Shown here: positions 1-64,000 of the stretch, in pieces
Position numbering within the stretch: the first letter of the stretch is position 1
How the letters are laid out: each line of letters starts with the position of its first letter
From: Flavobacterium sp. KACC 22763
GTDB lineage: Bacteria > Bacteroidota > Bacteroidia > Flavobacteriales > Flavobacteriaceae
Direction: 5' to 3'
NCBI RefSeq assembly: GCF_028736155.1
Contig: NZ_CP117879.1
Span: 1,612,001 to 1,676,000 of the forward strand
Length of the DNA: 64,000 nucleotides
The notes under the pieces: model-generated
What the model was told of the DNA's origin: nothing
Database searches by the model: none
What the model saw: only the letters and a program-made list of their open reading frames with translations
Position numbers and translations under genes: made by a program

Positions 1-1996
1 GCGGATCATAAAGCGGATGAAGTGTATACGAAAATAAAACGGCTTTGTCTTTTGATTCGTCAACATACATTAAAACGGCACGACTGTCTTCATAAGGAGA
101 AACAATTCTATACATATCGCCATGCCAGATTACAGAACTTAATCTTTTATAGTTAGCTACTGCATCTTGAGTATATTTTAGTTCTTTTTCTTTCAGTTCT
201 TTTACATTAATGTCAAAACCTAATTTTCCCATCATGGCAACATCTGTTTTGAATTTAATAGACTGATTTCCCCAAGATGTTACGTGATTGCAAATTGCAA
301 AAGCTGGAAAAAACTGTGAATACCCCCACTGAATAAATACTCTGTTGTAAGGATCAGTATTGTCACTAGCCCAAAACTCTGTAAAATATTTTAAGAAAGC
401 ATAATCTGTTCTTCCGCCACCGCCTGCACAAAGCATCATTGGCAAATGCGGATATTTAGTTTTAATTCTTTCTAAAACTTTATACAAACCTCTGGTGTAT
501 TCAATAAACAAATGCGATTGCTGATTTTTTAAATACGTAGAATACGCGTTGGTCATCATACGATTACAATCCCATTTAAAGAATGCTACACCGCCATTTG
601 TCTGCATAATATCGTCAACCGTTTTAAACACAAAATCCTGCACTTTAGGATTTGATAAATCTAAAACCAATTGCGTACGATAGTAGCTTTCTGCTCTATT
701 TGGCAATTTTAAAACCCAGTCTGGATGTTTTTCATACAATTCGCTTTTCGGATTTACCATTTCTGGTTCAATCCAGATTCCGAATTTAACTCCTGTTTTT
801 TCAGCCTGCTGCATTAGAAAACCTAAACCATTTGGTAGTTTTGTTTTCGTTGCTTGCCAATCTCCTAAACCAGATTTGTCTCCGCTTCTCGGATATTTAT
901 TTCCAAACCATCCGTCGTCTAATAAAAACATATCAACACCCAATGTTTTAGAATCTTCAAACATTTCTGTTAATTTCTTTTCGTCGAAATTAAAAAAAGT
1001 AGTTTCCCAATTGTTCAATAAAGTCAAACGAGATTTATCCCCATCTTTTACGCCATAGTTTTTTGCCCAAGAATGCAAATTTCTACTTGCTTGTCCTTTT
1101 CCTTTGTTCGAAAAAGTATAAATAAAAGACGGCGTTGTAAATACTTCACCCGGCTGAAGACTATATTCTGAAGCAAACGGGTTAATTCCAGAACTGATTC
1201 TCAGTGATTTTTTATTATCCAATTCAAAAGTAAATTTAAAATTTCCCGACCAGGCAATAGTTCCTGCCACAAGCTCTCCAGTGTTCTCTTTTGCTTTGTC
1301 ATTCAATGCCAAAAAGAAGACTGGCGTCTGGTACATATTGGTTCTTACACCTAATTTAGAATCGATTACTTTGGCACCGCTCGTTAATTCGCTTTCCTGC
1401 ATTCTAACTTCTTTTGCCCAATCGCCATGAAATTGAGTCAACCAATATTTATCAGCATCAAAATGCAGCATAGACGAAGCATAGTTATACAACGTTACAG
1501 GTTTCTTCTCGCGATGCACAATCTCTGTCCATTGCTCAATAACATTTTCTTTGTAGAAAGACTTATAATGAAGCGTAACTTCTACAGGATAAACCGGATC
1601 TTTCATTTTTATGCTAGTTTCAGTCGTATTACCATCAATCTTTATGGTCTGATGACTTACATAAACCAGCTCCAAAGCAGGATTCCCATCATTATGCGTC
1701 ATCCTGATAGCCGATTCAAACAAATTATCTGTTCCGTAAGTTGGATATGCCTGATGTCTTAGATTAAGCAATGGATTTCCGTCGTTTATAACAAATGTTC
1801 TTTCAGTTTCTTTAGAAAGCGCATTATATGCTGAAGCTTCCAATTTTGTCCCTAAATAAGACTGGTAAAGCAATCCGTTTTTTGCTACTTTTAAGATCAA
1901 TGCCGTATTCTGGGTTTCTATAGCAATAGGATCATTTTGTGCATTAGTCTTCCAAAATAAAGTAGTCAGAACTAATAGGAATAGTACTTTTTTCAT
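1..1996 (-). CDS. GH36 alpha-galactosidase, 3' end cut by window start
   Basis: Reading the minus strand from the ATG at 1996 gives about 665 residues with no stop before the window edge, so roughly the last 60-70 residues of a GH36 enzyme of about 730 are missing. A signal peptide (MKKVLFLLVLTTLFWKTNAQ) points to a periplasmic or surface location. An N-terminal beta-supersandwich is followed by the (beta/alpha)8 barrel with LLDDGWFG, GIWIEPEMVNP, the nucleophile motif FFKWDCNR (Asp at about residue 476) and the acid/base region WASDNTDP (about residue 544). In this family these residues hydrolyse terminal alpha-galactosides with retention. It is transcribed away from the SusC/SusD pair at 2922-7833 and probably belongs to that locus, trimming alpha-galactosyl groups of the imported glycan. 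The family assignment is firm; the natural substrate is not visible. Confidence 0.93.
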   Translation of the reverse strand, partial: MKKVLFLLVLTTLFWKTNAQNDPIAIETQNTALILKVAKNGLLYQSYLGTKLEASAYNALSKETERTFVINDGNPLLNLRHQAYPTYGTDNLFESAIRMTHNDGNPALELVYVSHQTIKIDGNTTETSIKMKDPVYPVEVTLHYKSFYKENVIEQWTEIVHREKKPVTLYNYASSMLHFDADKYWLTQFHGDWAKEVRMQESELTSGAKVIDSKLGVRTNMYQTPVFFLALNDKAKENTGELVAGTIAWSGNFKFTFELDNKKSLRISSGINPFASEYSLQPGEVFTTPSFIYTFSNKGKGQASRNLHSWAKNYGVKDGDKSRLTLLNNWETTFFNFDEKKLTEMFEDSKTLGVDMFLLDDGWFGNKYPRSGDKSGLGDWQATKTKLPNGLGFLMQQAEKTGVKFGIWIEPEMVNPKSELYEKHPDWVLKLPNRAESYYRTQLVLDLSNPKVQDFVFKTVDDIMQTNGGVAFFKWDCNRMMTNAYSTYLKNQQSHLFIEYTRGLYKVLERIKTKYPHLPMMLCAGGGGRTDYAFLKYFTEFWASDNTDPYNRVFIQWGYSQFFPAFAICNHVTSWGNQSIKFKTDVAMMGKLGFDINVKELKEKELKYTQDAVANYKRLSSVIWHGDMYRIVSPYEDSRAVLMYVDESKDKAVLFSYTLHPLYDP

Positions 1997-2234
1997 AAAA
2001 ATTTAATTAACAATAGTGAATGTTCTTTTATGGAAGATTCTAAAAGAGGTCCATAACAATCTTTTCAGATTAGAATTCTATTTCTTTTGAAACTCCGTGC
2101 TTCACATTTATCAACAAAACCACGAGAAAAAAATCATTTAATTATACCAATAGAGGAGCATCGTTGGTACAATTCATAAAAAAAATGGCTTTGAGCTCTA
2201 ATCAGTCCATTTTTAATTATGACGAAATGAAGTC

Positions 2235-2263
2235 CAAAAATAGCAAAATATAATTAAATCCAA
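2235..2263 (-). promoter_or_regulatory. Candidate promoter of the GH36 gene
   Basis: On the minus strand a -7 box TATTTTTG (2242-2235) is preceded by TTGG (2263-2260) with a spacer of about 18 bases. This matches the Bacteroidota TTTG / TAnnTTTG pattern. It implies a long leader of roughly 230 bases before the ATG at 1996. It is a pattern match only. Confidence 0.4.
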
Positions 2264-2745
2264 TTTTTTGCCTTTTGATTTTCTTTTCTAAAGCATGGAA
2301 AGTTTTTTTTCAAAATGGACTTTTGACAAAAATTTGATCCGTTTTTATCGATTCTGATATTTTATTACCTAAAAATCACTCCGAATCGTAAAACACGAAT
2401 AAATATAAACAAGTTTACTCTTACATATTAGCTTAAAAACATTGACTGGTATGGTTAATAGAAGAAAAACGTTCAAAAAGCCTAAAATTATTTAGCAAAA
2501 AAAAATCTGATACTATATTATCCACTTTTAAAAATAAAAACACATTTTTCTGCAATTCAAATTTGCAATCAATTTTTGAAAAACGGGCTTACGGACATAA
2601 AATTTAAATAAAATCTATTGCAAAAACCAAGAAAAACCTTATTTATAAGCTCAAATGGATCAAATTTGAGTTTTATGCATATATTATCCACTTTATTTTT
2701 AATATTATATTAAACAAGTCCTGTTTTTTACACATATCGCAAAAA

Positions 2746-2792
2746 ACTGGTAGGTACTGGTATGTGTCAGCTTAGAAACATTTATACATTTG
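2746..2792 (+). promoter_or_regulatory. Candidate SusC promoter with overlapping operator repeat
   Basis: A perfect TAnnTTTG box, TACATTTG, lies at 2785-2792. About 18 bases upstream, in place of a -33 TTTG, is TGTG (2763-2766). That element overlaps the tandem motif actggtaggtactggta (2746-2762), whose unit also occurs at 2445. A regulator bound there would sit on the -33 region. The leader before the ATG at 2922 would be about 120 bases. Confidence 0.45.
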
Positions 2793-2921
2793 GATTTCAC
2801 ATTTATCTCTTTTTTCATGAACAATATGCAGGAGCTCAAGGCATTTTGTTTTTCCAAATGAAAAAGAAAAAAACGAACCACGAGAGAATAAATTACTAAC
2901 TGACAAAAACCATTAAGAAAC

Positions 2922-5900
2922 ATGACCAAACAAAAACCAACAAAAGATTGGCTTTCTTCTGAGACATGGAAGATTACCAAACTAACATCGGGAGCCTTAC
3001 TGGCGCTTACTTTACAAACTTCTTTTGCTGCAGAGTTAGGAGAGAATAAAATCTCCAACAAACTGACTACTAATCTGGCTCTGACAAATAGCAAAAGCAC
3101 ATCGTTTGCAGTAGAAAAACTAATAAAAGGTAAAGTAACTGGCCCACAAGGAGAACCACTTCCTGGTGTAAATATTCTTGTAAAAGGAACAAAAATTACA
3201 GCTACTACAGACTTTGATGGTAATTTTACTATTGAAGTTCCAGATTCCAATAGCATTCTTGTTTTTTCTTACACTGGATTTTTAACAAAAGAAGTTCGTG
3301 CAGACGATGCGGCAAGCATTCAGCTTGAAGAACAAAATCAAACCTTAAACGAAGTTGTTGTCGTAGGATACGGAACACAGAAAAAAGCTTCTACAACGGG
3401 AGCAATTGCATCGATTAAAGGAGGTGTTTTGACTCAAAATGCGTCTGCAAACGTATCAAACGGAATTGCCGGACGTATGTCTGGAGTAATCGCTAGTAAC
3501 CGTTCTGGAAGGCCGGGTGATGATAGCTCTACTCTTTTAATTAGAGGGTTCAACTCTTTTGGCGGAGGAACAAGTCCGCTTGTAGTTGTGGATGGTATTC
3601 CTGACCGTGACTTAAACAGGATCAATCCTGATGATATCGAATCTGTAACGGTTTTAAAAGATGCATCGGCGGCAATTTACGGAGTTCGTTCTGCAAATGG
3701 GGTTATTCTGGTAACTACCAAAAGAGGAAAAGTAGGTGCGCCAACTATTAAAGTTGATGGATCTTATGGTGTTCAGCAGTTAACTAGAATGAGCGAAAGA
3801 GTTAATTCTTGGGAATACATGACGTATTACAATGAACTTAATGCTCATAAAGGAACATCGCTTCCTTACACTCAGGCAGAAATTGATAAATACAAAGCAG
3901 GAAACGATCCTAACTATACCAGCACAGACTGGATGAAACAAGTCTATAGAAAAGATGCCCCGCAAGCCAACCTTTCGCTTTCTGTAAATGGAGGTAATGA
4001 ACAAGTAAAATATTTCTTTTCTGGCCAATATTTAAATCAGGAAAGTAACCTTAGATATAGTGACGAGAGATACAGACAGTTCAATTTGAGATCAAATATT
4101 GATGTTAATATTACTTCAAATTTTAAGGTAAACTTAGATATTGCTACGCGTAAAGAAGACAGAAATTATCCAGCAGTAAGCATTGGAAGTATTATGCATG
4201 AGACCGTTAGTATGTATCCTTTTATTCCTGCATACTGGAAAAACGGTTATCCATCATCGGGAATTACAAATGGTAGAAACCCAATTTTAATGTCTTCACC
4301 AGCGGCAGGTTATGATAAAGTGGTAAACTTAATTGTAAACCCAAAAATCGGTTTTGAGCTAAAATTACCAAGAATAACTGAAGGATTATCTCTTAGCGGA
4401 TATGCAGCATTTGATTATAATGTGCGTAGTGAAAAGAAATTCACAAAACCTTGGGATGCTTATTCTTATGACAAAACAAACGACAGCTATAATAACGTAA
4501 AAAACAGCACTAGCATCACAAGTGTAATGCAAGAAGAACGAATTGCCAATCAAAATACCTATTTCGCAAAACTTGCTTACGATCGTAAATTCGACAAACA
4601 CTCTGTAAACGCTTTTGTAGGATATGAGCAGACTACAATGGACAAAACGCAAACGTATGCTTATAGAAGAGATTTATTGAGTGATCAATTGGATCAGATT
4701 TTTACTGGAAGCACTAAAGGGCAAAATGCTACAGGCGGAGCTTATCAAGACGGACGCGAAAGTTTCCTTGGAAGAGTGGCTTACAATTTTGATGATAAAT
4801 ATTTTGCAGAAGTTACTGCTCGTTACAACGGATCATTCAACTTCCCATCTTCAACTCGTTGGGGTATGTTCCCTGCTATAAGTGCAGGTTGGAAAATCTC
4901 TGAAGAACCTTTCTTCAAAAACAATATTAAAGGATTTGATTTACTAAAAATAAGAGCTTCTTGGGGAAGAATGGGTAACGACGATTTGAGAGAAACTATT
5001 AATGGAGTGGATTATCTTAATCAATATCTTTTCTTAACTAGATATCAGTTAACAACAGATCAGCAGCTTTACAGCTATTTTGGATCAGACTATACATTAA
5101 ACAACAGTATCTATCTTTCTTCTACTCCGAATCCAAACATTACTTGGGAAATCCAAGACTCTAAAAACATTGGTTTTGATTTTGGATTCTTCGGAAATAA
5201 ATTAACAGCAACTTTTGATTATTTCAGTAATAAAAGATCTGACATCTTAGCAGCAAGAAATGCGTCTGTGCCTTTGTACACAGGATTATCGCTTCCAAAA
5301 GAAAATATCGGAAAAACGGTAAACAGAGGAACTGACTGGTCTATTAATTATGCTGATCGTATCAATAGTTTTAAATATAGTGTTGGTTTTAATTTTACTT
5401 ATGCACAAAGTGAAGTATTGTTTCGCGATGAAGCGGCAAACATTCCAGCTTGGCAAAAATCAACTGGAAGAGCTATCGATTCTTGGTTAGTATACCAAAC
5501 AAACGGAATTTATCGTACTCAAGCAGAAGTAGACAATTCACCTCATTTTGAAGGAGCGAAACCTGGCGATCTTTGGGTAAAAGACACTGACGGTGATGGA
5601 AACATTACTTCTAATGATAAAGTGAGAATTCCTGAATCTGCAACTCCAAAAATTGCTTATGGTATTCCGATTAGAGCTGAATACAAAGGTTTTTCTGTAG
5701 ACATGCTTTGGACTGGTCAGGCAAAAGCAAAACAAGTAATCTTGCCGCAAGCGCAAGGCGCTATTGTAGCACCCCCAAGATGGTTATACGATGACAGATA
5801 TACAGCAGATAATCCAAATTCTAAATACCCTGTTGCCTTCAATGATTCTGATCCTAGAAACAATATTGAAGCGGACTTTTGGCTAAAAGATGCCTCTTTC

Positions 5901-6116
5901 TTTAGACTAAAATCTTTAGAGGTTTCATATACATTACCTGAAAAAGTACTGTCTAGATTCGGAATACTAAATACAAGATTTTATGCGGGAGGAACAAATT
6001 TGTTCTCTATCGACCACATGAAACAGTACAATTTAGATCCTGAAACAAACAATAAAACAGGTGTAATTTATCCACAAACCCGTATTTACAGAATCGGTGT
6101 AAGCATTGAATTATAA
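2922..6116 (+). CDS. SusC/RagA-family TonB-dependent outer-membrane transporter (locus 1)
   Basis: This 1064-residue protein is an outer-membrane transporter that would import oligosaccharides with the SusD lid encoded just downstream. The N-terminus has an unusually long polar stretch (about 20 residues) before the hydrophobic segment of a signal peptide ending near TSFAA (residues 33-37). Then come a carboxypeptidase-like regulatory domain (about 68-135, with LPGVNILVKGT and TDFDGNFT), the NEVVVVGYGTQKK sequence that precedes the plug, a plug domain with LLIRGFNS, VVVDGIPD and VLKDASAAIYGVRSANGVI, and a beta-barrel running to the C-terminal IYRIGVSIEL. Family assignment is secure. The substrate is unknown, but the GH36 neighbour suggests an alpha-galactoside-containing glycan. 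Confidence 0.96.
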   Translation: MTKQKPTKDWLSSETWKITKLTSGALLALTLQTSFAAELGENKISNKLTTNLALTNSKSTSFAVEKLIKGKVTGPQGEPLPGVNILVKGTKITATTDFDGNFTIEVPDSNSILVFSYTGFLTKEVRADDAASIQLEEQNQTLNEVVVVGYGTQKKASTTGAIASIKGGVLTQNASANVSNGIAGRMSGVIASNRSGRPGDDSSTLLIRGFNSFGGGTSPLVVVDGIPDRDLNRINPDDIESVTVLKDASAAIYGVRSANGVILVTTKRGKVGAPTIKVDGSYGVQQLTRMSERVNSWEYMTYYNELNAHKGTSLPYTQAEIDKYKAGNDPNYTSTDWMKQVYRKDAPQANLSLSVNGGNEQVKYFFSGQYLNQESNLRYSDERYRQFNLRSNIDVNITSNFKVNLDIATRKEDRNYPAVSIGSIMHETVSMYPFIPAYWKNGYPSSGITNGRNPILMSSPAAGYDKVVNLIVNPKIGFELKLPRITEGLSLSGYAAFDYNVRSEKKFTKPWDAYSYDKTNDSYNNVKNSTSITSVMQEERIANQNTYFAKLAYDRKFDKHSVNAFVGYEQTTMDKTQTYAYRRDLLSDQLDQIFTGSTKGQNATGGAYQDGRESFLGRVAYNFDDKYFAEVTARYNGSFNFPSSTRWGMFPAISAGWKISEEPFFKNNIKGFDLLKIRASWGRMGNDDLRETINGVDYLNQYLFLTRYQLTTDQQLYSYFGSDYTLNNSIYLSSTPNPNITWEIQDSKNIGFDFGFFGNKLTATFDYFSNKRSDILAARNASVPLYTGLSLPKENIGKTVNRGTDWSINYADRINSFKYSVGFNFTYAQSEVLFRDEAANIPAWQKSTGRAIDSWLVYQTNGIYRTQAEVDNSPHFEGAKPGDLWVKDTDGDGNITSNDKVRIPESATPKIAYGIPIRAEYKGFSVDMLWTGQAKAKQVILPQAQGAIVAPPRWLYDDRYTADNPNSKYPVAFNDSDPRNNIEADFWLKDASFFRLKSLEVSYTLPEKVLSRFGILNTRFYAGGTNLFSIDHMKQYNLDPETNNKTGVIYPQTRIYRIGVSIEL

Positions 6117-6135
6117 CAAGGTAAAAGATCAAGAC

Positions 6136-7833
6136 ATGAAAAATAAAATCAATAAACTAATAAATATAAAAAAGAAGGCACTTATATTAGCTTCTCTTTT
6201 TATTGCTGTTGCTGCTGTAACGTCCTGTAGCGAAGATCCTCTAGATAAAGTTCCTTTGGATTCTTATACAGATGAAAATGTGTGGAATGACTTAAAACTT
6301 ACAGAAGCTTTCGCTAATAATCTTTATACGGTATTGCCAAGCACTCAGCACAACTGGAATGATAGAACAAACAGAAGCTGGATCTTATCTACGGCCTGCG
6401 ACGAAGCTTTTAATAATTTTAACGATTACGATGTGTGGAATCTTAATTCTGGTGCTCTTACACCAGACAACGCAGGAGATTTCAATACTTGGAAGCCTAC
6501 TTATGCTACAATCCAAAACTGTAATATCTTTTTGTCCCGAATTGATAACGTGCCTGGAGACGACGCTTGGAGAAACAGATTAAAAGGCGAAGTGCTTTTC
6601 TTAAGAGCGTATGCATACTTTAAATTAATTAGCGATTACGGAGGAGTTCCGCTTGTTACTAAACCTTTTGAATTAAATAGTGACTTTAAAGTAGACCGCA
6701 GTTCTTATGACCAATGCGTTGATTTTATTGTGGGTGAATTAGACAAAGCGGCCGAATTGCTTCCTTTAACACCTAAAGATTTTGGAAGAGTTACAAAAGG
6801 TGCTGCTCTTGCTATAAAATCTAGAACATTGCTTTATGCAGCAAGTCCGCAATGGAATCCATCTAATGATTTGACAAAATGGAAAAAAGCATCAGACGCA
6901 GCAAAAGCGGTTATGGATTTAAATATGTACTCGCTTTACGACAAAAAATATGAAGACCTTTTTACTACAAACAATTCAGAAGTTATCTTCTCTCGTTTGT
7001 CTAGTAAAGACCCTCAATGGAGTGCTTTTAATGGTGTAGAAATGTTTAATTCGCCAAGCGGTTTTCACGGATGGGCAAATTTTGCTCCAAGCCAAAGTCA
7101 TATTGATGCTTACGGAACAGCTGACGGAAAAGACATTACAGATCCAACATCTGGTTATGATCCTCAGAAACCTTATGTGAACAGAGATCCACGTTTTTAT
7201 AAAAATATTGTTTATGATGGACGCGCTTACGGAAAACCTGAATTCTTTCAAGATCGTTACGATGCAGGAAGTTCAAATAAAGCTGAATTCTACGAAGGAG
7301 GTTTAGATTCTCCTCAAGGATGGGATACTTGGAACGCTAGTAAAACGCGTTATACTTTCCGTAAATATTGCGATACAACGTACAATTACAATAATGAAAC
7401 GCAGACTAATAAAGCTTGGATTATTTCTCGTTTAGGAGAAATCTATTTGAACTATGCTGAATCGGAATTTAAATTGGGGCATGAAGGAACTGCTATTCAA
7501 TATTTAAATTTATTAAGACAACGCGCAGGAATTACAAATCCTTTGACAGGTTTAACTGGAACAGCTTTAGAGAATAAAATTCGCAACGAAAGACAAGTTG
7601 AATTATGTCTTGAAGGTTTCCGCTACTACGATGTGCGTCGTTGGAAAATAGCCGAAGAAACTGAAAATAAACCTTTAATGGGAGTAATTATTACCAAAAA
7701 CAATGACGGTTCTAAAACTTACACCTATTCTAAAGTTCAGGAAAGGATTTTCAAACCACAACACTATCTGCTCCCTATTCCGAGAGACGAGATTAATAGA
7801 ACAGGTTTACCCCAGAACCCAGGTTATAATTAA
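6136..7833 (+). CDS. SusD/RagB-family nutrient-binding lipoprotein (locus 1)
   Basis: This surface lipoprotein pairs with the SusC encoded 19 bases upstream and caps the transporter while binding the glycan. I take the ATG at 6136 (MKNKINKL), not a TTG further upstream that overlaps SusC, because the ATG gives a normal lipoprotein signal ending VAAVTSC with acidic residues just after the cysteine (CSEDPLDK). SusD-type features include the TPR-like region with FLRAYAYFKLI, the LGEIYLNYAE motif and the C-terminal ERQVELCLEGFRYYDVRRW and LLPIPRDEINR sequences. Length, about 565 residues, is normal. A strong terminator follows at 7846-7880. Confidence 0.96.
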   Translation: MKNKINKLINIKKKALILASLFIAVAAVTSCSEDPLDKVPLDSYTDENVWNDLKLTEAFANNLYTVLPSTQHNWNDRTNRSWILSTACDEAFNNFNDYDVWNLNSGALTPDNAGDFNTWKPTYATIQNCNIFLSRIDNVPGDDAWRNRLKGEVLFLRAYAYFKLISDYGGVPLVTKPFELNSDFKVDRSSYDQCVDFIVGELDKAAELLPLTPKDFGRVTKGAALAIKSRTLLYAASPQWNPSNDLTKWKKASDAAKAVMDLNMYSLYDKKYEDLFTTNNSEVIFSRLSSKDPQWSAFNGVEMFNSPSGFHGWANFAPSQSHIDAYGTADGKDITDPTSGYDPQKPYVNRDPRFYKNIVYDGRAYGKPEFFQDRYDAGSSNKAEFYEGGLDSPQGWDTWNASKTRYTFRKYCDTTYNYNNETQTNKAWIISRLGEIYLNYAESEFKLGHEGTAIQYLNLLRQRAGITNPLTGLTGTALENKIRNERQVELCLEGFRYYDVRRWKIAEETENKPLMGVIITKNNDGSKTYTYSKVQERIFKPQHYLLPIPRDEINRTGLPQNPGYN

Positions 7834-7845
7834 CTATAACCAATT

Positions 7846-7880
7846 AAGCAAACCCATCTAAGGGCGATGGGTTTGCTTTT
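7846..7880 (+). terminator. Rho-independent terminator after SusD
   Basis: A perfect 13-base stem (7846-7858 with 7866-7878) encloses a 7-base loop and is followed directly by T residues. It lies 12 bases after the SusD stop, so it should end or attenuate the SusC/SusD transcript before the glycosidase genes. Confidence 0.85.
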
Positions 7881-7920
7881 AAAATGTATTCAAACCAAAA
7901 TCCAAATCGAAAATAGCTTT

Positions 7921-9354
7921 ATGAAAAATCATTTTTTAGTTTTACTGGCTCATTGCTGTTTCTTTTTGAATGCATTTAGTCAAGAAACCGTTACTTTCAA
8001 ATCTTCAGATGCTGCACTTCAACTAGCTTTTGAGCGTGCCAAAAGTATGGCATTGAACTATAAAGGAGATTCGAATGATCCTGTTGGACCATGGTATGAA
8101 GCGGCTCTGCCTTCTCGATCTGCATTTTGCATGAGAGACGTATCGCATCAGAGCATTGGCGCAGAAATCCTTGGGTTGAGTAAGGAAAATAAAAACATGT
8201 TTTCGCTATTTGCTAAAAACATTTCAGAAAATAAAGACTGGTGTTCTTATTGGGAAATCAATAAATATGGAAAACCTGCTCCCGAAGATTACAGAAACGA
8301 CAAAGAATTCTGGTACAATCTTAACAGCAATTTTGATGTCATATTTACCTGCTGGAGATTGTATTTATGGACTGGCGATGAAGGTTATATAAAAAATCCT
8401 GAGTTTGAGAATTTCTTCGAAAAATCATCAACAGCATATATCGAACGCTGGGTCCTAGAAGCCGATTCTCTACTGACAAGACCTGAATTTGTAAACTCTC
8501 CTGCTCCATTCAATATTAAAGACGATTTTCATAAATGCCGTGGACTGGCTTCTTATTCTGAAGGCATTCCAGGTCTAAAAATGGGAGTCGATCTGGTTGC
8601 AGCAATTTATCGTGGTCTGCTTACCTATTCTTCTATTTTAAAAGAAAAAGGGCAATTTGAAAAAGCACCTTTCTTTGAGAAAAAAGCAATACAATACCAA
8701 GAACAGATCGAGCAAATCTGGTGGGATCAAAATGCTTCGGCTTATAATGTCATTTATACCGCTGACGGCAAATTCAGTAAAGATTTTGGCGAACTATTTT
8801 TATTATGGTTTGATGCTTTAACAAATGCAGACAGAACCGAAAAAACAATTAAGAACATTCTTTCTTCCAAAAGCAATGTAGAAAACGCCTCTTATCTTCC
8901 TTTTTTATTATATAAATATGGTTACGAAGACAAAGCGTACGAATACATTTTACACTTAACAGCCCCTGAAACCAAAAGAAGAGAATATCCAGAAGTTTCA
9001 TACGGCGTAATTGAAGGCATCATACACGGCTATATGGGAATAGAGCCAGATGCATCAAAAAAAACAATAACAACAGTAAATCGAGGAAAAAAAGATAGCA
9101 TTTCTGAGGTCGACAATTTACCCGTGTTACAGACAACATTAGCTGTGCAACACAAAAACCAAACAACAACACTACACAACAAAGGCGAAAATTTTATAGA
9201 ATGGAAAGCTATGTTTACTGGAAATTATAATTCCATTTTTATAAATGATAAAAAAGCTGCCGTAATTCATGAAAAGGACAACAAGGGAAATCCCTACACT
9301 GCTATTACAATTCGTGTGAATCCTGGACAAAAAATAACGGCAGCCTTTCGCTAA
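7921..9354 (+). CDS. Secreted (alpha/alpha)6-barrel glycosidase-like protein, family unassigned
   Basis: The protein has about 477 residues from the ATG at 7921. An in-frame upstream start at 7867 is rejected because it lies inside the terminator hairpin and would bury the signal peptide (MKNHFLVLLAHCCFFLNAFSQ). The mature part resembles six-hairpin glycosidases: repeated aromatic helices, ALPSRSAFCMRDVSHQS near residue 60, FWYNLNSNFDVIFTCWRLYLWTGDEGYI, and SYSEGIPGLKMGVDLVAAIYRGLL. Acidic residues in such helices usually act as catalysts in this superfamily, but I cannot name the pair here. It lies between SusD and a second six-hairpin enzyme and probably works with them and GH36 on one glycan. 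The GH family is not assigned. Confidence 0.75.
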   Translation: MKNHFLVLLAHCCFFLNAFSQETVTFKSSDAALQLAFERAKSMALNYKGDSNDPVGPWYEAALPSRSAFCMRDVSHQSIGAEILGLSKENKNMFSLFAKNISENKDWCSYWEINKYGKPAPEDYRNDKEFWYNLNSNFDVIFTCWRLYLWTGDEGYIKNPEFENFFEKSSTAYIERWVLEADSLLTRPEFVNSPAPFNIKDDFHKCRGLASYSEGIPGLKMGVDLVAAIYRGLLTYSSILKEKGQFEKAPFFEKKAIQYQEQIEQIWWDQNASAYNVIYTADGKFSKDFGELFLLWFDALTNADRTEKTIKNILSSKSNVENASYLPFLLYKYGYEDKAYEYILHLTAPETKRREYPEVSYGVIEGIIHGYMGIEPDASKKTITTVNRGKKDSISEVDNLPVLQTTLAVQHKNQTTTLHNKGENFIEWKAMFTGNYNSIFINDKKAAVIHEKDNKGNPYTAITIRVNPGQKITAAFR

Positions 9355-9409
9355 AACAACTCGTCCAATGTACTACTAATACAATGGACACAATTTAAAA
9401 TTAAACGCT

Positions 9410-11419
9410 ATGAAGATATCTTCTAGAAAAAAACTTAAACCTATTTTATTTGTACTTATTGCATTCTGCTTTATTACAAATACAGCATTCTCGCAAAACG
9501 ACCAACGTTGGCAGATTAATACCGACGGTTCCATTTCTTGGCAAATAAACAGTACAATTCCGCATGATGATCATATTGAAATGAGCGGTAAAAGAATCTC
9601 TTGCGTTCTGAGATATGGTGTCGCAGCCGATGGTTCATTTCATGCTACACGCAGTTTGGTTTGGCCAATGCTGAGAACTATTCCGAATAATACGCATGCG
9701 AGTTTAACGCGTCAGTTTGCGCAGGATGCTTTTGATCTTGTGACTGTAAATTACAAACCAATTCCTGCAGAAAAAACAGTTTCTTTAACGCTTAACGGAA
9801 CATTATTGGTTAAAAGCAAAACAGACAAACTTGAACTTACGAGACAGTTCTTTCCTTCTACAGCTTTAGCGGTTTATAATGAAATCTATACCATTAAAAA
9901 CAGTTCTGATAAAAACTGTATTGTAGAAATTCCAAAATCAAATGCGGTATACACTACAGATCCAGCAAAAGGAACTGAAGGCAGTTATACGATACATGCA
10001 GATCTTATTAATAATGGAAGTTTTAATCTGAAACCAAATGAAACGGTTAGTTTTTCTGTTATTTATACAGGCGTTAAAGCAAATGAAACAGTTCTGGCCG
10101 TAAATGCCGAAGAGGAGAAAAACAAACGTTTAGAATTGATTAGCGAAATATGGGGCAAATTGATTTTGGAAACACCAGATCAGGTTTTGAATACCGAATT
10201 TGCTTTTGCGAAAATCAGAGCAGCAGAAAGTATTTTTGAAACCAAAGGCGGTCCAATGCATGGTCCTGGCGGAGAATCGTATTATGCTGCTATTTGGGCA
10301 AATGATCAAGCGGAATATATTGGTCCGTTTTTTCCATATTTAGGTTACGAATATGGAAATAAAGCTTCGTTAAATGCCTATCTTCAGTTTGCCAAATTCA
10401 TGAACAAAGACTACAAACCTATTCCGAGTTCTATTGTTGCTGAAGGAACAGATATTTGGGCAGGCGCGGGAGATCGCGGAGATGGCGCTATGATTGCTTA
10501 TGGAGCTGCTCGTTACGCACTTTCGAGAGGAAATGCAGACGAAGCAAAACAATTATGGCCATTAATTGAATGGTGCTTAGAATATTGCCATAGAAAAATA
10601 AATGCTGACGGCGCAGTGGCTTCAGATTCTGATGAGCTAGAAGGACGCCTTCCTGCAGGAAAAGCCAATTTGAATACTTCTTCTTTATATTATGATGCTT
10701 TAAATTCTGCTGTTTACCTAGGCAAAGTTTTAGAAAAAAACGAAGCACAGTTGAAAGCATATAAAGCCGAAGCTGAAAAATTAAGAACAGCTATTGAAAA
10801 GTATTTTGGAGCTAAAGTTGAAGGCTTTGAAACCTACAAATATTACAAAGAAAATGATGTTTTAAGAGCTTGGATTTGCACGCCACTTACTATGGGCATT
10901 TACGATCGAAAAGACGGAACTATAGATGCTTTATTCTCTCCTAGATTATGGACTAAAGATGGTCTTGCAAGTGTTGCTGGCGATAAAATATTCTGGGATC
11001 GTTCTACTTTGTATGCTTTAAGAGGAGTTCTTGCTGCTGGCGAAACAGATAAAGCGCTTGATTTCTTGCATTACTATTCTGATCGACGCTTATTGGGTGA
11101 TCACGTTCCTTATCCTGTAGAAGCCTATCCAGAAGGCGATCAACGTCATCTTTCGGCTGAAAGCGGTTTGTATTGCCGAATTTTTACAGAAGGATTATTT
11201 GGCATTCGCCCAACAGGTTTACATAGTTTCGATTTTACGCCACGACTTCCTAAATCTTGGTCTACTATGAAACTAAAACGTATTCATGCATTTGAACACG
11301 ATTTTGATATTACAGTTGAAAGAGCTGGCAAAAATCTAAAGTTAAAAATAACTGACGGTAAAAAACTTTTAATCAATAAGGTCATTAAAGATGGCAATAC
11401 GATAAATATTAAGTTATAA
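9410..11419 (+). CDS. Secreted six-hairpin glycosidase with N-terminal beta-sandwich, family unassigned
   Basis: This 669-residue protein has a signal peptide (FVLIAFCFITNTAFSQ). Residues of about 30-260 look like a beta-sandwich (WQINTDGSISWQI, VYNEIYTIKNSSDKN). About 270-600 look like an (alpha/alpha)6 barrel with GGPMHGPGGESYYAAIWAND, AEGTDIWAGAGDRGDGAMIA, ASDSDELEGRLPAGKANL and HVPYPVEAYPEGDQRHLSAE. A short C-terminal beta-domain follows (PTGLHSFDFTPRLPKSW). The domain order recalls GH78/GH95-like enzymes, but the hallmark residues are not ones I recognise. It lies 55 bases after the previous gene and is followed by a terminator, so it closes the locus. A periplasmic exo- or debranching glycosidase is likely, with unknown linkage. 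Confidence 0.78.
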   Translation: MKISSRKKLKPILFVLIAFCFITNTAFSQNDQRWQINTDGSISWQINSTIPHDDHIEMSGKRISCVLRYGVAADGSFHATRSLVWPMLRTIPNNTHASLTRQFAQDAFDLVTVNYKPIPAEKTVSLTLNGTLLVKSKTDKLELTRQFFPSTALAVYNEIYTIKNSSDKNCIVEIPKSNAVYTTDPAKGTEGSYTIHADLINNGSFNLKPNETVSFSVIYTGVKANETVLAVNAEEEKNKRLELISEIWGKLILETPDQVLNTEFAFAKIRAAESIFETKGGPMHGPGGESYYAAIWANDQAEYIGPFFPYLGYEYGNKASLNAYLQFAKFMNKDYKPIPSSIVAEGTDIWAGAGDRGDGAMIAYGAARYALSRGNADEAKQLWPLIEWCLEYCHRKINADGAVASDSDELEGRLPAGKANLNTSSLYYDALNSAVYLGKVLEKNEAQLKAYKAEAEKLRTAIEKYFGAKVEGFETYKYYKENDVLRAWICTPLTMGIYDRKDGTIDALFSPRLWTKDGLASVAGDKIFWDRSTLYALRGVLAAGETDKALDFLHYYSDRRLLGDHVPYPVEAYPEGDQRHLSAESGLYCRIFTEGLFGIRPTGLHSFDFTPRLPKSWSTMKLKRIHAFEHDFDITVERAGKNLKLKITDGKKLLINKVIKDGNTINIKL

Positions 11420-11447
11420 TTTTTTTTTTGAATTATTGTTTTTTGAT

Positions 11448-11486
11448 ACAAGCCTCCAAAATATACTTGGAGGCTTGTCTTTTTAT
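11448..11486 (+). terminator. Rho-independent terminator closing locus 1
   Basis: A perfect 12-base stem (11448-11459 with 11467-11478) with a short AT loop is followed by CTTTTT. It starts 28 bases after the stop of the upstream glycosidase gene. Confidence 0.8.
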
Positions 11487-11489
11487 GCA

Positions 11490-11970
11490 TTTTTTTTCAC
11501 GCAGATTTAAACAAATTAATGCAGATTAATTTATACACAAAGTGCATCTGTAGAGACGCACTACAGTGCGTCTACGCCCAGTATCTCAAGGAGATTTGCT
11601 TGTTATTATCAATACATTTAAACAAAAAAAATCTGCTAAATCTGCGAGATCTGCGAGAGATAATTTTACCTATAGAATTTTTCTCTCGCAGATTTAAACA
11701 GATCTACACAGATTAATTTATCCACAAAGCATATCTGTAGAGACGCACCGCAGTGCGTCTACGCCCAGTATATCTACAACAGGAAAATCTTTGAGGACAA
11801 ACGCGCGTGAGACGCACTGCAGTGTGCCTCTACGGAATATTGGAACGATAATAATTTCTGTATTTTGAATTCAAAAAAAAATCAAAATATATTTTAAACA
11901 CAAAGCATATCTGTAGAGACGCACCGCAGTGCGTCTACGCCCAGCATATCTGCAACAGTAATGTTTGAGA
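11490..11970. repeat. REP-like palindromic repeat field
   Basis: This is non-coding DNA made of repeated short palindromes. The core gtagagacgcac..gtgcgtctac occurs at about 11550-11575, 11737-11762 and 11912-11938, with a diverged copy at 11807-11835. Three copies are followed by cgcccag. Between them lies a second motif family, cgcagattt / aaatctgcg, in both orientations (11499-11530, 11636-11665, 11683-11715). Each palindrome can fold into a hairpin, and the field separates two convergently transcribed operons. It is REP-like; no transposase gene is attached. Confidence 0.8.
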
Positions 11971-11981
11971 TAAACCAATCT

Positions 11982-14930
11982 CTATTTCAAAGCCTTAAAC
12001 AATATTTCTACCGGATGCTGTGCTTTTCGTCCTGTGCCATCAGCAATCTGATGCCTACAGCTTGTTCCAGGCGCAGCGATTAACGTAATTTCTTCTTCTG
12101 CCCTAATTGTAGGGAACAAAACCAATTCTCCAATTTTCATAGAAATATCATAATGCTCTTTTTCATAGCCAAACGAACCTGCCATACCACAACACCCACT
12201 TGGAATATTTAAAACTGTATAATTCTTTGGCAATGAAAGTATCTTTTTAAGCGGAACTAAAGACGATAAACTTTTTTGAAAACAGTGTCCATGCATTCGC
12301 ACTCTTTCTGTTTGATCTGTAAAACTATCGCATGCAATTCTTCCTGCATCCAATTCTTGTGCTAGAAATTCTTCTATTAGAAAAGTTTTACCTGCAATTC
12401 TTTTTGCTTTTTCTTTTAAATCTCCACGGCACAAATCAGGATATTCATCACGAAATGAAAGTATTGCCGAAGGTTCAATTCCGATCAAAAGACCATCATT
12501 TGGAATCGCATTCTCAAAATCTTTGATATTCTGTTCAGCAATTTCTCGCGCCTCTTTCAACATTCCTTTTGAGAGATATGTTCTTCCGCTGATTCCAATT
12601 TTAGGAACTAAAACTTTATAACCTAATCTATTTAAAAGTTTGACAGCCGTCTGTCCTATTTCGACATCATAATAATTCAGAAACTCGTCATTATACAAAT
12701 ACACATTTCCGTTTCTAAAATCACCTGTTTGACTATAGTTTTTTATCCATTTTGCAAAAGTAATTTTGTGCATTAAAGGCAATTGTCTTTCTACAGCAAA
12801 ACCAGTGCTTTTCTTAATCCAATTTCCGAGAATTCCTTTCGTAGATAAATTATATAGCCACGGAGCTGAAGCAAACAACTGATTTATTTTTGGCGTATTT
12901 CCAATCAGTTTTGATCTAAATTTTACACCGTTTTTATCATGATATTGCTGTAAAGTTTCTGCTTTCAGTTTTGCCATATCTACGTTTGAAGGGCATTCTG
13001 ACTTACAGCCTTTACAGCTTAGGCACAAATCTAAAACCTCAAGTAAGTTTTCATCATCAAACCTATTTGCTTTTGCTGAATTCGTAATGGTTTCTCTCAG
13101 CATATTGGCACGCGCTCGAGTTGTATGTTTTTCGTCTCGAGTAGCCATATAACTCGGACACATTGTACCACCACTTTTCTCTGTTTTTCTGCAGTCACCA
13201 GAACCGTTGCACATTTCTGCGGCACGAAGAATTCCGTTATGTTCCGAAAAATCAAAATAAGTTTCAGGCATCGGCGTATCTTGTCCTGCCGTGTAACGCA
13301 GACTCGTATCCATAGGAGGCGTATTCACAATTTTCCCAGGATTAAAAACACCCCAAGGATCCCAAACCTTTTTCACCTGAACAAATAACTGATAAATTTC
13401 ATCTCCCAACATTAGCGGAATAAATTCTCCTCTAAGTCTTCCGTCTCCATGTTCACCGCTCAACGAACCTTTGTATTTTTTTACCAAATGCGCAATATCG
13501 GTTGCAATAGTTCTAAAAAGTGCCGTTCCTTCATGAGTTTTTAAATCTATAATGGGGCGCAAATGCAATTCACCCGTAGCGGCATGCGCATAATGCACAC
13601 AGTTTAGATTTCTCTCTTTCAGGATTGCATTAAAATCTTCAATAAAATCAGGTAAATCATTTACATCGACCGCTGTGTCTTCAATTACGGCAACTGCTTT
13701 GGCATCACCCGGAATATTGGACAATAATCCTAATCCTGCTTTTCTTAATGCCCAAACTTTATTGGTGTCTTCACCATAAACAATTGGGAAATGATATCCA
13801 AGATTTTGCGAACGCATCAAAGCTTCCATTTCTCTGGCAATGCTGTCTATTTCTTCTTGAGAATCTCTCAAAAATTCTACTGCCAAAATAGCTTGAGGAT
13901 CGCCTTTTACAAAAAAACGATTCTTACTTTGTTCTATATTTTCTTTGGTGCATTCCAGAATATAATGGTCAATTAACTCCACACTGTCTGGATTAAACTT
14001 CAATGCTTCTATATTAGCTTTTAAAGATTCATGAATGCTTTCAAAATGAACGCAAACCAAAGCTGAATACGGTTTTAAGGCATCAACTAGATTTAGTTTG
14101 ATTGCTGTAGAAAAAAACAATGTTCCTTCGGAGCCTGCAATTAGTTTACAGAAATTGAACTTTTCATCAGCATCATTAAACGGACTGCTGTCTGCCAATA
14201 AATCTAGCGCATATCCTGTATTTCTTCTCGGAATTGATTTCTTAGGAAAATTGGCGTTAAATAAGCTTCTATTGTACTGAGACGATAATATCTCTTTAGC
14301 TTGCAGATAAATTGCTTGTTCTAGTTCGCTTACAACATTAATTCCGTTACATTTATCTACAAATTCGGCATTAATCAAAGAACCAAAAACAACTTCATTT
14401 CCATCTGCCAGAAAACCTTTTATTTCGAGTACATGTTCGCGGGTTGATCCATAAACAACAGATCTCGCTCCGCAGGCATTATTTCCAACCATTCCCCCAA
14501 TCATACAGCGATTGCTGGTAGAAGTTTCTGGTCCAAAAAAAAGCTTATAAGGTTTTAAATGAAGATTCAGTTCATCACGAATAACTCCTGGTTCTACCCA
14601 AACTGATTTTTCTTCCTGATTTACCGAAATAATTTTGGTAAACTCTTGCGAAATATCAACCACAATTCCGTTTCCAACCACTTGCCCAGCCAGTGAAGTT
14701 CCAGCCGCACGAGGAATAATACTGCTGTTGTTTTCTTTTGCAAAAGCAATAATTTTTTGAATATCTTCTTTCGATTTCGGAACAGCTACTGCCAAAGGCA
14801 TTTCTTTGTAAGCGCTTGCATCTGTTGCGTACAGCAGACGCACGGTATGATCGTAAAATAATTTGCCCTCTAATTCCTTTGCTAAACCTGCAAGTTTAGC
14901 AGAAATCTTTGGAAGGATATTATTATTCAT
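11982..14930 (-). CDS. FAD-linked oxidase / Fe-S fusion, probable D-2-hydroxyglutarate dehydrogenase
   Basis: This 982-residue protein fuses a GlcD-like FAD enzyme with a GlcF-like iron-sulfur module, the architecture of E. coli YdiJ and related D-2-hydroxyglutarate dehydrogenases. Visible parts are the PCMH FAD-binding domain (about 20-230, with PRAAGTSLAGQVVG and GGMVGNNACGARS), the FAD-oxidase C-terminal domain (SGEHGDGRLRGEF), a cysteine region near 571 (CNGSGDC), a ferredoxin motif near 634 (CLSCKGCKSECP) and a CCG motif near 911 (SGCCGMAGSFG). It would oxidise D-2-hydroxyglutarate to 2-oxoglutarate in the cytoplasm or at the inner membrane and pass electrons onward. The product made by the DUF1338/HglS enzyme at 28424-29239 is exactly this substrate, which supports the call. 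A D-lactate or other 2-hydroxyacid substrate remains possible. Confidence 0.85.
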   Translation of the reverse strand: MNNNILPKISAKLAGLAKELEGKLFYDHTVRLLYATDASAYKEMPLAVAVPKSKEDIQKIIAFAKENNSSIIPRAAGTSLAGQVVGNGIVVDISQEFTKIISVNQEEKSVWVEPGVIRDELNLHLKPYKLFFGPETSTSNRCMIGGMVGNNACGARSVVYGSTREHVLEIKGFLADGNEVVFGSLINAEFVDKCNGINVVSELEQAIYLQAKEILSSQYNRSLFNANFPKKSIPRRNTGYALDLLADSSPFNDADEKFNFCKLIAGSEGTLFFSTAIKLNLVDALKPYSALVCVHFESIHESLKANIEALKFNPDSVELIDHYILECTKENIEQSKNRFFVKGDPQAILAVEFLRDSQEEIDSIAREMEALMRSQNLGYHFPIVYGEDTNKVWALRKAGLGLLSNIPGDAKAVAVIEDTAVDVNDLPDFIEDFNAILKERNLNCVHYAHAATGELHLRPIIDLKTHEGTALFRTIATDIAHLVKKYKGSLSGEHGDGRLRGEFIPLMLGDEIYQLFVQVKKVWDPWGVFNPGKIVNTPPMDTSLRYTAGQDTPMPETYFDFSEHNGILRAAEMCNGSGDCRKTEKSGGTMCPSYMATRDEKHTTRARANMLRETITNSAKANRFDDENLLEVLDLCLSCKGCKSECPSNVDMAKLKAETLQQYHDKNGVKFRSKLIGNTPKINQLFASAPWLYNLSTKGILGNWIKKSTGFAVERQLPLMHKITFAKWIKNYSQTGDFRNGNVYLYNDEFLNYYDVEIGQTAVKLLNRLGYKVLVPKIGISGRTYLSKGMLKEAREIAEQNIKDFENAIPNDGLLIGIEPSAILSFRDEYPDLCRGDLKEKAKRIAGKTFLIEEFLAQELDAGRIACDSFTDQTERVRMHGHCFQKSLSSLVPLKKILSLPKNYTVLNIPSGCCGMAGSFGYEKEHYDISMKIGELVLFPTIRAEEEITLIAAPGTSCRHQIADGTGRKAQHPVEILFKALK

Positions 14931-14952
14931 TTTTATTTATTATTTAATAGTG

Positions 14953-15094
14953 TTTTAACACATAGAAACATAGATTTTATCTTTAAAAAAGGTAATAAAA
15001 AAGAAACTCGTTTCTTAACGCACAGCTATGTGCATTCATGCTAAGTGAAACGTCTTTCTCACAAAATAAAAAACTATGTTTCTATGTGTTAAAA
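14953..15094. repeat. Dispersed inverted-terminal repeat element, copy A
   Basis: This is a non-coding element of about 140 bases with inverted ends, aacacatagaaacatag (from 14957) and ctatgtttctatgtgtt (ending 15090). Its interior shares 'agaaact.gtttct' and 'gctatgtgcatt..taagtgaaacg' blocks with copies B (19717-19864) and C (55990-56132). It sits in the gap between two genes of the hydroxylysine locus. Confidence 0.85.
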
Positions 15095-15099
15095 AAAAT

Positions 15100-17397
15100 C
15101 TATAATTCGCTTAATGCAATGTCTAATAACTCAACCATTTCCTCAGCATTTTGTTTATTAAATGGCATTGGCGGTTTTATTTTTAAAACATTATGAAGAG
15201 GTCCGTCAGTACTTAATAGATAACCTTTGGCTTTCAGTTTTTCGACTACAATATCTATTTCAGGAATAGCTGGTTCCATGGTAGTTCTATCTTTTACCAT
15301 TTCTGCTCCAATAAATAATCCGTGTCCTCGAACATCACTGATAATAGGATATTTAGCCATTAGACCTTTTAGTCCGTTCATCAAATAATTACCCGTTTCC
15401 AAAGCATGCTGCTGCATTTCTTCCTCCTGAATTACCTCTAAAACAGCCAATCCGGTAGCCATAGAAACAGGATTGCCTCCAAAAGTATTGAAGTACTCCA
15501 AACCATTGTTGAAAACTTCTGCAATCTCCTCGGTTACTATTACAGCTGCAAGCGGATGTCCGTTACCAATTGGTTTTCCTAAGACAACAATATCTGGAAC
15601 AACATTTTGCAATTCGAAGCCCCAGAAATGATCTCCAATTCTTCCAAAACCAACCTGAACTTCATCTGCAATGCAGACTCCTCCCGCTGCACGAACGTAG
15701 TCGTAAACGGTTTTCAAATAATTTTCTGGCAACGGAATCTGACCTCCAACTCCCAATAAAGTTTCACAGATGAAAACTGCTGGCGCTTTATCTTCTTTCT
15801 TTAAGTTTTCGATAATTCGCTGTACATCTTCAGCATATTTTTCTCCTGCTGCTGCATCTCCATATTTATAAGGACCACGATACAAATCTGGATTAATTGC
15901 TTTATGAATCCACGGCATTTGGCCAGAACCTCCCTTGCTGTCAAATTTATACGGACTCATTTCCATTGCTACGGTCGATGTCCCGTGATACGCATGATCG
16001 AGTACGATAATATCTCTTTGTTTGGTAAAATGACGGCTCATACGAATAGCCAAATCATTGGCCTCGCTTCCAGAGTTTACAAAATAGCAGACACTTAGTT
16101 TTTCGGGTAAAGTTGCTGTTAGTTTTTCTGCATAATCGGTTATAGCATCATTTAAATATCTGGTATTTGTATTTAAAGTCGCTATTTGATGCTGCATTTT
16201 TCTAACCACAACTGGATGGCAATGCCCCACATGCGATGGATTATTTACGCAATCAACAAAAGTTCTTCCTTTGTCATCGTATAAATATTGTAAAGCTCCT
16301 TTTACGATTTTAAGTTTGTCTTTGTAGCCAATGCTTAAATTTCTTCCTATTTTCTTTTTTCTAACTTCAAGAAGTTCAGAATAATCATTAGTATTGATTA
16401 CTCCGTCAAAACCGCATGCTTTTCTAAACGCATCTTGTGCTTTTATAGGGTTTATTTTTATCAGTTTGTACAACAAATCCCAAGCTGGTTTTTCGGTCAC
16501 AAAATGATGTTCGTTGTTACTATCCAATGATGCATTATAAGCAGATTGTGTCACACTAATACAAAGTCTTCCTGCAATGAGATAATACAATAAATCTAAT
16601 TCTTGTTCGGTAAGTGCATACGAATTATGGTATCCTTCAACAATTTTTGCTGCTACAGCCAACGGATCTTTTTCATCAAGCATCGCATAGACACAAGCAA
16701 TCGCTAGATTGTTGATTAAAGCCGTATACACCATATCACCAAAATCAATTAGGCCACTTATACGATTGTCTTTTACCAAAACATTATAATCGTTGGCATC
16801 ATTATGAATATAAGCATGTCTTAGTCGGTGCAACTCTGGTAATACTTCTGTGTCAAACTGCAATAAAAAATAACCCGCTATACGTCTTCTTTCGTGATTT
16901 AGAATATACTTTAAATTATCGCCTGCTTCGCTTGCACGGCTAATATCCCAAGTATAATTGCGATGCATTGCTGGATGAGAGAAATCAGCCAAAGCGTTAT
17001 CCATATTGCCTAAAAATGAACCCAAGTTGTAATGCAGTTGACTGTTTTTGTTCTTTTCATCTACCCAAAAAGTGCCTTCCAGAAAGTTTAAAATTCGAAT
17101 ATAATAGGTTTTTGAATCTGTCACAATCTGGGTCAGCTCCTCCCCTTTTGCATTCAGACAGAAATGCTGAAAACAATCAGAAATATCACTTTTGGCAAGA
17201 TGTCTCATGATGGCAGCCTGCGCTTCTAAAAATGGAAATGAATGGCTCTCATTTGATACTTTTAGAATGTACTTTTCATTCTTATCATCAGATAAAAGAA
17301 AATTCAATTCATCATATCCATTTAATGCTTTTACGATTACATTTAAACCGTAATGTTCTTTTACTAAATCCTGAATAACTGTTTCTGAAAAAATCAT
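15100..17397 (-). CDS. Fused hydroxylysine-kinase-like / PLP phospho-lyase (class III aminotransferase fold)
   Basis: This 765-residue bifunctional protein has two domains. Residues 1 to about 335 form an APH-type kinase with HNDANDYN (198-205, catalytic Asp200) and the metal-binding DFGD (218-221), as in hydroxylysine kinase (AGPHD1) and choline/ethanolamine kinases. Residues of about 345-765 form a class III aminotransferase-fold enzyme very like AGXT2L1/AGXT2L2 phospho-lyases: [43 protein letters not shown] lysine K608 in [20 protein letters not shown] and [11 protein letters not shown]. The expected reactions are phosphorylation of 5-hydroxylysine, then PLP-dependent loss of phosphate and ammonia to give 2-aminoadipate semialdehyde. 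Ethanolamine is the alternative substrate; co-location with an aminoadipate-semialdehyde dehydrogenase favours hydroxylysine. Cytoplasmic, with no signal peptide. Confidence 0.85.
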
Positions 17398-17431
17398 TGT
17401 ATTCTATTAAAATGTTTCATATTTTCTTTTA

Positions 17432-17544
17432 GCCACGAATTACACCAATTTACACGAATTTTTTCTTTTTAAAGATTATCCTGCAAGGTTTTAAAAACCT
17501 TGTAGGAAGATTTATAATTCGTGTAAATTGGTGTAATTCGTGGC
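17432..17544. repeat. Palindromic intergenic element with 29-base inverted ends
   Basis: The left arm at 17432-17460 (gccacgaattacaccaattt...) is repeated in perfect inversion at 17516-17544. Inside is a second near-palindrome (17479-17507, tcctgcaaggttt / aaaccttgtagga, one mismatch). The whole unit can fold into one long hairpin between the kinase/phospho-lyase gene and the GH42 gene. It is MITE- or REP-like and carries no gene. Confidence 0.85.
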
Positions 17545-17550
17545 AAATTT

Positions 17551-19686
17551 TTATTTCCAAATAACAGCCTGAGCAGGTTCTAATGGATTTTTGCCCATTA
17601 ATATTTTACTTCCTGCGGGAATTGGCAGATTTACAGTTTCATTAGTATAATTTACACCAACAAAGAAACCATCACGCCATTCTACATAAACGCCTTTTGG
17701 TAAATCTTCAATAGCAACTTTTGCACGTTCGTATACCGTTCTTACTACTTGTCTCTCTAGATTCCCATCTTTACTTTCGGCTCCAATATACGTAACGGTT
17801 CCTTTTCCAAGTTTTCTGGTAATCGCAGCCGCTTTGCCTTTGTAAAACTGATCGGCATACGAAGCCAAAACTTCAGTTCCTTGTTTCGGATTTAAAACAT
17901 CTGCCCAAACATTCCATTTATAGGTATTGTTTCCAGCAGTTATGGTTCCGTTTACATCTTCAACCAACATATCAAAAAACTCAACGTCTGCTCCGATTAA
18001 AGGTACAATTGGTCCGCTCCAATTTGCTTCGAAGAAATGACCGTTTTTATCTTTCTGCCCTGTACGGCACGAAAGAATTAAATTTCCACCATTTTCAACA
18101 TATTTTGTCCATTTCTCTACCAGTTTTTGATCAACTAACTGATACGCTGGAGCAACAATAAACGGATAAGCCGAAAAATCGCTTTCTTCTGTAATAAAAT
18201 CCATTGGCGCACCAGTTGATTTTACTGCTGAAGTATAGGTATTTCTATGTCTCCAAGTACTCCAGAATTCTGTTTGTTTTTGGTTTTCCAAATCCCACAG
18301 ATTCTCGTGACTCCATAAAAATCCTGTCTTTCTTTTCGCAATTTCCTGCGGAATTACCGCTTTTGGATTGTATTCTTTACGAAGCAGTTTCATGTCTTCA
18401 ATAGATTGTACAAACTCTTTTCCTCCTGTTGTCAAAGTGACTCCGTCTGTTCCCACAATTCCGTCATGATACATTTCGCTGCTTCCTAGCGGATGTCTAT
18501 ATCTGTACGTACAAGTAAAAGAACAGCCTCCACCGAAAGCCTGAGAAATCCACATGTGAACTGTTCCTGGCAATAACTGCGGATTAATGCTTGCCCAGTT
18601 TACTTGTCCAGGCTGCATTTCCATTACGCCCGTAACGCCATTTATAGATCTATAATAATCATTGGCTTCCGAAATTTTATTAGGGTGTCCCATTCTGAAA
18701 TTTTGTCCTCCTAATTGATTTCTTCCGCTTACAGGATACATGGTATAGGTTGCAAAATCCATTTTATCTGTTTTCCTTGGATCAGCACCATAAACCACAT
18801 TGGTATAATTTGTCGTAATCCATTGTTTTGGATCGATATGCTTTCTAAGTATTTCAGCTTGCAAATTCAAATACTCAGCTTGAGAATCTGCTGTGTATCT
18901 TTTGAAATCTAATATAGCATGCGGACTTAGTTTGTCTTCAAAATAAATCTCTGCATTTGGAATCGCAATCTGTTCAAAATTATTGTATCTGATGCTCCAG
19001 AAACTCGCTACCCACTCCGCATTTAATTTTTCGATTGTCCCGTATTTCGCTTTAAGCCATTTCTGAAATCCTTTTTGTGCTGATGGACTAAAATCGTCTG
19101 GCGCTCCTGGTTCGTTATCAACCTGCCAGCCAATTACATTTTTGTTATTACCGTATCTTTTTCCTAATTCAGTAACAATTTTAGCAACAAATTCTCTATA
19201 TTTTTCATTAGACACAGACTGGTTGGCTCTGTTACCGTGTTCTCTTCTTCGTCCGCTTGCATCAACCAGATAGATTTCAGGATACTTTTCTCCCATCCAT
19301 GCTGGCGGAGTTGGCGTTGGCGTGCACATGATTACTTTCAAACCTTGTTTTTCGGCAATAGCCAATGCGTCGTCCAGCCATTTAAAATCATATTTTCCTT
19401 CTTCAGGCTCCAAAAAAGTCCATGCAAATTCAGCAAAATGCGTAAACTCAAAACCTAGTTTTTTAATGTTTTTTAAATCGCGCTCCCATTGTTCTCTTGG
19501 CCATTGCTCTGGATAATAATATACTCCAATCTGCATTAAATCAGGCTTTGAAAAAAATCGCTGCGGATCTTTATTCTCTGTAGTTGTACTTTTCTTGCTT
19601 TGGGCAAAAACTGGTGTTGAATAGCAGCCTGCAATAAGCAATCCTGCCGTTATTATTTTTGTGAAAGATATATTGTGGTTAAACAT
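17551..19686 (-). CDS. GH42 beta-galactosidase, exported
   Basis: This 711-residue GH42 enzyme releases beta-linked galactose. The N-terminus has a hydrophobic signal with a lipobox-like LIAGC (Cys21) and also an FAQ signal-peptidase site, so it is exported and may be a lipoprotein. The (beta/alpha)8 catalytic domain begins MQIGVYYYPEQWPREQWERDL (residues 51 onward). The acid/base is Glu192 in GWQVDNEPG and the nucleophile is Glu356 in VMEMQPG, followed by the GH42 feature QVNWA. The trimer-forming and C-terminal beta-domains follow to residue 711. It is encoded between an alpha-glucosidase-like gene and the hydroxylysine kinase/phospho-lyase gene, so galactosyl-hydroxylysine is a plausible natural substrate, although arabinogalactan-type substrates cannot be excluded. 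Confidence 0.9.
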   Translation of the reverse strand: MFNHNISFTKIITAGLLIAGCYSTPVFAQSKKSTTTENKDPQRFFSKPDLMQIGVYYYPEQWPREQWERDLKNIKKLGFEFTHFAEFAWTFLEPEEGKYDFKWLDDALAIAEKQGLKVIMCTPTPTPPAWMGEKYPEIYLVDASGRRREHGNRANQSVSNEKYREFVAKIVTELGKRYGNNKNVIGWQVDNEPGAPDDFSPSAQKGFQKWLKAKYGTIEKLNAEWVASFWSIRYNNFEQIAIPNAEIYFEDKLSPHAILDFKRYTADSQAEYLNLQAEILRKHIDPKQWITTNYTNVVYGADPRKTDKMDFATYTMYPVSGRNQLGGQNFRMGHPNKISEANDYYRSINGVTGVMEMQPGQVNWASINPQLLPGTVHMWISQAFGGGCSFTCTYRYRHPLGSSEMYHDGIVGTDGVTLTTGGKEFVQSIEDMKLLRKEYNPKAVIPQEIAKRKTGFLWSHENLWDLENQKQTEFWSTWRHRNTYTSAVKSTGAPMDFITEESDFSAYPFIVAPAYQLVDQKLVEKWTKYVENGGNLILSCRTGQKDKNGHFFEANWSGPIVPLIGADVEFFDMLVEDVNGTITAGNNTYKWNVWADVLNPKQGTEVLASYADQFYKGKAAAITRKLGKGTVTYIGAESKDGNLERQVVRTVYERAKVAIEDLPKGVYVEWRDGFFVGVNYTNETVNLPIPAGSKILMGKNPLEPAQAVIWK

Positions 19687-19716
19687 AGTTAGTTGTTGTT
19701 ATTTATTAAGTTAAAT

Positions 19717-19864
19717 TAAACACATAGACACATAGTTTTTATTTCTAAAAAAAGATAGATGAAAGAAACTAGTTTCTAACACATAGCTATGTTTGCTTTA
19801 GAAAAGTGAAACGTCTTTTAACGTTCCTATTGCAAATCTACCGATCTATGTTTCTATATGTTTA
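19717..19864. repeat. Dispersed inverted-terminal repeat element, copy B
   Basis: This is the same family as copies A and C. The left end taaacacatagacacatag is matched by ctatgtttctatatgttta on the right, and the interior 'aagaaactagtttct' and 'aagtgaaacgtctttt' blocks are conserved. It lies between the GH42 and GH63-like genes. Confidence 0.8.
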
Positions 19865-19879
19865 AATCTTGACTTTTTA

Positions 19880-21886
19880 TTATTTATCTTCTAAAAGTAG
19901 CATTAAATAATGTGAAGCCGACCAGCTGAAGTTAAAAGCTTCTAATCCTTTACCAGTTACAGGCTGATAGTTTTCTCTTATGGTAGTTCCTTTATCTAAA
20001 GCACCTTCAGCATTATGCATCAGTTTATGCGCTAGTTCATTTGCTTCTTTTGCATACCCGTATTTTTCCAATCCGTTAATACCAAAATAACTTTGGTCAA
20101 GCCAAATTGGTCCTCTCCAATATCCGTTATCAGGTTTAAACTTTGGGTGATTTGCAGCTAATGTTGGCAAAGGCACAAAAGTGTTCAGACTAGCTGGATC
20201 AATCATATTGTTTTTTGCTGATTTGGCTTGTTCTGCAGTAGCAACTTCTGCCCAAATCGGACAATATCCTTCGCATCCCATTGCTTTTATCATTGTTTTG
20301 CCATCAATTGTCGTATCATAAAACCAGCCTGTCGCTTCATCCCAAAATTGCTTCTGAATTTTCAGTTTTAATGCATCACTTTCGTCTTTCCATTTTTTTG
20401 CTTCATCAGTCAATTTTAAAACTGTTGCCATTTTGCTCAAATAATTTTTCTCTGCAAATAAAAATGAATTTAAATCAACGCTTTCCTGATCTAACGAATA
20501 CGCTTTTTCGCCATTTTTCAAGATTTTACTATCATCAAAACGAACGGCATTATCCATTCCGCTTTCCCATTTTGCTGCAATTACAGTTCCATCTGTCGAA
20601 CCAAATTCACATAATCCGTCTTGGTCGTGATCACGCTCTTTGTACCACCAGTTGTGATATAATGTAAGCTTTGGATAAAACTCTTTTATGAAATCAGCAT
20701 CTTTCGTTTTTTCATAAATCTTCCAGATTGCCCAAGCCGCAAGCGGTGCTTTTGTATTTCTATAATTGTTTTCTTCAAGAAGATTATTTCTGTAAATGCA
20801 ATCTGGAATAAAACCATTTGGATCTTGATAATCGAACAAAGCACGCATTTGATTTTTGGCTAATTCGGTATCATAATTAGCTACTGCGACGGCATGTTTC
20901 CAGCTGTCCCAAGCCCAAAAACCGTGAAACCATTCGTAATTGTAACTCGGAAAAAGGCCTCCATGTTTTAATCCTTCTGCTGCAATTCTTGTATTGTTTT
21001 GTAAAGTCAATACCAATTTTGCCGCAAAATCTGAATAGATCTCATCTTTATAAATGCTTTTCTTTTTGGCAATAAGGTTTGCCAACAGTTTTTCTTTTTC
21101 TTTTTGTGTGTTGTTTAACAGTGTAGTAAATACCGTTTTTTGTATCGTTTCATTTTCTGTTTTCCAAGAATACTGTGGAAAAATAAAACTTTGAGAAACT
21201 ATAATTTCTTTGGTTTCATTTGGTTTTAAAACCAATTTTTCTGTCTGTGCTTTGAATCCTTGTTTCGTAATTTCAATTCCATGATTTGATTTTAAAAACT
21301 GAATATATCCTATAGCAGTGCTTTTTGCAGAAACAATTTTTAAAGTGTTTTTTTCATTAGATAATTGCAAATCATCTAAAAAAAGAGACGCATTATACGA
21401 AGGAAAAATAGTGATTGATCTTGTGCTTTTGTTTGTAATACTTGTTTTTTGCAAAGCCGAATGGCCTGATAAAAATACCAATTGCTGTTTTACTTCTAAT
21501 TTGTCATTTTTAAACTGCTGTTCTAAATGGCTGTTGAAACTGTTTTGCGAAACCAATGAACTTTTCCAGTTGATTACTTCCTGTTTGTTTTCGTCTTTTA
21601 GTTCAAGCGAAACAAATGATGGACTTAACCATACTCCGTTTTGTTCTGTCATCAAAAAAGGTCCTGAAAATCCTGCTTGAACATTTGAACCTTCTAAAAA
21701 TCCAAATGCAAACCAAGCTCCTTTATCAGAGAACGCTAATGGTTTTCTGTCGGTTGCGTTTGCTGGATTTCCTTTATAATTGATGCTATTTTTAGCAGAT
21801 TCTAAATTTGGAAAGCTTTTTTGAGACCAACCTGATTGTATTAGAAAGAGGGATGAAAGAATAAAAAGTATTTTCTTTTTGCTCAT
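19880..21886 (-). CDS. GH63/GH37-like exo-alpha-glucosidase, secreted
   Basis: This 668-residue protein has a signal peptide (ILFILSSLFLIQSGWSQ). An N-terminal beta-sandwich (about 25-265) precedes an (alpha/alpha)6 catalytic domain of the MGH1/GH63/trehalase type: YEWFHGFWAWDSWKHAVAVA with probable acid Asp327, DYQDPNGFIPDCIY, WWYKERDHDQDGLCEFGSTDG, YWRGPIWLDQSYFGI and TTIRENYQPVTGKG with probable base Glu638. GH63 contains the alpha-1,2-glucosidase that trims N-glycans and bacterial alpha-glucosidases such as YgjK. The collagen disaccharide carries an alpha-1,2-linked terminal glucose, so this gene fits the first trimming step. Linkage specificity is inferred from context, not from the sequence. 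Confidence 0.82.
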   Translation of the reverse strand: MSKKKILFILSSLFLIQSGWSQKSFPNLESAKNSINYKGNPANATDRKPLAFSDKGAWFAFGFLEGSNVQAGFSGPFLMTEQNGVWLSPSFVSLELKDENKQEVINWKSSLVSQNSFNSHLEQQFKNDKLEVKQQLVFLSGHSALQKTSITNKSTRSITIFPSYNASLFLDDLQLSNEKNTLKIVSAKSTAIGYIQFLKSNHGIEITKQGFKAQTEKLVLKPNETKEIIVSQSFIFPQYSWKTENETIQKTVFTTLLNNTQKEKEKLLANLIAKKKSIYKDEIYSDFAAKLVLTLQNNTRIAAEGLKHGGLFPSYNYEWFHGFWAWDSWKHAVAVANYDTELAKNQMRALFDYQDPNGFIPDCIYRNNLLEENNYRNTKAPLAAWAIWKIYEKTKDADFIKEFYPKLTLYHNWWYKERDHDQDGLCEFGSTDGTVIAAKWESGMDNAVRFDDSKILKNGEKAYSLDQESVDLNSFLFAEKNYLSKMATVLKLTDEAKKWKDESDALKLKIQKQFWDEATGWFYDTTIDGKTMIKAMGCEGYCPIWAEVATAEQAKSAKNNMIDPASLNTFVPLPTLAANHPKFKPDNGYWRGPIWLDQSYFGINGLEKYGYAKEANELAHKLMHNAEGALDKGTTIRENYQPVTGKGLEAFNFSWSASHYLMLLLEDK

Positions 21887-21963
21887 GTTGTGTCATTTTT
21901 GTGTTGTGTTGTTATATAGCTATAGGTCAGCTCATTTTACTGAGAAGACCAATATCTTTAGAT

Positions 21964-21999
21964 AAAAAGAATAGCCAAGAAATATAGGCTATTCTTTTT
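21964..21999. terminator. Bidirectional hairpin terminator after SusD (locus 2)
   Basis: A perfect 13-base stem (21964-21976 with 21987-21999) encloses a 10-base loop, with A-rich and T-rich flanks, so it can act on either strand. It lies 25 bases past the SusD stop on the minus strand and would separate the SusC/SusD transcript from the GH63-like gene. Confidence 0.8.
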
Positions 22000-22024
22000 A
22001 AATATTTAAATCATTTTGAGAGAA

Positions 22025-23524
22025 TTAATTCGTTTGCAATTCTGTCAATGGAATTGGGTAAAAGTTATTCTTTGCTGCGTCAAAACCTGTGCGTCCAACA
22101 GCATCAAGAGCTTCTTTTGTTTTGCCCCAACGGCGTAAATCGTAAAAACGGAAATTTTCAAGAGGGAATTCTAAAATTCTTTCGTGTTCGATTTGCGCTT
22201 TTACTTCAGCACCACTTGTTCCTGTCATTGCTGGCATATCTGCTCTAGCGCGAACTTTGTTAATGTACGGAATTGCTTCTCCTGGGCGTCCTAATTCATT
22301 TAGAGCTTCAGCCTGCATCAATAATACATTTGAGTAACGCATTAAAGGAATATTGATTGCTGTAAATTCCTGATCCATTTTTTCCTGTGTGCTTGGAATA
22401 AACTTGCGGTAAACTGGTTTGTCTGTATCTCCAAATTTATCATCGTAAGTTGTTCCTAATACCAATGGATTATCAGCATCATTAAAATATGGATCTTTGA
22501 AGAAAATCGTGCTGTATAAACGTGAATCGTAGTTTCCTGTTGTCGCAATTTTTCCTTCTTTTTTGAATTCATTTACAAGCATTGGGCTTGGAAGAATTTC
22601 ATCCCATCCACCAAGCTCAGCTGCTGCCATCCAGTAGTGAAGTGCATTGCGGTAGAACGCTCCGTTTGCTGTAGTTTCTGAAAACTGAAGTTCAAAAATC
22701 GATTCTTTAGTGTTTTTCATTGTTCCGTCAAACATAGAAACATAATCTTTAACCAGCTCGTATCCTTGCACTTTGCTAAATGCGGTAAGCGCTTCATTCA
22801 AGAAAGCTTGTTTTTGAGCTGTTTCTTCATAAGATCTTGTCAAATACGCAAATCCTAAATAACTGTTCGCAGCGCCGCTTGTTGCACGTCCTGTTTTATC
22901 TGCAGATTGTTTTGCAGGCAAAATAGCTGCTACAGCTTTAAATTCGCTCGTAATAAAATCCCAAGCTTCTGCACGACTTGACAACGGAATGTTTAAATCA
23001 CTTTCTTTTATAACATATTTATTTCTGATATAAATTTTATCCCAGTTCAAAATCAATTTCATGTGATAATAGGCACGTAAAAAACGAGCTTCTGCTTCGA
23101 TTTGCTTACGGTCTTCATCGCTTATTTTTGATGCAGGAACCTGCGGCAATTTATCAATAACCTGATTGGCATTACTAATTCCTCTATAGTTAATTCTCCA
23201 ATAACTAGTAAACTGGCTGTTTCCGTTTGTGTAAGTAAAAGTAGAAAGTTCAACCCAGTTTTGGTAGTTTAATGCATCGCTTCCTAATTCGTTTATGTCT
23301 TCGCGATACGCTTCAACTGGCCATTTTACTTCGGCGAAAGCCCATTCATCAACAGCGCATTCTAATTGTGAGTAAGTTGACGCCAAAGCCGATTCGGCAT
23401 CAGCTTTATTCCTCCAAAAATTATCTGATGTAAGTTCATCTGGAGATTGTTTATCCAAGTAGTCATCACAGCTTGCAAAAGTGAATAAACCTATAGCGGA
23501 TACTATTAAAAATATCTTTTTCAT
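22025..23524 (-). CDS. SusD/RagB-family nutrient-binding lipoprotein (locus 2)
   Basis: This 499-residue lipoprotein has a signal ending LFTFASC and the acidic surface-export-like sequence DDYLDK right after the cysteine. SusD landmarks are ARFLRAYYHMKLI, the LLMQAEALNELG helix, the HERILEFPLENFRFYDLRRW motif and the C-terminal NFYPIPLTEL. It is encoded 22 bases after its SusC partner on the minus strand and would bind the substrate of that transporter on the cell surface. Substrate is unknown from sequence; the operon suggests a glycosylated peptide or hydroxylysine glycoside. Confidence 0.95.
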   Translation of the reverse strand: MKKIFLIVSAIGLFTFASCDDYLDKQSPDELTSDNFWRNKADAESALASTYSQLECAVDEWAFAEVKWPVEAYREDINELGSDALNYQNWVELSTFTYTNGNSQFTSYWRINYRGISNANQVIDKLPQVPASKISDEDRKQIEAEARFLRAYYHMKLILNWDKIYIRNKYVIKESDLNIPLSSRAEAWDFITSEFKAVAAILPAKQSADKTGRATSGAANSYLGFAYLTRSYEETAQKQAFLNEALTAFSKVQGYELVKDYVSMFDGTMKNTKESIFELQFSETTANGAFYRNALHYWMAAAELGGWDEILPSPMLVNEFKKEGKIATTGNYDSRLYSTIFFKDPYFNDADNPLVLGTTYDDKFGDTDKPVYRKFIPSTQEKMDQEFTAINIPLMRYSNVLLMQAEALNELGRPGEAIPYINKVRARADMPAMTGTSGAEVKAQIEHERILEFPLENFRFYDLRRWGKTKEALDAVGRTGFDAAKNNFYPIPLTELQTN

Positions 23525-23546
23525 GATAATGTCTTATTAAATAGAA

Positions 23547-26500
23547 TTAAAATATATACTGAACTCCAGAAACAAATGATCTTGTAAATGGATAAACAAA
23601 ACGGTCAACACCTGTGTTAACTACCGAATTACGCGAGAATTCTGGATCAATTCCTGAATAATTAGTGATAGTAAACAAGTTTTCGGCACTTACATAAAAT
23701 CTAAGTTTGTCGATTTTTGCTTTACCTAACATTTTGTTTGGAATAGTATAGCCAAATTGCAATTGGCGCATTCTGATAAAATCTCCGCTTTCAAGAAAAC
23801 GGTCTGATTCACGGCTGTTTCCGTTTGGATCTTGCAATACTGCACGCGGAATATTACTGTGGTTTTCTGGTGTCCATGAGTTTAATGTAGAAGCTAACAT
23901 GTTAGTTCCAGCATTCATAGACTCATAGAAATATCTGTTTCCGTTATATAATTTATTTCCCCATCCGCTTCCAATCAATGCAGAAAAATCAAATCCTTTA
24001 TAACTTGCACCTAAACTAAGGTTTACTTCCAATTTTGGTAATCCTGTTCCAGCATAAGCTTTATCATTTTCATCTATAACACCATCTCCATTCAAGTCTT
24101 TAAAGCGAATATCTCCAGGCTGCGCGTTTGGCTGTAATAAAACACCATTTTTATTGTGAGCCGCCACTTCTTCAGCTGATTGGAAAATACCATCTGTTTT
24201 GTATAAATAGAATCCGCTTATTGGGCTTCCTACACGAGCTTGTGTCGGAAAGTGTTCATCTCCGTATTTTAATCCTTCTCCATAAATAGTTTGTCCGTCA
24301 TTAGCCAATTCTTCTACTTTGTTTTTAAGCGTCGTAAGATTCAATCCTGCGTTGTATTTAAACTCATTAACCTGATCTCGGTAATTTACTTCAAACTCAA
24401 ATCCTCTATTGCTAATTTTACCTACGTTAAGAACGGGATCATCGATTCCGGCAGATGGAGCTAGTTTTTTTGTAATCAATAAATTGTCTGTTACATTATA
24501 GTAGTAGTTCATAGATCCGCTAATTTTTCCATTCAAAAGCGTATAATCTAAACCGATATTTTTAGAATCTGTAGTTTCCCATTGCAGATTTCTATTTTCT
24601 AATGCTGTTGCAATACTACCTGGCCAAGGATTGCTTCCTACACCCTGAACATAACCGTTTCCTAAAGAATTACCTGTTTTGATCAGCGTATTTGCAGAAT
24701 AATATCCTAAAGCCGCTTCGTTACCCAATTGTCCCCAGCTTGCTCGCAATTTTAAAGTAGAAAGAATCATATCTTTAGGGAAGAAATCTTCTTGTTCGAT
24801 TTTCCATCCCAAAGCAATAGATGGGAAAGTTCCCCAACGGCTATCTTCTCCAAACTTAGAAGAACCATCTTTTCTAACTGTCACCTGAAGCAGGTAACGA
24901 TCATTGTAAGAGTAGTTTAACCTGCTAAAGAAAGATACTCTGTTGTATTCAAATTTTGAGCCGTCAGCAGAATAGGTTCCTCCTCTTCCAGCACCAATTG
25001 TTTCAAAACCAGGATCAAGAAATCCTGATGGACGATCGATAGAAACCAACTGTCCATTTTCTACAGTATAATCTGTTGTTTTACCTTCAACACTAACCTG
25101 ATTCCAGTTTGATGCCTGACTGTTAAAAGTATTACCCAACATTAAACCAAAAACATGTTTTCCGAAAGTTTTATCAATAGTAATAATATTGTCTAAGATT
25201 TGCTCATTCCAAGTTGTTCTCAACTCTGTCTGCATTGGATAAAGATGCACCTCTTTTGGATTTGCAATATATGGAGGGAAATGTGCAGTCTGTTGGTTGT
25301 TTTTTACACGGTAAGAATAAGCCAGTTTGTATTTTAACCAAGGCGCAATATTTGCTGTTGCCGAAATATTTGCCGTGATATCTTGTCCGATATCATTGCT
25401 TTTTCTAAAATGCTCTTCAGCAACTGGGTTTGTTCCTGCTGGCAAACCATTTTTATTTGCTAATCCGTAACCGTATTCCTCTGTATCGTCATAAACAGGA
25501 ACCAAAGGAGCCATGGTATATACTTCTTTCAACTGAAAATTTGGCAATGCATTTTGCGTTCCCATGTAGGCCATTTTTCCATCAATATCAAAAATTGATT
25601 TTTTGAAACTGATTCTAGCGCTACCTGTTTGCTGTCCAAATTCATTATCAATTACAATACCTTTTTGCTTTACGTAATTTCCGTATAGTGCAAATTTAAA
25701 ATCTCCCTGTCTTCCCTGAATTCCTAAACCATAATTTTGTGTAAAACCAGAACGGAAAACTTCGTCCTGCCAATCTGTATTTACATCTGATGGTGCTGTA
25801 ATATAAGCTGGAAGAGGTTTTGGTGAAGTTGCATATTTATTATACTCATCATACATTCTTTTATTGACCGTACGATAACCATCAGCATCTAACATATCTA
25901 ATGTTTTTGATGGATTTGTAATGCTCAAAAAAGAACTGAAATCTACTTTTACGCCTTCTTTCTGTCCATTTTTAGTCGTTACGATAATTACACCATTTGC
26001 AGCAACAGATCCGTAAATTGCAGCTGCGGCACCATCTTTAAGAACCTCCATAGATTCTATATTGGTTGGATTTATAGTGTTAATAGAACCTTGAAAACCG
26101 TCAATGATATAAAGTGGTTCTGTTGCTCCAAAGGTATTTACTCCACGAATTTTCACACTTACAGAAGCACCTGCAACACCGCCGCTTTTTTGCACATTGA
26201 CCCCAGCAACTAAGCCCTGAAGTGCTTCAGATGGACTTGTTGTAGCACGAGTTTCAAGGCTTTCCTTTTTAACTGTAGAAATAGCTCCCGTAACATTACT
26301 CTTCTTTTGAGAACCATAACCAATAATAACTACTTCATTCAATTTATTGGTTTCTTCCTGCATAGATACATTAAGTTCTGAACGATTATTTATACTCTCA
26401 CTTATGGAAATAAATCCTACATAAGAAAAAACAATAATCGGATTCTCCAACGTCGATGGATACACTAAGGTATAGTTTCCATCAATATCTGTCCCAGCAT

Positions 26501-26669
26501 TGTATTTAGAATCTTTGATCGAAATACTTACGCCAGGCAGCGTATTATTCTTGTCATCCGTCACTTTTCCTGAAATTGTTTTTTGTGCTTGTGCAAAACT
26601 GATGTTTGGCAGCCACAAGCATAACAGCAGAGGAATAAAGTAAATTACCCTAATTAGTTTTTTGTTCAT
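23547..26669 (-). CDS. SusC/RagA-family TonB-dependent transporter (locus 2)
   Basis: This 1040-residue outer-membrane transporter has a signal peptide (residues 1-26, ending ISFAQ), a carboxypeptidase-like domain (SGKVTDDKNNTLPGVSISI, GTDIDGNYTL), the NEVVIIGYGSQKKSNVTGAI segment, a plug (VSVKIRGVNTFG, LYIIDGFQGS, VLKDGAAAAIYGSVAANGVI) and a full barrel to RSFVSGVQYIF. It forms a pair with the SusD gene 22 bases downstream. The upstream gap of 163 bases to the ALDH7 gene carries an inverted repeat. It is diverged from the SusC at 2922, so the two loci should import different ligands. Confidence 0.96.
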   Translation of the reverse strand: MNKKLIRVIYFIPLLLCLWLPNISFAQAQKTISGKVTDDKNNTLPGVSISIKDSKYNAGTDIDGNYTLVYPSTLENPIIVFSYVGFISISESINNRSELNVSMQEETNKLNEVVIIGYGSQKKSNVTGAISTVKKESLETRATTSPSEALQGLVAGVNVQKSGGVAGASVSVKIRGVNTFGATEPLYIIDGFQGSINTINPTNIESMEVLKDGAAAAIYGSVAANGVIIVTTKNGQKEGVKVDFSSFLSITNPSKTLDMLDADGYRTVNKRMYDEYNKYATSPKPLPAYITAPSDVNTDWQDEVFRSGFTQNYGLGIQGRQGDFKFALYGNYVKQKGIVIDNEFGQQTGSARISFKKSIFDIDGKMAYMGTQNALPNFQLKEVYTMAPLVPVYDDTEEYGYGLANKNGLPAGTNPVAEEHFRKSNDIGQDITANISATANIAPWLKYKLAYSYRVKNNQQTAHFPPYIANPKEVHLYPMQTELRTTWNEQILDNIITIDKTFGKHVFGLMLGNTFNSQASNWNQVSVEGKTTDYTVENGQLVSIDRPSGFLDPGFETIGAGRGGTYSADGSKFEYNRVSFFSRLNYSYNDRYLLQVTVRKDGSSKFGEDSRWGTFPSIALGWKIEQEDFFPKDMILSTLKLRASWGQLGNEAALGYYSANTLIKTGNSLGNGYVQGVGSNPWPGSIATALENRNLQWETTDSKNIGLDYTLLNGKISGSMNYYYNVTDNLLITKKLAPSAGIDDPVLNVGKISNRGFEFEVNYRDQVNEFKYNAGLNLTTLKNKVEELANDGQTIYGEGLKYGDEHFPTQARVGSPISGFYLYKTDGIFQSAEEVAAHNKNGVLLQPNAQPGDIRFKDLNGDGVIDENDKAYAGTGLPKLEVNLSLGASYKGFDFSALIGSGWGNKLYNGNRYFYESMNAGTNMLASTLNSWTPENHSNIPRAVLQDPNGNSRESDRFLESGDFIRMRQLQFGYTIPNKMLGKAKIDKLRFYVSAENLFTITNYSGIDPEFSRNSVVNTGVDRFVYPFTRSFVSGVQYIF

Positions 26670-26743
26670 CTTGGTAATGGTTTAAGTTAGTAATTTTTTA
26701 GGTTTTTAATTTTTTAGTTTTTGTATTGCATGTGTATACATCT

Positions 26744-26777
26744 TGTTCGATAATGCCTTAAAAAACATTATCAAACA
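26744..26777. promoter_or_regulatory. Inverted repeat upstream of SusC (locus 2)
   Basis: A 12-base stem with one mismatch (tgttcgataatg at 26744-26755, cattatcaaaca at 26766-26777) lies between the ALDH7 stop and the SusC start. There is no T-run on the minus strand after it, so an operator is as likely as an attenuator. No clear TAnnTTTG box was found near it. Confidence 0.4.
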
Positions 26778-26832
26778 AAATGCAGTATTCTCGTTGATAT
26801 TTTTTGTTAAGCTTTAGCTGGCTCTAAAGAGT

Positions 26833-28386
26833 TTACAAGTCAAATTTTATTCCTTGTGCTAACGGCAAACTTGTAGTATAATTGATTGTATTGGTTTGCC
26901 TTCTCATGTAAATTTTCCAGGCATCAGATCCAGATTCCCGGCCACCACCAGTTTCTTTTTCACCACCAAAAGCACCTCCAATTTCAGCACCAGAGGTTCC
27001 TATGTTTACATTTGCAATACCACAATCAGAACCTGTAACAGACAGGAATAATTCGGCTTCTCTTAAATTATTTGTCATAATTGCAGAAGAAAGTCCTTGC
27101 ATTACACCATTTTGCATCTCAATTGCCGCTTCAACAGTTCCCGAATATTTTATTAAGTATAAGACAGGGGCAAAAGTTTCGTGCTGTACAATCTCAAAAG
27201 AATTATCAGCCTCTGCAATTGCTGGTTTTACATAGCAGCCACTTTCATATCCATCACCAGAAAGTACTCCGCCATCAACCAAAATTTTGCCACCTTGCTC
27301 TACCACTTTTTTCAAAGCATCATTATACAATTCAACTGCCTGCTTGTCGATAAGAGGACCTACATGATTTTTTTCGTCTAAAGGATTCCCGATGCGCAAT
27401 TGTCCGTAAGCAGAAACCAGAGCTTCTTTAACTTTTTCGTAAATGCTTTCATGAATGATTAAACGGCGTGTAGAAGTACATCTTTGTCCTGCCGTACCAA
27501 CAGCACCAAAAACAGCACCGATAACGGTCATCTTAATATCTGCATCTGGCGTCACGATAATGGCGTTGTTGCCACCTAATTCTAGTAACGATTTACCAAA
27601 ACGTCCTGCAACTACCTGCGCTACAATTTTACCCATTCGCGTAGAACCAGTAGCCGAGATTAACGGAATTCGTTTATCGTTGGTTAGCAATTCACCAATT
27701 TTATAATCTCCTGTAATCAAGCACGAAATTCCTTCAGGCAAATTGTTTTCTTTTATAACCTCTGCCACAATATTCTGGCAAGCAACTGCACAAAGAGGTG
27801 TTTTTTCTGAAGGTTTCCAAACACAGACATCGCCACAAATCCAAGCTAGAGCGGTATTCCAAGCCCAAACAGCCACTGGAAAATTAAATGCCGAAATAAT
27901 CCCGACAACTCCAAGAGAATGGTACTGCTCATACATTCTATGTCCTGGCCTTTCTGAATGCATTGTCAATCCGTGAAGCTGGCGCGAAAGTCCAACTGCA
28001 AAATCACAGATATCAATCATTTCCTGAACTTCACCATAACCTTCCTGAAGTGATTTTCCCATTTCATAAGAAACCAGTTTCCCTAAAGCTTCTTTATTTT
28101 TGCGCAATTTTTCTCCAAACTGACGCACGATTTCTCCACGCTGAGGCGCTGGCATTAATCTAAACTGTTTAAAAGCATCAGTAGCCGATTCCATTACTTT
28201 TTCATAATCAGCTGTACTTGATGTTTTAACCTTTCCGATTAATTTTCCATCTACGGGCGAGTAGCTTTCTAAAATTTCCCCATCAGAAAAATTATTAAGC
28301 CCTGTCCAAGTTCCATTATTAACTTCTTTTATATTTAGCTGCTCTAAAGCTTCTTTTATACCAAACTGCAATTCTGTATTCGTCAT
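26833..28386 (-). CDS. ALDH7-type aldehyde dehydrogenase (2-aminoadipate semialdehyde dehydrogenase)
   Basis: This 517-residue NAD(P)-dependent aldehyde dehydrogenase of the ALDH7A1/antiquitin class would oxidise 2-aminoadipate 6-semialdehyde to 2-aminoadipate. Motifs are SAFNFPVAVWAWNTALAW, WKPSEKTPL, ATGSTRMGK, LLELGGNNAIIV (general-base Glu near 268), GQRCTSTRRLI (catalytic Cys near 302) and ETFAPVLYLIKY. Cytoplasmic, with no signal. It starts 37 bases after the DUF1338 gene, so the two are likely co-transcribed. In lysine-degrading organisms this enzyme feeds the 2-oxoadipate branch; here the semialdehyde can come from the kinase/phospho-lyase encoded further along the same strand. Confidence 0.92.
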   Translation of the reverse strand: MTNTELQFGIKEALEQLNIKEVNNGTWTGLNNFSDGEILESYSPVDGKLIGKVKTSSTADYEKVMESATDAFKQFRLMPAPQRGEIVRQFGEKLRKNKEALGKLVSYEMGKSLQEGYGEVQEMIDICDFAVGLSRQLHGLTMHSERPGHRMYEQYHSLGVVGIISAFNFPVAVWAWNTALAWICGDVCVWKPSEKTPLCAVACQNIVAEVIKENNLPEGISCLITGDYKIGELLTNDKRIPLISATGSTRMGKIVAQVVAGRFGKSLLELGGNNAIIVTPDADIKMTVIGAVFGAVGTAGQRCTSTRRLIIHESIYEKVKEALVSAYGQLRIGNPLDEKNHVGPLIDKQAVELYNDALKKVVEQGGKILVDGGVLSGDGYESGCYVKPAIAEADNSFEIVQHETFAPVLYLIKYSGTVEAAIEMQNGVMQGLSSAIMTNNLREAELFLSVTGSDCGIANVNIGTSGAEIGGAFGGEKETGGGRESGSDAWKIYMRRQTNTINYTTSLPLAQGIKFDL

Positions 28387-28423
28387 TGTGACTTTTAATT
28401 GTTCTTTTTATACTAAATGAATA

Positions 28424-29239
28424 TTATAACGTTTTTTGAAGCTTTACATCGGTGCTTTCAAATATTTTATCTGCTGATGAAGCCACAAAACCTTGATATA
28501 ATTCTCCGTTTGCCATCGGATAACGCAATGCAAATTCATAATAACATGACGGCACTTTTAACGTTCCTTCTTCGAAATCAATATCGTATAAATCTGCCAA
28601 TGTGCTTGATTGCTCCAAAAGCTGTTCTGGAGTTCCTTTAATTTTTCCTCCAGATGCATTCAGTTCCCATCCGCTAGATTCTAAGAAATTATTCAATTCT
28701 TCTAAAGTTTTAAATCCTTTTAAAGCATTGGTATTGATTGTAAAGTGATTGGCTCTAAAACCATACACATACATCCAAGCCGCATATTCAGACTCTTCTA
28801 ATAATGATTTGTAAACCGCCTGTGAATTTCCGTTCCAAACAGATCCGCTTAAAACCAATTCTGGATTATTGAACGCATTCTGATCACAGCTGTCTAGTAA
28901 ATTAGCCACTGTAGCCTGTAATTCTGCAGAACATTTTTCTAATTCCAATTCAGAAATAAAAATTCTTGGTGCGTCTTTATCAGTTGCATGCTCGTAATGT
29001 TTTGCAAAAAGCTTTTTAGTTTCAAAATGATACTCTCCTTTTGCCTCGTAACCAACATTCAGAAACGGCTTTTCTAAAACTTGGATATTCACACGCTTAT
29101 CATTGAAAGTACGAATTGCGATATGATCATTTTTAATTTCTTCTCCCTTGTCTTCCAGGAGTTCATGAATTTTTAATGCCGACGGAGTAATTTCAACATA
29201 TTGCTCCCACAGCTTTGTAAGTAGTTGATCTTTATTCAT
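28424..29239 (-). CDS. DUF1338 Fe(II) enzyme, 2-oxoadipate dioxygenase/decarboxylase (HglS-like)
   Basis: This 271-residue DUF1338 protein matches the family that in Pseudomonas putida (HglS) converts 2-oxoadipate with O2 to D-2-hydroxyglutarate and CO2. The expected iron ligands and substrate arginine are in place: His39 and Arg43 in NDHIAIRTF, His165 in FRANHFTINT and Glu235 in SCYYEFALRYPM. It needs no 2-oxoglutarate co-substrate. It is the first gene of the minus-strand run, divergent from an Lrp/AsnC regulator, and its product is the substrate of the FAD/Fe-S dehydrogenase at 11982-14930. Length is somewhat shorter than the Pseudomonas enzyme, as is usual in Bacteroidota members. Confidence 0.88.
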   Translation of the reverse strand: MNKDQLLTKLWEQYVEITPSALKIHELLEDKGEEIKNDHIAIRTFNDKRVNIQVLEKPFLNVGYEAKGEYHFETKKLFAKHYEHATDKDAPRIFISELELEKCSAELQATVANLLDSCDQNAFNNPELVLSGSVWNGNSQAVYKSLLEESEYAAWMYVYGFRANHFTINTNALKGFKTLEELNNFLESSGWELNASGGKIKGTPEQLLEQSSTLADLYDIDFEEGTLKVPSCYYEFALRYPMANGELYQGFVASSADKIFESTDVKLQKTL

Positions 29240-29260
29240 TTTGTAGTTAAGTTAAAATAG

Positions 29261-29306
29261 TGTTATTATGACACAAATCTATATATATAACTGTTATTAT
29301 AACAGT
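29261..29306. promoter_or_regulatory. Operator-like palindromes and promoter between DUF1338 and Lrp genes
   Basis: A perfect palindrome, ACTGTTATTATAACAGT, lies at 29290-29306, and a related site, TGTTATTATGACA, lies at 29261-29273 about 30 bases away. Between them on the minus strand is a TAnnTTTG box, TAGATTTG (29281-29274), which would place the DUF1338 transcript start on the second site. In the other direction TAATTTTG (29355-29362) is a weak candidate promoter for the regulator. The layout suits an Lrp/AsnC protein that controls both itself and the degradation operon. Confidence 0.55.
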
Positions 29307-29429
29307 ATAACAATACGATTATTTACAATTAGACATTTGTTATGTTATTTTTTGTAATTTTGACACTTTAAAAACCATTTTTAACAAAAGAATTGTCAAA
29401 ATAATAGAATCATCAATTAAAGAGCACTT

Positions 29430-29900
29430 ATGGCAAAGGTCAAGAAGAATGAAAATACTGACTATTTAGATCGAGAAATCATACAAAAACTTAGTGAGAA
29501 TGCAAGAATACCATTTTCAGATTTGGCTAAAGAATTAAATATTTCAAATTCGCTGGTGCATCTAAGAGTCAAAAAACTGCAAGAAGCAGGAGTAATTAAT
29601 AGCTTTTCTGTAAAATTAAATCCAAAAGAACTTGGCTTTGAAACCATTACCTATACAGGAATTGTTACAAAAGAGGCTCGTTTTTCCTACTCCATTGCCG
29701 AAAAACTTAAGGAAATACCTGAAGTAATAGAATGCCATTGGGTATCGGGAAAATATGCTTTATTCATAAAAATAGTAGCTGCAAATAACGAAGAACTCCG
29801 TAAAATTCTTTACGAACAAGTGCATCAGATTGAAGGCGTAGGAAGCACCGATTCTTTTTTCTCTTTTGGTTCTGCTTTTGAGAAAAATCTTCCTGTTTAA
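29430..29900 (+). CDS. Lrp/AsnC-family transcriptional regulator
   Basis: This 156-residue regulator has an N-terminal winged helix-turn-helix (about 12-65: LDREIIQKLSENARIPFSDL, LNISNSLVHLRVKKLQEAGVI) and a C-terminal RAM ligand-binding domain (about 75-150: GIVTKEARFSYSIAEKL, VIECHWVSGKYALFIKI). Such proteins sense amino acids. It is divergent from the DUF1338/ALDH7 genes, next to two palindromic sites, so it most likely responds to lysine, hydroxylysine or aminoadipate and controls the degradation operon. The effector is inferred. Confidence 0.9.
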   Translation: MAKVKKNENTDYLDREIIQKLSENARIPFSDLAKELNISNSLVHLRVKKLQEAGVINSFSVKLNPKELGFETITYTGIVTKEARFSYSIAEKLKEIPEVIECHWVSGKYALFIKIVAANNEELRKILYEQVHQIEGVGSTDSFFSFGSAFEKNLPV

Positions 29901-29949
29901 AATATTTGATATTCTAACCGGTCTACCCAAAATATAAAAAGTGGTACAT

Positions 29950-29978
29950 TTTGATGATACAGTAAAATGATACATTTG
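29950..29978 (+). promoter_or_regulatory. bioB promoter (Bacteroidota type)
   Basis: A TTTG at 29950-29953, a 17-base spacer and TACATTTG at 29971-29978 match the -33/-7 consensus of the group well. The predicted start lies about 25 bases before the ATG at 30010. Confidence 0.6.
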
Positions 29979-30009
29979 ACAAAAAATCATTAAAAGCATA
30001 TCAAAATAA

Positions 30010-30999
30010 ATGAACACTCAAATTAGACACGACTGGAAAAAAGAAGAAATTCAAGCAATTTACGATCAGCCTTTGTTAGAATTGGTTTATCAGGCTGCTA
30101 CTGTACATAGAGAGTTTCATAAACCTTCAGAAATACAGGTTAGCACATTACTTTCTATAAAAACAGGCGGTTGTCCAGAAGACTGTTCATATTGCGGACA
30201 AGCAGCGCGTTATCATACGGATATCAAAGTTCAGGCGCTTCTTCCGACAGAAAAAGTATTAGAACATGCGCAAAAAGCAAAAGATGGTGGTTCTTCTCGT
30301 TTTTGTATGGCTGCCGCTTGGCGCGAAGTTCGTGATAACAAAGATTTTGACCGTGTTATTGAAATGGTAAAAGGTGTAAACGATCTTGGTTTGGAAGTTT
30401 GCTGCACACTCGGAATGCTTACCGAAGAACAAGCTGTACGTCTTCAAGAAGCAGGTTTGTATGCTTACAACCATAATTTGGATACATCTGAAAGTTATTA
30501 TGATGAAATAATCAGCACGCGTAAGTTTGACCAACGTCTTGACACTATCAATAACGTTAGAAAAGCAGGAATCACAGTTTGCTCGGGCGGAATTATTGGT
30601 CTTGGAGAATCTAATGCCGATAGAGTTTCTATGCTCTTAACTTTAGCGACAATGCCTGTTCATCCAGAATCTGTTCCTGTAAATGCCTTGGCCAGAGTAA
30701 AAGGAACGCCACTAGAAAACAATCCAAAAGTACCTATTTGGGATATGGTTCGAATGATAGCTACAGCGCGTATTGTTATGCCTGCTTCTATTGTTCGTTT
30801 AAGCGCTGGACGTATCGAAATGACCGAAGAAGAACAAGCTTGGTGTTTTATGGCTGGTGCTAATTCTATTTTTACAGGAGAACGCGAAACTTTATTGGTA
30901 ACACCAAATCCAGGACTTTCTGAAGATATGCAGATGTTTCAAAATCTTGGGCTTAAGCCTTTGGTTAAAGAAAATAAAAATGCTTGTTCAATAGCCTAA
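30010..30999 (+). CDS. bioB: Biotin synthase
   Basis: This 329-residue radical-SAM enzyme inserts sulfur into dethiobiotin, the last step of biotin synthesis. The CxxxCxxC cluster motif is present in [12 protein letters not shown], and further family motifs are [70 protein letters not shown] and GANSIFTGE. The standalone gene has its own promoter and terminator; no other biotin genes lie nearby. The function is secure. Confidence 0.97.
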
Positions 31000-31029
31000 A
31001 ACAAATTTTTATCGCCCTTTATAGCCCGT

Positions 31030-31073
31030 AAAACTGCACAATTTTGAAAACTTTCAGAATCGTGCAGTTTTTG
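31030..31073 (+). terminator. bioB terminator hairpin
   Basis: AAAACTGCAC (31030-31039) pairs with GTGCAGTTTT (31062-31071), with further imperfect pairing inside and a TTTTT tract at the 3' arm. It lies 31 bases after the bioB stop. Confidence 0.7.
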
Positions 31074-31125
31074 ATCTCTAATTACATACCCTTCTTTCAT
31101 TTTTTTCTTTTCGGGCAAAAATATC

Positions 31126-31265
31126 GGATTTAACCTGTTATTTATCATTATGCAAAAGAAAAAAGTCAGGAGACTTTTGTCACGTTTACAATTTCTAAGG
31201 CAAAAAAATGCGCAAAGTCAGAGACATTTGCGCAGTTTTTCAGTTGAACTCTTCGGAGAGCGAGG
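31126..31265 (+). repeat. MITE-like repeat, 3' half copy (R1)
   Basis: This is the right half of the repeat family described at 31782-32033. It contains the 'gtcaggagactttt', 'gcgcaaagtcagagacatttgcgc' and 'gaactcttcggagagcg' blocks and closely matches R4 (33386-33527), including the leading 'tttatcatt.tgcaaaag' segment. It abuts the first immunity cassette. Short ORFs across it are artefacts of the palindromes. Confidence 0.8.
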
Positions 31266-31318
31266 ACAAAATTGCACCCTTAACTATATCTACGATTTTC
31301 GTTCGCATATTAACTTTT

Positions 31319-31630
31319 CTATTGAACTTCCTTTATTCTATTCATAAAAGGGAATGATTCACTATACTCAATTAGAACAAAATCACCAATCTTATAATTA
31401 TCATCATAGCTAGGGTTATAATAATCTTTCCCATTAATATGAAATTCATAATAAAAATTTGAAGCATTTGTTAAAAACCCTCTTCTCAAAAAATTCTTTT
31501 TATTAATAATTTTTCCTGTTATTGTTTTGGTAGGAACAAAATTTAATAGTGGTCTATATATTAGTACATTCTTGTTTAAAAAAATTAGTACTAAAAAAAT
31601 CAACAGTAAAAGTATATTTTTCTTTTTCAT
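31319..31630 (-). CDS. Small membrane-anchored protein, putative immunity protein 1
   Basis: This 103-residue protein has an N-terminal hydrophobic segment (about 5-25) and then a small soluble part with SNFYYEFHINGKDYYNPSYD. I recognise no family. Its ATG overlaps by one base the stop of the truncated toxin-like stub at 31630-31781, a coupling typical of polymorphic toxin C-terminus and immunity pairs. Its size, membrane anchor and place in a repeat-bounded cassette suggest an immunity protein acting in the periplasm or at the membrane. Confidence 0.6.
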   Translation of the reverse strand: MKKKNILLLLIFLVLIFLNKNVLIYRPLLNFVPTKTITGKIINKKNFLRRGFLTNASNFYYEFHINGKDYYNPSYDDNYKIGDFVLIEYSESFPFMNRIKEVQ

Positions 31631-31781
31631 CAGTTTGTATTTTTTTTAATTCCATCGACTGTATTTTTTACAAGCCCATTTGTTGTATTTTCGACGCTTT
31701 TATTTGTAATATTTTTTACACCATTAGCTAATTGTTTAGAGACACCTTTAAGATCAGTTTTTTTAGCAACTTCCCTTGCAG
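31630..31781 (-). pseudogene. Truncated polymorphic-toxin C-terminal stub 1
   Basis: An open frame on the minus strand runs from the repeat boundary at 31781 to a TGA at 31632-31630. It encodes about 50 residues starting AAREVAKKTDLKGVSKQLAN and ending NTVDGIKKNTN. It has no start codon or N-terminal domain of its own and begins exactly where repeat R2 begins, so it is the broken end of a larger gene. It is followed directly by the putative immunity gene. Toxin identity is inferred from the layout and from the two similar stubs nearby. Confidence 0.5.
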
Positions 31782-32033
31782 CCCCCGCTCCGCAAAGTGT
31801 TCTACACTAGCGCTGCGCAAATGTCTCTGACTTTGCGCCTTTCAAACAAATGTACTTAAAAACATACACGTTCTTAAAGTCTCTGACTTTAAAACAAAAA
31901 ATTCTAACAAGGTATGAACGGAAAAAGTCGGAGACTTTTGTAATGTATCAAAATTCTAATAACTACAAAAAAATTGCGCAAAGTCAGAGACATTTGCGCA
32001 GCTTTTCATAAGGAACTCTTCGGAGAGCGGGGG
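31782..32033. repeat. MITE-like repeat, full copy (R2)
   Basis: This element of about 252 bases has imperfect inverted ends: CCCCCGCTCCGC.. at the left and ..CGGAGAGCGGGGG at the right, extended inward by gctgcgcaaatgtctctgac and its complement. Internal palindromes include aaagtctctgacttt. It is almost identical to R3 at 33123-33385. It truncates a minus-strand toxin stub on its left and a plus-strand gene fragment on its right, and carries no transposase. Confidence 0.85.
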
Positions 32034-32161
32034 AATTTACAATTAGTAACCTAAGCAATAGTAATGGATATTCTAATATTGGATTCTGTAACGGTGCTCA
32101 GATAAAAGAAAGATTTTTCAATATTACTAAAGGTACATTTACAGCTATTCCGAAAGAATAA
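32034..32161 (+). pseudogene. Plus-strand gene remnant, C-terminal fragment
   Basis: Directly after R2 an open plus-strand frame encodes about 42 residues (from EFTISNLSNSNGYSNIGF to TKGTFTAIPKE) and stops with TAA at 32159-32161, followed by hairpins. It has no start. It looks like the end of a larger gene whose 5' part was replaced by the repeat. The family was not recognised. Confidence 0.45.
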
Positions 32162-32186
32162 GGTTCGTTTACTACCTTTAAATTAG

Positions 32187-32227
32187 AATAACCGTTAAAT
32201 CCTGCTCCGCAGGATCTAACGGTTATT
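32187..32227 (+). terminator. Hairpin after the remnant gene
   Basis: AATAACCGTT (32187-32196) pairs with AACGGTTATT (32218-32227), with an inner stem atcctgc/gcaggat. It lies 25 bases after the remnant's stop. The T-run is weak, so it may act as a structural terminator. Confidence 0.6.
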
Positions 32228-32273
32228 TGTTATAAATGGAATTTAATATTTCTTTTTTCAGATATTATAAATT

Positions 32274-32302
32274 AGCCACTCTGTAATGAAGTGGCTTTTT
32301 TG
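32274..32302 (+). terminator. Second hairpin with T-run
   Basis: AGCCACT (32274-32280) and AGTGGCT (32290-32296) form a perfect 7-base stem with a 9-base loop followed by six T residues. It is a classical terminator, although no intact plus-strand gene now precedes it, which supports the idea that a gene was lost here. Confidence 0.65.
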
Positions 32303-32406
32303 ATTTTGGACAACCTGAAAGTCGTTTTAATTTTTGTGACATAATACTATGAATCGCTTGTTATCTGTAAATGACAGCTGAAAATATTAACCACAAACCA
32401 ATAAGA

Positions 32407-32877
32407 TTAATTATCTAATCGTTCTATAACTCCATTATCTTTTGGATAATTTTTTGAGTAACGTAATGTTCCAAATGTAAAGCAATCTTTTCTAATATAA
32501 TATTTTGTATTTGGTATGCCATTTTCATCTTCATACCAACGAGTTTTCACTTTATATTTTGTTGTGTCCAAAACAATTTCTTCAATCTTAGAATTATTGT
32601 TTACAATCTGCCATCCTTCATTGTTAAAAGTCCAGCATATTCCTATCTCATCTTCTAGTTCCGTAATATCTGATATATCCAATCTTACATAATTTGAACT
32701 AGGTTTTTCCAATACTTTTCCGACTGCAATTATTCTTTCATTAGTTTTGTAATTACTTATAATAGAAATTACTTTAGTTTTGTCACTTGAATATATATAA
32801 ATGATAGTACTTCTTTTAGAGCTATTACAGCCACTAAATAATATGTTACATATTAATATTAATATTATTTGTTTCAT
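32407..32877 (-). CDS. Lipoprotein, putative immunity protein 2
   Basis: This is a lipoprotein of about 156 residues whose signal MKQIILILICNILFSGC ends in a clear lipobox. I chose the ATG at 32877 for that reason; an upstream ATG at 32901 would overlap the preceding stub by a few bases. The mature part (KVISIISNYKTNERIIAVGK, EDEIGICWTFNNEGWQIVNN) was not recognised. It follows a toxin-like stub (32891-33122) and lies in a repeat-bounded cassette, so a periplasmic immunity role is plausible. Confidence 0.6.
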   Translation of the reverse strand: MKQIILILICNILFSGCNSSKRSTIIYIYSSDKTKVISIISNYKTNERIIAVGKVLEKPSSNYVRLDISDITELEDEIGICWTFNNEGWQIVNNNSKIEEIVLDTTKYKVKTRWYEDENGIPNTKYYIRKDCFTFGTLRYSKNYPKDNGVIERLDN

Positions 32878-32890
32878 TTTATGCTGATTT

Positions 32891-33122
32891 TTAGTCTTCA
32901 TTATATTTATGCCATAAATCATTTCCTATTTCATATCCTACCTTCTGAGCTTTTTGTGTCGTATTACCTTCGGTAGTTATTTCGGATTTTTGATATGATT
33001 CTAAAGCATCAAAAGCTAATCTAGAAAAACTCCATGAATAACCATTTCTTCCTGCAACAATTCCAGCTCCAATATTACCTGCATCTCTAGCTGAAGCGAT
33101 TTTTCCTCCCACTGACATACTG
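32891..33122 (-). pseudogene. Truncated polymorphic-toxin C-terminal stub 2
   Basis: This minus-strand frame ends at 32891 and encodes about 76 residues with SARDAGNIGAGIVAGRNGYS, followed by WSFSRLAFDALESYQ. That signature is common at the start of toxin domains at the ends of Rhs-type proteins in Bacteroidota. The only available start codon is a TTG inside repeat R3, and the coding sequence proper begins at the repeat edge, so the N-terminal delivery part is missing. The immunity-like lipoprotein gene follows immediately. Confidence 0.6.
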
Positions 33123-33385
33123 CCCCCGCTCCGCAAAGTGTTCTACACTAGCGCTGCGCAAATGTCTCTGACTTTGCGCCTTTCAAACAAATGTACTTAA
33201 AAACATACACGTTCTTAAAGTCTCTGACTTTAAAACAAAAAATTCTAACAAGGTATGAACGGAAAAAGTCGGAGACTTTTGTAATGTATCAAAATTCTAA
33301 TAACTACAAAAAAATTGCGCAAAGTCAGTCCCGAAAGCTTTCGGGATTGCGCAGCTTTTCATAAGGAACTCTTCGGAGAGCGGGG
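33123..33385. repeat. MITE-like repeat, full copy (R3) with palindrome swap
   Basis: It matches R2 along nearly its whole length, but in the right-hand arm the sequence 'agagacattt' is replaced by the palindrome tcccgaaagctttcggga (33328-33345). Its inverted ends cccccgct and agcgggg are intact. It borders toxin stub 2 on its left and runs into half copy R4 on its right. Confidence 0.85.
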
Positions 33386-33527
33386 ATTTAACTTATTATT
33401 TATCATTCTGCAAAAGAAAAAAGTCGGGAGACTTTTGTCACGTTTACAATTTCTAAGACAAAAAAAATTGCGCAAAGTCAGAGACATTTGCACAGCTTTT
33501 CATAACGAACTCTTCGGAGAGCGGGGG
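33386..33527 (+). repeat. MITE-like repeat, 3' half copy (R4)
   Basis: This is the same half-element as R1, ending in GGAGAGCGGGGG at 33527. The stop codon of the next immunity gene begins only two bases later, so the repeat abuts the cassette exactly. R3 and R4 lie head to tail. Confidence 0.8.
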
Positions 33528-33528
33528 A

Positions 33529-33954
33529 TTATAATTTTTCAATTATTGGCTCTTCTAGTGATGCTACATTGATTATGTGCCTTGATGTAATAAATGCATA
33601 ATGCTTAAATTCTCCAGGATAATCTGAAGTTGCAAAAGTTTCTTTTTTAAGATAATCTAAAAAATTTGAAGATGAGTATATTCTAATTTTTTCACCATGA
33701 TAAATTTCACCACCTAAATTCTCATAACTTTCATTTAAAACAGAATAACTAATATAATTATCGAATGTAATTAAAAATTGTAAGTTATTATCATCAAAGA
33801 TAATCTCATTAACATCTAATAAATGATTGATGTCATTTTTTATATCAGAAACTTTACCGATAATCAAATTGAATTCTAAACAATTCTCATCAGTTTCAGA
33901 CAATTTGGAAACCATTATATTCCTTGCGGTGTTAATTTCTCTATAATAATTCAT
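33529..33954 (-). CDS. Putative immunity protein 3
   Basis: This 141-residue soluble protein is acidic (LSETDENCLEFNLIIGKVSD, IFDDNNLQFLITFDNYIS). No family was recognised; size and composition are like Rhs/T6SS cytoplasmic immunity proteins. It starts four bases after the stop of toxin stub 3 and ends two bases from repeat R4. A cytosolic immunity role is inferred from this layout. Confidence 0.6.
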   Translation of the reverse strand: MNYYREINTARNIMVSKLSETDENCLEFNLIIGKVSDIKNDINHLLDVNEIIFDDNNLQFLITFDNYISYSVLNESYENLGGEIYHGEKIRIYSSSNFLDYLKKETFATSDYPGEFKHYAFITSRHIINVASLEEPIIEKL

Positions 33955-33958
33955 TTAG

Positions 33959-34089
33959 CTATTGATTATATCTTATTTCTATACCTCTACAGTTTTGTGG
34001 ATTTCTTATTTCTAAAGTTGGTCTACCATCTGTACTCCCAGGCCTTGAAGTTGCAGTTCTACCATCTGGTAATTTACCAGTGCTTCCAT
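33959..34089 (-). pseudogene. Truncated polymorphic-toxin C-terminal stub 3
   Basis: The frame from the repeat edge at 34089 to TAG at 33961-33959 encodes about 42 residues: GSTGKLPDGRTATSRPGST, DGRPTLEIRNPQNCRGIEIRYNQ. The G-x-LPDGRT and DGRPTLEI pattern is typical of the last part of Rhs-type nuclease toxins. No start or N-terminal region is present. It ends four bases before the putative immunity gene. Confidence 0.6.
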
Positions 34090-34146
34090 CCCCACTCCGC
34101 AAAGTGTTCTTCACTAGCGCTACGCAAATGTCTCTGACTTTGCGCC
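34090..34146. repeat. MITE-like repeat, 5' end only (R5)
   Basis: Only the left end of the element is present (ccccactccgcaaagtgttc through gtctctgactttgcgcc). It marks the right border of the third toxin stub and of the whole cassette patch. Confidence 0.8.
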
Positions 34147-34302
34147 ACCACAGTTTCTTTTAAGACGTAAATATCTAAAAGTTTTTTCTTTTAAAACTAA
34201 ATCCAATACCAATTAAATACATTTATTTATTTTGATTTTTATGTCTTCTGCTCATTTCAAATCTTTATCTCTAATTTTACGCAACAAAAAACAGAAAAAC
34301 CA

Positions 34303-34806
34303 ATGCTAAAAAAAGCCCTCCAACCCTTAATTGACAATTCCACAGTTATTCTAATTATGGGGACTATGGCGGGCGAACAGTCTATTGCGAAGCAGCAATA
34401 CTATGCAAACAAAGGCAATCTTTTCTGGAAAATTTTGTTCTCTATTTTTGAAGAAGAATTCAGTGCTTCTTACGAAGATCGAAAAGCGTTGCTAGCAAAA
34501 TACAATATTGGACTTTGGAATGTCCTTAAAAGCTGCAAAAGAGAAGGAAGCAGCGATGCTAAAATAACCGAAGAAACTATTAATGATTTTGAGAGTCTAC
34601 ACAAACAGTTTCCAAATATCAAGTATGTTTTCTTTGAAAGCAAAGCCGCAGCAAAATACTTTTACAAACATACTGTATCGCAGGAAGGAATAATTTATAC
34701 AATCCTGCCATCAACAAGCGGATTGAATGCTGGTTTAACTAAAGTTGAAAAAATAGAACAATGGAAAGCTGTATCGCAAGTTGGGCTTTCAAAAGATGAA
34801 GATTAA
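34303..34806 (+). CDS. Uracil-DNA glycosylase superfamily, deoxyinosine/hypoxanthine glycosylase-like
   Basis: This 167-residue protein has the UDG fold signatures of the family-6 hypoxanthine-DNA glycosylases: GTMAGEQSIAKQQYYANKGN at about 20-39, the GLWNVLKSCKREGSSD segment, and a C-terminal LPSTSGLNAG loop. It would excise deaminated bases in base-excision repair. It is a single gene converging on a small unknown gene 21 bases away. The superfamily is firm; the exact base specificity is not. Confidence 0.85.
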   Translation: MLKKALQPLIDNSTVILIMGTMAGEQSIAKQQYYANKGNLFWKILFSIFEEEFSASYEDRKALLAKYNIGLWNVLKSCKREGSSDAKITEETINDFESLHKQFPNIKYVFFESKAAAKYFYKHTVSQEGIIYTILPSTSGLNAGLTKVEKIEQWKAVSQVGLSKDED

Positions 34807-34827
34807 TTTTCAGGCAATATTGAAGAA

Positions 34828-35070
34828 TTACCTATTTCGCATGATATAGAACAGAATTTCTTCTTCTAATTCTCTTGATAGATTTTCAAATTTCATTCTG
34901 CGTCGGAAATTTTTTTCGCTTCTATCCTTATAAAGCTCCGTTTTAGCCGTACTTGCGCAGTAAGCATCACACATCACTTTAAACTTTTGATCTAGTATAT
35001 ACAATTCTTTCATTGAATCGAAGTATGCTGCAAATTTAACATTGTACAATTCGTCAGGAATAGCGGCCAT
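34828..35070 (-). CDS. Small protein of unknown function
   Basis: This 80-residue protein is charged and mostly helical (FAAYFDSMKELYILDQKFKV, FRRRMKFENLSRELEEEILF), with two cysteines and no signal or membrane segment. I do not recognise it. The coding look (even amino-acid use, start codon, no overlap with neighbours) makes it likely real. It converges with the UDG-like gene. Confidence 0.5.
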   Translation of the reverse strand: MAAIPDELYNVKFAAYFDSMKELYILDQKFKVMCDAYCASTAKTELYKDRSEKNFRRRMKFENLSRELEEEILFYIMRNR

Positions 35071-35229
35071 AGGTCTGGTTGTATTTAAATTAATACTTTA
35101 TTTTACCTTATAAGTTCATTACATACTCAATTGCAATCAGCTCTTCTTCTGCGTAAGAAAAACGGCAATGAAATAATATTTAAAATTAAAATGAAAAACT
35201 TTAATCTTTCTTTCTGAACCTCTGGAAAT

Positions 35230-35253
35230 GGTTTCAGATTATAATCTGAAACC
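35230..35253. promoter_or_regulatory. Perfect 24-base palindrome
   Basis: ggtttcagatta and its exact complement form an uninterrupted 24-base palindrome downstream of the EthD gene's stop at 35302 (minus strand) and upstream of the small gene at 34828-35070. There is no T-run; it may be a terminator-like hairpin or a repeat fragment. Confidence 0.45.
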
Positions 35254-35301
35254 AGAAATAGTAAAATGAACCTTGAACCGTTAAAATGAAACATTGAAAA
35301 A

Positions 35302-35613
35302 TCAAGTGTTTTTCACATCATACACATAAATCTGCACCTCATCATCACTGGCTAGGATTCTGCGGTCAGCGGCGCATTGCTGTCCGATATCCGACTTAAA
35401 AGATTCCATCATCGCTTCAAAAGAATCGAAATATAAATTGGCCATAAGATATACATCTGAATGTCCTGTCGTTGATCGAACTGCTCCATTGCTTACTTCA
35501 TATTTTATTAATCCTGGAAGCTTTTTGGCTAATGGAATATGAACTTCGTAATAATGTTTTTCGAACGAGCTGATGTCTTTTGGCGTTTTGTAGATTACTG
35601 TCATCTTTGCCAT
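35302..35613 (-). CDS. EthD-family protein
   Basis: This 103-residue single-domain protein is of the EthD dimeric alpha/beta barrel type: VIYKTPKDISSFEKHYYEVH, IPLAKKLPGLIKYEVSNG, DVYLMANLYFDSFEAMMESF. The family is known as accessory or small-molecule-binding proteins; the reaction here is unknown. It is divergent from a GlxA/AraC-type regulator 140 bases away, which may control it. Confidence 0.85.
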   Translation of the reverse strand: MAKMTVIYKTPKDISSFEKHYYEVHIPLAKKLPGLIKYEVSNGAVRSTTGHSDVYLMANLYFDSFEAMMESFKSDIGQQCAADRRILASDDEVQIYVYDVKNT

Positions 35614-35753
35614 AATATTGATTTCTTTTTGATGTTAGACAATTGTTTAGAGTAAATTTAAAAGCAAATTCTAAATTGTTTGATGTGAAAACCAGACATT
35701 CTCAATGGTGCATTTGGACAGCAACTTTTAGTACCTTTATATAAAAAAAGAAA

Positions 35754-36731
35754 ATGAAACAGCTTACCATCATAGTTCCTGAAGGAGACAATAATCTTTC
35801 AAGCATATCTGGCGCATACGAAATCTTTACAAAAGCAAATGCTTTTAATAAAGCAAATGGCAAAAAGGAATTGCTTCATATCCAACTTGCTGGAATTTCT
35901 GAAAAAGTAGAGTTCAACCAAGGAATCTTTACTGTAAAACCTCATCTTCATATTTCTCAGGTTAACAAAACCGATCTTATCATTATTCCGTCATTAAACC
36001 ATAACTATAACCTTGCTCTTGAGCATAATGATGAATTGGTGCAATGGCTGCAGAAACAATATAAAAAAGGAGCCGAAATAGCCACCATCTGTACGGGCGC
36101 GTTTATGCTTGCTGCATCTGGGCTTCTGGACGGAAAAAGCTGTTCTACGCACTGGTCTGTTAAGGAAAATTTCAGCAAGATGTTTCCAAAAATAAATCTG
36201 CAAATAGATGAATTGATTACAGACGAAAATGGAATTTATACCAATGGCGGTGCGTATTCTTTTCTAAATCTAATGATTTACTTAATCGAAAAATATTACG
36301 GCAGAGCTACTGCGGTTTATTGTGCAAAGGTATTTCAGATTGAAATGAACCGAAGTACGCAATCGCAGTTTATTATCTTTTCGGGTCAAAAGAAACATGA
36401 AGATGAAATGGTGCTTCATGCACAGTCTTATTTAGAACAAAATTTGGGAGAAAAATTATCCATGAACGATCTTTCTACCAAACTTAATGTCAGCAGAAGA
36501 AATTTTGACCGAAGATTTATAAAAGCCACAGGAAATACTCCGAGTGAATATCTTCAGAGGGTAAAAATAGAAGCTGCCAAAAAAGCTTTTGAAACAGATC
36601 GCAAAACAGTAAATGAAGTCATGTACGAAGTAGGCTATTCTGATGTAAAAGCCTTTCGAGATGCTTTCAAAAAAATTACTGGAATTCCGCCAATGGAATA
36701 TAAAAAGAAATATCATAAAGGCGCCGCCTAA
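35754..36731 (+). CDS. GlxA-type AraC transcriptional regulator with DJ-1/PfpI-like domain
   Basis: This 325-residue protein has an N-terminal class-I glutamine-amidotransferase/DJ-1-like domain (about 1-180) with the nucleophile-elbow-like AEIATICTGAFMLAASGLLDG, and a C-terminal AraC double helix-turn-helix (about 220-320: KLSMNDLSTKLNVSRRNFDRR, VNEVMYEVGYSDVKAFRDAF, GIPPMEYKKKY). Such regulators sense small metabolites. Its divergent neighbour is the EthD-family gene, its likely target. Confidence 0.9.
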   Translation: MKQLTIIVPEGDNNLSSISGAYEIFTKANAFNKANGKKELLHIQLAGISEKVEFNQGIFTVKPHLHISQVNKTDLIIIPSLNHNYNLALEHNDELVQWLQKQYKKGAEIATICTGAFMLAASGLLDGKSCSTHWSVKENFSKMFPKINLQIDELITDENGIYTNGGAYSFLNLMIYLIEKYYGRATAVYCAKVFQIEMNRSTQSQFIIFSGQKKHEDEMVLHAQSYLEQNLGEKLSMNDLSTKLNVSRRNFDRRFIKATGNTPSEYLQRVKIEAAKKAFETDRKTVNEVMYEVGYSDVKAFRDAFKKITGIPPMEYKKKYHKGAA

Positions 36732-37124
36732 TTTTTTTTCCTTCAAACTTCTCTTTCTAAATCACTTAGGCCAAAATAAAGTCTGGCCTTCTTGAAAGTA
36801 TTTCGTATTTGATTAAAAAAATGTTAATTAACACAGAAAATGCAAAAACACGTAATACTACTCATAGTAATATTCCTATAGATTGAATAAATTTACACTC
36901 CTTTTTACAAGCCAATATTTAATCCAAATATTTTTATTCTTTTAAAATCAAGTTATAAAACCATTTTAATGTTTAATAGAGAAATGACTTTGTGTATCAA
37001 AAACTATCGGTTAGACTCTATCAGATACTAAAACGGCTTTATAGCCAGAAAATGTTATTATTTATTTTTCATTTCGTATGATGTATTAGCAATATTATTT
37101 CATAAGAAGCAACACCCCCAAAAG
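36732..37124. other. 393-base intergenic region, no gene seen
   Basis: This is AT-rich sequence between two plus-strand regulator genes. A short hairpin aggcca/tggcct (36768-36790) with a weak T-run may end the upstream transcript. No TAnnTTTG promoter box, RNA gene or ORF was convincing. Confidence 0.5.
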
Positions 37125-37985
37125 ATGCTCGAAAAAAAATCTATAGTAATTGGATGTGACGATATCACAATATTGACTGTGATATTGAATGCCATATCTA
37201 TAGTCTCAGACTATGCATTTTCTACAGTCACTGTCTCGAGAGGAGTAGATTTAAAAAATACGATAAACTCTCTAAATCCGGACTTGGTAATTTTGGGTTT
37301 TAAACAAAATAAGCTTGTTTTAAATGACACTAATTTCAGTTCTGATAAAAGGGATATTCCAATTTTATATTTGACTCAAAATTATGAATGCGAATCCTTA
37401 TGCTGGTCAAAGCAGAATATTGTTTTCACTTATCCGCATAATCAGATTCAAAATACCGACTTTTTAATTTATAGAATACGTTCTATTTTTCTCTTAAAAA
37501 AAACAGAATCACAAAACAAATCTGCCACATCGTTTGCCGAAGCAGCAATTCAGCAGAATGATTCAGACAAATTAAGCCATTATGTAATGGAACTCGACCA
37601 GAAAGTTGAAGTTCTATTAAAAATAAAAGAACGTATTTCTTATCTCTATCCTAATGTTGACAATGCAACAAGAATTGAATTAATGTCTATTGTAAATTCT
37701 ATCAAAACGGTTGCAAATGACAATAAACTTTGGGATGATTTTAAAATCTATTTTGAACAGTCCAATCCCAATTTTCTTCTGGCTCTTGCCAAAAAGCATC
37801 CTTCTTTAAGCTCTAGAGATTTAAAGTACTGCTGCTATATTAAAATGAATATGAGTAACAATGATATTACCAATCTTTTGGGCATCAATCAAGATAGTGT
37901 TCGAACTCATAAATATCGTCTGAAAAAGAAATTAACGCTTAAAAAAGAAGATGATATAATCTCATACTTAAGAACAGTTTCTTAA
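37125..37985 (+). CDS. LuxR-type regulator with degenerate receiver-like domain, next to eCIS
   Basis: In this 286-residue protein, residues of about 5-120 resemble a response-regulator receiver (SIVIGCDDITILTVILNAIS, LNPDLVILGFKQ), but the usual phospho-acceptor aspartate after PDLVIL is a glycine, so classical phosphorylation is unlikely. Residues of about 145-200 are helical, and the C-terminus is a LuxR/GerE-like helix-turn-helix (SSRDLKYCCYIKMNMSNNDI, LLGINQDSVRTHKYRLKKKL). It lies just upstream of the eCIS operon on the same strand and is a good candidate regulator of it. Function is inferred from position. Confidence 0.7.
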   Translation: MLEKKSIVIGCDDITILTVILNAISIVSDYAFSTVTVSRGVDLKNTINSLNPDLVILGFKQNKLVLNDTNFSSDKRDIPILYLTQNYECESLCWSKQNIVFTYPHNQIQNTDFLIYRIRSIFLLKKTESQNKSATSFAEAAIQQNDSDKLSHYVMELDQKVEVLLKIKERISYLYPNVDNATRIELMSIVNSIKTVANDNKLWDDFKIYFEQSNPNFLLALAKKHPSLSSRDLKYCCYIKMNMSNNDITNLLGINQDSVRTHKYRLKKKLTLKKEDDIISYLRTVS

Positions 37986-38348
37986 AATTTTCTCCTTTAT
38001 TTTACCTTCAAGATTTGCATGTTTTCCTTATACCTCAGCATTAAGGAAACCGCTTCGTGCTTTCAATTTTTCTGCTTTTTATTTCTTTAAATCTATACTT
38101 CTTCGAAAGTTATTTTTATAAGTATGACAAGAAATTGAAAGCCATTAAACTGCAATCTGCGACAAAGCATAGACAAAAAAAACTTTGTCTACATTTTGTC
38201 TACAAAAAACAGATACTCTCTACTGGCTCTGTCTACAAAAAGTATATTACCAATTTTTCGTACAAATCTAATTCTCAGCTACTTTTACAATTACGAATAG
38301 CTAATTTCCCAGCTATGACACTTTAATTAATTCTAAGAGTTAAATGCG
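37986..38348 (+). promoter_or_regulatory. eCIS upstream region with TTTGTCTACA repeats
   Basis: This 363-base gap precedes the first eCIS gene. It holds TTTGTCTACA at 38184-38193 and 38195-38204, a near copy TCTGTCTACA at 38228-38237, and an inverted agacaaa at 38171-38177. Clustered copies in both orientations suggest binding sites for a regulator, possibly the product of 37125-37985. No TAnnTTTG box was found. A GTG-started ORF here (38057-38326) is judged spurious. Confidence 0.5.
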
Positions 38349-38918
38349 ATGATCAATCAGGCACTTCAATTTACGAATAAATTACTGGGACAGTTTTTAA
38401 AAAACCGTTTTGGTTTGACCGAAGACAAAACCGTCTTGAATTATCTTATTGAGCCAAGCGGAACTTTGCCAAAAGCAAATCAGAACAAAGTGGTTTTGTC
38501 TCTTATAAATATTGAAAAAGAAACCAATCAACCTTTTTATATCAGAAATCAGAAGTTAGAAAGCGGCAACTATTCCAATTTTAATCCAACAGAAAGATAT
38601 AATATAGACTTGCTCATAAGCAGCAATTTTGAGGATTATACAGAATCTTTAAAATTTCTTGACGCGATAATTGTCTTCTTTCAGATCAACAATTATATAG
38701 ATGCTTCATCCTCCTCTTCTATTCCAGATGGCTTGAGCAGATTAGAATTTGAATACGAAAAGATCTCTTACCATCAGATGCATAGTTTGTGGACAGCAAT
38801 GGCGGCAAAATATCAGCCTTCGATTATTTATAAAATGAAACTGATAAAAGTTCAGGCGCACGAAACTATGGAAATCATACCGTCTGTAAAAAACACCAGT
38901 AATAACATTGTCAAATGA
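38349..38918 (+). CDS. eCIS cap/terminator protein, DUF4255 (Pvc16-like)
   Basis: This 189-residue DUF4255 protein is the first gene of the eCIS cluster. In PVC and Afp particles the homologue caps the end of the tube and sheath. Features are the N-terminal helix INQALQFTNKLLGQFLKNRF, VVLSLINIEKETN and the Y-N-I-D-L strand followed by the LKFLDAIIVFFQ helix, then the MHSLWTAMAAKYQPSIIYKM segment typical of the family. It overlaps the next gene by four bases (ATGA). Confidence 0.9.
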   Translation: MINQALQFTNKLLGQFLKNRFGLTEDKTVLNYLIEPSGTLPKANQNKVVLSLINIEKETNQPFYIRNQKLESGNYSNFNPTERYNIDLLISSNFEDYTESLKFLDAIIVFFQINNYIDASSSSSIPDGLSRLEFEYEKISYHQMHSLWTAMAAKYQPSIIYKMKLIKVQAHETMEIIPSVKNTSNNIVK

Positions 38919-39736
38919 TACAGAGTAATTACATAAAGATTTTTAGCATTGCAACTTATCATACTTTTTTTGATAACGGAAAATGCAATTGTCTCCACTT
39001 TATTCCAAGTCATAGAACAGATAAAACACTAAAAAAATTCGGATTCAGAATGAATTCCGCTTCAAACGGATTTGATTTGTATTCTAACACAAAATCTTCG
39101 CTAGCAGAATTATTAGATTATATTTCTAAAACTTCACAGCAAGATTATTTTGAGTTTGATATTAAATGCAGCAATCCCAATTTTATTCTCTTTACCACAT
39201 TGCCCATGAACTGGATTGGAGCTATTACCTACTCTAGTCAAGATCCTAAAAACTTAAGCAATAATGGTAAAATACTATTGAACCAAACTTTAGAAAACAA
39301 ACCAGTATCTTCTCATTTTGGTCATTTAAAAATTTATTTCGAAGATATATTATCTGCCAATTCTCCACTTTTTGAAATAAACTTTACTGCAAGAGCAACA
39401 CAATGGCAATATTATTTTATCAATAAAAATGCTGTACAGCTCAACAATCCCTCGATTACCGAAAAGGAAAACATACAATTTGACGGCCCTCAAAATGTAA
39501 CGATCCAAACTGGTGAATCGGCATTATTGTTTACTTCCAATAAAACCTATATCACACTTAGCGAAAAACCAAAATATAAATTTGATTTGGTAAGCAGTTC
39601 AGCATCTACCAATCAAAACAATACAAAGCCCAAAGTAATTATAAAAGGACTTCCATGTCCAGATGTCTCCCGAGTAGGAATTATCGAGAATAGCGACCAA
39701 AATGAAGTCGCATCACCAATGTATATCTATTTATAA
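38915..39736 (+). CDS. Unknown protein of the eCIS cluster
   Basis: This 273-residue protein has no signal peptide or membrane segment and is rich in beta-strand-like stretches (FEIDFT-type segments around LFEINFTARATQWQYYFINK and VTIQTGESALLFTSNKTYIT). I do not recognise it. It is translationally coupled to the cap gene and followed 36 bases later by the sheath gene, so it probably acts in assembly of the particle, for example as a cap partner or a baseplate or surface component. Clear coding character; function open. Confidence 0.75.
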   Translation: MIQSNYIKIFSIATYHTFFDNGKCNCLHFIPSHRTDKTLKKFGFRMNSASNGFDLYSNTKSSLAELLDYISKTSQQDYFEFDIKCSNPNFILFTTLPMNWIGAITYSSQDPKNLSNNGKILLNQTLENKPVSSHFGHLKIYFEDILSANSPLFEINFTARATQWQYYFINKNAVQLNNPSITEKENIQFDGPQNVTIQTGESALLFTSNKTYITLSEKPKYKFDLVSSSASTNQNNTKPKVIIKGLPCPDVSRVGIIENSDQNEVASPMYIYL

Positions 39737-39772
39737 AAAACTATTAAAAATGAACACTAAAAACTAAAATCA

Positions 39773-41350
39773 ATGAATTTATCTACCATTCAAACTCCTG
39801 GTGTTTACATTCAAGAATTAAATGCTTTTCCCAATTCTGTTGTTGGAGTTGCTACGGCTATACCAGCATTTATAGGGTACACACCACAGGCCGCATACGA
39901 AGGAAAATCGTATACGAATGTGCCAGTAAAAATCACATCTTTTGCTGATTTTCAGGCTTTTTTCTGTTTGCCGGATCCACCTGCGCCAGCAAGTCCGTCC
40001 AAACAATACAGCCCTGAATACTATCTGGTAGCAGAAAAGAGTCAGCCCCTAAAGGGAGACTACATGCTTATTGCAGGAACGTATTATTCTATTGTTCCAG
40101 ATCCTAACACGGTGTATTATTTATACAATAGCGTAAGGCTATTTTATGAAAATGGCGGTGGTGATGCTTATATTGTTTCCGTAGGTTCTTATGGGCCTCA
40201 GTCACAAAAAGCAGGAACTCCAGGCATTCCGGTTGTAAACCCAAATGTACAGCTGAATGATTTGACAAAAGGTCTTTCTTTATTGCTGAATGAGCAAGAA
40301 CCGACGATGTACATTTGTCCAGAAGCTACTTTGCTAAGCGTAGAAAACAATGGAACTCTAATGCAGTCTATGCTTCTTCAGGCTACGCAAATGCAGACTT
40401 CAATGTGCTTGTTTGACATTATTGGCGGTGACGCTCCTGATCCTATTTTGTATACTGAAGATATTAGCAATTTCAGAATGAACACAGGTTCTGTCGGATT
40501 AAACTACGGAATGGCGTATTATCCTTTTATAGGAACTACCATAATGCAGACTTCTGATATTGACTACACTAATTTGTTCGGAGGAGATTTGAAACAGCTA
40601 GAAGCAGTTCTTAATCCGCCAAGCGCTCCTAACCCAGCCGCTGCATCAATTATTGCTAATATTCAAAGTCCATCAAGCACTTTGACTGTGACACAAAACC
40701 ACAATGCGTTGCTTATTGCCAGTCAGACTTACTCTTTGATGATTAAGCATATTTTGGCCGATGCCAATATTCTTCCTCCAAGTGGAGCTATGGCAGGAGT
40801 TATTACTACTGTAGATAATGCTGTTGGTCCATGGGAAGCTCCTGCAAATACTTCTTTTGTAGGCGTATCATCATTGCCAATTTCTCTTTCTGAAAGTCAG
40901 CAAGCCAATTTAAACGTTGATGCTGTTTCTGGTAAATCGATTAATGCGATTAGAACATTTAATGGTCTAGGCATTTTAATCTGGGGATCAAGAACGCTAG
41001 ACGGAAACAGTCAAGATTGGCGATACATACCAGTAAGACGAACCATGATTTTCTTAGAGCAATCTTGTAAACTGGCGGCTCAGGCTTATGTATTCCAACC
41101 TAATGATAAAAACACTTGGGAAGCTGTAATTTCAATGATCAGCAGTTTTCTTAGTTCGATCTGGAAGCAAGGAGGTTTACAGGGAGCAAGTGCTTCTGAA
41201 GCCTTTTCTGTAGCCTGCGGATTAGGTTCTACAATGACTGCAGATGACCTATTAAATGGTTTCATGAATGTAACTGTAAAAGTTGCCGTTGTACACCCAG
41301 CAGAATTTATCGTTCTGACATTTCAACAGCAAATGGCAACTTCTAGTTAA
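39773..41350 (+). CDS. eCIS contractile sheath protein
   Basis: This 525-residue phage-tail-sheath-family protein has the N-terminal IQTPGVYIQELNAFPNSVVG and AIPAFIGYTPQA motifs and the C-terminal MIFLEQSCKLAAQAYVFQPN, ending VVHPAEFIVLTFQQQ, as in PVC/Afp sheath subunits. It forms the outer contractile cylinder. Only one sheath gene is present, unlike PVC/Afp which carry several paralogues, so the sheath is probably homomeric. Confidence 0.96.
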   Translation: MNLSTIQTPGVYIQELNAFPNSVVGVATAIPAFIGYTPQAAYEGKSYTNVPVKITSFADFQAFFCLPDPPAPASPSKQYSPEYYLVAEKSQPLKGDYMLIAGTYYSIVPDPNTVYYLYNSVRLFYENGGGDAYIVSVGSYGPQSQKAGTPGIPVVNPNVQLNDLTKGLSLLLNEQEPTMYICPEATLLSVENNGTLMQSMLLQATQMQTSMCLFDIIGGDAPDPILYTEDISNFRMNTGSVGLNYGMAYYPFIGTTIMQTSDIDYTNLFGGDLKQLEAVLNPPSAPNPAAASIIANIQSPSSTLTVTQNHNALLIASQTYSLMIKHILADANILPPSGAMAGVITTVDNAVGPWEAPANTSFVGVSSLPISLSESQQANLNVDAVSGKSINAIRTFNGLGILIWGSRTLDGNSQDWRYIPVRRTMIFLEQSCKLAAQAYVFQPNDKNTWEAVISMISSFLSSIWKQGGLQGASASEAFSVACGLGSTMTADDLLNGFMNVTVKVAVVHPAEFIVLTFQQQMATSS

Positions 41351-41403
41351 CAGAATAAAGACTCTTATTAATCAAGCAATTTTTAATTTAAAAATAAAAT
41401 ATT

Positions 41404-41874
41404 ATGCCAACAGATGACGGAAGCGTACAAGGCGCAACATGGCCCATGCCAAAGTTCAGATTCGAAGTAGATCTTGGAACAGAATTGACAAAAGTAGCTT
41501 TTCAGGAAGTTACAGGAATGGATGTCGAAAATCAAATTATAGAATATCGCAAAAGCAACAGTCCTCTTTTTTCTGTAGAAAAAATGCCTGGCATTACCAA
41601 ATACGGAAACGTAACAATGAAAAGAGGAATTTTTGTAAACGATAATACTTTTTGGGATTGGCATCAGCAAGTCGTAATGAATACGATTAAAAGAAGAACG
41701 GTTCTAATAAAGTTATTAGACGAAAAAGGCGGTGTTACCATGCAATGGACTTTAAACAATGCTTGGCCAACCAAAATTACCAGCACCGATTTGAAATCTG
41801 ACGGTAACGAGGTTGCGGTAGACACTATAGAAATTGCACACGAACAACTGATCATTAAAAATGGCGGTAAGTAA
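41404..41874 (+). CDS. eCIS inner tube protein 1
   Basis: This 156-residue T4 gp19-like tube protein contains FRFEVDLGTELTKVAFQEVT, EYRKSNSPLFSVEKMPG, TMKRGIFVNDNTFWDWHQQV and TMQWTLNNAWPTKI. It stacks as hexamers to form the inner tube that carries cargo. It ends 14 bases inside the second tube gene, which indicates translational coupling. Confidence 0.95.
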   Translation: MPTDDGSVQGATWPMPKFRFEVDLGTELTKVAFQEVTGMDVENQIIEYRKSNSPLFSVEKMPGITKYGNVTMKRGIFVNDNTFWDWHQQVVMNTIKRRTVLIKLLDEKGGVTMQWTLNNAWPTKITSTDLKSDGNEVAVDTIEIAHEQLIIKNGGK

Positions 41875-42331
41875 TGATTATCCCGTAAGCTTTTATTTTA
41901 CACTCTCTTTTGCGGGTGTAGATGCGGCTTTCAAAGAGGTATCTGGAATTTCTAAAGAACTAAGCGTAGAAGAAATTGTTTGCGGAGGCGAAAATAGATT
42001 TAAATATCGCCTCCCAACCATTTCTAACGGTCAGAACTTAGTGCTTAAAAGAGCTATGGTACCCGCAGGATCTCAGTTGGTCAATTGGTGCGCCAACTGC
42101 ATCGATCAAGGATTATCAAACCCAATACAGCCCAAAAATGTGATCTTAAAATTGCTCAATGCCTCTGGTGTAGTTTGCATGCAATGGACTTTTAACAACG
42201 CTTATCCAGTAAAATATTCTGTTTCTGACTTAAACTCTCAGGAAAGCAACATTGCGATAGAATCTATTGAACTGGCTTACACCTATTTTGACATTTCTAA
42301 GGACACCAAATTTAATAAACTTTTTACGTAG
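41861..42331 (+). CDS. eCIS inner tube protein 2 (tube initiator type)
   Basis: This 156-residue gp19-like paralogue of the preceding protein contains FYFTLSFAGVDAAFKEVSGI, FKYRLPTISNGQNLVLKRAM, VCMQWTFNNAYPVKYS and IAIESIELAYTYFDI. In PVC/Afp such a second tube protein (Pvc5-like) links the tube to the LysM adaptor and baseplate, which agrees with its place just before the DUF5908 and LysM genes. Confidence 0.92.
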   Translation: MAVSNDYPVSFYFTLSFAGVDAAFKEVSGISKELSVEEIVCGGENRFKYRLPTISNGQNLVLKRAMVPAGSQLVNWCANCIDQGLSNPIQPKNVILKLLNASGVVCMQWTFNNAYPVKYSVSDLNSQESNIAIESIELAYTYFDISKDTKFNKLFT

Positions 42332-42337
42332 ACCCTT

Positions 42338-42508
42338 ATGCCAATCGAAATAAGAGAACTCATTATCAAAACGGAAATTGTAACAACAAATGCGAAAAAT
42401 TCGGCTCTGACCAAAGAAAGAGAACTTTCCATTTTGAGAAAACAGCTTCTGGAAGAATGTAAAAGATTAATTGCAGAGAAAAATCAGGAGAATAGCTATA
42501 AACGTTAA
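42338..42508 (+). CDS. DUF5908 mini-protein of the eCIS baseplate region
   Basis: This 56-residue gene starts at an ATG at 42338 and encodes MPIEIRELIIKTEIV followed by a charged helix rich in E, K and R. The MPxEIRELxIKT start is the DUF5908 signature, found in eCIS clusters between tube and LysM genes (a Pvc6-like position). It sits six bases after the tube 2 stop and 11 bases before the LysM gene. Role unknown, probably structural or chaperone-like. Confidence 0.82.
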   Translation: MPIEIRELIIKTEIVTTNAKNSALTKERELSILRKQLLEECKRLIAEKNQENSYKR

Positions 42509-42519
42509 AAAATACCCCA

Positions 42520-43194
42520 ATGGCAAGTTTAGAATTAATGAAAATTACGGGATATACAGACGAAGAATTTCAAAACAAATTCTCTGGAAGTCCGTATGCT
42601 TTCATGATTAATCCTGACAATATCAAAATACAGAAAAGCATCGAATACAACGAGCAGCAAGCACCTGCAACAAGTTCGGCTTCGCAAAAGTACAAAAGCA
42701 CGCCAAGCGACAAACTGAGCTTTGAAATGGTGATAGACTGTACCGGAATTGTAGATGCCAAACGTACTGATATGGCCAAAGAAATAACAGCATTAGAAAC
42801 GATTATTTACACCTATAACGGTAAAATACACCGTCCTAATTTTGTAAAAGTACAATGGGGACAGAACATCACATTCAACGGAGTACTAGATTCTATTGAT
42901 ATTTCTTATACGCTGTTTAAACCAGATGGAAGTCCGTTGAGAGCGAAGATATCATTGTCTTTCAGCCGTTACATTTCTCCAAAAACAGTAACAAGAACAG
43001 ATGCTCCAGAATCTCCGGATCTTACCCACATTGTAAGCGTTTCTGAAGGAATGTCTTTACCGCAGCTATGTCAAAAAGTATGGAACGATGATTCGTATTA
43101 CATACAGGTTGCGGACTATAATAAACTTAACAAATTCAGAAACCTAAATGGTATCGACAAATTGATTTTTCCACCTATAAACCCTTCTAATTAA
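42520..43194 (+). CDS. eCIS tube-spike adaptor with LysM domain (Pvc7-like)
   Basis: In this 224-residue protein, residues 1 to about 165 form the CIS tube-adaptor domain (FSGSPYAFMINPDNIKIQKS, FEMVIDCTGIVDAK), and about 170-224 form a LysM-like domain (LTHIVSVSEGMSLPQLCQKV, DYNKLNKFRNLNGIDKLIFP). It sits between the tube and the spike in known particles. Its stop codon overlaps the ATG of the spike gene by one base. Confidence 0.93.
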   Translation: MASLELMKITGYTDEEFQNKFSGSPYAFMINPDNIKIQKSIEYNEQQAPATSSASQKYKSTPSDKLSFEMVIDCTGIVDAKRTDMAKEITALETIIYTYNGKIHRPNFVKVQWGQNITFNGVLDSIDISYTLFKPDGSPLRAKISLSFSRYISPKTVTRTDAPESPDLTHIVSVSEGMSLPQLCQKVWNDDSYYIQVADYNKLNKFRNLNGIDKLIFPPINPSN

Positions 43195-44993
43195 TGAGTG
43201 CTTCAACAGAAATAAAAAGTGGCGGAATCGCAACATTTGTCGTAAAAGTCGACGGCTCACCTATAGCCGACGAACTAAGCGTGCTTTCTGTTCATATAGA
43301 AAAAAAAGTAAACCGAATTGCCTCTGCAAAAATTACCATTCTAGACGGAGAACCCAACACAGGTCAATTTGACGCCAGTTCTTCTTCTACTTTTGTTCCA
43401 GGCGCAGCAGTTAGCATTGAAGCAGGATATGACAGTAATAATACCGTTATTTTCTCAGGTATAATTATGAGCCAGACCATTCGCATTGATAATCTTGTAG
43501 GATCGGCTCTAGAAGTAGAATGCCGAGACAATGCTATAAAAATGATTGTAGGCCGAAAAAGCCTTACTTACTCCAAACAAAAAGACAGTGATATTATGTC
43601 GTCCCTTATAGGAAACTATTCGGGATTAAGCGCAGATGTTACGGCTACAAGCACAACTTGGCCAGAGCAAGTGCAATATTATGTTACAGATTGGGACTAT
43701 CTTTTGGCTCTTGCTGAGGCAAATGGACTAATAGTAACGACTTTAAATGGGAAAATTTCTGTATTTCCTCCTGATAAAACTACCTCATCGGTGCTTACCG
43801 TAACATATGGTGATACCCTGCTTGAATTTAATGCTAAATTAAGCGCTGTTACGCAATTAGGAAACGCTGCCGCAAATAGTTGGGATTTTAAAACCCAAGC
43901 TGTAGTAACGGGCAATGCTGCACCGAATGTTTCTGGAGCTGGAAATTTAACCACAAAAAAACTTTCTGAAGTTATTGGACTTTCTACGTATCAATTGCAG
44001 ACTTCAGCTCCTCTAGAAACTGCTGACTTAACCAATTGGTCCAAAGCGCAGATTATTAAAAGTGAATATTCTAAAATAATGGGTGAAGCCTCATTTCAAG
44101 GCACAAATTTAATCGACCCAGGAAAATATATGACCTTCGCCGGTGTTGGAGATCGCTTTAATGGCGATTACTTAATTGCAGGAGTTGTACATGATTTGTC
44201 ACAAGGAAACTGGGTTTCTGAAGTTTCACTGGGGCTTTCTCCACTATGGTTTACCGAAGAACCAGATGTTATGGCTCCACCCGCTTCTGGTTTAGTTCCT
44301 GGAGCAAAAGGTCTCTTTAATGCAACTGTAAAACAGATGTACGAAGATCCCGATTCTCAATATAGAGTTTTAGTCGATGTTCCTCTATTGGATCCTAAAG
44401 GCGAAGGAATTTGGGCAAGGCTTACCAATTTTTATTCGACAAGCGGAGCAGGAGCTTTCTTTATGCCTGAAGTTGGAGACGAAGTTATTCTGGGTTTTAT
44501 AAATGAAGACCCACGTTATCCGATAATACTGGGAAGTGTTTATAGCAGTACCAGCATAAAACCTTTTGCAGGTTTAGATCCAAATCAGAAAAACTCAATA
44601 AAAGCCATTGTTTCCAAATCAGGAATTTCAGTGCAATTTGATGATGAAAATAAAGTATGGACTGTTGCTACACCCAATAAAAATACCATCATCATAAGCG
44701 ATAAAGACAAGAAAATTACGATTCAGGACGAAAACAACAACAGTATTATAATGTCTAGCAGCGGTATTGATTTATCAAGTCAGAAAGATATCAATATCTC
44801 AGCAAATCAAAACGTAACCATCAAAGGAAATCAAGGTGTCAATATACAGTCAAGTGGCGGAGACGTTGCTTTGAAAGGCTTAAACATCAAAGAAAATGCC
44901 GATATGCAATACACCGCTCAAGGCGGACAAATTGCGCAAGTATCTGGAGGAATGCAATTGACATTGAAAGGTGCGATGGTTATGATTAATTAA
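43194..44993 (+). CDS. eCIS VgrG-like spike protein (Pvc8-like)
   Basis: This 599-residue spike contains gp27-like domains (about 1-370), a gp5-type OB domain (about 390-470, with VLVDVPLLDPKGEGIWARLT and FFMPEVGDEVILGFINEDPR), and a C-terminal beta-helix with repeating short strands (DINISANQNVTIKGNQGVNI). It trimerises to form the central puncturing hub. A PAAR tip gene follows after a repeat-filled gap of 133 bases. Confidence 0.95.
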   Translation: MSASTEIKSGGIATFVVKVDGSPIADELSVLSVHIEKKVNRIASAKITILDGEPNTGQFDASSSSTFVPGAAVSIEAGYDSNNTVIFSGIIMSQTIRIDNLVGSALEVECRDNAIKMIVGRKSLTYSKQKDSDIMSSLIGNYSGLSADVTATSTTWPEQVQYYVTDWDYLLALAEANGLIVTTLNGKISVFPPDKTTSSVLTVTYGDTLLEFNAKLSAVTQLGNAAANSWDFKTQAVVTGNAAPNVSGAGNLTTKKLSEVIGLSTYQLQTSAPLETADLTNWSKAQIIKSEYSKIMGEASFQGTNLIDPGKYMTFAGVGDRFNGDYLIAGVVHDLSQGNWVSEVSLGLSPLWFTEEPDVMAPPASGLVPGAKGLFNATVKQMYEDPDSQYRVLVDVPLLDPKGEGIWARLTNFYSTSGAGAFFMPEVGDEVILGFINEDPRYPIILGSVYSSTSIKPFAGLDPNQKNSIKAIVSKSGISVQFDDENKVWTVATPNKNTIIISDKDKKITIQDENNNSIIMSSSGIDLSSQKDINISANQNVTIKGNQGVNIQSSGGDVALKGLNIKENADMQYTAQGGQIAQVSGGMQLTLKGAMVMIN

Positions 44994-45003
44994 CTGATTT
45001 GTT

Positions 45004-45116
45004 GTTAATGGTTAATGGTTGATGGTTGATGGTTCATCTCCTATTATGGCTAAAAAAAGCTATGAACCAAAAACAACAAACGACAAACTATAAACTATAA
45101 ACTATAAACTATAAAC
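45004..45116. repeat. Paired heptad arrays between spike and PAAR genes
   Basis: Five tandem 7-base units, gttaatg/gttgatg variants (45004-45038), are followed by four exact aaactat units plus a partial one (45085-45116). The arrays are roughly complementary in sense (gtt-rich against aac-rich), and inner segments (ggtt..gaacc, agct..) can pair, so the gap may form a long hairpin. It is non-coding, inside the eCIS operon. Confidence 0.75.
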
Positions 45117-45126
45117 AAAAAAAACT

Positions 45127-45426
45127 ATGCCACCAGCAGCAAGACTTACAGATTTTCATCAGTGTCCAATGGTTACTCCGGGAGTACCGCCAGTTCCGCA
45201 CGTGGGTGGACCTATTGTGGGACCAGGAGCGCCAACTGTTTTAATAGCAGGATTACCAGCAGCCAAAGTTGGCGATACGTTGGTTTGTGTAGGACCACCA
45301 GATTCTATTATAAAAGGATCTGCAACGGTTATGATCTGCGGTATGCCAGCCGCAAGAATGGGAGATACAACCGCTCACGGAGGCTCAATTATGCTCGGAG
45401 CATTTAATGTGATGATCGGTGGATAA
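45127..45426 (+). CDS. eCIS PAAR tip protein (Pvc10-like)
   Basis: This 99-residue PAAR-repeat protein has the MPPAARLTDFHQCP start, glycine- and proline-rich turns and metal-ligand candidates in DFHQC, DTLVCVG and DTTAHGG. It sharpens the spike tip. The last eight bases overlap the GTG start of the gp25 gene. Confidence 0.95.
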   Translation: MPPAARLTDFHQCPMVTPGVPPVPHVGGPIVGPGAPTVLIAGLPAAKVGDTLVCVGPPDSIIKGSATVMICGMPAARMGDTTAHGGSIMLGAFNVMIGG

Positions 45427-45853
45427 TACAGCACATAATGAAACTGCCTTTTTAGGTTCAGGATGGGCATTTCCGGTGTCTTTCTCTGCAGATAATTATA
45501 TGCTGAATTTGTCTGCCAATGAAACCAATATTAACGAATCAATCAATGTTATTCTGAACACTCGCAAAGGTGAACGCACTCTTGAATCTGAATTTGGTTC
45601 AGGAATACAGCAGTTTATGTTTAGAAAAATAGATAGTACGCTCAAAGGCGAAATTATCGAAGCTATCAAGTTTGCCTTATTGCGTTACGAACCAAGAATA
45701 TTGGTGCAGGATGTAAAAGTAGCATCGACTGATATTACAAACGGAAAAATAGAAATATTGATTAGTTACATCTATTCCAAAACCAATACAAGACACAACT
45801 ATGTGTTCCCATTTTATGTAAAAGAAGGAACAAACTTAGATAAGAAAAAATGA
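45419..45853 (+). CDS. eCIS gp25-like baseplate wedge protein (Pvc9-like)
   Basis: This 144-residue gp25/GPW-family protein contains FLGSGWAFPVSFSADNYMLN, INESINVILNTRKGERTLES and EFGSGIQQFMF, the EPR-like motif region being RYEPRILVQDV. The start is taken as GTG at 45419 because the conserved N-terminal GSGWAFP lies before the first ATG. Its stop overlaps the next ATG (ATGA). Confidence 0.94.
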   Translation: MDNTAHNETAFLGSGWAFPVSFSADNYMLNLSANETNINESINVILNTRKGERTLESEFGSGIQQFMFRKIDSTLKGEIIEAIKFALLRYEPRILVQDVKVASTDITNGKIEILISYIYSKTNTRHNYVFPFYVKEGTNLDKKK

Positions 45854-48800
45854 TTTTAATTGATCAAAATAGCGCCATAAATTCTCTTAACGAAGCACTC
45901 GTTCCCAATCCGTATTTAGTAGACGGAAGAACCGAGCAAGACTGGCTGTACTTTTTGGCAGAATTTAGCAAATTGATCAATTTCTATAATGACAGCAATA
46001 CCATTCATGGCAACTGGAGTCCGTTTTTGCTAAAAGATCCCGTTTTCCTGATGGCTTCGATTTCAAAAACAAATTACAAAAAACTGCATACTGATTATAA
46101 AAACAGCTGTACCGAAATTCAAAGATTAGTCCAAAAGGTAAACGGCGGCATTCCGCATTCAAATGCTTTAAACAGTCTCTTTGACCGCATTACAGCCATC
46201 TATAAAATTATAGAGCGCTGGACACATTATATGCTAAGAAATAGCGAAATCTATGATCTTAAGACTTACATTTTACAAGAGGTAAAAACAAAATTAAGTG
46301 TTGATTTTTGGGCGATTCAATCTTTTAGAGAATATTTATGTAAATTATCTGTTGATGGTTTGTCTATTGCCTCAGCGCCTTTGCAAGATTTTAATTCTTT
46401 TGACAAAAGCATTTGGTTCATCAATAAAGATAAAACTCCTTTTTGGCAAGTTTTCGGGTTTGAAACAGAACATTCCGTTTTACAGGAAACAAGTTCAATA
46501 ACAGCATTCAGTCTGGATATTCTAACCAAAATTGGCGATAAACTATTTCAGTTTTTAGAAACCATAATTCATCATGCGGCAAAAGAATTCAAGAAATTAA
46601 ACCTTAAAAAAGGACATTTTCCAGACACCGTTCTTTTACGCTCTTTTGTAAATATTTTAAAAGTGCAACAAGATCGTATGAATGGTCTTTCTGAGAAACA
46701 TCTTGATTTTTATTATAAAGATATTCTAAAGCAGACCAGACTCCCTGCCGTTGCCGATCATACATTTTTGTGTGCCACACTCACAAAACCCACATCTGTT
46801 TTTACTTTACCAGCTGGAACTTTGTTTAATGCAGGCGTCGATGCGCAAAAGAATCCAATTCTATTTTCTTCACAGAAAAATGTAAACCTAAATCCTGCTG
46901 CGATTGCAAGCGTGCATAAGCTATCTTATCAGGATAAAAACAATGCCTCTTATAATTTGCAGACCGTTGTTAAACCGACCGAAATTCAATTAGATGCAGA
47001 AAACAAAGCCATCAGTTGGGAAACTTTTGGTTCAGATGATCTTTCTCTAAATCCTTCTCTAATCGGAATTGGATTTGCTTCGCCAATGTTATTATTGCGT
47101 GAAGGAGAAAGAACTATAAACCTGACATTGAATTTTGATTCTTCTATAGATATAAAAATGTTGCAAGAAGCCAATTATTTTTTGAGCACGCAAAAAGAAT
47201 GGCTAAAATTAGATTTAGATCCAACAGATTTTACAGCAGACGCTACAAAACAAAATACTGTTTTTACCATCAAGATAAGTCTTGATCCTACTGTAGCTGC
47301 GATCGAACCTTTTTTAGTTAATCCTGACGGACTAAAAAGTGACTGGCCGATGATGAAGATTTTGTTTCAGAATGTTCCAAATCCGCAGGAGCCTCCTAAA
47401 ATTACTTCGATAACTATTGCTTTAAAAGTAACAGGCGTTAAAACCTTTCAATTGTATAATGATTTTGGAGAATTAAATACTAAGAACCCCTTCACTCCTT
47501 TTGGGCCAATTCCGTTAGTAAATGCCAATTTTATTATTGGAAACAATGAAATATTGAGTAAACCTCTAGACAGTTTTATTGTAGAAATAGATTGGGATAA
47601 AAGACCAGCCAATTTTGAATTGTATTACAAACAATACAATGATTATCTGAAGCCACCGAGTAAAGATGATAAATCAACGCTTCTAAAAAAAATTAAAATG
47701 TTGCATCCAAGAAATCATCCTATTCTAATTCTACCCGAATTTAGAAATGCTAGCTTTATGGCATGCTTTGATGTGATGCAAGACAAATCATGGGAAAGTC
47801 TTAAAATGACAAAGATAGAGAGCAGTGATGTTGATAAGGTTTTCATTCCAGCTGACGAGGTTCCACAGCCTGTTTTTTTGTTTGACCTTGTACCTGAAAA
47901 TGCCAAAAATAATATTTTAAGTACGTCTAGCAGTTATTACGTATATTCTAAATCAGTTTCAAATTTAGATGCTACAGAAACTGATATTAAAGTATGGAAA
48001 CCCGATCCAAATATTCAAAAGGAATCTTTAAAGTTTACTGAAGAAAGTTCATCTGGATTTATAAAAATGACTTTATCAAGCCCAGAATATGGTTTTGGAT
48101 CAGAATTGTATGCCAATGTTGTGGCTAGTATTGCTTTGCAAAACGGCAATAAACTCGCAATGGCAAAAAACAAGGAAGTAAAAGATTTTATTGCTGCCGC
48201 CAATGTACCATTTGCGCCAAAAATACAAACCTTTTCTGCCATTTATAATGCTAGCGTAACCTATAAACTTGATGGCACGGCAGGAGATTATCCGTTGCAG
48301 TATTTTATTTATGCTCCTTTTTCAAACTATACTGTATTTGATAGTGCTACAGCAGATAAAACCGAGACCAATTTATTCAGTACAGAAATCATTGGGAGTT
48401 CTGAGAATGATGCTGTAAAAGGTTTTCCGCTCTATCCCTCTTTTAATTATAACGGCGCCTTATTTATCGAACTAGATAATCTGATTTGCGACAGCACTTT
48501 GAATCTCTATTTTGAATTGGCTAGAAATTCGACTGCGCTTACCAATCAGAATAGCCTTTCGTATTACTATTTAAGCGATTCTGGTTGGAAAAACATTCAG
48601 CCATTGTCGGATCAAACCAGCCAGTTTAGATGTTCTGGAATTATAGAAATTCCTATTCCGGCAGATTGCTATAATAACAATACCATAATGCCTGGAAACA
48701 AAAACTGGATTTCTATCGCCGCTATTGGAAATCTTGCTTCGTTTTCTAAAACCACTTTTATGCAAACCAACGGATTTAGTGTGCAAAGAACAGGAACTTC

Positions 48801-49572
48801 ATTTTTGACCGATACACAAAGTCCGCAAATTGATGCAAACGTGATCACTAAACCAGAAATCAAGATTCCGGAAATAGGCACGATCCTTCAGCCTTTTGCT
48901 TCATTTGGAGGAAAAGCTGCCGAAGACAAAACCGATAGAAACAAAAGAGTAAGCAATAGCATTAAAACCAAAAATAGAGCCAGCACACAAACCGATTATT
49001 ATACGCTGATTGCCGAAAATTTTGATACCGTATATTATTCAAAAGTAGTTACTAAAAAAAGTGACAATAGCACAAATGTTTATTTAGTCAAAAAAATAGC
49101 GTCAGATAACGATTCCAACGCTTTTATTCCTTTGGTAACAAATGCACTCGAAATTCAGGTAAAACAATATTTAAGCGCCAATTCATCGCCATTTATAAAC
49201 CTGAACATTTCCAATTTTAATCTAGAATATGTCACCATTAATATTTCAATTATAGTCGATCCAAACTATCAAAAAACATTGGTTAGCAAAAATGTAAATC
49301 TCGCATTAAAGAAATATTTATCGCCATGGATTACCAACTGTTCTTCTGAAATAGAAATCGACAAACCGCTTATTGATGCCAAAGTGAGCACATTTATTCA
49401 AAGTATTGAAGGAGTTCTTACGGTTGAAAATGTTTCCTTTTCTAGCTATTACATCAATCCCATTACAGGAGTGCAAACAGCTTTAAAAAGCGAAAAAAAA
49501 ACTTTAATGCCATACGGGCAGGCAACCCTTTTAGTTTCTGCCCCTAATCATAACATTTCATATCTGACATAA
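45850..49572 (+). CDS. eCIS large baseplate protein, gp6/baseplate-J type (Pvc11-like)
   Basis: This 1240-residue wedge protein has a long N-terminal helical and beta region and a C-terminal baseplate-J-like part (about 1090-1240, with ALEIQVKQYLSANSSPFINL, YVTINISIIVDPNYQKTLVS and ALKKYLSPWITNC). It forms the wedge ring around the spike hub. The size agrees with Pvc11 homologues of Bacteroidota. Its stop and the next ATG share one base, so the block is tightly coupled. Confidence 0.92.
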   Translation: MILIDQNSAINSLNEALVPNPYLVDGRTEQDWLYFLAEFSKLINFYNDSNTIHGNWSPFLLKDPVFLMASISKTNYKKLHTDYKNSCTEIQRLVQKVNGGIPHSNALNSLFDRITAIYKIIERWTHYMLRNSEIYDLKTYILQEVKTKLSVDFWAIQSFREYLCKLSVDGLSIASAPLQDFNSFDKSIWFINKDKTPFWQVFGFETEHSVLQETSSITAFSLDILTKIGDKLFQFLETIIHHAAKEFKKLNLKKGHFPDTVLLRSFVNILKVQQDRMNGLSEKHLDFYYKDILKQTRLPAVADHTFLCATLTKPTSVFTLPAGTLFNAGVDAQKNPILFSSQKNVNLNPAAIASVHKLSYQDKNNASYNLQTVVKPTEIQLDAENKAISWETFGSDDLSLNPSLIGIGFASPMLLLREGERTINLTLNFDSSIDIKMLQEANYFLSTQKEWLKLDLDPTDFTADATKQNTVFTIKISLDPTVAAIEPFLVNPDGLKSDWPMMKILFQNVPNPQEPPKITSITIALKVTGVKTFQLYNDFGELNTKNPFTPFGPIPLVNANFIIGNNEILSKPLDSFIVEIDWDKRPANFELYYKQYNDYLKPPSKDDKSTLLKKIKMLHPRNHPILILPEFRNASFMACFDVMQDKSWESLKMTKIESSDVDKVFIPADEVPQPVFLFDLVPENAKNNILSTSSSYYVYSKSVSNLDATETDIKVWKPDPNIQKESLKFTEESSSGFIKMTLSSPEYGFGSELYANVVASIALQNGNKLAMAKNKEVKDFIAAANVPFAPKIQTFSAIYNASVTYKLDGTAGDYPLQYFIYAPFSNYTVFDSATADKTETNLFSTEIIGSSENDAVKGFPLYPSFNYNGALFIELDNLICDSTLNLYFELARNSTALTNQNSLSYYYLSDSGWKNIQPLSDQTSQFRCSGIIEIPIPADCYNNNTIMPGNKNWISIAAIGNLASFSKTTFMQTNGFSVQRTGTSFLTDTQSPQIDANVITKPEIKIPEIGTILQPFASFGGKAAEDKTDRNKRVSNSIKTKNRASTQTDYYTLIAENFDTVYYSKVVTKKSDNSTNVYLVKKIASDNDSNAFIPLVTNALEIQVKQYLSANSSPFINLNISNFNLEYVTINISIIVDPNYQKTLVSKNVNLALKKYLSPWITNCSSEIEIDKPLIDAKVSTFIQSIEGVLTVENVSFSSYYINPITGVQTALKSEKKTLMPYGQATLLVSAPNHNISYLT

Positions 49573-52289
49573 TGGATACCAATAATCAAATAACAAAAAC
49601 ACAGCTTCCGCCGCATCAGGATTTTAATTTCCTGAAAGACGAGGCTATTGATTATATCCAAAATCATATTGGCACAGAATGGACCAACTTTAACCCAAGT
49701 GATCCAGGAATGACTATACTGGATCAGGTATGTTATGCGCTTACTGAATTAGGTTATTGTACCGATTTTTCTATTCCGGATATTTTGACCGATTCTACAG
49801 GGAAAATGGAAATGGAAAATCAGTTTTACCTTCCGTATAAAATCTTGACTACTTCGCCTTATACCATTGATGATTATAAAAAATATATCATTGATGGGAT
49901 CGAAGAAGTTTATAATGCCGAAATTACAACCTACAATGATAATCTTCTGCCCTTTAGCAGAGTTTATCAAGTGTATCTGTATATAAATCCCGACATTACC
50001 GATAGCATTCAACGCAATACTATTTGTAAATCAACATTTTATTACCTTAATCAAAGCCGAAATATTGGCGAACTTTTTAATATGCCAATTGCGCTGCAGC
50101 CTCAGAATTGTTTAATTGGCGGAAAAATTGAAATTGAAAAAGACGCAGACGAACAAACTGTTTTATTGGAACTGCAAGGCAAACTTCGCACTTATATTTT
50201 TCCAAAAATAGCTCAGGTAAATTACGATACTCTAGAAGAAAACGGATATAATGCTGCAGAAATATATGATGGACCTTATCTTAAAAATGGCTGGATTCTA
50301 AATGAATCTATATTAGATAAAAAAGATACTCTCAAAACTATTGATCTAATTCCAGTAATTGAGTCTGTAGCTGGCATTATTTCAGTTTCAGGGCTTCAGC
50401 TTTATCAAAATCAAAATATTGTTCAGGCACTGCAATCAACTATAAATCAAATAATATTTATAGATATTCTAGCTTCTTACAGTGAGAAAAAACTACAGCT
50501 AATCTGCAACGGAAAAGAAGTGCAAACAGATGCTTTAAGTCCATTGCAAATTAATCTCACCAAATATCAGGAAACAGCGATAAGTTTAAATAACAAGCCA
50601 GCGATAAAATTACCAAAAAGCAGTTTCAGAGACATTAACAGCTATTATTCTATTCAAAATACGTTTCCCCAGCAATATGGCATTGGCGACGATAAAATCG
50701 AAGATGATTCTGCACCTATACAAGTGGCACAATCACGTCAGCTAAAAGGCTATTTAACTTTATTTGATCAGGTTTTGGCCAATCAGTTTTCGCAATTGGC
50801 CAATGTTTCAAAACTATTTTCTTTTACCAATTCTGTATGCGGTTCGCCTTCAGACAAAGATGCTTTTTATGCGCTAAAAGATAAGTACGAGAAAAAACAT
50901 TTAGAATATCCTGTTCCATACAAAATGTTTTCTCCAAGCTATTTTTATCAGTCGCTGTACAATGTTCCTCATATCAAACCTTTATTAAAAAATAACAATG
51001 TCTTTGAATACACTTATGGCGAAGAAAATAAAAAAGAACTGAAAGAAAAAAGCTGGCTAGAATATCAGCAGGATCCTTACAATGCTTACATCTTTGGAAT
51101 GATGAAAATCATGGAGGAAGAAGATGTCAATTTTGAACGAAGAAATTCAATACTAGATCATCTGCTTGCCAGACATGGCGAATCGCCTAAAGTTATCGAT
51201 GCCCTAATTGATGGCACAATTTATACTGGAAATAAGAAAAAAGATCAGATCATTTTGAAGAGCTTGTATCTGCAAAACCTCGATTTATTAACCTATAACA
51301 GAATAAAAGCTTACAATTTTCTGACTGCTTCAAAAATAGCCCAGATTAATAATCTCAATATTAAAAATGATCATTACGATCACATAAATGAAAACACGTC
51401 TGATTTTATTTTTAAATCAGAACATCTTAATAAAAAAGAAAAATTAAGCAAAACTGATTGCAGCAATTTTTCGGGTTTTGAGTTAAAACTGAATTTACTT
51501 TTCGGTTTAAAAAATATATACAACAATTTTATTACGACTCAATTTGACACTTCCCAGAGTTCTATTGAAGACCAACTGAACGCCAATAAAACAATACAAA
51601 AAGTATATTGGTTTAAAGAAAATAGAAAAGGAAGCATCTTTATTGAAACCTCTATTCTGTTAAGTCAACTGAAATATAATTTTGAAATAATAAAGCAAAG
51701 TAATAGTTTAAGTTATAACATTCAAAATATTAATTTTCAATCAACAAGCAACATAAATTACATTTTAAATAATGCCGATCAAACTGTTTTAGATGCTCAG
51801 TTTCAAAGTGGTTATTTAGAATTTGCTACCGAGAAATATCTTTTGGTTTCTGGCGATTCGCAAACGGTAACGACTCCAGATTATACAAAAAGTAAATTAT
51901 CCGATTACGCATTTCGTATTACAGTTTCTTCTGGAAACGGAATCATTACAATCAATGACGAACTTTTTAAGAAAAATGCAATCTTACTATTTCCTGATTT
52001 TATTCCTGAATTACAAACTCCAGAATTCAAAAAACGCTTAAAACTATTTCTTTCGATATGCCTTCCGACAAGCATAAAATGCGAATGCCTGTTTGTAAGT
52101 GTTCAAGAACTAGAAACTCTGATTCCTAGTTACAGTACTTGGCATGACAGCTTGCGTTTTAAGAACACTCAAGATTTATTGAATAAACAGGAAAATAATT
52201 TAGAAACGGCAAATCCTGAGATTTCTTCAGTGAATTTGATCAATAGTTTAACCTCAATTTTAGGAACGAAAAATGGAAGAAATAAATAG
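49572..52289 (+). CDS. eCIS baseplate protein (Pvc12-like)
   Basis: This 905-residue protein has an N-terminal DFNFLKDEAIDYIQNHIG / WTNFNPSDPGMTILDQVCYA stretch, the hallmark of Pvc12-like and baseplate-J-related proteins that assemble with Pvc11. The central region has AQSRQLKGYLTLFDQVLANQ; the C-terminal third is lysine- and asparagine-rich. It overlaps the tape-measure gene by 17 bases. Confidence 0.9.
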   Translation: MDTNNQITKTQLPPHQDFNFLKDEAIDYIQNHIGTEWTNFNPSDPGMTILDQVCYALTELGYCTDFSIPDILTDSTGKMEMENQFYLPYKILTTSPYTIDDYKKYIIDGIEEVYNAEITTYNDNLLPFSRVYQVYLYINPDITDSIQRNTICKSTFYYLNQSRNIGELFNMPIALQPQNCLIGGKIEIEKDADEQTVLLELQGKLRTYIFPKIAQVNYDTLEENGYNAAEIYDGPYLKNGWILNESILDKKDTLKTIDLIPVIESVAGIISVSGLQLYQNQNIVQALQSTINQIIFIDILASYSEKKLQLICNGKEVQTDALSPLQINLTKYQETAISLNNKPAIKLPKSSFRDINSYYSIQNTFPQQYGIGDDKIEDDSAPIQVAQSRQLKGYLTLFDQVLANQFSQLANVSKLFSFTNSVCGSPSDKDAFYALKDKYEKKHLEYPVPYKMFSPSYFYQSLYNVPHIKPLLKNNNVFEYTYGEENKKELKEKSWLEYQQDPYNAYIFGMMKIMEEEDVNFERRNSILDHLLARHGESPKVIDALIDGTIYTGNKKKDQIILKSLYLQNLDLLTYNRIKAYNFLTASKIAQINNLNIKNDHYDHINENTSDFIFKSEHLNKKEKLSKTDCSNFSGFELKLNLLFGLKNIYNNFITTQFDTSQSSIEDQLNANKTIQKVYWFKENRKGSIFIETSILLSQLKYNFEIIKQSNSLSYNIQNINFQSTSNINYILNNADQTVLDAQFQSGYLEFATEKYLLVSGDSQTVTTPDYTKSKLSDYAFRITVSSGNGIITINDELFKKNAILLFPDFIPELQTPEFKKRLKLFLSICLPTSIKCECLFVSVQELETLIPSYSTWHDSLRFKNTQDLLNKQENNLETANPEISSVNLINSLTSILGTKNGRNK

Positions 52290-55200
52290 CCATATTGTAT
52301 CGAGTCTAAAGTGGGACACAACTTTTGACCAGAAAAAAGAAAGTTACAGACTTCAGGAACGTTTGAGTGCCTGGAGCAAAATTAATTTGCCTAGAGAAGT
52401 CGCGACTATTTTTAATGAATTATGCCCGCAGGAACAAAGCTGGAGAATTGAATCATTGGAACTTGATCTTGGTTCTTGCGATTATGGCGATCTCGAATTT
52501 GATCTGAGCCGAAAAATACGCAATTTATTACGAGAGAAAATTGCCGAATTAATTTTGTATCAAAACAGTCAGAAACAAAACGGAATCGCGGTTTACAATA
52601 AAGAAAAATCGATTCTTGAGAATTTGATGGTCTTTTTGTTAGAAGGCTATTTACCATGGAATTATCAAAACAAAGAAGGTTCTGTAAACCAAATTATGGC
52701 AGAATTGCTTCAGAATAATCTAACTGATGTTATTGCGATTATCAAGGAAACTGGAATGACGCACGAAGAGGTTAGAAAACGAATTGCTTGGCAGTTTGAC
52801 GATAAGAATATAACCAAAATAATAGCAGCGCTTGAACCAAATAATAGTAGCTCGATTATGGAGTTTAGCTCGATTATGGTCAATATTCAAGTTAAAGAAA
52901 CTATTATCCAGACTAGCACAATAAGTTTCAAAAAGAATCTTTGGTTCTTTATTCTTAACTTTTTATTGCTTGAGCGTGGCACTCTGTTTAATAAGCTCGC
53001 TTTCATGAAAAGCAGTATTCTGCAAATGGCAAATCATTATAATATTGCTTACGCAGAACTTATTGTCCTGATCGAAAACACGATTGTAAAACTCTCTGAT
53101 AAAACTTCTCAGAACAACAATTTTATTGCTTGCCTAAAAATACTAACTCAAGAATACGAAACTCAAAAAATTGAAAATCATTTACCTGATTTTAAGATAA
53201 ATTACTGGAATTTACTTGAACAATTACTTAAAGATAAAAACAGTCGAAAATTTAAAACAGAAAAAGACAATCTGAACGAATTGATTGTAGCACTGAGCAC
53301 TGAAAACAAGACAAAATTTAATGCGCTTATTCAGCCTATTTTTAAAGACGAAAACTTGCTTGCTTCTCTACTTCAGGATTTAAACGAAACTTCTATAAAA
53401 GTGCTTTTTTCAAGATTGGATACTACTCCATCGCTTCTTCAAATGGAATCTGTAATTTATTTGAATAAGCTGAGCCAGACTTTTAAACTCAAAACAAACA
53501 GTAAAGCTTTATGGGAAATTGGAATGCTTTTTCTAATCAAAAATAAAAATGCTGACAATCGTGCGTTTCTGCTTTTCTGCATTAAAGAATTAGGCAGGAA
53601 AAACAATCTGAGCCACGAACATTTATTGGCGATGTTTACCAATGCTAAAATTCCTGCGGCGGTTAAAAACAATAATTCGGCAACCATTTATACCAATCTT
53701 AATGCGATTTACTGCAAAGAAATAAAGCGAAATAGCTCTAATTATCCAGCTGTTCATTTTAAAAATCTGGTTGCGAAACTAGAATTAGAACTGCAGAAAA
53801 ATAGCGCCAAAAGTGTCTTTTTTATCGATTTGCAAAGATCGCTAACGAGAACCATTTTACTGCATCCGAAAATGGCTTTTGAGGTAATGCTTTCGTACGG
53901 AAATAAAGAAGTTTTAAAGAAAATACTTCCGCTGATTCTTAACCGAGAAATGCTGCAGTTATTGGTAAAAACTGCTAATTATAAAAAAACAAAGTTGGTA
54001 CAAACCATTCAGGTTGTCTATGAAATCCTGAACGAAAAGGACAAATATGATTTTCCTGAAGAATTAATGACGGATAATTTATTGCTACTCGGAATGCAGG
54101 AAATACTGTTTCATCCCGAACATAACTCTTCTCTGTTTTTGGAAACTATTATTGTGGAGTTATCCAAGAAAGTAACAGACACTAGACGCAACGACTATTT
54201 TCAATTTATAGCAAAACTGATTCAGTCTAAACGAATCAAATCTTTTGGAATTGCTATCAAAAAGACATTTTTAAACCAATTAAAAAATACAAGTTCAATT
54301 GATACTGTTGCGCTTGCATTGCTTATTCAGAACACGTCACAGCAGGATCAACAGGAATTGGCTCAATTGCTAACAGTCAATTTTAATGATTCGGGATTTG
54401 TGTTACTGCGAAAACAAGACAGAAAAGAAAGCGAAAATCTATTGCATTATTTCCTGACTAATGCGGTTGCTATAAAAAAGAACTGGATTCAGAAAACAAC
54501 GGCTGTTATTCGCAATAGCGTAAAATCGGTTTCAAAAAATAAAATTACTTGGGAATTAAATGAGCTATTCTGGAACGTAATTTTAAAATATTCAGCTTAT
54601 AAAGGCAATGAAGTTTTGTTTGAAAAACTGCTTCACAAAGAACTGAAATTGTATTTGAAAAGGACTATTTCAAAAGAAAAAATACAGCTTCAAAACGAAA
54701 CAAAAACTTTTGAATCTTCAAACTCTGCTACAGAATTAGAACATTTTTTTGAAAGCGAAATGATTTCTGATTATGCAGTTTCTAACGGAATTTCAGAGTC
54801 TGTTAATTCAGACCTACTTTTTGAAATTCAGGAATTATCAGAAAAAGAGAAATACAGATTGATTTTTAATATAATTATCGAACGCCAGATTCCTTCTGTT
54901 TTCGGCATTTCTAAAAGCATAGAAATCAAAGATATTCTGAATGTCTTTATGGTAAAAGAGCCTCAGATTTTCTTCAGGGTTATGAAAAAAGAATTTATTC
55001 CTGAGGCCCAAATGGATTGGCTCTGCCGTACTATCAGCTTTCATAATTTGTGCAATGCCGTGAGCCAATTGGACAAAAACAGAGAATCATATTTGAGAAT
55101 TCTAGAAAAATTCAATCATGTGTTGGGAGCTGTAACCATCAAAGGTTTGGCTTCAAAAGAAATGCAGCATCTCTTGCTTCGAAAACTTTTAAAGGCTGTT

Positions 55201-55968
55201 GTCAATGATAATTGGAGGCTTATTGCAATTGATAAAATCTGGAATGAATTGATCTGGGAGGTAGTGACCAAAAAAGGAATTTCTAAGAAAAACTTTTTAG
55301 CAGACATGGAAAAATATATCTATCAATTTCCGCCCGCATTACAACTTGGTTTCAAAGAAATTCTTCGAACAGAAAAACAAACTGCACCAATTTTAAAACA
55401 AACCGAAATACTATCGAAAATGGAACTAATTAAAATTAAAGAAAAACCAAAAACTAGCCTCAAGCAAGGCGTTGCAGTTAGAAACGCAGGAATTGTGCTC
55501 TTGAACGATTATATCGCAATGCTGTTTGCCCGACTGAATCTAACCTCTGAAAATAAATTTATAAGCAACGAACATCAGGTTAGAGCCGTGCAGTATTTGC
55601 AGTACGTCGTTACGGGAATGCAGGAAACAGAAGAGGTTTATTTGCCTTTGAATAAAGTTTTGTGCGGTCTGCCATTGACAGACACAGTACCTGATTTCAT
55701 AGAAATATCTGATCAGGAAAAGCAATTAATAAACGGTTTAATACAAGCAGCAATTTCGTACTGGCCAGATATAGGAGATTGCTCCATAGATGGTTTTCGA
55801 GGAAACTGGCTTGTTCGTGACGGAATTCTGGTAGAACTGGAAGACAAATGGGAACTTACAGTAGACAAAAGGGCTTATGATATATTGATTAATAGATCTC
55901 CTTTTGCCTTTTCGATTATAAAATACCATTGGATGGATAAGCCTTTGCATGTCATTTGGCCTTATTAA
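52273..55968 (+). CDS. eCIS tape-measure protein (Pvc14-like)
   Basis: This 1231-residue protein begins with the N-terminal SSLKWDTTFDQKKESYRLQE, the FNELCPQEQSWRIESLELDL and LGSCDYGDLEFDLSRKI segments of the contractile-injection-system tape-measure family. The C-terminus has the family's ...GIVLLNDYIAMLFARLNL and HQVRAVQYLQYVVTG region with WPY at the very end. Between lie repetitive helical modules. It would set particle length. It is followed by a dispersed repeat element before the next gene. Confidence 0.9.
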   Translation: MEEINSHIVSSLKWDTTFDQKKESYRLQERLSAWSKINLPREVATIFNELCPQEQSWRIESLELDLGSCDYGDLEFDLSRKIRNLLREKIAELILYQNSQKQNGIAVYNKEKSILENLMVFLLEGYLPWNYQNKEGSVNQIMAELLQNNLTDVIAIIKETGMTHEEVRKRIAWQFDDKNITKIIAALEPNNSSSIMEFSSIMVNIQVKETIIQTSTISFKKNLWFFILNFLLLERGTLFNKLAFMKSSILQMANHYNIAYAELIVLIENTIVKLSDKTSQNNNFIACLKILTQEYETQKIENHLPDFKINYWNLLEQLLKDKNSRKFKTEKDNLNELIVALSTENKTKFNALIQPIFKDENLLASLLQDLNETSIKVLFSRLDTTPSLLQMESVIYLNKLSQTFKLKTNSKALWEIGMLFLIKNKNADNRAFLLFCIKELGRKNNLSHEHLLAMFTNAKIPAAVKNNNSATIYTNLNAIYCKEIKRNSSNYPAVHFKNLVAKLELELQKNSAKSVFFIDLQRSLTRTILLHPKMAFEVMLSYGNKEVLKKILPLILNREMLQLLVKTANYKKTKLVQTIQVVYEILNEKDKYDFPEELMTDNLLLLGMQEILFHPEHNSSLFLETIIVELSKKVTDTRRNDYFQFIAKLIQSKRIKSFGIAIKKTFLNQLKNTSSIDTVALALLIQNTSQQDQQELAQLLTVNFNDSGFVLLRKQDRKESENLLHYFLTNAVAIKKNWIQKTTAVIRNSVKSVSKNKITWELNELFWNVILKYSAYKGNEVLFEKLLHKELKLYLKRTISKEKIQLQNETKTFESSNSATELEHFFESEMISDYAVSNGISESVNSDLLFEIQELSEKEKYRLIFNIIIERQIPSVFGISKSIEIKDILNVFMVKEPQIFFRVMKKEFIPEAQMDWLCRTISFHNLCNAVSQLDKNRESYLRILEKFNHVLGAVTIKGLASKEMQHLLLRKLLKAVVNDNWRLIAIDKIWNELIWEVVTKKGISKKNFLADMEKYIYQFPPALQLGFKEILRTEKQTAPILKQTEILSKMELIKIKEKPKTSLKQGVAVRNAGIVLLNDYIAMLFARLNLTSENKFISNEHQVRAVQYLQYVVTGMQETEEVYLPLNKVLCGLPLTDTVPDFIEISDQEKQLINGLIQAAISYWPDIGDCSIDGFRGNWLVRDGILVELEDKWELTVDKRAYDILINRSPFAFSIIKYHWMDKPLHVIWPY

Positions 55969-55989
55969 GTAAATATTGTCCTTAAATTC

Positions 55990-56132
55990 TTAAACACATA
56001 AAAACATAGATTTTATACATAAAAAAAGAACACAAAAAGAAACTAGTTTCTTAAACATAGTTCTAGCTATGTGCATTTAAATAAGTGAAACGCCTTTTTA
56101 AGAGAGTAAAACTTATGTTTCTATGTGTTAAA
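55990..56132. repeat. Dispersed inverted-terminal repeat element, copy C
   Basis: This is the same family as copies A and B, here inside the eCIS cluster. It runs from ttaaacacataaaaacatag to ttatgtttctatgtgttaaa, with the interior 'aagaaactagtttctt' and 'agctatgtgcattt..aagtgaaacgcc' blocks. It fills most of the 223-base gap between the tape-measure gene and the helical protein gene, so the downstream block may be transcribed separately. Confidence 0.85.
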
Positions 56133-56191
56133 GAATAAAAAAACATTACATACGATCTTGAAATATAAATTAATCAACTAAAAAAACTATT

Positions 56192-58132
56192 ATGAACAGT
56201 TACAATGAAAATCTGCATTCTAGTGTATTGTCATCATTAGAAAGTCAGGAGATGACCAAAAAACAATTGAGTTCACAATTGAGCAATTCAATGTTTACTC
56301 TTTACTATGCCGAAGGAGCTGAAATTGTTGCGCAGGAAAAACTAGATGCAACAACCAAAATGTACAAAGAACAGCAACATATAAACAATGTGGTTGTGAA
56401 GAATAAGAACATGGCAGACAACTTATTGTTATCTGCAAATCAGCAGAAAACGTATGTAACACAAGCCGTTACCAATATGGCGGTTTGTGCATCTAACATT
56501 CAGATTGCGTCAAATTCTATTGTGCGTTTGGCAAGTGATATCGGAAGTATTTATAGCATTATCAATGCTGCAGATTATGGAACTCAAATATACCAGCAGG
56601 CTCTTGAGGCTTATAATCTGATTAACAAAACAGCTTATATTGCCGAACAGAATTCGCAATATGCTATGGAAGCTACTGCTTCTATTTCTGAAGTTTCGAC
56701 TTCTGTAGTGGCCGACGGCGCGAAATTAACCAATACTTCTGTCAACAATTTACTGCAAGTAACAACTTCAGATTTAACAGCTACTACTGCAGTATTAACG
56801 ATAGATAACGATACGAAAGCTAAAGCAAGTATCGCTACAAGAGCTGCAGAAGGTGCTATAAAATGTAGCGAAGTAGAATATGATGCTTCTAAAAAAGCAT
56901 ATAACTACAACAATGCATTATTCAACCAAAGTTTGGCTGTAGAAGTGCCAAAACAGTTTGATCCTACAGCAGGTACTTTTAGCGTTTCATTTGATGTTTA
57001 CAAAAGTCCTTTTTTACCAGAAGACAGAGATTCTGGAACACCAAATAAAGGATTAGCTAATCCTGTCTTGAGCTATAATATCATTATGGTTAAAGACAGC
57101 AGGAAATCTTTTTTTAGTGCTTCTACAGCAGAACTATTAGTGGGCAGTTCATCTCAATGCAAAAGCATTCCTGCTTCTCAGAATCCAGATGCTAAAGGAA
57201 AGTATAAAACGACTATCGCTTATAAAGAACTTAGAGATTCTGATAATGATCCGCTAGTGCTTGGCGAAAATTATGTTGCTTTTCTTTTAATCATCTTTAC
57301 AGAAAACTACAAAAAAGAAATCAATACGTTTGATGAATATCTGTCTGCACCTTCTGAGACGTTTGCGCTAACTTATACTTTAAAAAACGCTAAGAATATT
57401 ACTAATTCTGGAAATTCTTCTGAAGATTTGTCTGGAATCATTTTTACTGTTGATAAAGAAGAAGTCTTAAAATCAAATGAAATTGATTATAGATGTTTCT
57501 TTTTGCCTTATCCTGATGACATCGCTACAAATGAAGATCTGAAAAGCCTTGAATATGATATTGATACACAGGAGTTAGACGAAGAAATTAAAGTTGTAGA
57601 CGCAGAAATTAAATTTCTTGAAGAAGAGATTGTTACACTAAACAATTCTGCAGGTCAAACAGAAGGAGCTAAAAAAGACAAAGAAACAGATCAAGACAAA
57701 CAAAAAAATCTTAGTTTAAAAAGTGCTTTGGCTGACACTAAAGAGAAACTACGCATTGCAAAAAGTCAATTAACTGATTTGAATGCTAAACTGAAAAACA
57801 TTAAAGACAATTCTCCTAAACCGGTTAAAAACAGCAAAGCTTTCTTCTTCAATTTAAATTTAGCAGAAAACATTCCAGCTGGCAACTTTACGAGTGCTAG
57901 TCACCACAAAGCAGCTTCGGGTCAAGAATTTAGCGTACATATTGGCAGTACAACTACCGATAATTTTGGAAACCCGCTGGTTGAAGAAAAAAGTTATATT
58001 CCTGTTGTCTTGTCGTTTTACAATGGCAGTGAAAATTCTAAAGCGAAATACACCAACAGTCTTTCAGATTGGCAAAACACAACGCCAATATCTTACTCTA
58101 CAAAAAAGAATTCGAAATCATCAACTCTTTAA
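56192..58132 (+). CDS. Helical eCIS-associated protein of unknown function, 646 aa
   Basis: I do not recognise this protein. Residues 1 to about 240 are Ala/Ser/Asn-rich amphipathic helices (AVTNMAVCASNIQIASNSIV, ARAAEGAIKCSEVEYDASKK). About 250-430 look beta-rich (FSVSFDVYKSPFLPEDRD, YNIIMVKDSRKSFFS). About 475-560 is a charged coiled coil (DEEIKVVDAEIKFLEEEIV, ADTKEKLRIAKSQLTDLNAK). A final beta-like part follows. There is no signal peptide. It is encoded 13 bases before a smaller helical protein with a similar helix pattern and upstream of the AAA+ gene. It could be a surface, fibre or lumen component of the particle. Confidence 0.75.
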   Translation: MNSYNENLHSSVLSSLESQEMTKKQLSSQLSNSMFTLYYAEGAEIVAQEKLDATTKMYKEQQHINNVVVKNKNMADNLLLSANQQKTYVTQAVTNMAVCASNIQIASNSIVRLASDIGSIYSIINAADYGTQIYQQALEAYNLINKTAYIAEQNSQYAMEATASISEVSTSVVADGAKLTNTSVNNLLQVTTSDLTATTAVLTIDNDTKAKASIATRAAEGAIKCSEVEYDASKKAYNYNNALFNQSLAVEVPKQFDPTAGTFSVSFDVYKSPFLPEDRDSGTPNKGLANPVLSYNIIMVKDSRKSFFSASTAELLVGSSSQCKSIPASQNPDAKGKYKTTIAYKELRDSDNDPLVLGENYVAFLLIIFTENYKKEINTFDEYLSAPSETFALTYTLKNAKNITNSGNSSEDLSGIIFTVDKEEVLKSNEIDYRCFFLPYPDDIATNEDLKSLEYDIDTQELDEEIKVVDAEIKFLEEEIVTLNNSAGQTEGAKKDKETDQDKQKNLSLKSALADTKEKLRIAKSQLTDLNAKLKNIKDNSPKPVKNSKAFFFNLNLAENIPAGNFTSASHHKAASGQEFSVHIGSTTTDNFGNPLVEEKSYIPVVLSFYNGSENSKAKYTNSLSDWQNTTPISYSTKKNSKSSTL

Positions 58133-58144
58133 CACCTCAACTAT

Positions 58145-58984
58145 ATGGAAACTTTATTATCAACACGTCCTAATTTGCAGAGATACGGAATTACAGAAAA
58201 GAAAAAAGCCGAACTAGATTATATTAAAAATCAAGTGGTTGATGCGACTGCAATTGTTCAGCAGCAGCAAACTATTGTAAACTCGCTAAATGAAAAAGCA
58301 ACCAAATATCAAGGCTATTTATTGGTTTCAGAAAGTAATCGTTCTCATGCTTTAAGCAATAAAAACTTATTAGATCAGGTTGTTCAAAATGCTCAAGGTT
58401 TAGCTCTTAATTCAGAAGATGCCTTTTCAAAAACGTCAACTGCAACTCAGGATTCAAAAAGAGTGAGCGTTTGGATAAGCGATTTGATTAGTAAATTGAT
58501 TTATTCGGTCGAAATAATTAATAAACTGTCTAATCTTGTTATTCGTAAAAAAGCCCTTAATCCGCTAATTTCTGATGATTTAATAACCAGAATCAACACT
58601 GCTGGCACAGACGCCAACAATGCGGTTGCTCTGACACTCGTAGCTTTAAAATCTACATTGGCCGCAGAAGCTTCTGTTCTTGAATCTGAAGAAGCAATCA
58701 CTCTAGAATCTAGACAAGCAAGCAAATTGTATTTTACCTTAACAGGTCACAAATCTTTACATAAGCCATTACCTGTGCCGGATGATTCCGATTTTTCGAT
58801 TAGAGGATTAATATACCATGCTTATAAAAATGCTCAGGTTGCTTACGAAAAAGCCAATACGGCAAATGACGAAACAGGAAGACAATTAAGCATTGCAACT
58901 GCCAATTTAAGCAAAGCGCAAATCAAGCTTCAATCACTTCAATCTAGTTTAGCCGCAGCCACTGCCGCAGCTTATGCTTCTTAA
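58145..58984 (+). CDS. Helical eCIS-associated protein of unknown function, 279 aa
   Basis: This is an almost fully helical protein with Ala/Ser/Gln-rich heptads (NQVVDATAIVQQQQTIVNSL, ISDLISKLIYSVEIINKLSN) and an alanine-rich C-terminal coil ending in repeated Ala (SLAAATAAAYAS). The NKN-LL...QN-A segment followed by a long paired helix recalls residues 55-130 of the preceding protein, so the two may be related and interact. No family was recognised. A hairpin follows the stop. Confidence 0.75.
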   Translation: METLLSTRPNLQRYGITEKKKAELDYIKNQVVDATAIVQQQQTIVNSLNEKATKYQGYLLVSESNRSHALSNKNLLDQVVQNAQGLALNSEDAFSKTSTATQDSKRVSVWISDLISKLIYSVEIINKLSNLVIRKKALNPLISDDLITRINTAGTDANNAVALTLVALKSTLAAEASVLESEEAITLESRQASKLYFTLTGHKSLHKPLPVPDDSDFSIRGLIYHAYKNAQVAYEKANTANDETGRQLSIATANLSKAQIKLQSLQSSLAAATAAAYAS

Positions 58985-58997
58985 GACAAATTAAAAT

Positions 58998-59027
58998 GTC
59001 CACTGTCTCAATATGCATTCAGTGGAC
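58998..59027 (+). terminator. Hairpin between helical protein and next eCIS gene
   Basis: GTCCACTG (58998-59005) pairs exactly with CAGTGGAC (59020-59027), with a 14-base loop followed by TTT. It lies 13 bases after a stop codon. The weak T-run suggests partial termination or attenuation within the cluster. Confidence 0.5.
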
Positions 59028-59050
59028 TTTAAACCTAATTTTTTAAGGTT

Positions 59051-59974
59051 ATGGATCATACTAACAAGAATTTCTACAGACAGTTTTATCTCAAAACAGG
59101 AGGATTTTTGCCAACAAAACCGTTGAATAAAAGTCTTTTCCCTGGTGATTATTTCCAGATTAAAAATGGCGAAATCATTCTTCTGGGAAACATTTATCGC
59201 AATGGCATTATATCACATCACGATGCTGATATTAGCAGTGTAATTGCCTTAAACGATGCCAATTGGAATTTTAGCGATGGCATTTCAAAACCTTATTCTG
59301 GAAGATCGCTTGCAAATGGTTCTATTGAAGGCGATTTTGAGTTCAGTAAGCAGATACTGGCTTTTGCCCATAAAGGAAGTTTTATTTTTAAGGCTGAAGA
59401 ACCAGAATCTGTAAAGATTAATAATTGGAACGAGATCCAGCAGCAGTTAATTATAAAACTAACGCAAACCTTATACTCTTTCAGAGAATTGTATGTAGTA
59501 ACAGAAAGTGCTACGGCCAAAAACACTACTCTAGCCACAGCTGGTGAAGCAAATGCCGAACTGGAATTGGCTTGTGAAGCAGAAAACTTTGGCCTGACAG
59601 ATATTTTTGGGCATTCTAAAACCAAGACAATCCAGTCAAAAGATATTGAGTATTACCATAGAGAAACTAAAAGAAAGCCCGCTTATTTTAAAGCTAAAAA
59701 ATTAGTCGTTCAAGACGAAAAACTATCCTATTTCATCAGTGATTTCATTGCCAGAGAAAACAATGTGAGCGCATGGACAGATTCTTTTTTTGATTCTAAT
59801 TTTCATAATGACATTGATTATAACACTCAGATGCTTATGCAAAATGCACAAGGTTTTTATCTGGACATGTTACAATCCAATGAGTTAAATCCTAATACGG
59901 CTTTATTATACTTTAAATGGACTGATGCAAATCTGGACGATGTAGAAAAACTATTTGGAGCTTATGGAAACTAA
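59051..59974 (+). CDS. Unknown protein of the eCIS cluster, 307 aa
   Basis: I do not recognise this protein. The N-terminal third is beta-like (FPGDYFQIKNGEIILLGNIY, SSVIALNDANWNFSDG). The middle has an acidic, alanine-rich helix (TLATAGEANAELELACEAEN) next to the FGLTDIFGHSKTKTIQSKDI segment, and the C-terminus is helical. There is no signal or membrane segment. It overlaps the start of the AAA+ ATPase gene by 11 bases, so its translation is linked to that of the ATPase and a role in assembly or cargo loading is plausible. Confidence 0.75.
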   Translation: MDHTNKNFYRQFYLKTGGFLPTKPLNKSLFPGDYFQIKNGEIILLGNIYRNGIISHHDADISSVIALNDANWNFSDGISKPYSGRSLANGSIEGDFEFSKQILAFAHKGSFIFKAEEPESVKINNWNEIQQQLIIKLTQTLYSFRELYVVTESATAKNTTLATAGEANAELELACEAENFGLTDIFGHSKTKTIQSKDIEYYHRETKRKPAYFKAKKLVVQDEKLSYFISDFIARENNVSAWTDSFFDSNFHNDIDYNTQMLMQNAQGFYLDMLQSNELNPNTALLYFKWTDANLDDVEKLFGAYGN

Positions 59975-61331
59975 TTCCAATATTATGGTTTTGTATAATG
60001 AAATGGATTGGCTGCAGAAGGTAATCGATCAGGTTATCTGCAGTTATCTGCTTCAAGAAGGCCATGAAAATCGATGGCAGGATATTCCGTTGCCCGAAGC
60101 TGATACCGATACCGAAGACAGTATTTACTATAAAAAAATAGCTGAATGGAACTTGAATCTTTACGAACGGCTTTGTCTTGCTCTGATTCTAGCGCCTCAG
60201 ATTAAACCTGAAGCTCTTGATATTTTCTTCAGCAAAAATGCTATGTACGATCGTGGTTTTACTGAATTTGGCGGTGTTGTCAATAAAAATCACAGCGGTT
60301 TTTTACCGACGGGTCAAACGCTCTCTTTTTTGATTACGGCTGTCAATCCTGAATTAAGAATTGAATTGCTCCATATTCTAAACACCTCTAATATTCTTGC
60401 CAAAGAACAGGTTATGGTTCTAGAAAGTACTGAATCTAATGTTCCTATTCTGAATCAGATTCTATCGATTAACGAGCGCTGGCTAAACTTTTTCATAACG
60501 GGCACTCTGCCAAAACTTGAACATAGTGTTTCGTTTCCGGCTCAGCAAATTTCGACCAATTTAAACTGGGACGATTTGGTTCTCGAAGAACATGTTATGA
60601 ATCAGGTCATGGAGATCAATGCTTGGCTTAATCATGGTGAAACCCTTATGAAAGAATGGGGTCTTGAAAATAAAATAAAACCCGGATATCGAACCCTTTT
60701 TTACGGACCTCCCGGAACTGGAAAAACGCTTACAGCAACATTGTTGGGAAAAAGCACCAATCGAGAAGTCTATAGGGTTGATCTTTCTATGATTGTTTCA
60801 AAATATATCGGAGAAACAGAAAAAAATCTGTCTAAAATATTTGATGTTGCGCAACACAAGGACTGGATTTTATTTTTTGATGAAGCCGATGCACTTTTTG
60901 GAAAAAGAACCAATGCTTCTTCTTCAAACGATCGGCACGCCAATCAGCAAACGGGATATTTATTGCAAAGAATTGAAGATTTTCCTGGAGTAGTCATTCT
61001 CGCATCCAACTTAAAAGAAAATATGGATGAAGCTTTCTCAAGAAGGTTTCAATCAATGATTCATTTTACGATGCCAACTGCCGAAGAAAGAATGCTCTTA
61101 TGGGAAAAAGCCTTTTCAGGAAAATGCCAGCTTGATCCTAATATTGATATTGAAAATATTGCCGAAAACTATGAACTGGCTGGAGGTGCCATTATCAACA
61201 TTCTGAGGTTTTGTGCTTTGGCTGCTATTCAAAAAAATGAAACTGTAGTAAGTAAGCAGGATTTATTGGAAGGCATTAGACGTGAATTTAAAAAGGAGAA
61301 CAAAACCCTTATGGTTACTCAAATGAATTGA
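59964..61331 (+). CDS. eCIS AAA+ ATPase (Pvc15-like)
   Basis: This is a 455-residue protein from the ATG at 59964 (a TTG nine bases earlier is less likely). An N-terminal helical domain precedes the AAA+ module: Walker A GPPGTGKT (about residue 247), Walker B ILFFDEADALFG (about 303), sensor-1-like VVILASNLKENMD and arginine finger EAFSRRFQ. Pvc15-type ATPases are needed to load or fold cargo and to assemble eCIS. Its place just before the cargo genes fits that job. Confidence 0.95.
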   Translation: METNSNIMVLYNEMDWLQKVIDQVICSYLLQEGHENRWQDIPLPEADTDTEDSIYYKKIAEWNLNLYERLCLALILAPQIKPEALDIFFSKNAMYDRGFTEFGGVVNKNHSGFLPTGQTLSFLITAVNPELRIELLHILNTSNILAKEQVMVLESTESNVPILNQILSINERWLNFFITGTLPKLEHSVSFPAQQISTNLNWDDLVLEEHVMNQVMEINAWLNHGETLMKEWGLENKIKPGYRTLFYGPPGTGKTLTATLLGKSTNREVYRVDLSMIVSKYIGETEKNLSKIFDVAQHKDWILFFDEADALFGKRTNASSSNDRHANQQTGYLLQRIEDFPGVVILASNLKENMDEAFSRRFQSMIHFTMPTAEERMLLWEKAFSGKCQLDPNIDIENIAENYELAGGAIINILRFCALAAIQKNETVVSKQDLLEGIRREFKKENKTLMVTQMN

Positions 61332-61337
61332 CGCATT

Positions 61338-61913
61338 ATGAAAAAGAACGAAAACATAAAAAAAGTTGCCGTTGCTGCGCCTCAATTGCATCGCCTTAAA
61401 GTGACTCTTAAAATTGGAAACTGGAAAAAATATTTCGATTCCAATTATGTTAATACCATCATTGCAATGGCCTTGAATGATTTCGACGACAAAATCTTTT
61501 TTTTCATAAACGGATATCTTATTACGAGCCAAAATCTTTATTTGGTTGTACAAACTACCGAAAAAAGTGTAGATGAAATGGTGAGTAAAATTGAGGCTAA
61601 GATTATTCATTTATTAAAAAACAATCCTCAAAAACTAAAAGAAAACCGTGGTGAAATTTCTTTTATTGCTGATGATGAAAGTCTTTTTTATGCGGCCCGA
61701 AAACCTCTTTTTAAAATATATCCTTTAGAAAATGATCATCTCATAAAACTCATTACAGGAAAAAAAGTAAAACTCCCTTATTACGATAAAAACCTTGAAA
61801 GCTTAAAAACAATGATTCATAATCATCCGTTTTGTTCGGCAATCCATTATTTAGGCGGTATTGGCCCTGTAAAAGTCACATCATATAAAGATCAAATAGA
61901 CTCGGAAGAATAA
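61338..61913 (+). CDS. Unknown protein between eCIS ATPase and cargo genes
   Basis: This is a basic 191-residue protein: LKIGNWKKYFDSNYVNTIIA, FFINGYLITSQNLYLVVQTT, NHPFCSAIHYLGG. The middle part faintly resembles the Y1/REP-type transposase fold (a strand where HUH would be), but the histidines are absent. It starts six bases after the ATPase stop. Possibly a cargo chaperone or adaptor; not recognised. Confidence 0.7.
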   Translation: MKKNENIKKVAVAAPQLHRLKVTLKIGNWKKYFDSNYVNTIIAMALNDFDDKIFFFINGYLITSQNLYLVVQTTEKSVDEMVSKIEAKIIHLLKNNPQKLKENRGEISFIADDESLFYAARKPLFKIYPLENDHLIKLITGKKVKLPYYDKNLESLKTMIHNHPFCSAIHYLGGIGPVKVTSYKDQIDSEE

Positions 61914-61941
61914 GCAGTTATATAATTCAAAAAAGAAGAAA

Positions 61942-62706
61942 ATGACGCAACAACACAAAAAAATATCCGAAAATATAACCTCTATTGCTGCGGCGAATGT
62001 TACTCACAGCAATAACACAGCTCAATTAAAAGACAATCGTGAATACTCTGTCGTACAGAAAAAGCTTCAAGAGAATGCATTATCAGACAACAGGGTTACA
62101 CAGTTAAATGGAAAAAAGAATCAAAAGAAAAGAAAAAGACAAGACTCAGAAAGTGACGACGATGGTAGCGGCGATTATGTTCCGCCACAAGCCAAAAAAC
62201 AAAAAAGATTTCATATACCAAATGATACAAGAGACCATGTTATAGAGAATACTGCCCATCAACGTGCCAATGTAAATAGCAATTTTGATGCAATTTATAC
62301 TTGTCCTGGCTGCAGACGTCCACTCGCCTTTACAAGAAAGGGAAGCCATAAGTTGGAGCTAACCAAATTTGCTTATACGAGTAAAGGTGGAAATAAACAC
62401 GAGCAACGCGCTTTAACATTAGATCACTATCCTACTTGGGCACAACGTGAACGTGATTTGAAATCTAAAGGTGCGTCTGATGCAGAAATAAAAGAAGATC
62501 ACAATGATCCCGATCGTCTAAGAGCTTTTTGCAAAGTATGCAATGAAAGTCACAAATATGAAAAAAAGAAAAAAATCGATTATGAGAGTGAGGATGACGA
62601 ATCTGGATACCACACACCAGATGACGAACCTGAAAACAAAGGTTTTTATAAAAATTTTCGTTACGATCCTGATCCAGGCACTGGTGGCGCAGGTATAACA
62701 GCTTAG
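61942..62706 (+). CDS. Candidate eCIS cargo: HNH/treble-clef nuclease-like protein
   Basis: In this 254-residue protein, residues 1-41 form a leader shared with the next gene ([11 protein letters not shown], residues 28-39). Residues 58-90 are basic with KKRKR and AKKQKR stretches that resemble nuclear localisation signals. Residues 121-204 look like an HNH-type treble clef: CPGC (121-124), LDHYP (Asp161-His162) and CKVCNESH (197-204). The tail is acidic (YESEDDESGYHTPDDEPE). A nuclease delivered by the injection system, possibly into eukaryotic cells, is the simplest reading. The zinc/HNH call rests on motif spacing. Confidence 0.75.
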   Translation: MTQQHKKISENITSIAAANVTHSNNTAQLKDNREYSVVQKKLQENALSDNRVTQLNGKKNQKKRKRQDSESDDDGSGDYVPPQAKKQKRFHIPNDTRDHVIENTAHQRANVNSNFDAIYTCPGCRRPLAFTRKGSHKLELTKFAYTSKGGNKHEQRALTLDHYPTWAQRERDLKSKGASDAEIKEDHNDPDRLRAFCKVCNESHKYEKKKKIDYESEDDESGYHTPDDEPENKGFYKNFRYDPDPGTGGAGITA

Positions 62707-62709
62707 AAA

Positions 62710-63828
62710 ATGATACAGCAATACAAAAAAATATTAGAAGATAAAACGCTTGAAACTGCTTCAAACACAAGCAGCAGTACCAATGCTATACAGTTAAAAA
62801 ATAATCGGGAATATTCTGTTGTACAGCAAAAAATTGCTAAAAATTCAACAGCAATCACCTCTTCATTTACTCCTATTCAAAGAAAAACAAACAGCACTGG
62901 TCTGCCCGATAATCTAAAATCTGGAATAGAAAATCTTTCCGGTCATTCTATGGATGATGTAAAAGTTCACTATAACTCAGACAAACCTGCACAACTTAAT
63001 GCTCATGCCTACGCTCAAGGATCAAATATTCATTTAGCCTCTGGACAAGAAAAACATTTACCTCACGAAGCCTGGCATGTAGTACAGCAAAAACAAGGAC
63101 GAGTAAAACCTACTCTGCAAATGAAAGGCAAAGTGAATGTAAACGATGATAAAGGTTTGGAGAAGGAAGCTGATGTTATGGGGGCTAAAGCTTTGCAAAC
63201 TAAAACAAAGGAGAATAGCTTAAGATCTCAAAATAAAAACTATTCTGTAGATCAAAAGTCTCTCCGTAACAATTCCAACAAACCCAATCAATTAAAATCT
63301 CTTATCATACAAAAAGCTAAAAAGCAAAACAAAAAGGCTAAGTTAAATGCTAAGAAAGCTTCCCCTCCTAAGGTTGCTTTAAAAAAACAAACAATGACTG
63401 TAAGAAATAAAATAGATGATTATACCTCTGGATGGATAAATCATATATATCTGCCGACTGGTGTTGAAAAAGGACCAAGAGCGGAAGCGCAAAAGGTAAA
63501 GAAATTTCTTGGAGGCAGCTGGGTTGGAGGACACATGGTTAATGATCAATTGGGCGGCACTGGAAATTTCAAAAATATTGTCCCCATTACTTCTTCAATG
63601 AATGGGCGACATAAAACCATTGAGAATAGAGCAAACAATCTACTAAGTGGTAATAATGGCACTCAAATTAAATACAAAATGAAAATTCTTAAAAGAAAAA
63701 CAGTAACAAAAGGATCAAAAACAGTTAAAAACCTTCCAACAGAATTTAAACAAACCCTTCATGTTCAACCTGTAGGTTCTCCTCGGTATACAATAGAAGG
63801 AGCTAAACTGAAAGAAACTAATCTATGA
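62710..63828 (+). CDS. Candidate eCIS cargo: DUF4157 protein with nuclease-like C-terminus
   Basis: This 372-residue protein has residues 1-41 matching the leader of the previous protein ([14 protein letters not shown]). Residues of about 64-165 are the eCIS-linked DUF4157 domain: [27 protein letters not shown], and the metalloprotease-like [11 protein letters not shown] (His119, His123). Residues of about 200-235 are Lys-rich. The C-terminal domain (about 245-372) has [20 protein letters not shown] followed by [20 protein letters not shown], a GH..ND..GG..N..P pattern like DNA/RNA non-specific (His-Me finger) nucleases. It starts three bases after the previous stop. Confidence 0.8.
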
Positions 63829-63902
63829 AATTATAATACAACCTTTAAACTCCAAAACTAAACCTAGCAGCGTACAATTAATTAACCAAATTTAAAGAAA
63901 AC

Positions 63903-64000
63903 ATGAATACTTACACTAACAAAACATCTGATAATAAAAGCCAATCTGTAGCAAGTTCTGTAGCACAGAAAAAAAATAATGGCAAGAATTCAGCAATTGT
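63903..64000 (+). CDS. Third candidate eCIS cargo, cut by window end
   Basis: The ATG at 63903 opens a frame to the window end: MNTYTNKTSDNKSQSVASS, then VAQKKNNGKNSAI. The SSVAQKK segment and Asn/Ser/Lys-rich composition match the starts of the two genes upstream, so this is probably another cargo protein of the array. Only 32 residues are visible. Confidence 0.6.
   Translation, partial: MNTYTNKTSDNKSQSVASSVAQKKNNGKNSAI

What the first reader, a model, noticed from the sequence alone, without database searches (positions are those of the whole stretch)
11982..29239. Candidate locus for collagen-type glucosyl-galactosyl-hydroxylysine degradation
Seen: eight same-strand genes encode an HglS-like enzyme, an ALDH7, SusC, SusD, a GH63-like enzyme, a GH42, a kinase/phospho-lyase fusion and an FAD/Fe-S 2-hydroxyacid dehydrogenase. 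Known: collagen hydroxylysine carries Glc(alpha1-2)Gal(beta1-O); GH63 includes alpha-1,2-glucosidases; GH42 are beta-galactosidases; hydroxylysine kinase and phosphohydroxylysine phospho-lyase yield aminoadipate semialdehyde; ALDH7, HglS and D-2-hydroxyglutarate dehydrogenase carry it to 2-oxoglutarate. Inferred: the set imports and removes both sugars and then burns the amino acid. I am not aware of a described sugar-to-amino-acid locus of this kind.
Basis: partly seen in the sequence, partly recalled or inferred. Interest (0 to 1): 0.92.

Follow-up and report, generated by a model that had tools for sequence, protein, structure and literature searches.

The report
Collagen sugar-hydroxylysine consumption gene cluster
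A Flavobacterium carries one gene cluster that looks built to take up the sugar-bearing amino acid found in collagen, strip its two sugars and burn the amino acid, and some relatives keep these genes beside genes for using collagen's other special amino acids; no activity has been measured yet.

Summary
In detail: eight genes on one strand (11982-29239) encode the stated enzyme types. The interpretation passed tests that could have broken it. In 131 Flavobacterium genomes GH63 and GH42 orthologues occur in the same 16 genomes, all with the kinase/phospho-lyase FUS; 10 of the 16, and no other genome, have two complete ALDH7 copies. In Pedobacter and Chitinophaga loci a GH2 beta-galactosidase stands in for GH42, with another HglS subfamily in some. 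One record fuses kinase, lyase and HglS. New here is a collagen link: 7 of 78 FUS loci, and 25 of 69 loci of a longer FUS type, hold hydroxyproline genes, and the window's own genome has a hydroxyproline gene run 39 kb from FUS. Best reading: removal of Glc(alpha1-2)Gal from collagen hydroxylysine, then hydroxylysine to 2-oxoglutarate. Gaps: no assay, no dedicated 2-aminoadipate aminotransferase, no known inner-membrane carrier, GH63 specificity inferred; 18 of 78 FUS loci show none of these glycosidases within about 10 kb. No published description was seen in ten searches of the held library.

The parts
28424..29239 (-). HglS/DUF1338 protein, short group; predicted 2-oxoadipate to D-2-hydroxyglutarate
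   Evidence: PF07063 107.5 bits; nearest solved 3LHO 293.8 bits, 6w1k 113.3. H39, H165, E235 and R43 match in the alignment the His-His-Glu metal triad and substrate Arg that PMC7286885 describes (passages); kept in all 14 proteins aligned.
26833..28386 (-). ALDH7, 2-aminoadipate semialdehyde / piperideine-6-carboxylate dehydrogenase; second copy beside a housekeeping one
   Evidence: NF050084 above cut-off; PDB 'alpha-aminoadipic semialdehyde dehydrogenase' 538 bits, next ALDH group about 219; other copy at G000:C1:4509081-4510619.
23547..26669 (-). SusC-type TonB-dependent outer-membrane transporter
   Evidence: TIGR04056 821.9 bits, cut-off 368.25
22025..23524 (-). SusD-type surface lipoprotein
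   Evidence: PF07980, PF14322; lipoprotein-like N-terminus by eye
19880..21886 (-). YgjK-like GH63 alpha-glucosidase, predicted to remove the alpha-1,2 glucose
   Evidence: PF22422, PF03200, PF21152 over cut-off; E. coli YgjK about 249 bits; D445 and E638 invariant in 20 homologues. D445 falls in a WESG motif that also occurs in YgjK (weak, separate segment); E638 is in a strongly aligned segment. Signal-like N-terminus by eye.
17551..19686 (-). GH42 beta-galactosidase, predicted to remove the beta-galactose from hydroxylysine
   Evidence: PF02449 382.4 bits, PF08532 174.6; solved beta-galactosidases up to 338 bits; signal-like N-terminus by eye
15100..17397 (-). FUS: APH-type kinase (N-terminal) fused to a class-III PLP domain (C-terminal); predicted hydroxylysine kinase / phosphohydroxylysine phospho-lyase
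   Evidence: PF01636 at 26-260 and PF00202 at 362-760; C-terminal part 479 bits to 6tor 'Ethanolamine-phosphate phospho-lyase'
11982..14930 (-). FAD/Fe-S D-2-hydroxyacid dehydrogenase, predicted D-2-hydroxyglutarate to 2-oxoglutarate
   Evidence: PF02913, PF01565, Fer4; YdiJ model 574 bits, below its cut-off 1350
29430..29900 (+). Divergent Lrp/AsnC regulator, possibly controlling the cluster (inference)
   Evidence: PF01037, PF13412; also beside HglS in L040, L041, L048, L073, L101
29290..29306 (.). Perfect 8-nt inverted repeat in the divergent promoter gap (possible operator, weak)
   Evidence: I8; one of 27 short inverted repeats in this gap, no shuffle control

Best explanation
A catabolic locus for collagen's glycosylated hydroxylysine. 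SusC/SusD import Glc(alpha1-2)Gal(beta1-O)Hyl or short glycopeptides across the outer membrane. In the periplasm the YgjK-like GH63 removes glucose and GH42 removes galactose. Hydroxylysine enters the cytosol by an unidentified carrier. The kinase half of FUS phosphorylates it and the lyase half eliminates phosphate and ammonia to give 2-aminoadipate semialdehyde. ALDH7 oxidises this to 2-aminoadipate; a transaminase from elsewhere gives 2-oxoadipate; the HglS-like enzyme gives D-2-hydroxyglutarate; the FAD/Fe-S dehydrogenase gives 2-oxoglutarate. It probably works alongside a hydroxyproline / X-Pro peptidase gene run 39 kb away in the same genome. Shown here: gene content, conservation, co-occurrence and linkage. 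Inferred: every reaction, the substrate and the cell compartments.
For: (1) 131 Flavobacterium genomes: FUS orthologue (66% identity or more) in 18, GH63 in 16, GH42 orthologue (80% or more) in 16; the GH63 and GH42 genomes are the same 16, all FUS-positive. HglS in 14 of these 16 and 3 of the other 115. ALDH7 in 121, two complete copies in 10, all among the 16. (2) 78 FUS loci from named records, cut at 10 kb each side (one search kept the best 80 of 149): GH63 in 56, each with GH42 (43) or GH2 (13); SusC/SusD in line upstream in 48; ALDH7 36; dehydrogenase 33; HglS of either type 16. GH2 was confirmed by Pfam in two loci, the rest by similarity. (3) L093 encodes kinase + class-III domain + HGLS in one 1078-aa ORF. 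(4) Hydroxyproline genes in 7 of 78 of these loci, 6 of them with glycosidase genes; L064 and L065 carry the 4-hydroxyproline set, a 3-hydroxyproline-type pair and X-Pro peptidases around GH63-GH42-FUS. (5) Longer FUS homologues of Flavobacteriaceae (clade C, about 1010 aa), 20-kb loci: 49 of 69 have at least one marker under strict identity limits (52 under loose ones): GH2 25, GH63 23 (both 21), any hydroxyproline gene 25, HypE 21. (6) 299 family genomes: GH63 in 31, a FUS in 30 of these, within 16 kb in 24; HypE in 89 of 111 FUS-positive and 63 of 188 FUS-negative genomes. (7) Own genome: 4-hydroxyproline epimerase above cut-off (591 over 376) with X-Pro peptidase, DPPIV, SusCD and M43 genes on the same strand, 39 kb from FUS.
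Against: No assay. The lyase half's closest solved relative is named for phosphoethanolamine. 18 of 78 FUS loci show no GH63, GH42 or GH2 within the flanks, and 15 show none of the glycosidase, lysine-pathway or hydroxyproline markers; some of these contigs are short. FUS occurs without the glycosidases in G343 and G414. HglS is missing in 2 of the 16 cassette genomes (G302, G402) and lies elsewhere than FUS in 4 (G315, G328, G334, G354); two HglS matches (G354, G355) are reported with one TAA inside. In clade C, HglS and ALDH7 are nearby in only 2 loci each and the dehydrogenase in none of 69, and only 7 loci hold both hydroxyproline and glycosidase genes. Clade B genomes have HypE in 31 of 36 although no clade B locus has any marker but one SusC, so genome-level co-occurrence is not linkage. 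No 2-aminoadipate aminotransferase or inner-membrane carrier in the cluster. The genomes are related, so Fisher values overstate independence. Peptidase M9: 0 of 131, but no control genome rang.
Confidence: 0.8

Rival explanations
1. The cluster burns hydroxylysine, but the glycosidases act on another galactoside or alpha-glucoside rather than the collagen disaccharide, or on Gal-Hyl from another source (beta-galactosyl-5-hydroxylysine is reported as a solute of Thermococcus litoralis).
For: GH63/YgjK-like and GH42 families are broad; FUS occurs without these GHs in G343 and G414 and in 18 of 78 loci within the flanks; the solute is mentioned in PMC5488096 (one passage).
Against: A beta-galactosidase gene (GH42 or GH2) is present in 56 of 56 GH63-bearing loci of the set of 78, and GHs sit with hydroxyproline genes in 6 of these 78 loci and 7 of 69 clade C loci.
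Confidence: 0.12
2. FUS is an ethanolamine kinase / phosphoethanolamine phospho-lyase and the rest is a separate lysine-degradation module.
For: Best solved relative of the lyase half is ethanolamine-phosphate phospho-lyase 6tor; no phosphohydroxylysine lyase was among the 60 of 189 hits shown.
Against: Kinase-lyase-HGLS fusion in L093; recurrent ALDH7, HglS and hydroxyproline neighbours. The ethanolamine product, acetaldehyde, would not need HglS (inference).
Confidence: 0.04
3. An ordinary galactoside PUL inserted by chance between lysine-degradation genes.
For: HglS, Lrp and the dehydrogenase exist as a group without FUS in G317, G391 and G409.
Against: The association is rebuilt with other parts in Pedobacter, Chitinophaga and other Flavobacteriaceae loci.
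Confidence: 0.03

Closest known systems
Mammalian hydroxylysine pathway (hydroxylysine kinase and 5-phosphohydroxy-L-lysine phospho-lyase; Veiga-da-Cunha 2012: title seen in a reference list; content recalled, paper not held)
   Same: Kinase then ammonio-phospho-lyase to aminoadipate semialdehyde, then ALDH7 (recalled)
   Different: Here one fused bacterial protein encoded with sugar-removing and import genes; predicted end through HglS
Pseudomonas HglS lysine route (PMC7286885, abstract and passages)
   Same: 2-oxoadipate to D-2-hydroxyglutarate
   Different: Here fed by hydroxylysine; window enzyme is of the short DUF1338 group
Human PGGHG, GH65 (described in PMC8626586 and PMC11012932, passages)
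   Same: Removes glucose from Glc(alpha1-2)Gal-Hyl of collagen
   Different: Different GH family; here a YgjK-like GH63 is proposed
E. coli YgjK (GH63)
   Same: Same family, catalytic Asp and Glu motifs
   Different: Below the YgjK equivalog cut-off; a YgjK complex with Glc-Gal is recalled, paper not held
Bacterial hydroxyproline catabolism (epimerase, D-oxidase, deaminase, semialdehyde dehydrogenase; route recalled)
   Same: Found beside or near this system in several genomes
   Different: Handles hydroxyproline, not hydroxylysine or sugars
SusCD polysaccharide utilisation loci
   Same: SusCD plus glycosidases
   Different: Predicted target is a glyco-amino acid and the amino acid is also consumed

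Membership tests
L-piperideine-6-carboxylate / aminoadipate semialdehyde dehydrogenase (ALDH7) | Passes curated equivalog NF050084 | tested here: met
   830.7 bits over 730
HglS / 2-oxoadipate dioxygenase-decarboxylase (PF07063) | Family score over cut-off; HHE metal triad and substrate Arg | tested here: met
   107.5 over 25; H39, H165, E235, R43 (residues from PMC7286885)
HglS / 2-oxoadipate dioxygenase-decarboxylase (PF07063) | Activity on 2-oxoadipate | not testable with these tools
   no assay
Hydroxylysine kinase / phosphohydroxylysine phospho-lyase | APH kinase and class-III PLP domain | tested here: met
Hydroxylysine kinase / phosphohydroxylysine phospho-lyase | Substrate is hydroxylysine | not testable with these tools
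   context only
D-2-hydroxyglutarate dehydrogenase YdiJ | Passes NF049975 | tested here: not met
   574 bits, cut-off 1350; architecture alike, membership not claimed
GH63 (YgjK-like) | GH63-type domains over cut-off; catalytic Asp/Glu | tested here: met
   PF03200 55.1 over 22.4, PF22422 228.8 over 27, PF21152 41.4 over 27; D445, E638 invariant in 20
E. coli YgjK equivalog | Passes NF007525 | tested here: not met
   363.5 bits, cut-off 625
GH42 beta-galactosidase | PF02449 and PF08532 over cut-off | tested here: met
   382.4 and 174.6 bits
SusCD PUL | Adjacent SusC and SusD with glycosidases on one strand | tested here: met

The most novel reading that the evidence does not exclude
Bacteroidota carry a dedicated, repeatedly assembled route from the collagen glyco-amino acid Glc-Gal-Hyl to 2-oxoglutarate, in some lineages one module of a larger 'collagen island' that also consumes 4-hydroxyproline, 3-hydroxyproline and X-Pro peptides. 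It would include a bacterial collagen-glycan alpha-glucosidase of the GH63 type and a bacterial fused hydroxylysine kinase/phospho-lyase.
Probability: 0.7. Interest if true: 0.88.

Novelty: new variant of a known kind. Interest (0 to 1): 0.82.

Why it matters
[quoted passage not shown] This gives a nearly complete, testable gene set, candidate enzymes to remove the collagen disaccharide, a likely function for many kinase/aminotransferase-fold fusion proteins (FUS matches in 111 of 299 Flavobacteriaceae genomes), and a possible marker for microbes that feed on collagen or gelatin.

Tried and rejected
Peptidase M9 collagenase in 131 genomes: none, but no control genome rang either, so uninformative. 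The second, convergent cluster (2922-11419): its 669-aa protein has no clear family or solved relative; a homologue sits beside FUS in L074 and 11 of 78 loci hold one, so a role is possible but unproven. Clade B two-domain FUS homologues (36 loci) were meant as an unrelated control: 0 of 36 carry a hydroxyproline, peptidase, GH or lysine-pathway marker nearby, one has a SusC hit, yet 31 of 36 of their genomes encode HypE, so they may be unlinked hydroxylysine enzymes; I do not use them as proof of another function. Ethanolamine and chance-neighbour readings: see rivals. Looser and stricter counts: HypE (24) and T3Hyp (24) queries cross-match each other's family and a lone HypO or weak ALDH hit could count; one search repeats the count with identity limits I chose after seeing the data (HypE 21, T3Hyp 10, any marker 49 of 69). 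Under the same limits GH63 in the set of 78 falls from 56 to 54 because two best segments are under 40%. SusC/SusD counts (53 each) include pairs of another cluster; in-line pairs are 48. Rows dropped: of 111 family genomes with FUS, G062, G293, G079 and G298 (fragments or broken) were left out of clades B and C, and G000 and G251 are clade A. L113 was fetched with set A but falls in clade B in the tree; it has no marker and stays in the counts of 78. The tree used 30 of the 78 set-A loci plus the window (loci chosen by me for spread, one given row dropped as too short), 36 B and 69 C. In the genus profile G301 (42% identity, lyase part only) was not counted as an orthologue. Second check: confidence went from 0.82 to 0.80 and the novel case from 0.72 to 0.70 after the recount showed that clade C rarely carries HglS or ALDH7 nearby.


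Full report
Setting. The window is G000:C1:1612001-1676000 of a 5.56-Mb single-contig genome. Named records nearest by FUS are Flavobacterium (98% in Flavobacterium sp. LHD-85).

Observation. Eight complete genes on the - strand, in transcription order: HglS-like, ALDH7, SusC, SusD, GH63, GH42, kinase/lyase fusion (FUS), FAD/Fe-S dehydrogenase, with gaps of 22 to 193 bases. ALDH7 passes the curated piperideine-6-carboxylate dehydrogenase cut-off, and PDB chains named alpha-aminoadipic semialdehyde dehydrogenase match at 538 bits. The HglS-like protein is of a short DUF1338 group close to 3LHO (293.8 bits) and less close to 6w1k (113.3 bits), but keeps residues aligned with the metal triad and substrate arginine (H39, H165, E235, R43) that PMC7286885 (abstract and passages) ties to 2-oxoadipate. 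GH63, GH42, SusC and SusD start with signal-like sequences; the other four do not (by eye). Sugar removal is therefore probably periplasmic and amino-acid breakdown cytosolic.

Test 1, do the parts travel together? In 131 Flavobacterium genomes FUS matches in 19 (18 at 66% or more, one distant), GH63 in 16 and GH42 orthologues of 80% or more in 16; the last two sets are identical and lie inside the first. GH42 relatives of 45-52% occur in further genomes and as second copies, so the match is by orthologue, not by family. HglS is in 17, of which 14 belong to the 16. ALDH7 is in 121, with two complete copies in 10, all among the 16. Fisher values, not corrected for relatedness: GH63 with FUS 1e-18, HglS 3e-14, second ALDH7 3e-11. 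HglS also occurs with the dehydrogenase and a 631-637-aa protein (SerB/SerA-like in the one tested), without FUS, in G317, G391 and G409, so that part of the route is a pre-existing module.

Test 2, is the set rebuilt elsewhere? A genome scan with FUS kept 78 loci (single-protein query, so close relatives, most of them Flavobacterium). Within 10 kb on each side, 56 hold GH63, 43 GH42, 17 GH2, 48 an in-line SusC/SusD pair, 36 ALDH7, 33 the dehydrogenase, 16 an HglS of either type. All 56 GH63 loci have a beta-galactosidase: GH42 in 43, GH2 in 13. Eighteen of 78 have none of the three glycosidases in reach and 15 have no marker at all. The GH2 form is in Pedobacter, Chitinophaga and relatives; Pfam confirmed GH2 in the two tested. 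HglS in these lineages is the longer type (213 bits to 6w1k for L098). Two positions are thus filled by different proteins with the same predicted role. The 10-kb limit hides HglS in most Flavobacterium loci, where, as in the window, it lies about 11-12 kb from FUS. L093 (Sphingobacteriales bacterium 50-39) encodes kinase, class-III domain and HGLS in one chain, a sign that the lyase product flows toward 2-oxoadipate.

Test 3, is it collagen? In F. laiguense (L064) one region holds: S37 peptidase, a Delta1-pyrroline-2-carboxylate reductase (379 over cut-off 322), a Pro_racemase nearest to 3-hydroxyproline dehydratase (372, under its cut-off 540), GH63, GH42, FUS, an M24 prolidase-like protein, DPPIV-like, aminopeptidase P-like, a DAO-family oxidase, a second Pro_racemase, an ALDH and a DHDPS-family protein. 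L065 shows the same markers; L067 and L069 have parts of it, L066 the 4-hydroxyproline genes about 9-12 kb further on, L080 and L111 (Chitinophagaceae) the ALDH/DHDPS pair; in all, 7 of 78 loci. L082 (Sediminibacterium) has an M43 peptidase and an AraC-like gene nearby. The own genome has a 4-hydroxyproline epimerase above cut-off (591 over 376) in a same-strand run with DHDPS-family, ALDH, oxidase, aminopeptidase, DPPIV, SusCD and M43 genes (the last cut by the fetched edge) at G000:C1:1573001-1590827, with the epimerase 39 kb from FUS. In the genus, Pro_racemase is in 13 of the 16 cassette genomes and 9 of 115 others (Fisher 8e-10); reading the coordinates, it lies within 40 kb of FUS in 8 of the 13, and in the other five on another contig or further away.

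Test 4, wider family. Of 299 Flavobacteriaceae genomes, 111 match FUS: two clade A, 36 two-domain clade B, 69 longer clade C, four fragments or broken. In 20-kb loci, clade C has a marker in 49 of 69 under strict limits (GH2 25, GH63 23, both 21; hydroxyproline genes 25; HglS 2, ALDH7 2; hydroxyproline plus GH 7), clade B in 0 of 36. A quick tree of the lyase part separates B from A plus C with full support and supports A (95, with one Aminicenantes sequence at its base) and C (99). In the reverse direction GH63 is in 31 of 299 genomes; 30 have a FUS (three of them only clade B), 24 within 16 kb; of the seven others, two lie 7-9 kb from HypE. HypE is in 89 of 111 FUS genomes and 63 of 188 without FUS. 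Clade B genomes also have HypE in 31 of 36, which warns against calling B a different function.

Mechanism and gaps. See Best explanation. Gaps: no dedicated aminotransferase for 2-aminoadipate; no inner-membrane carrier; no peptidase in the cassette itself, so it must receive free glyco-amino acid or short peptides; GH63 specificity inferred from context; clade C rarely keeps HglS or ALDH7 nearby. I recall that E. coli YgjK was crystallised with Glc(alpha1-2)Gal, but that paper is not held.

Literature. Ten searches of the held library listed no paper that I could recognise as describing a bacterial locus for hydroxylysine-linked sugars or a bacterial hydroxylysine kinase/phospho-lyase operon. 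I judged most from title and abstract start and looked at passages of eight: PMC8154272, PMC7286885, PMC8626586, PMC11012932, PMC8537180, PMC7263609, PMC2536512, PMC5488096. Most subscription papers are not held, and I recall older biochemical work on bacterial hydroxylysine catabolism by another route.

Verdict. It remains a prediction until assayed.

Noticed in passing
window 2922-11419 (+): A second SusC/SusD pair followed by two proteins (495 and 669 aa) without clear Pfam family; the 669-aa type also lies beside FUS in L074 and in 11 of 78 FUS loci.
   Followed up: partly
window 39773-63828 (+): Contractile injection system genes: phage sheath, baseplate, tape-measure (CIS_TMP) and an eCIS_core protein with a nuclease domain.
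   Followed up: no
L093:9989-13225 (+): Natural fusion of APH kinase, class-III domain and HGLS in one 1078-aa ORF.
   Followed up: yes
L120, L121, L122, L123: FAD/Fe-S dehydrogenase, a 631-637-aa protein (SerB/SerA-like in the one tested, L120), HglS and Lrp together without FUS beside them, suggesting a separate 2-hydroxyglutarate module.
   Followed up: partly
G000:C1:1573001-1592000 (L127): Hydroxyproline gene run with its own SusCD, DPPIV and an M43 peptidase with a secretion tail.
   Followed up: yes
L040, L041, L048, L073, L101: Same cassette without an intact SusC/SusD pair between ALDH7 and GH63, so the glycosidases and FUS can persist without it.
   Followed up: no
clade C FUS proteins (L147-L215): About 1010-aa versions against 765 aa in the window; the extra middle part (recalled as an M23 peptidase domain of the PRK06148 type, not tested here) has no explained role in hydroxylysine use.
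   Followed up: no
L115, L054, L048 flanks: GH20 (L115, L054), GH130 (L115) and GH36 (L048) genes near FUS, suggesting further host-glycan or galactoside enzymes.
   Followed up: no
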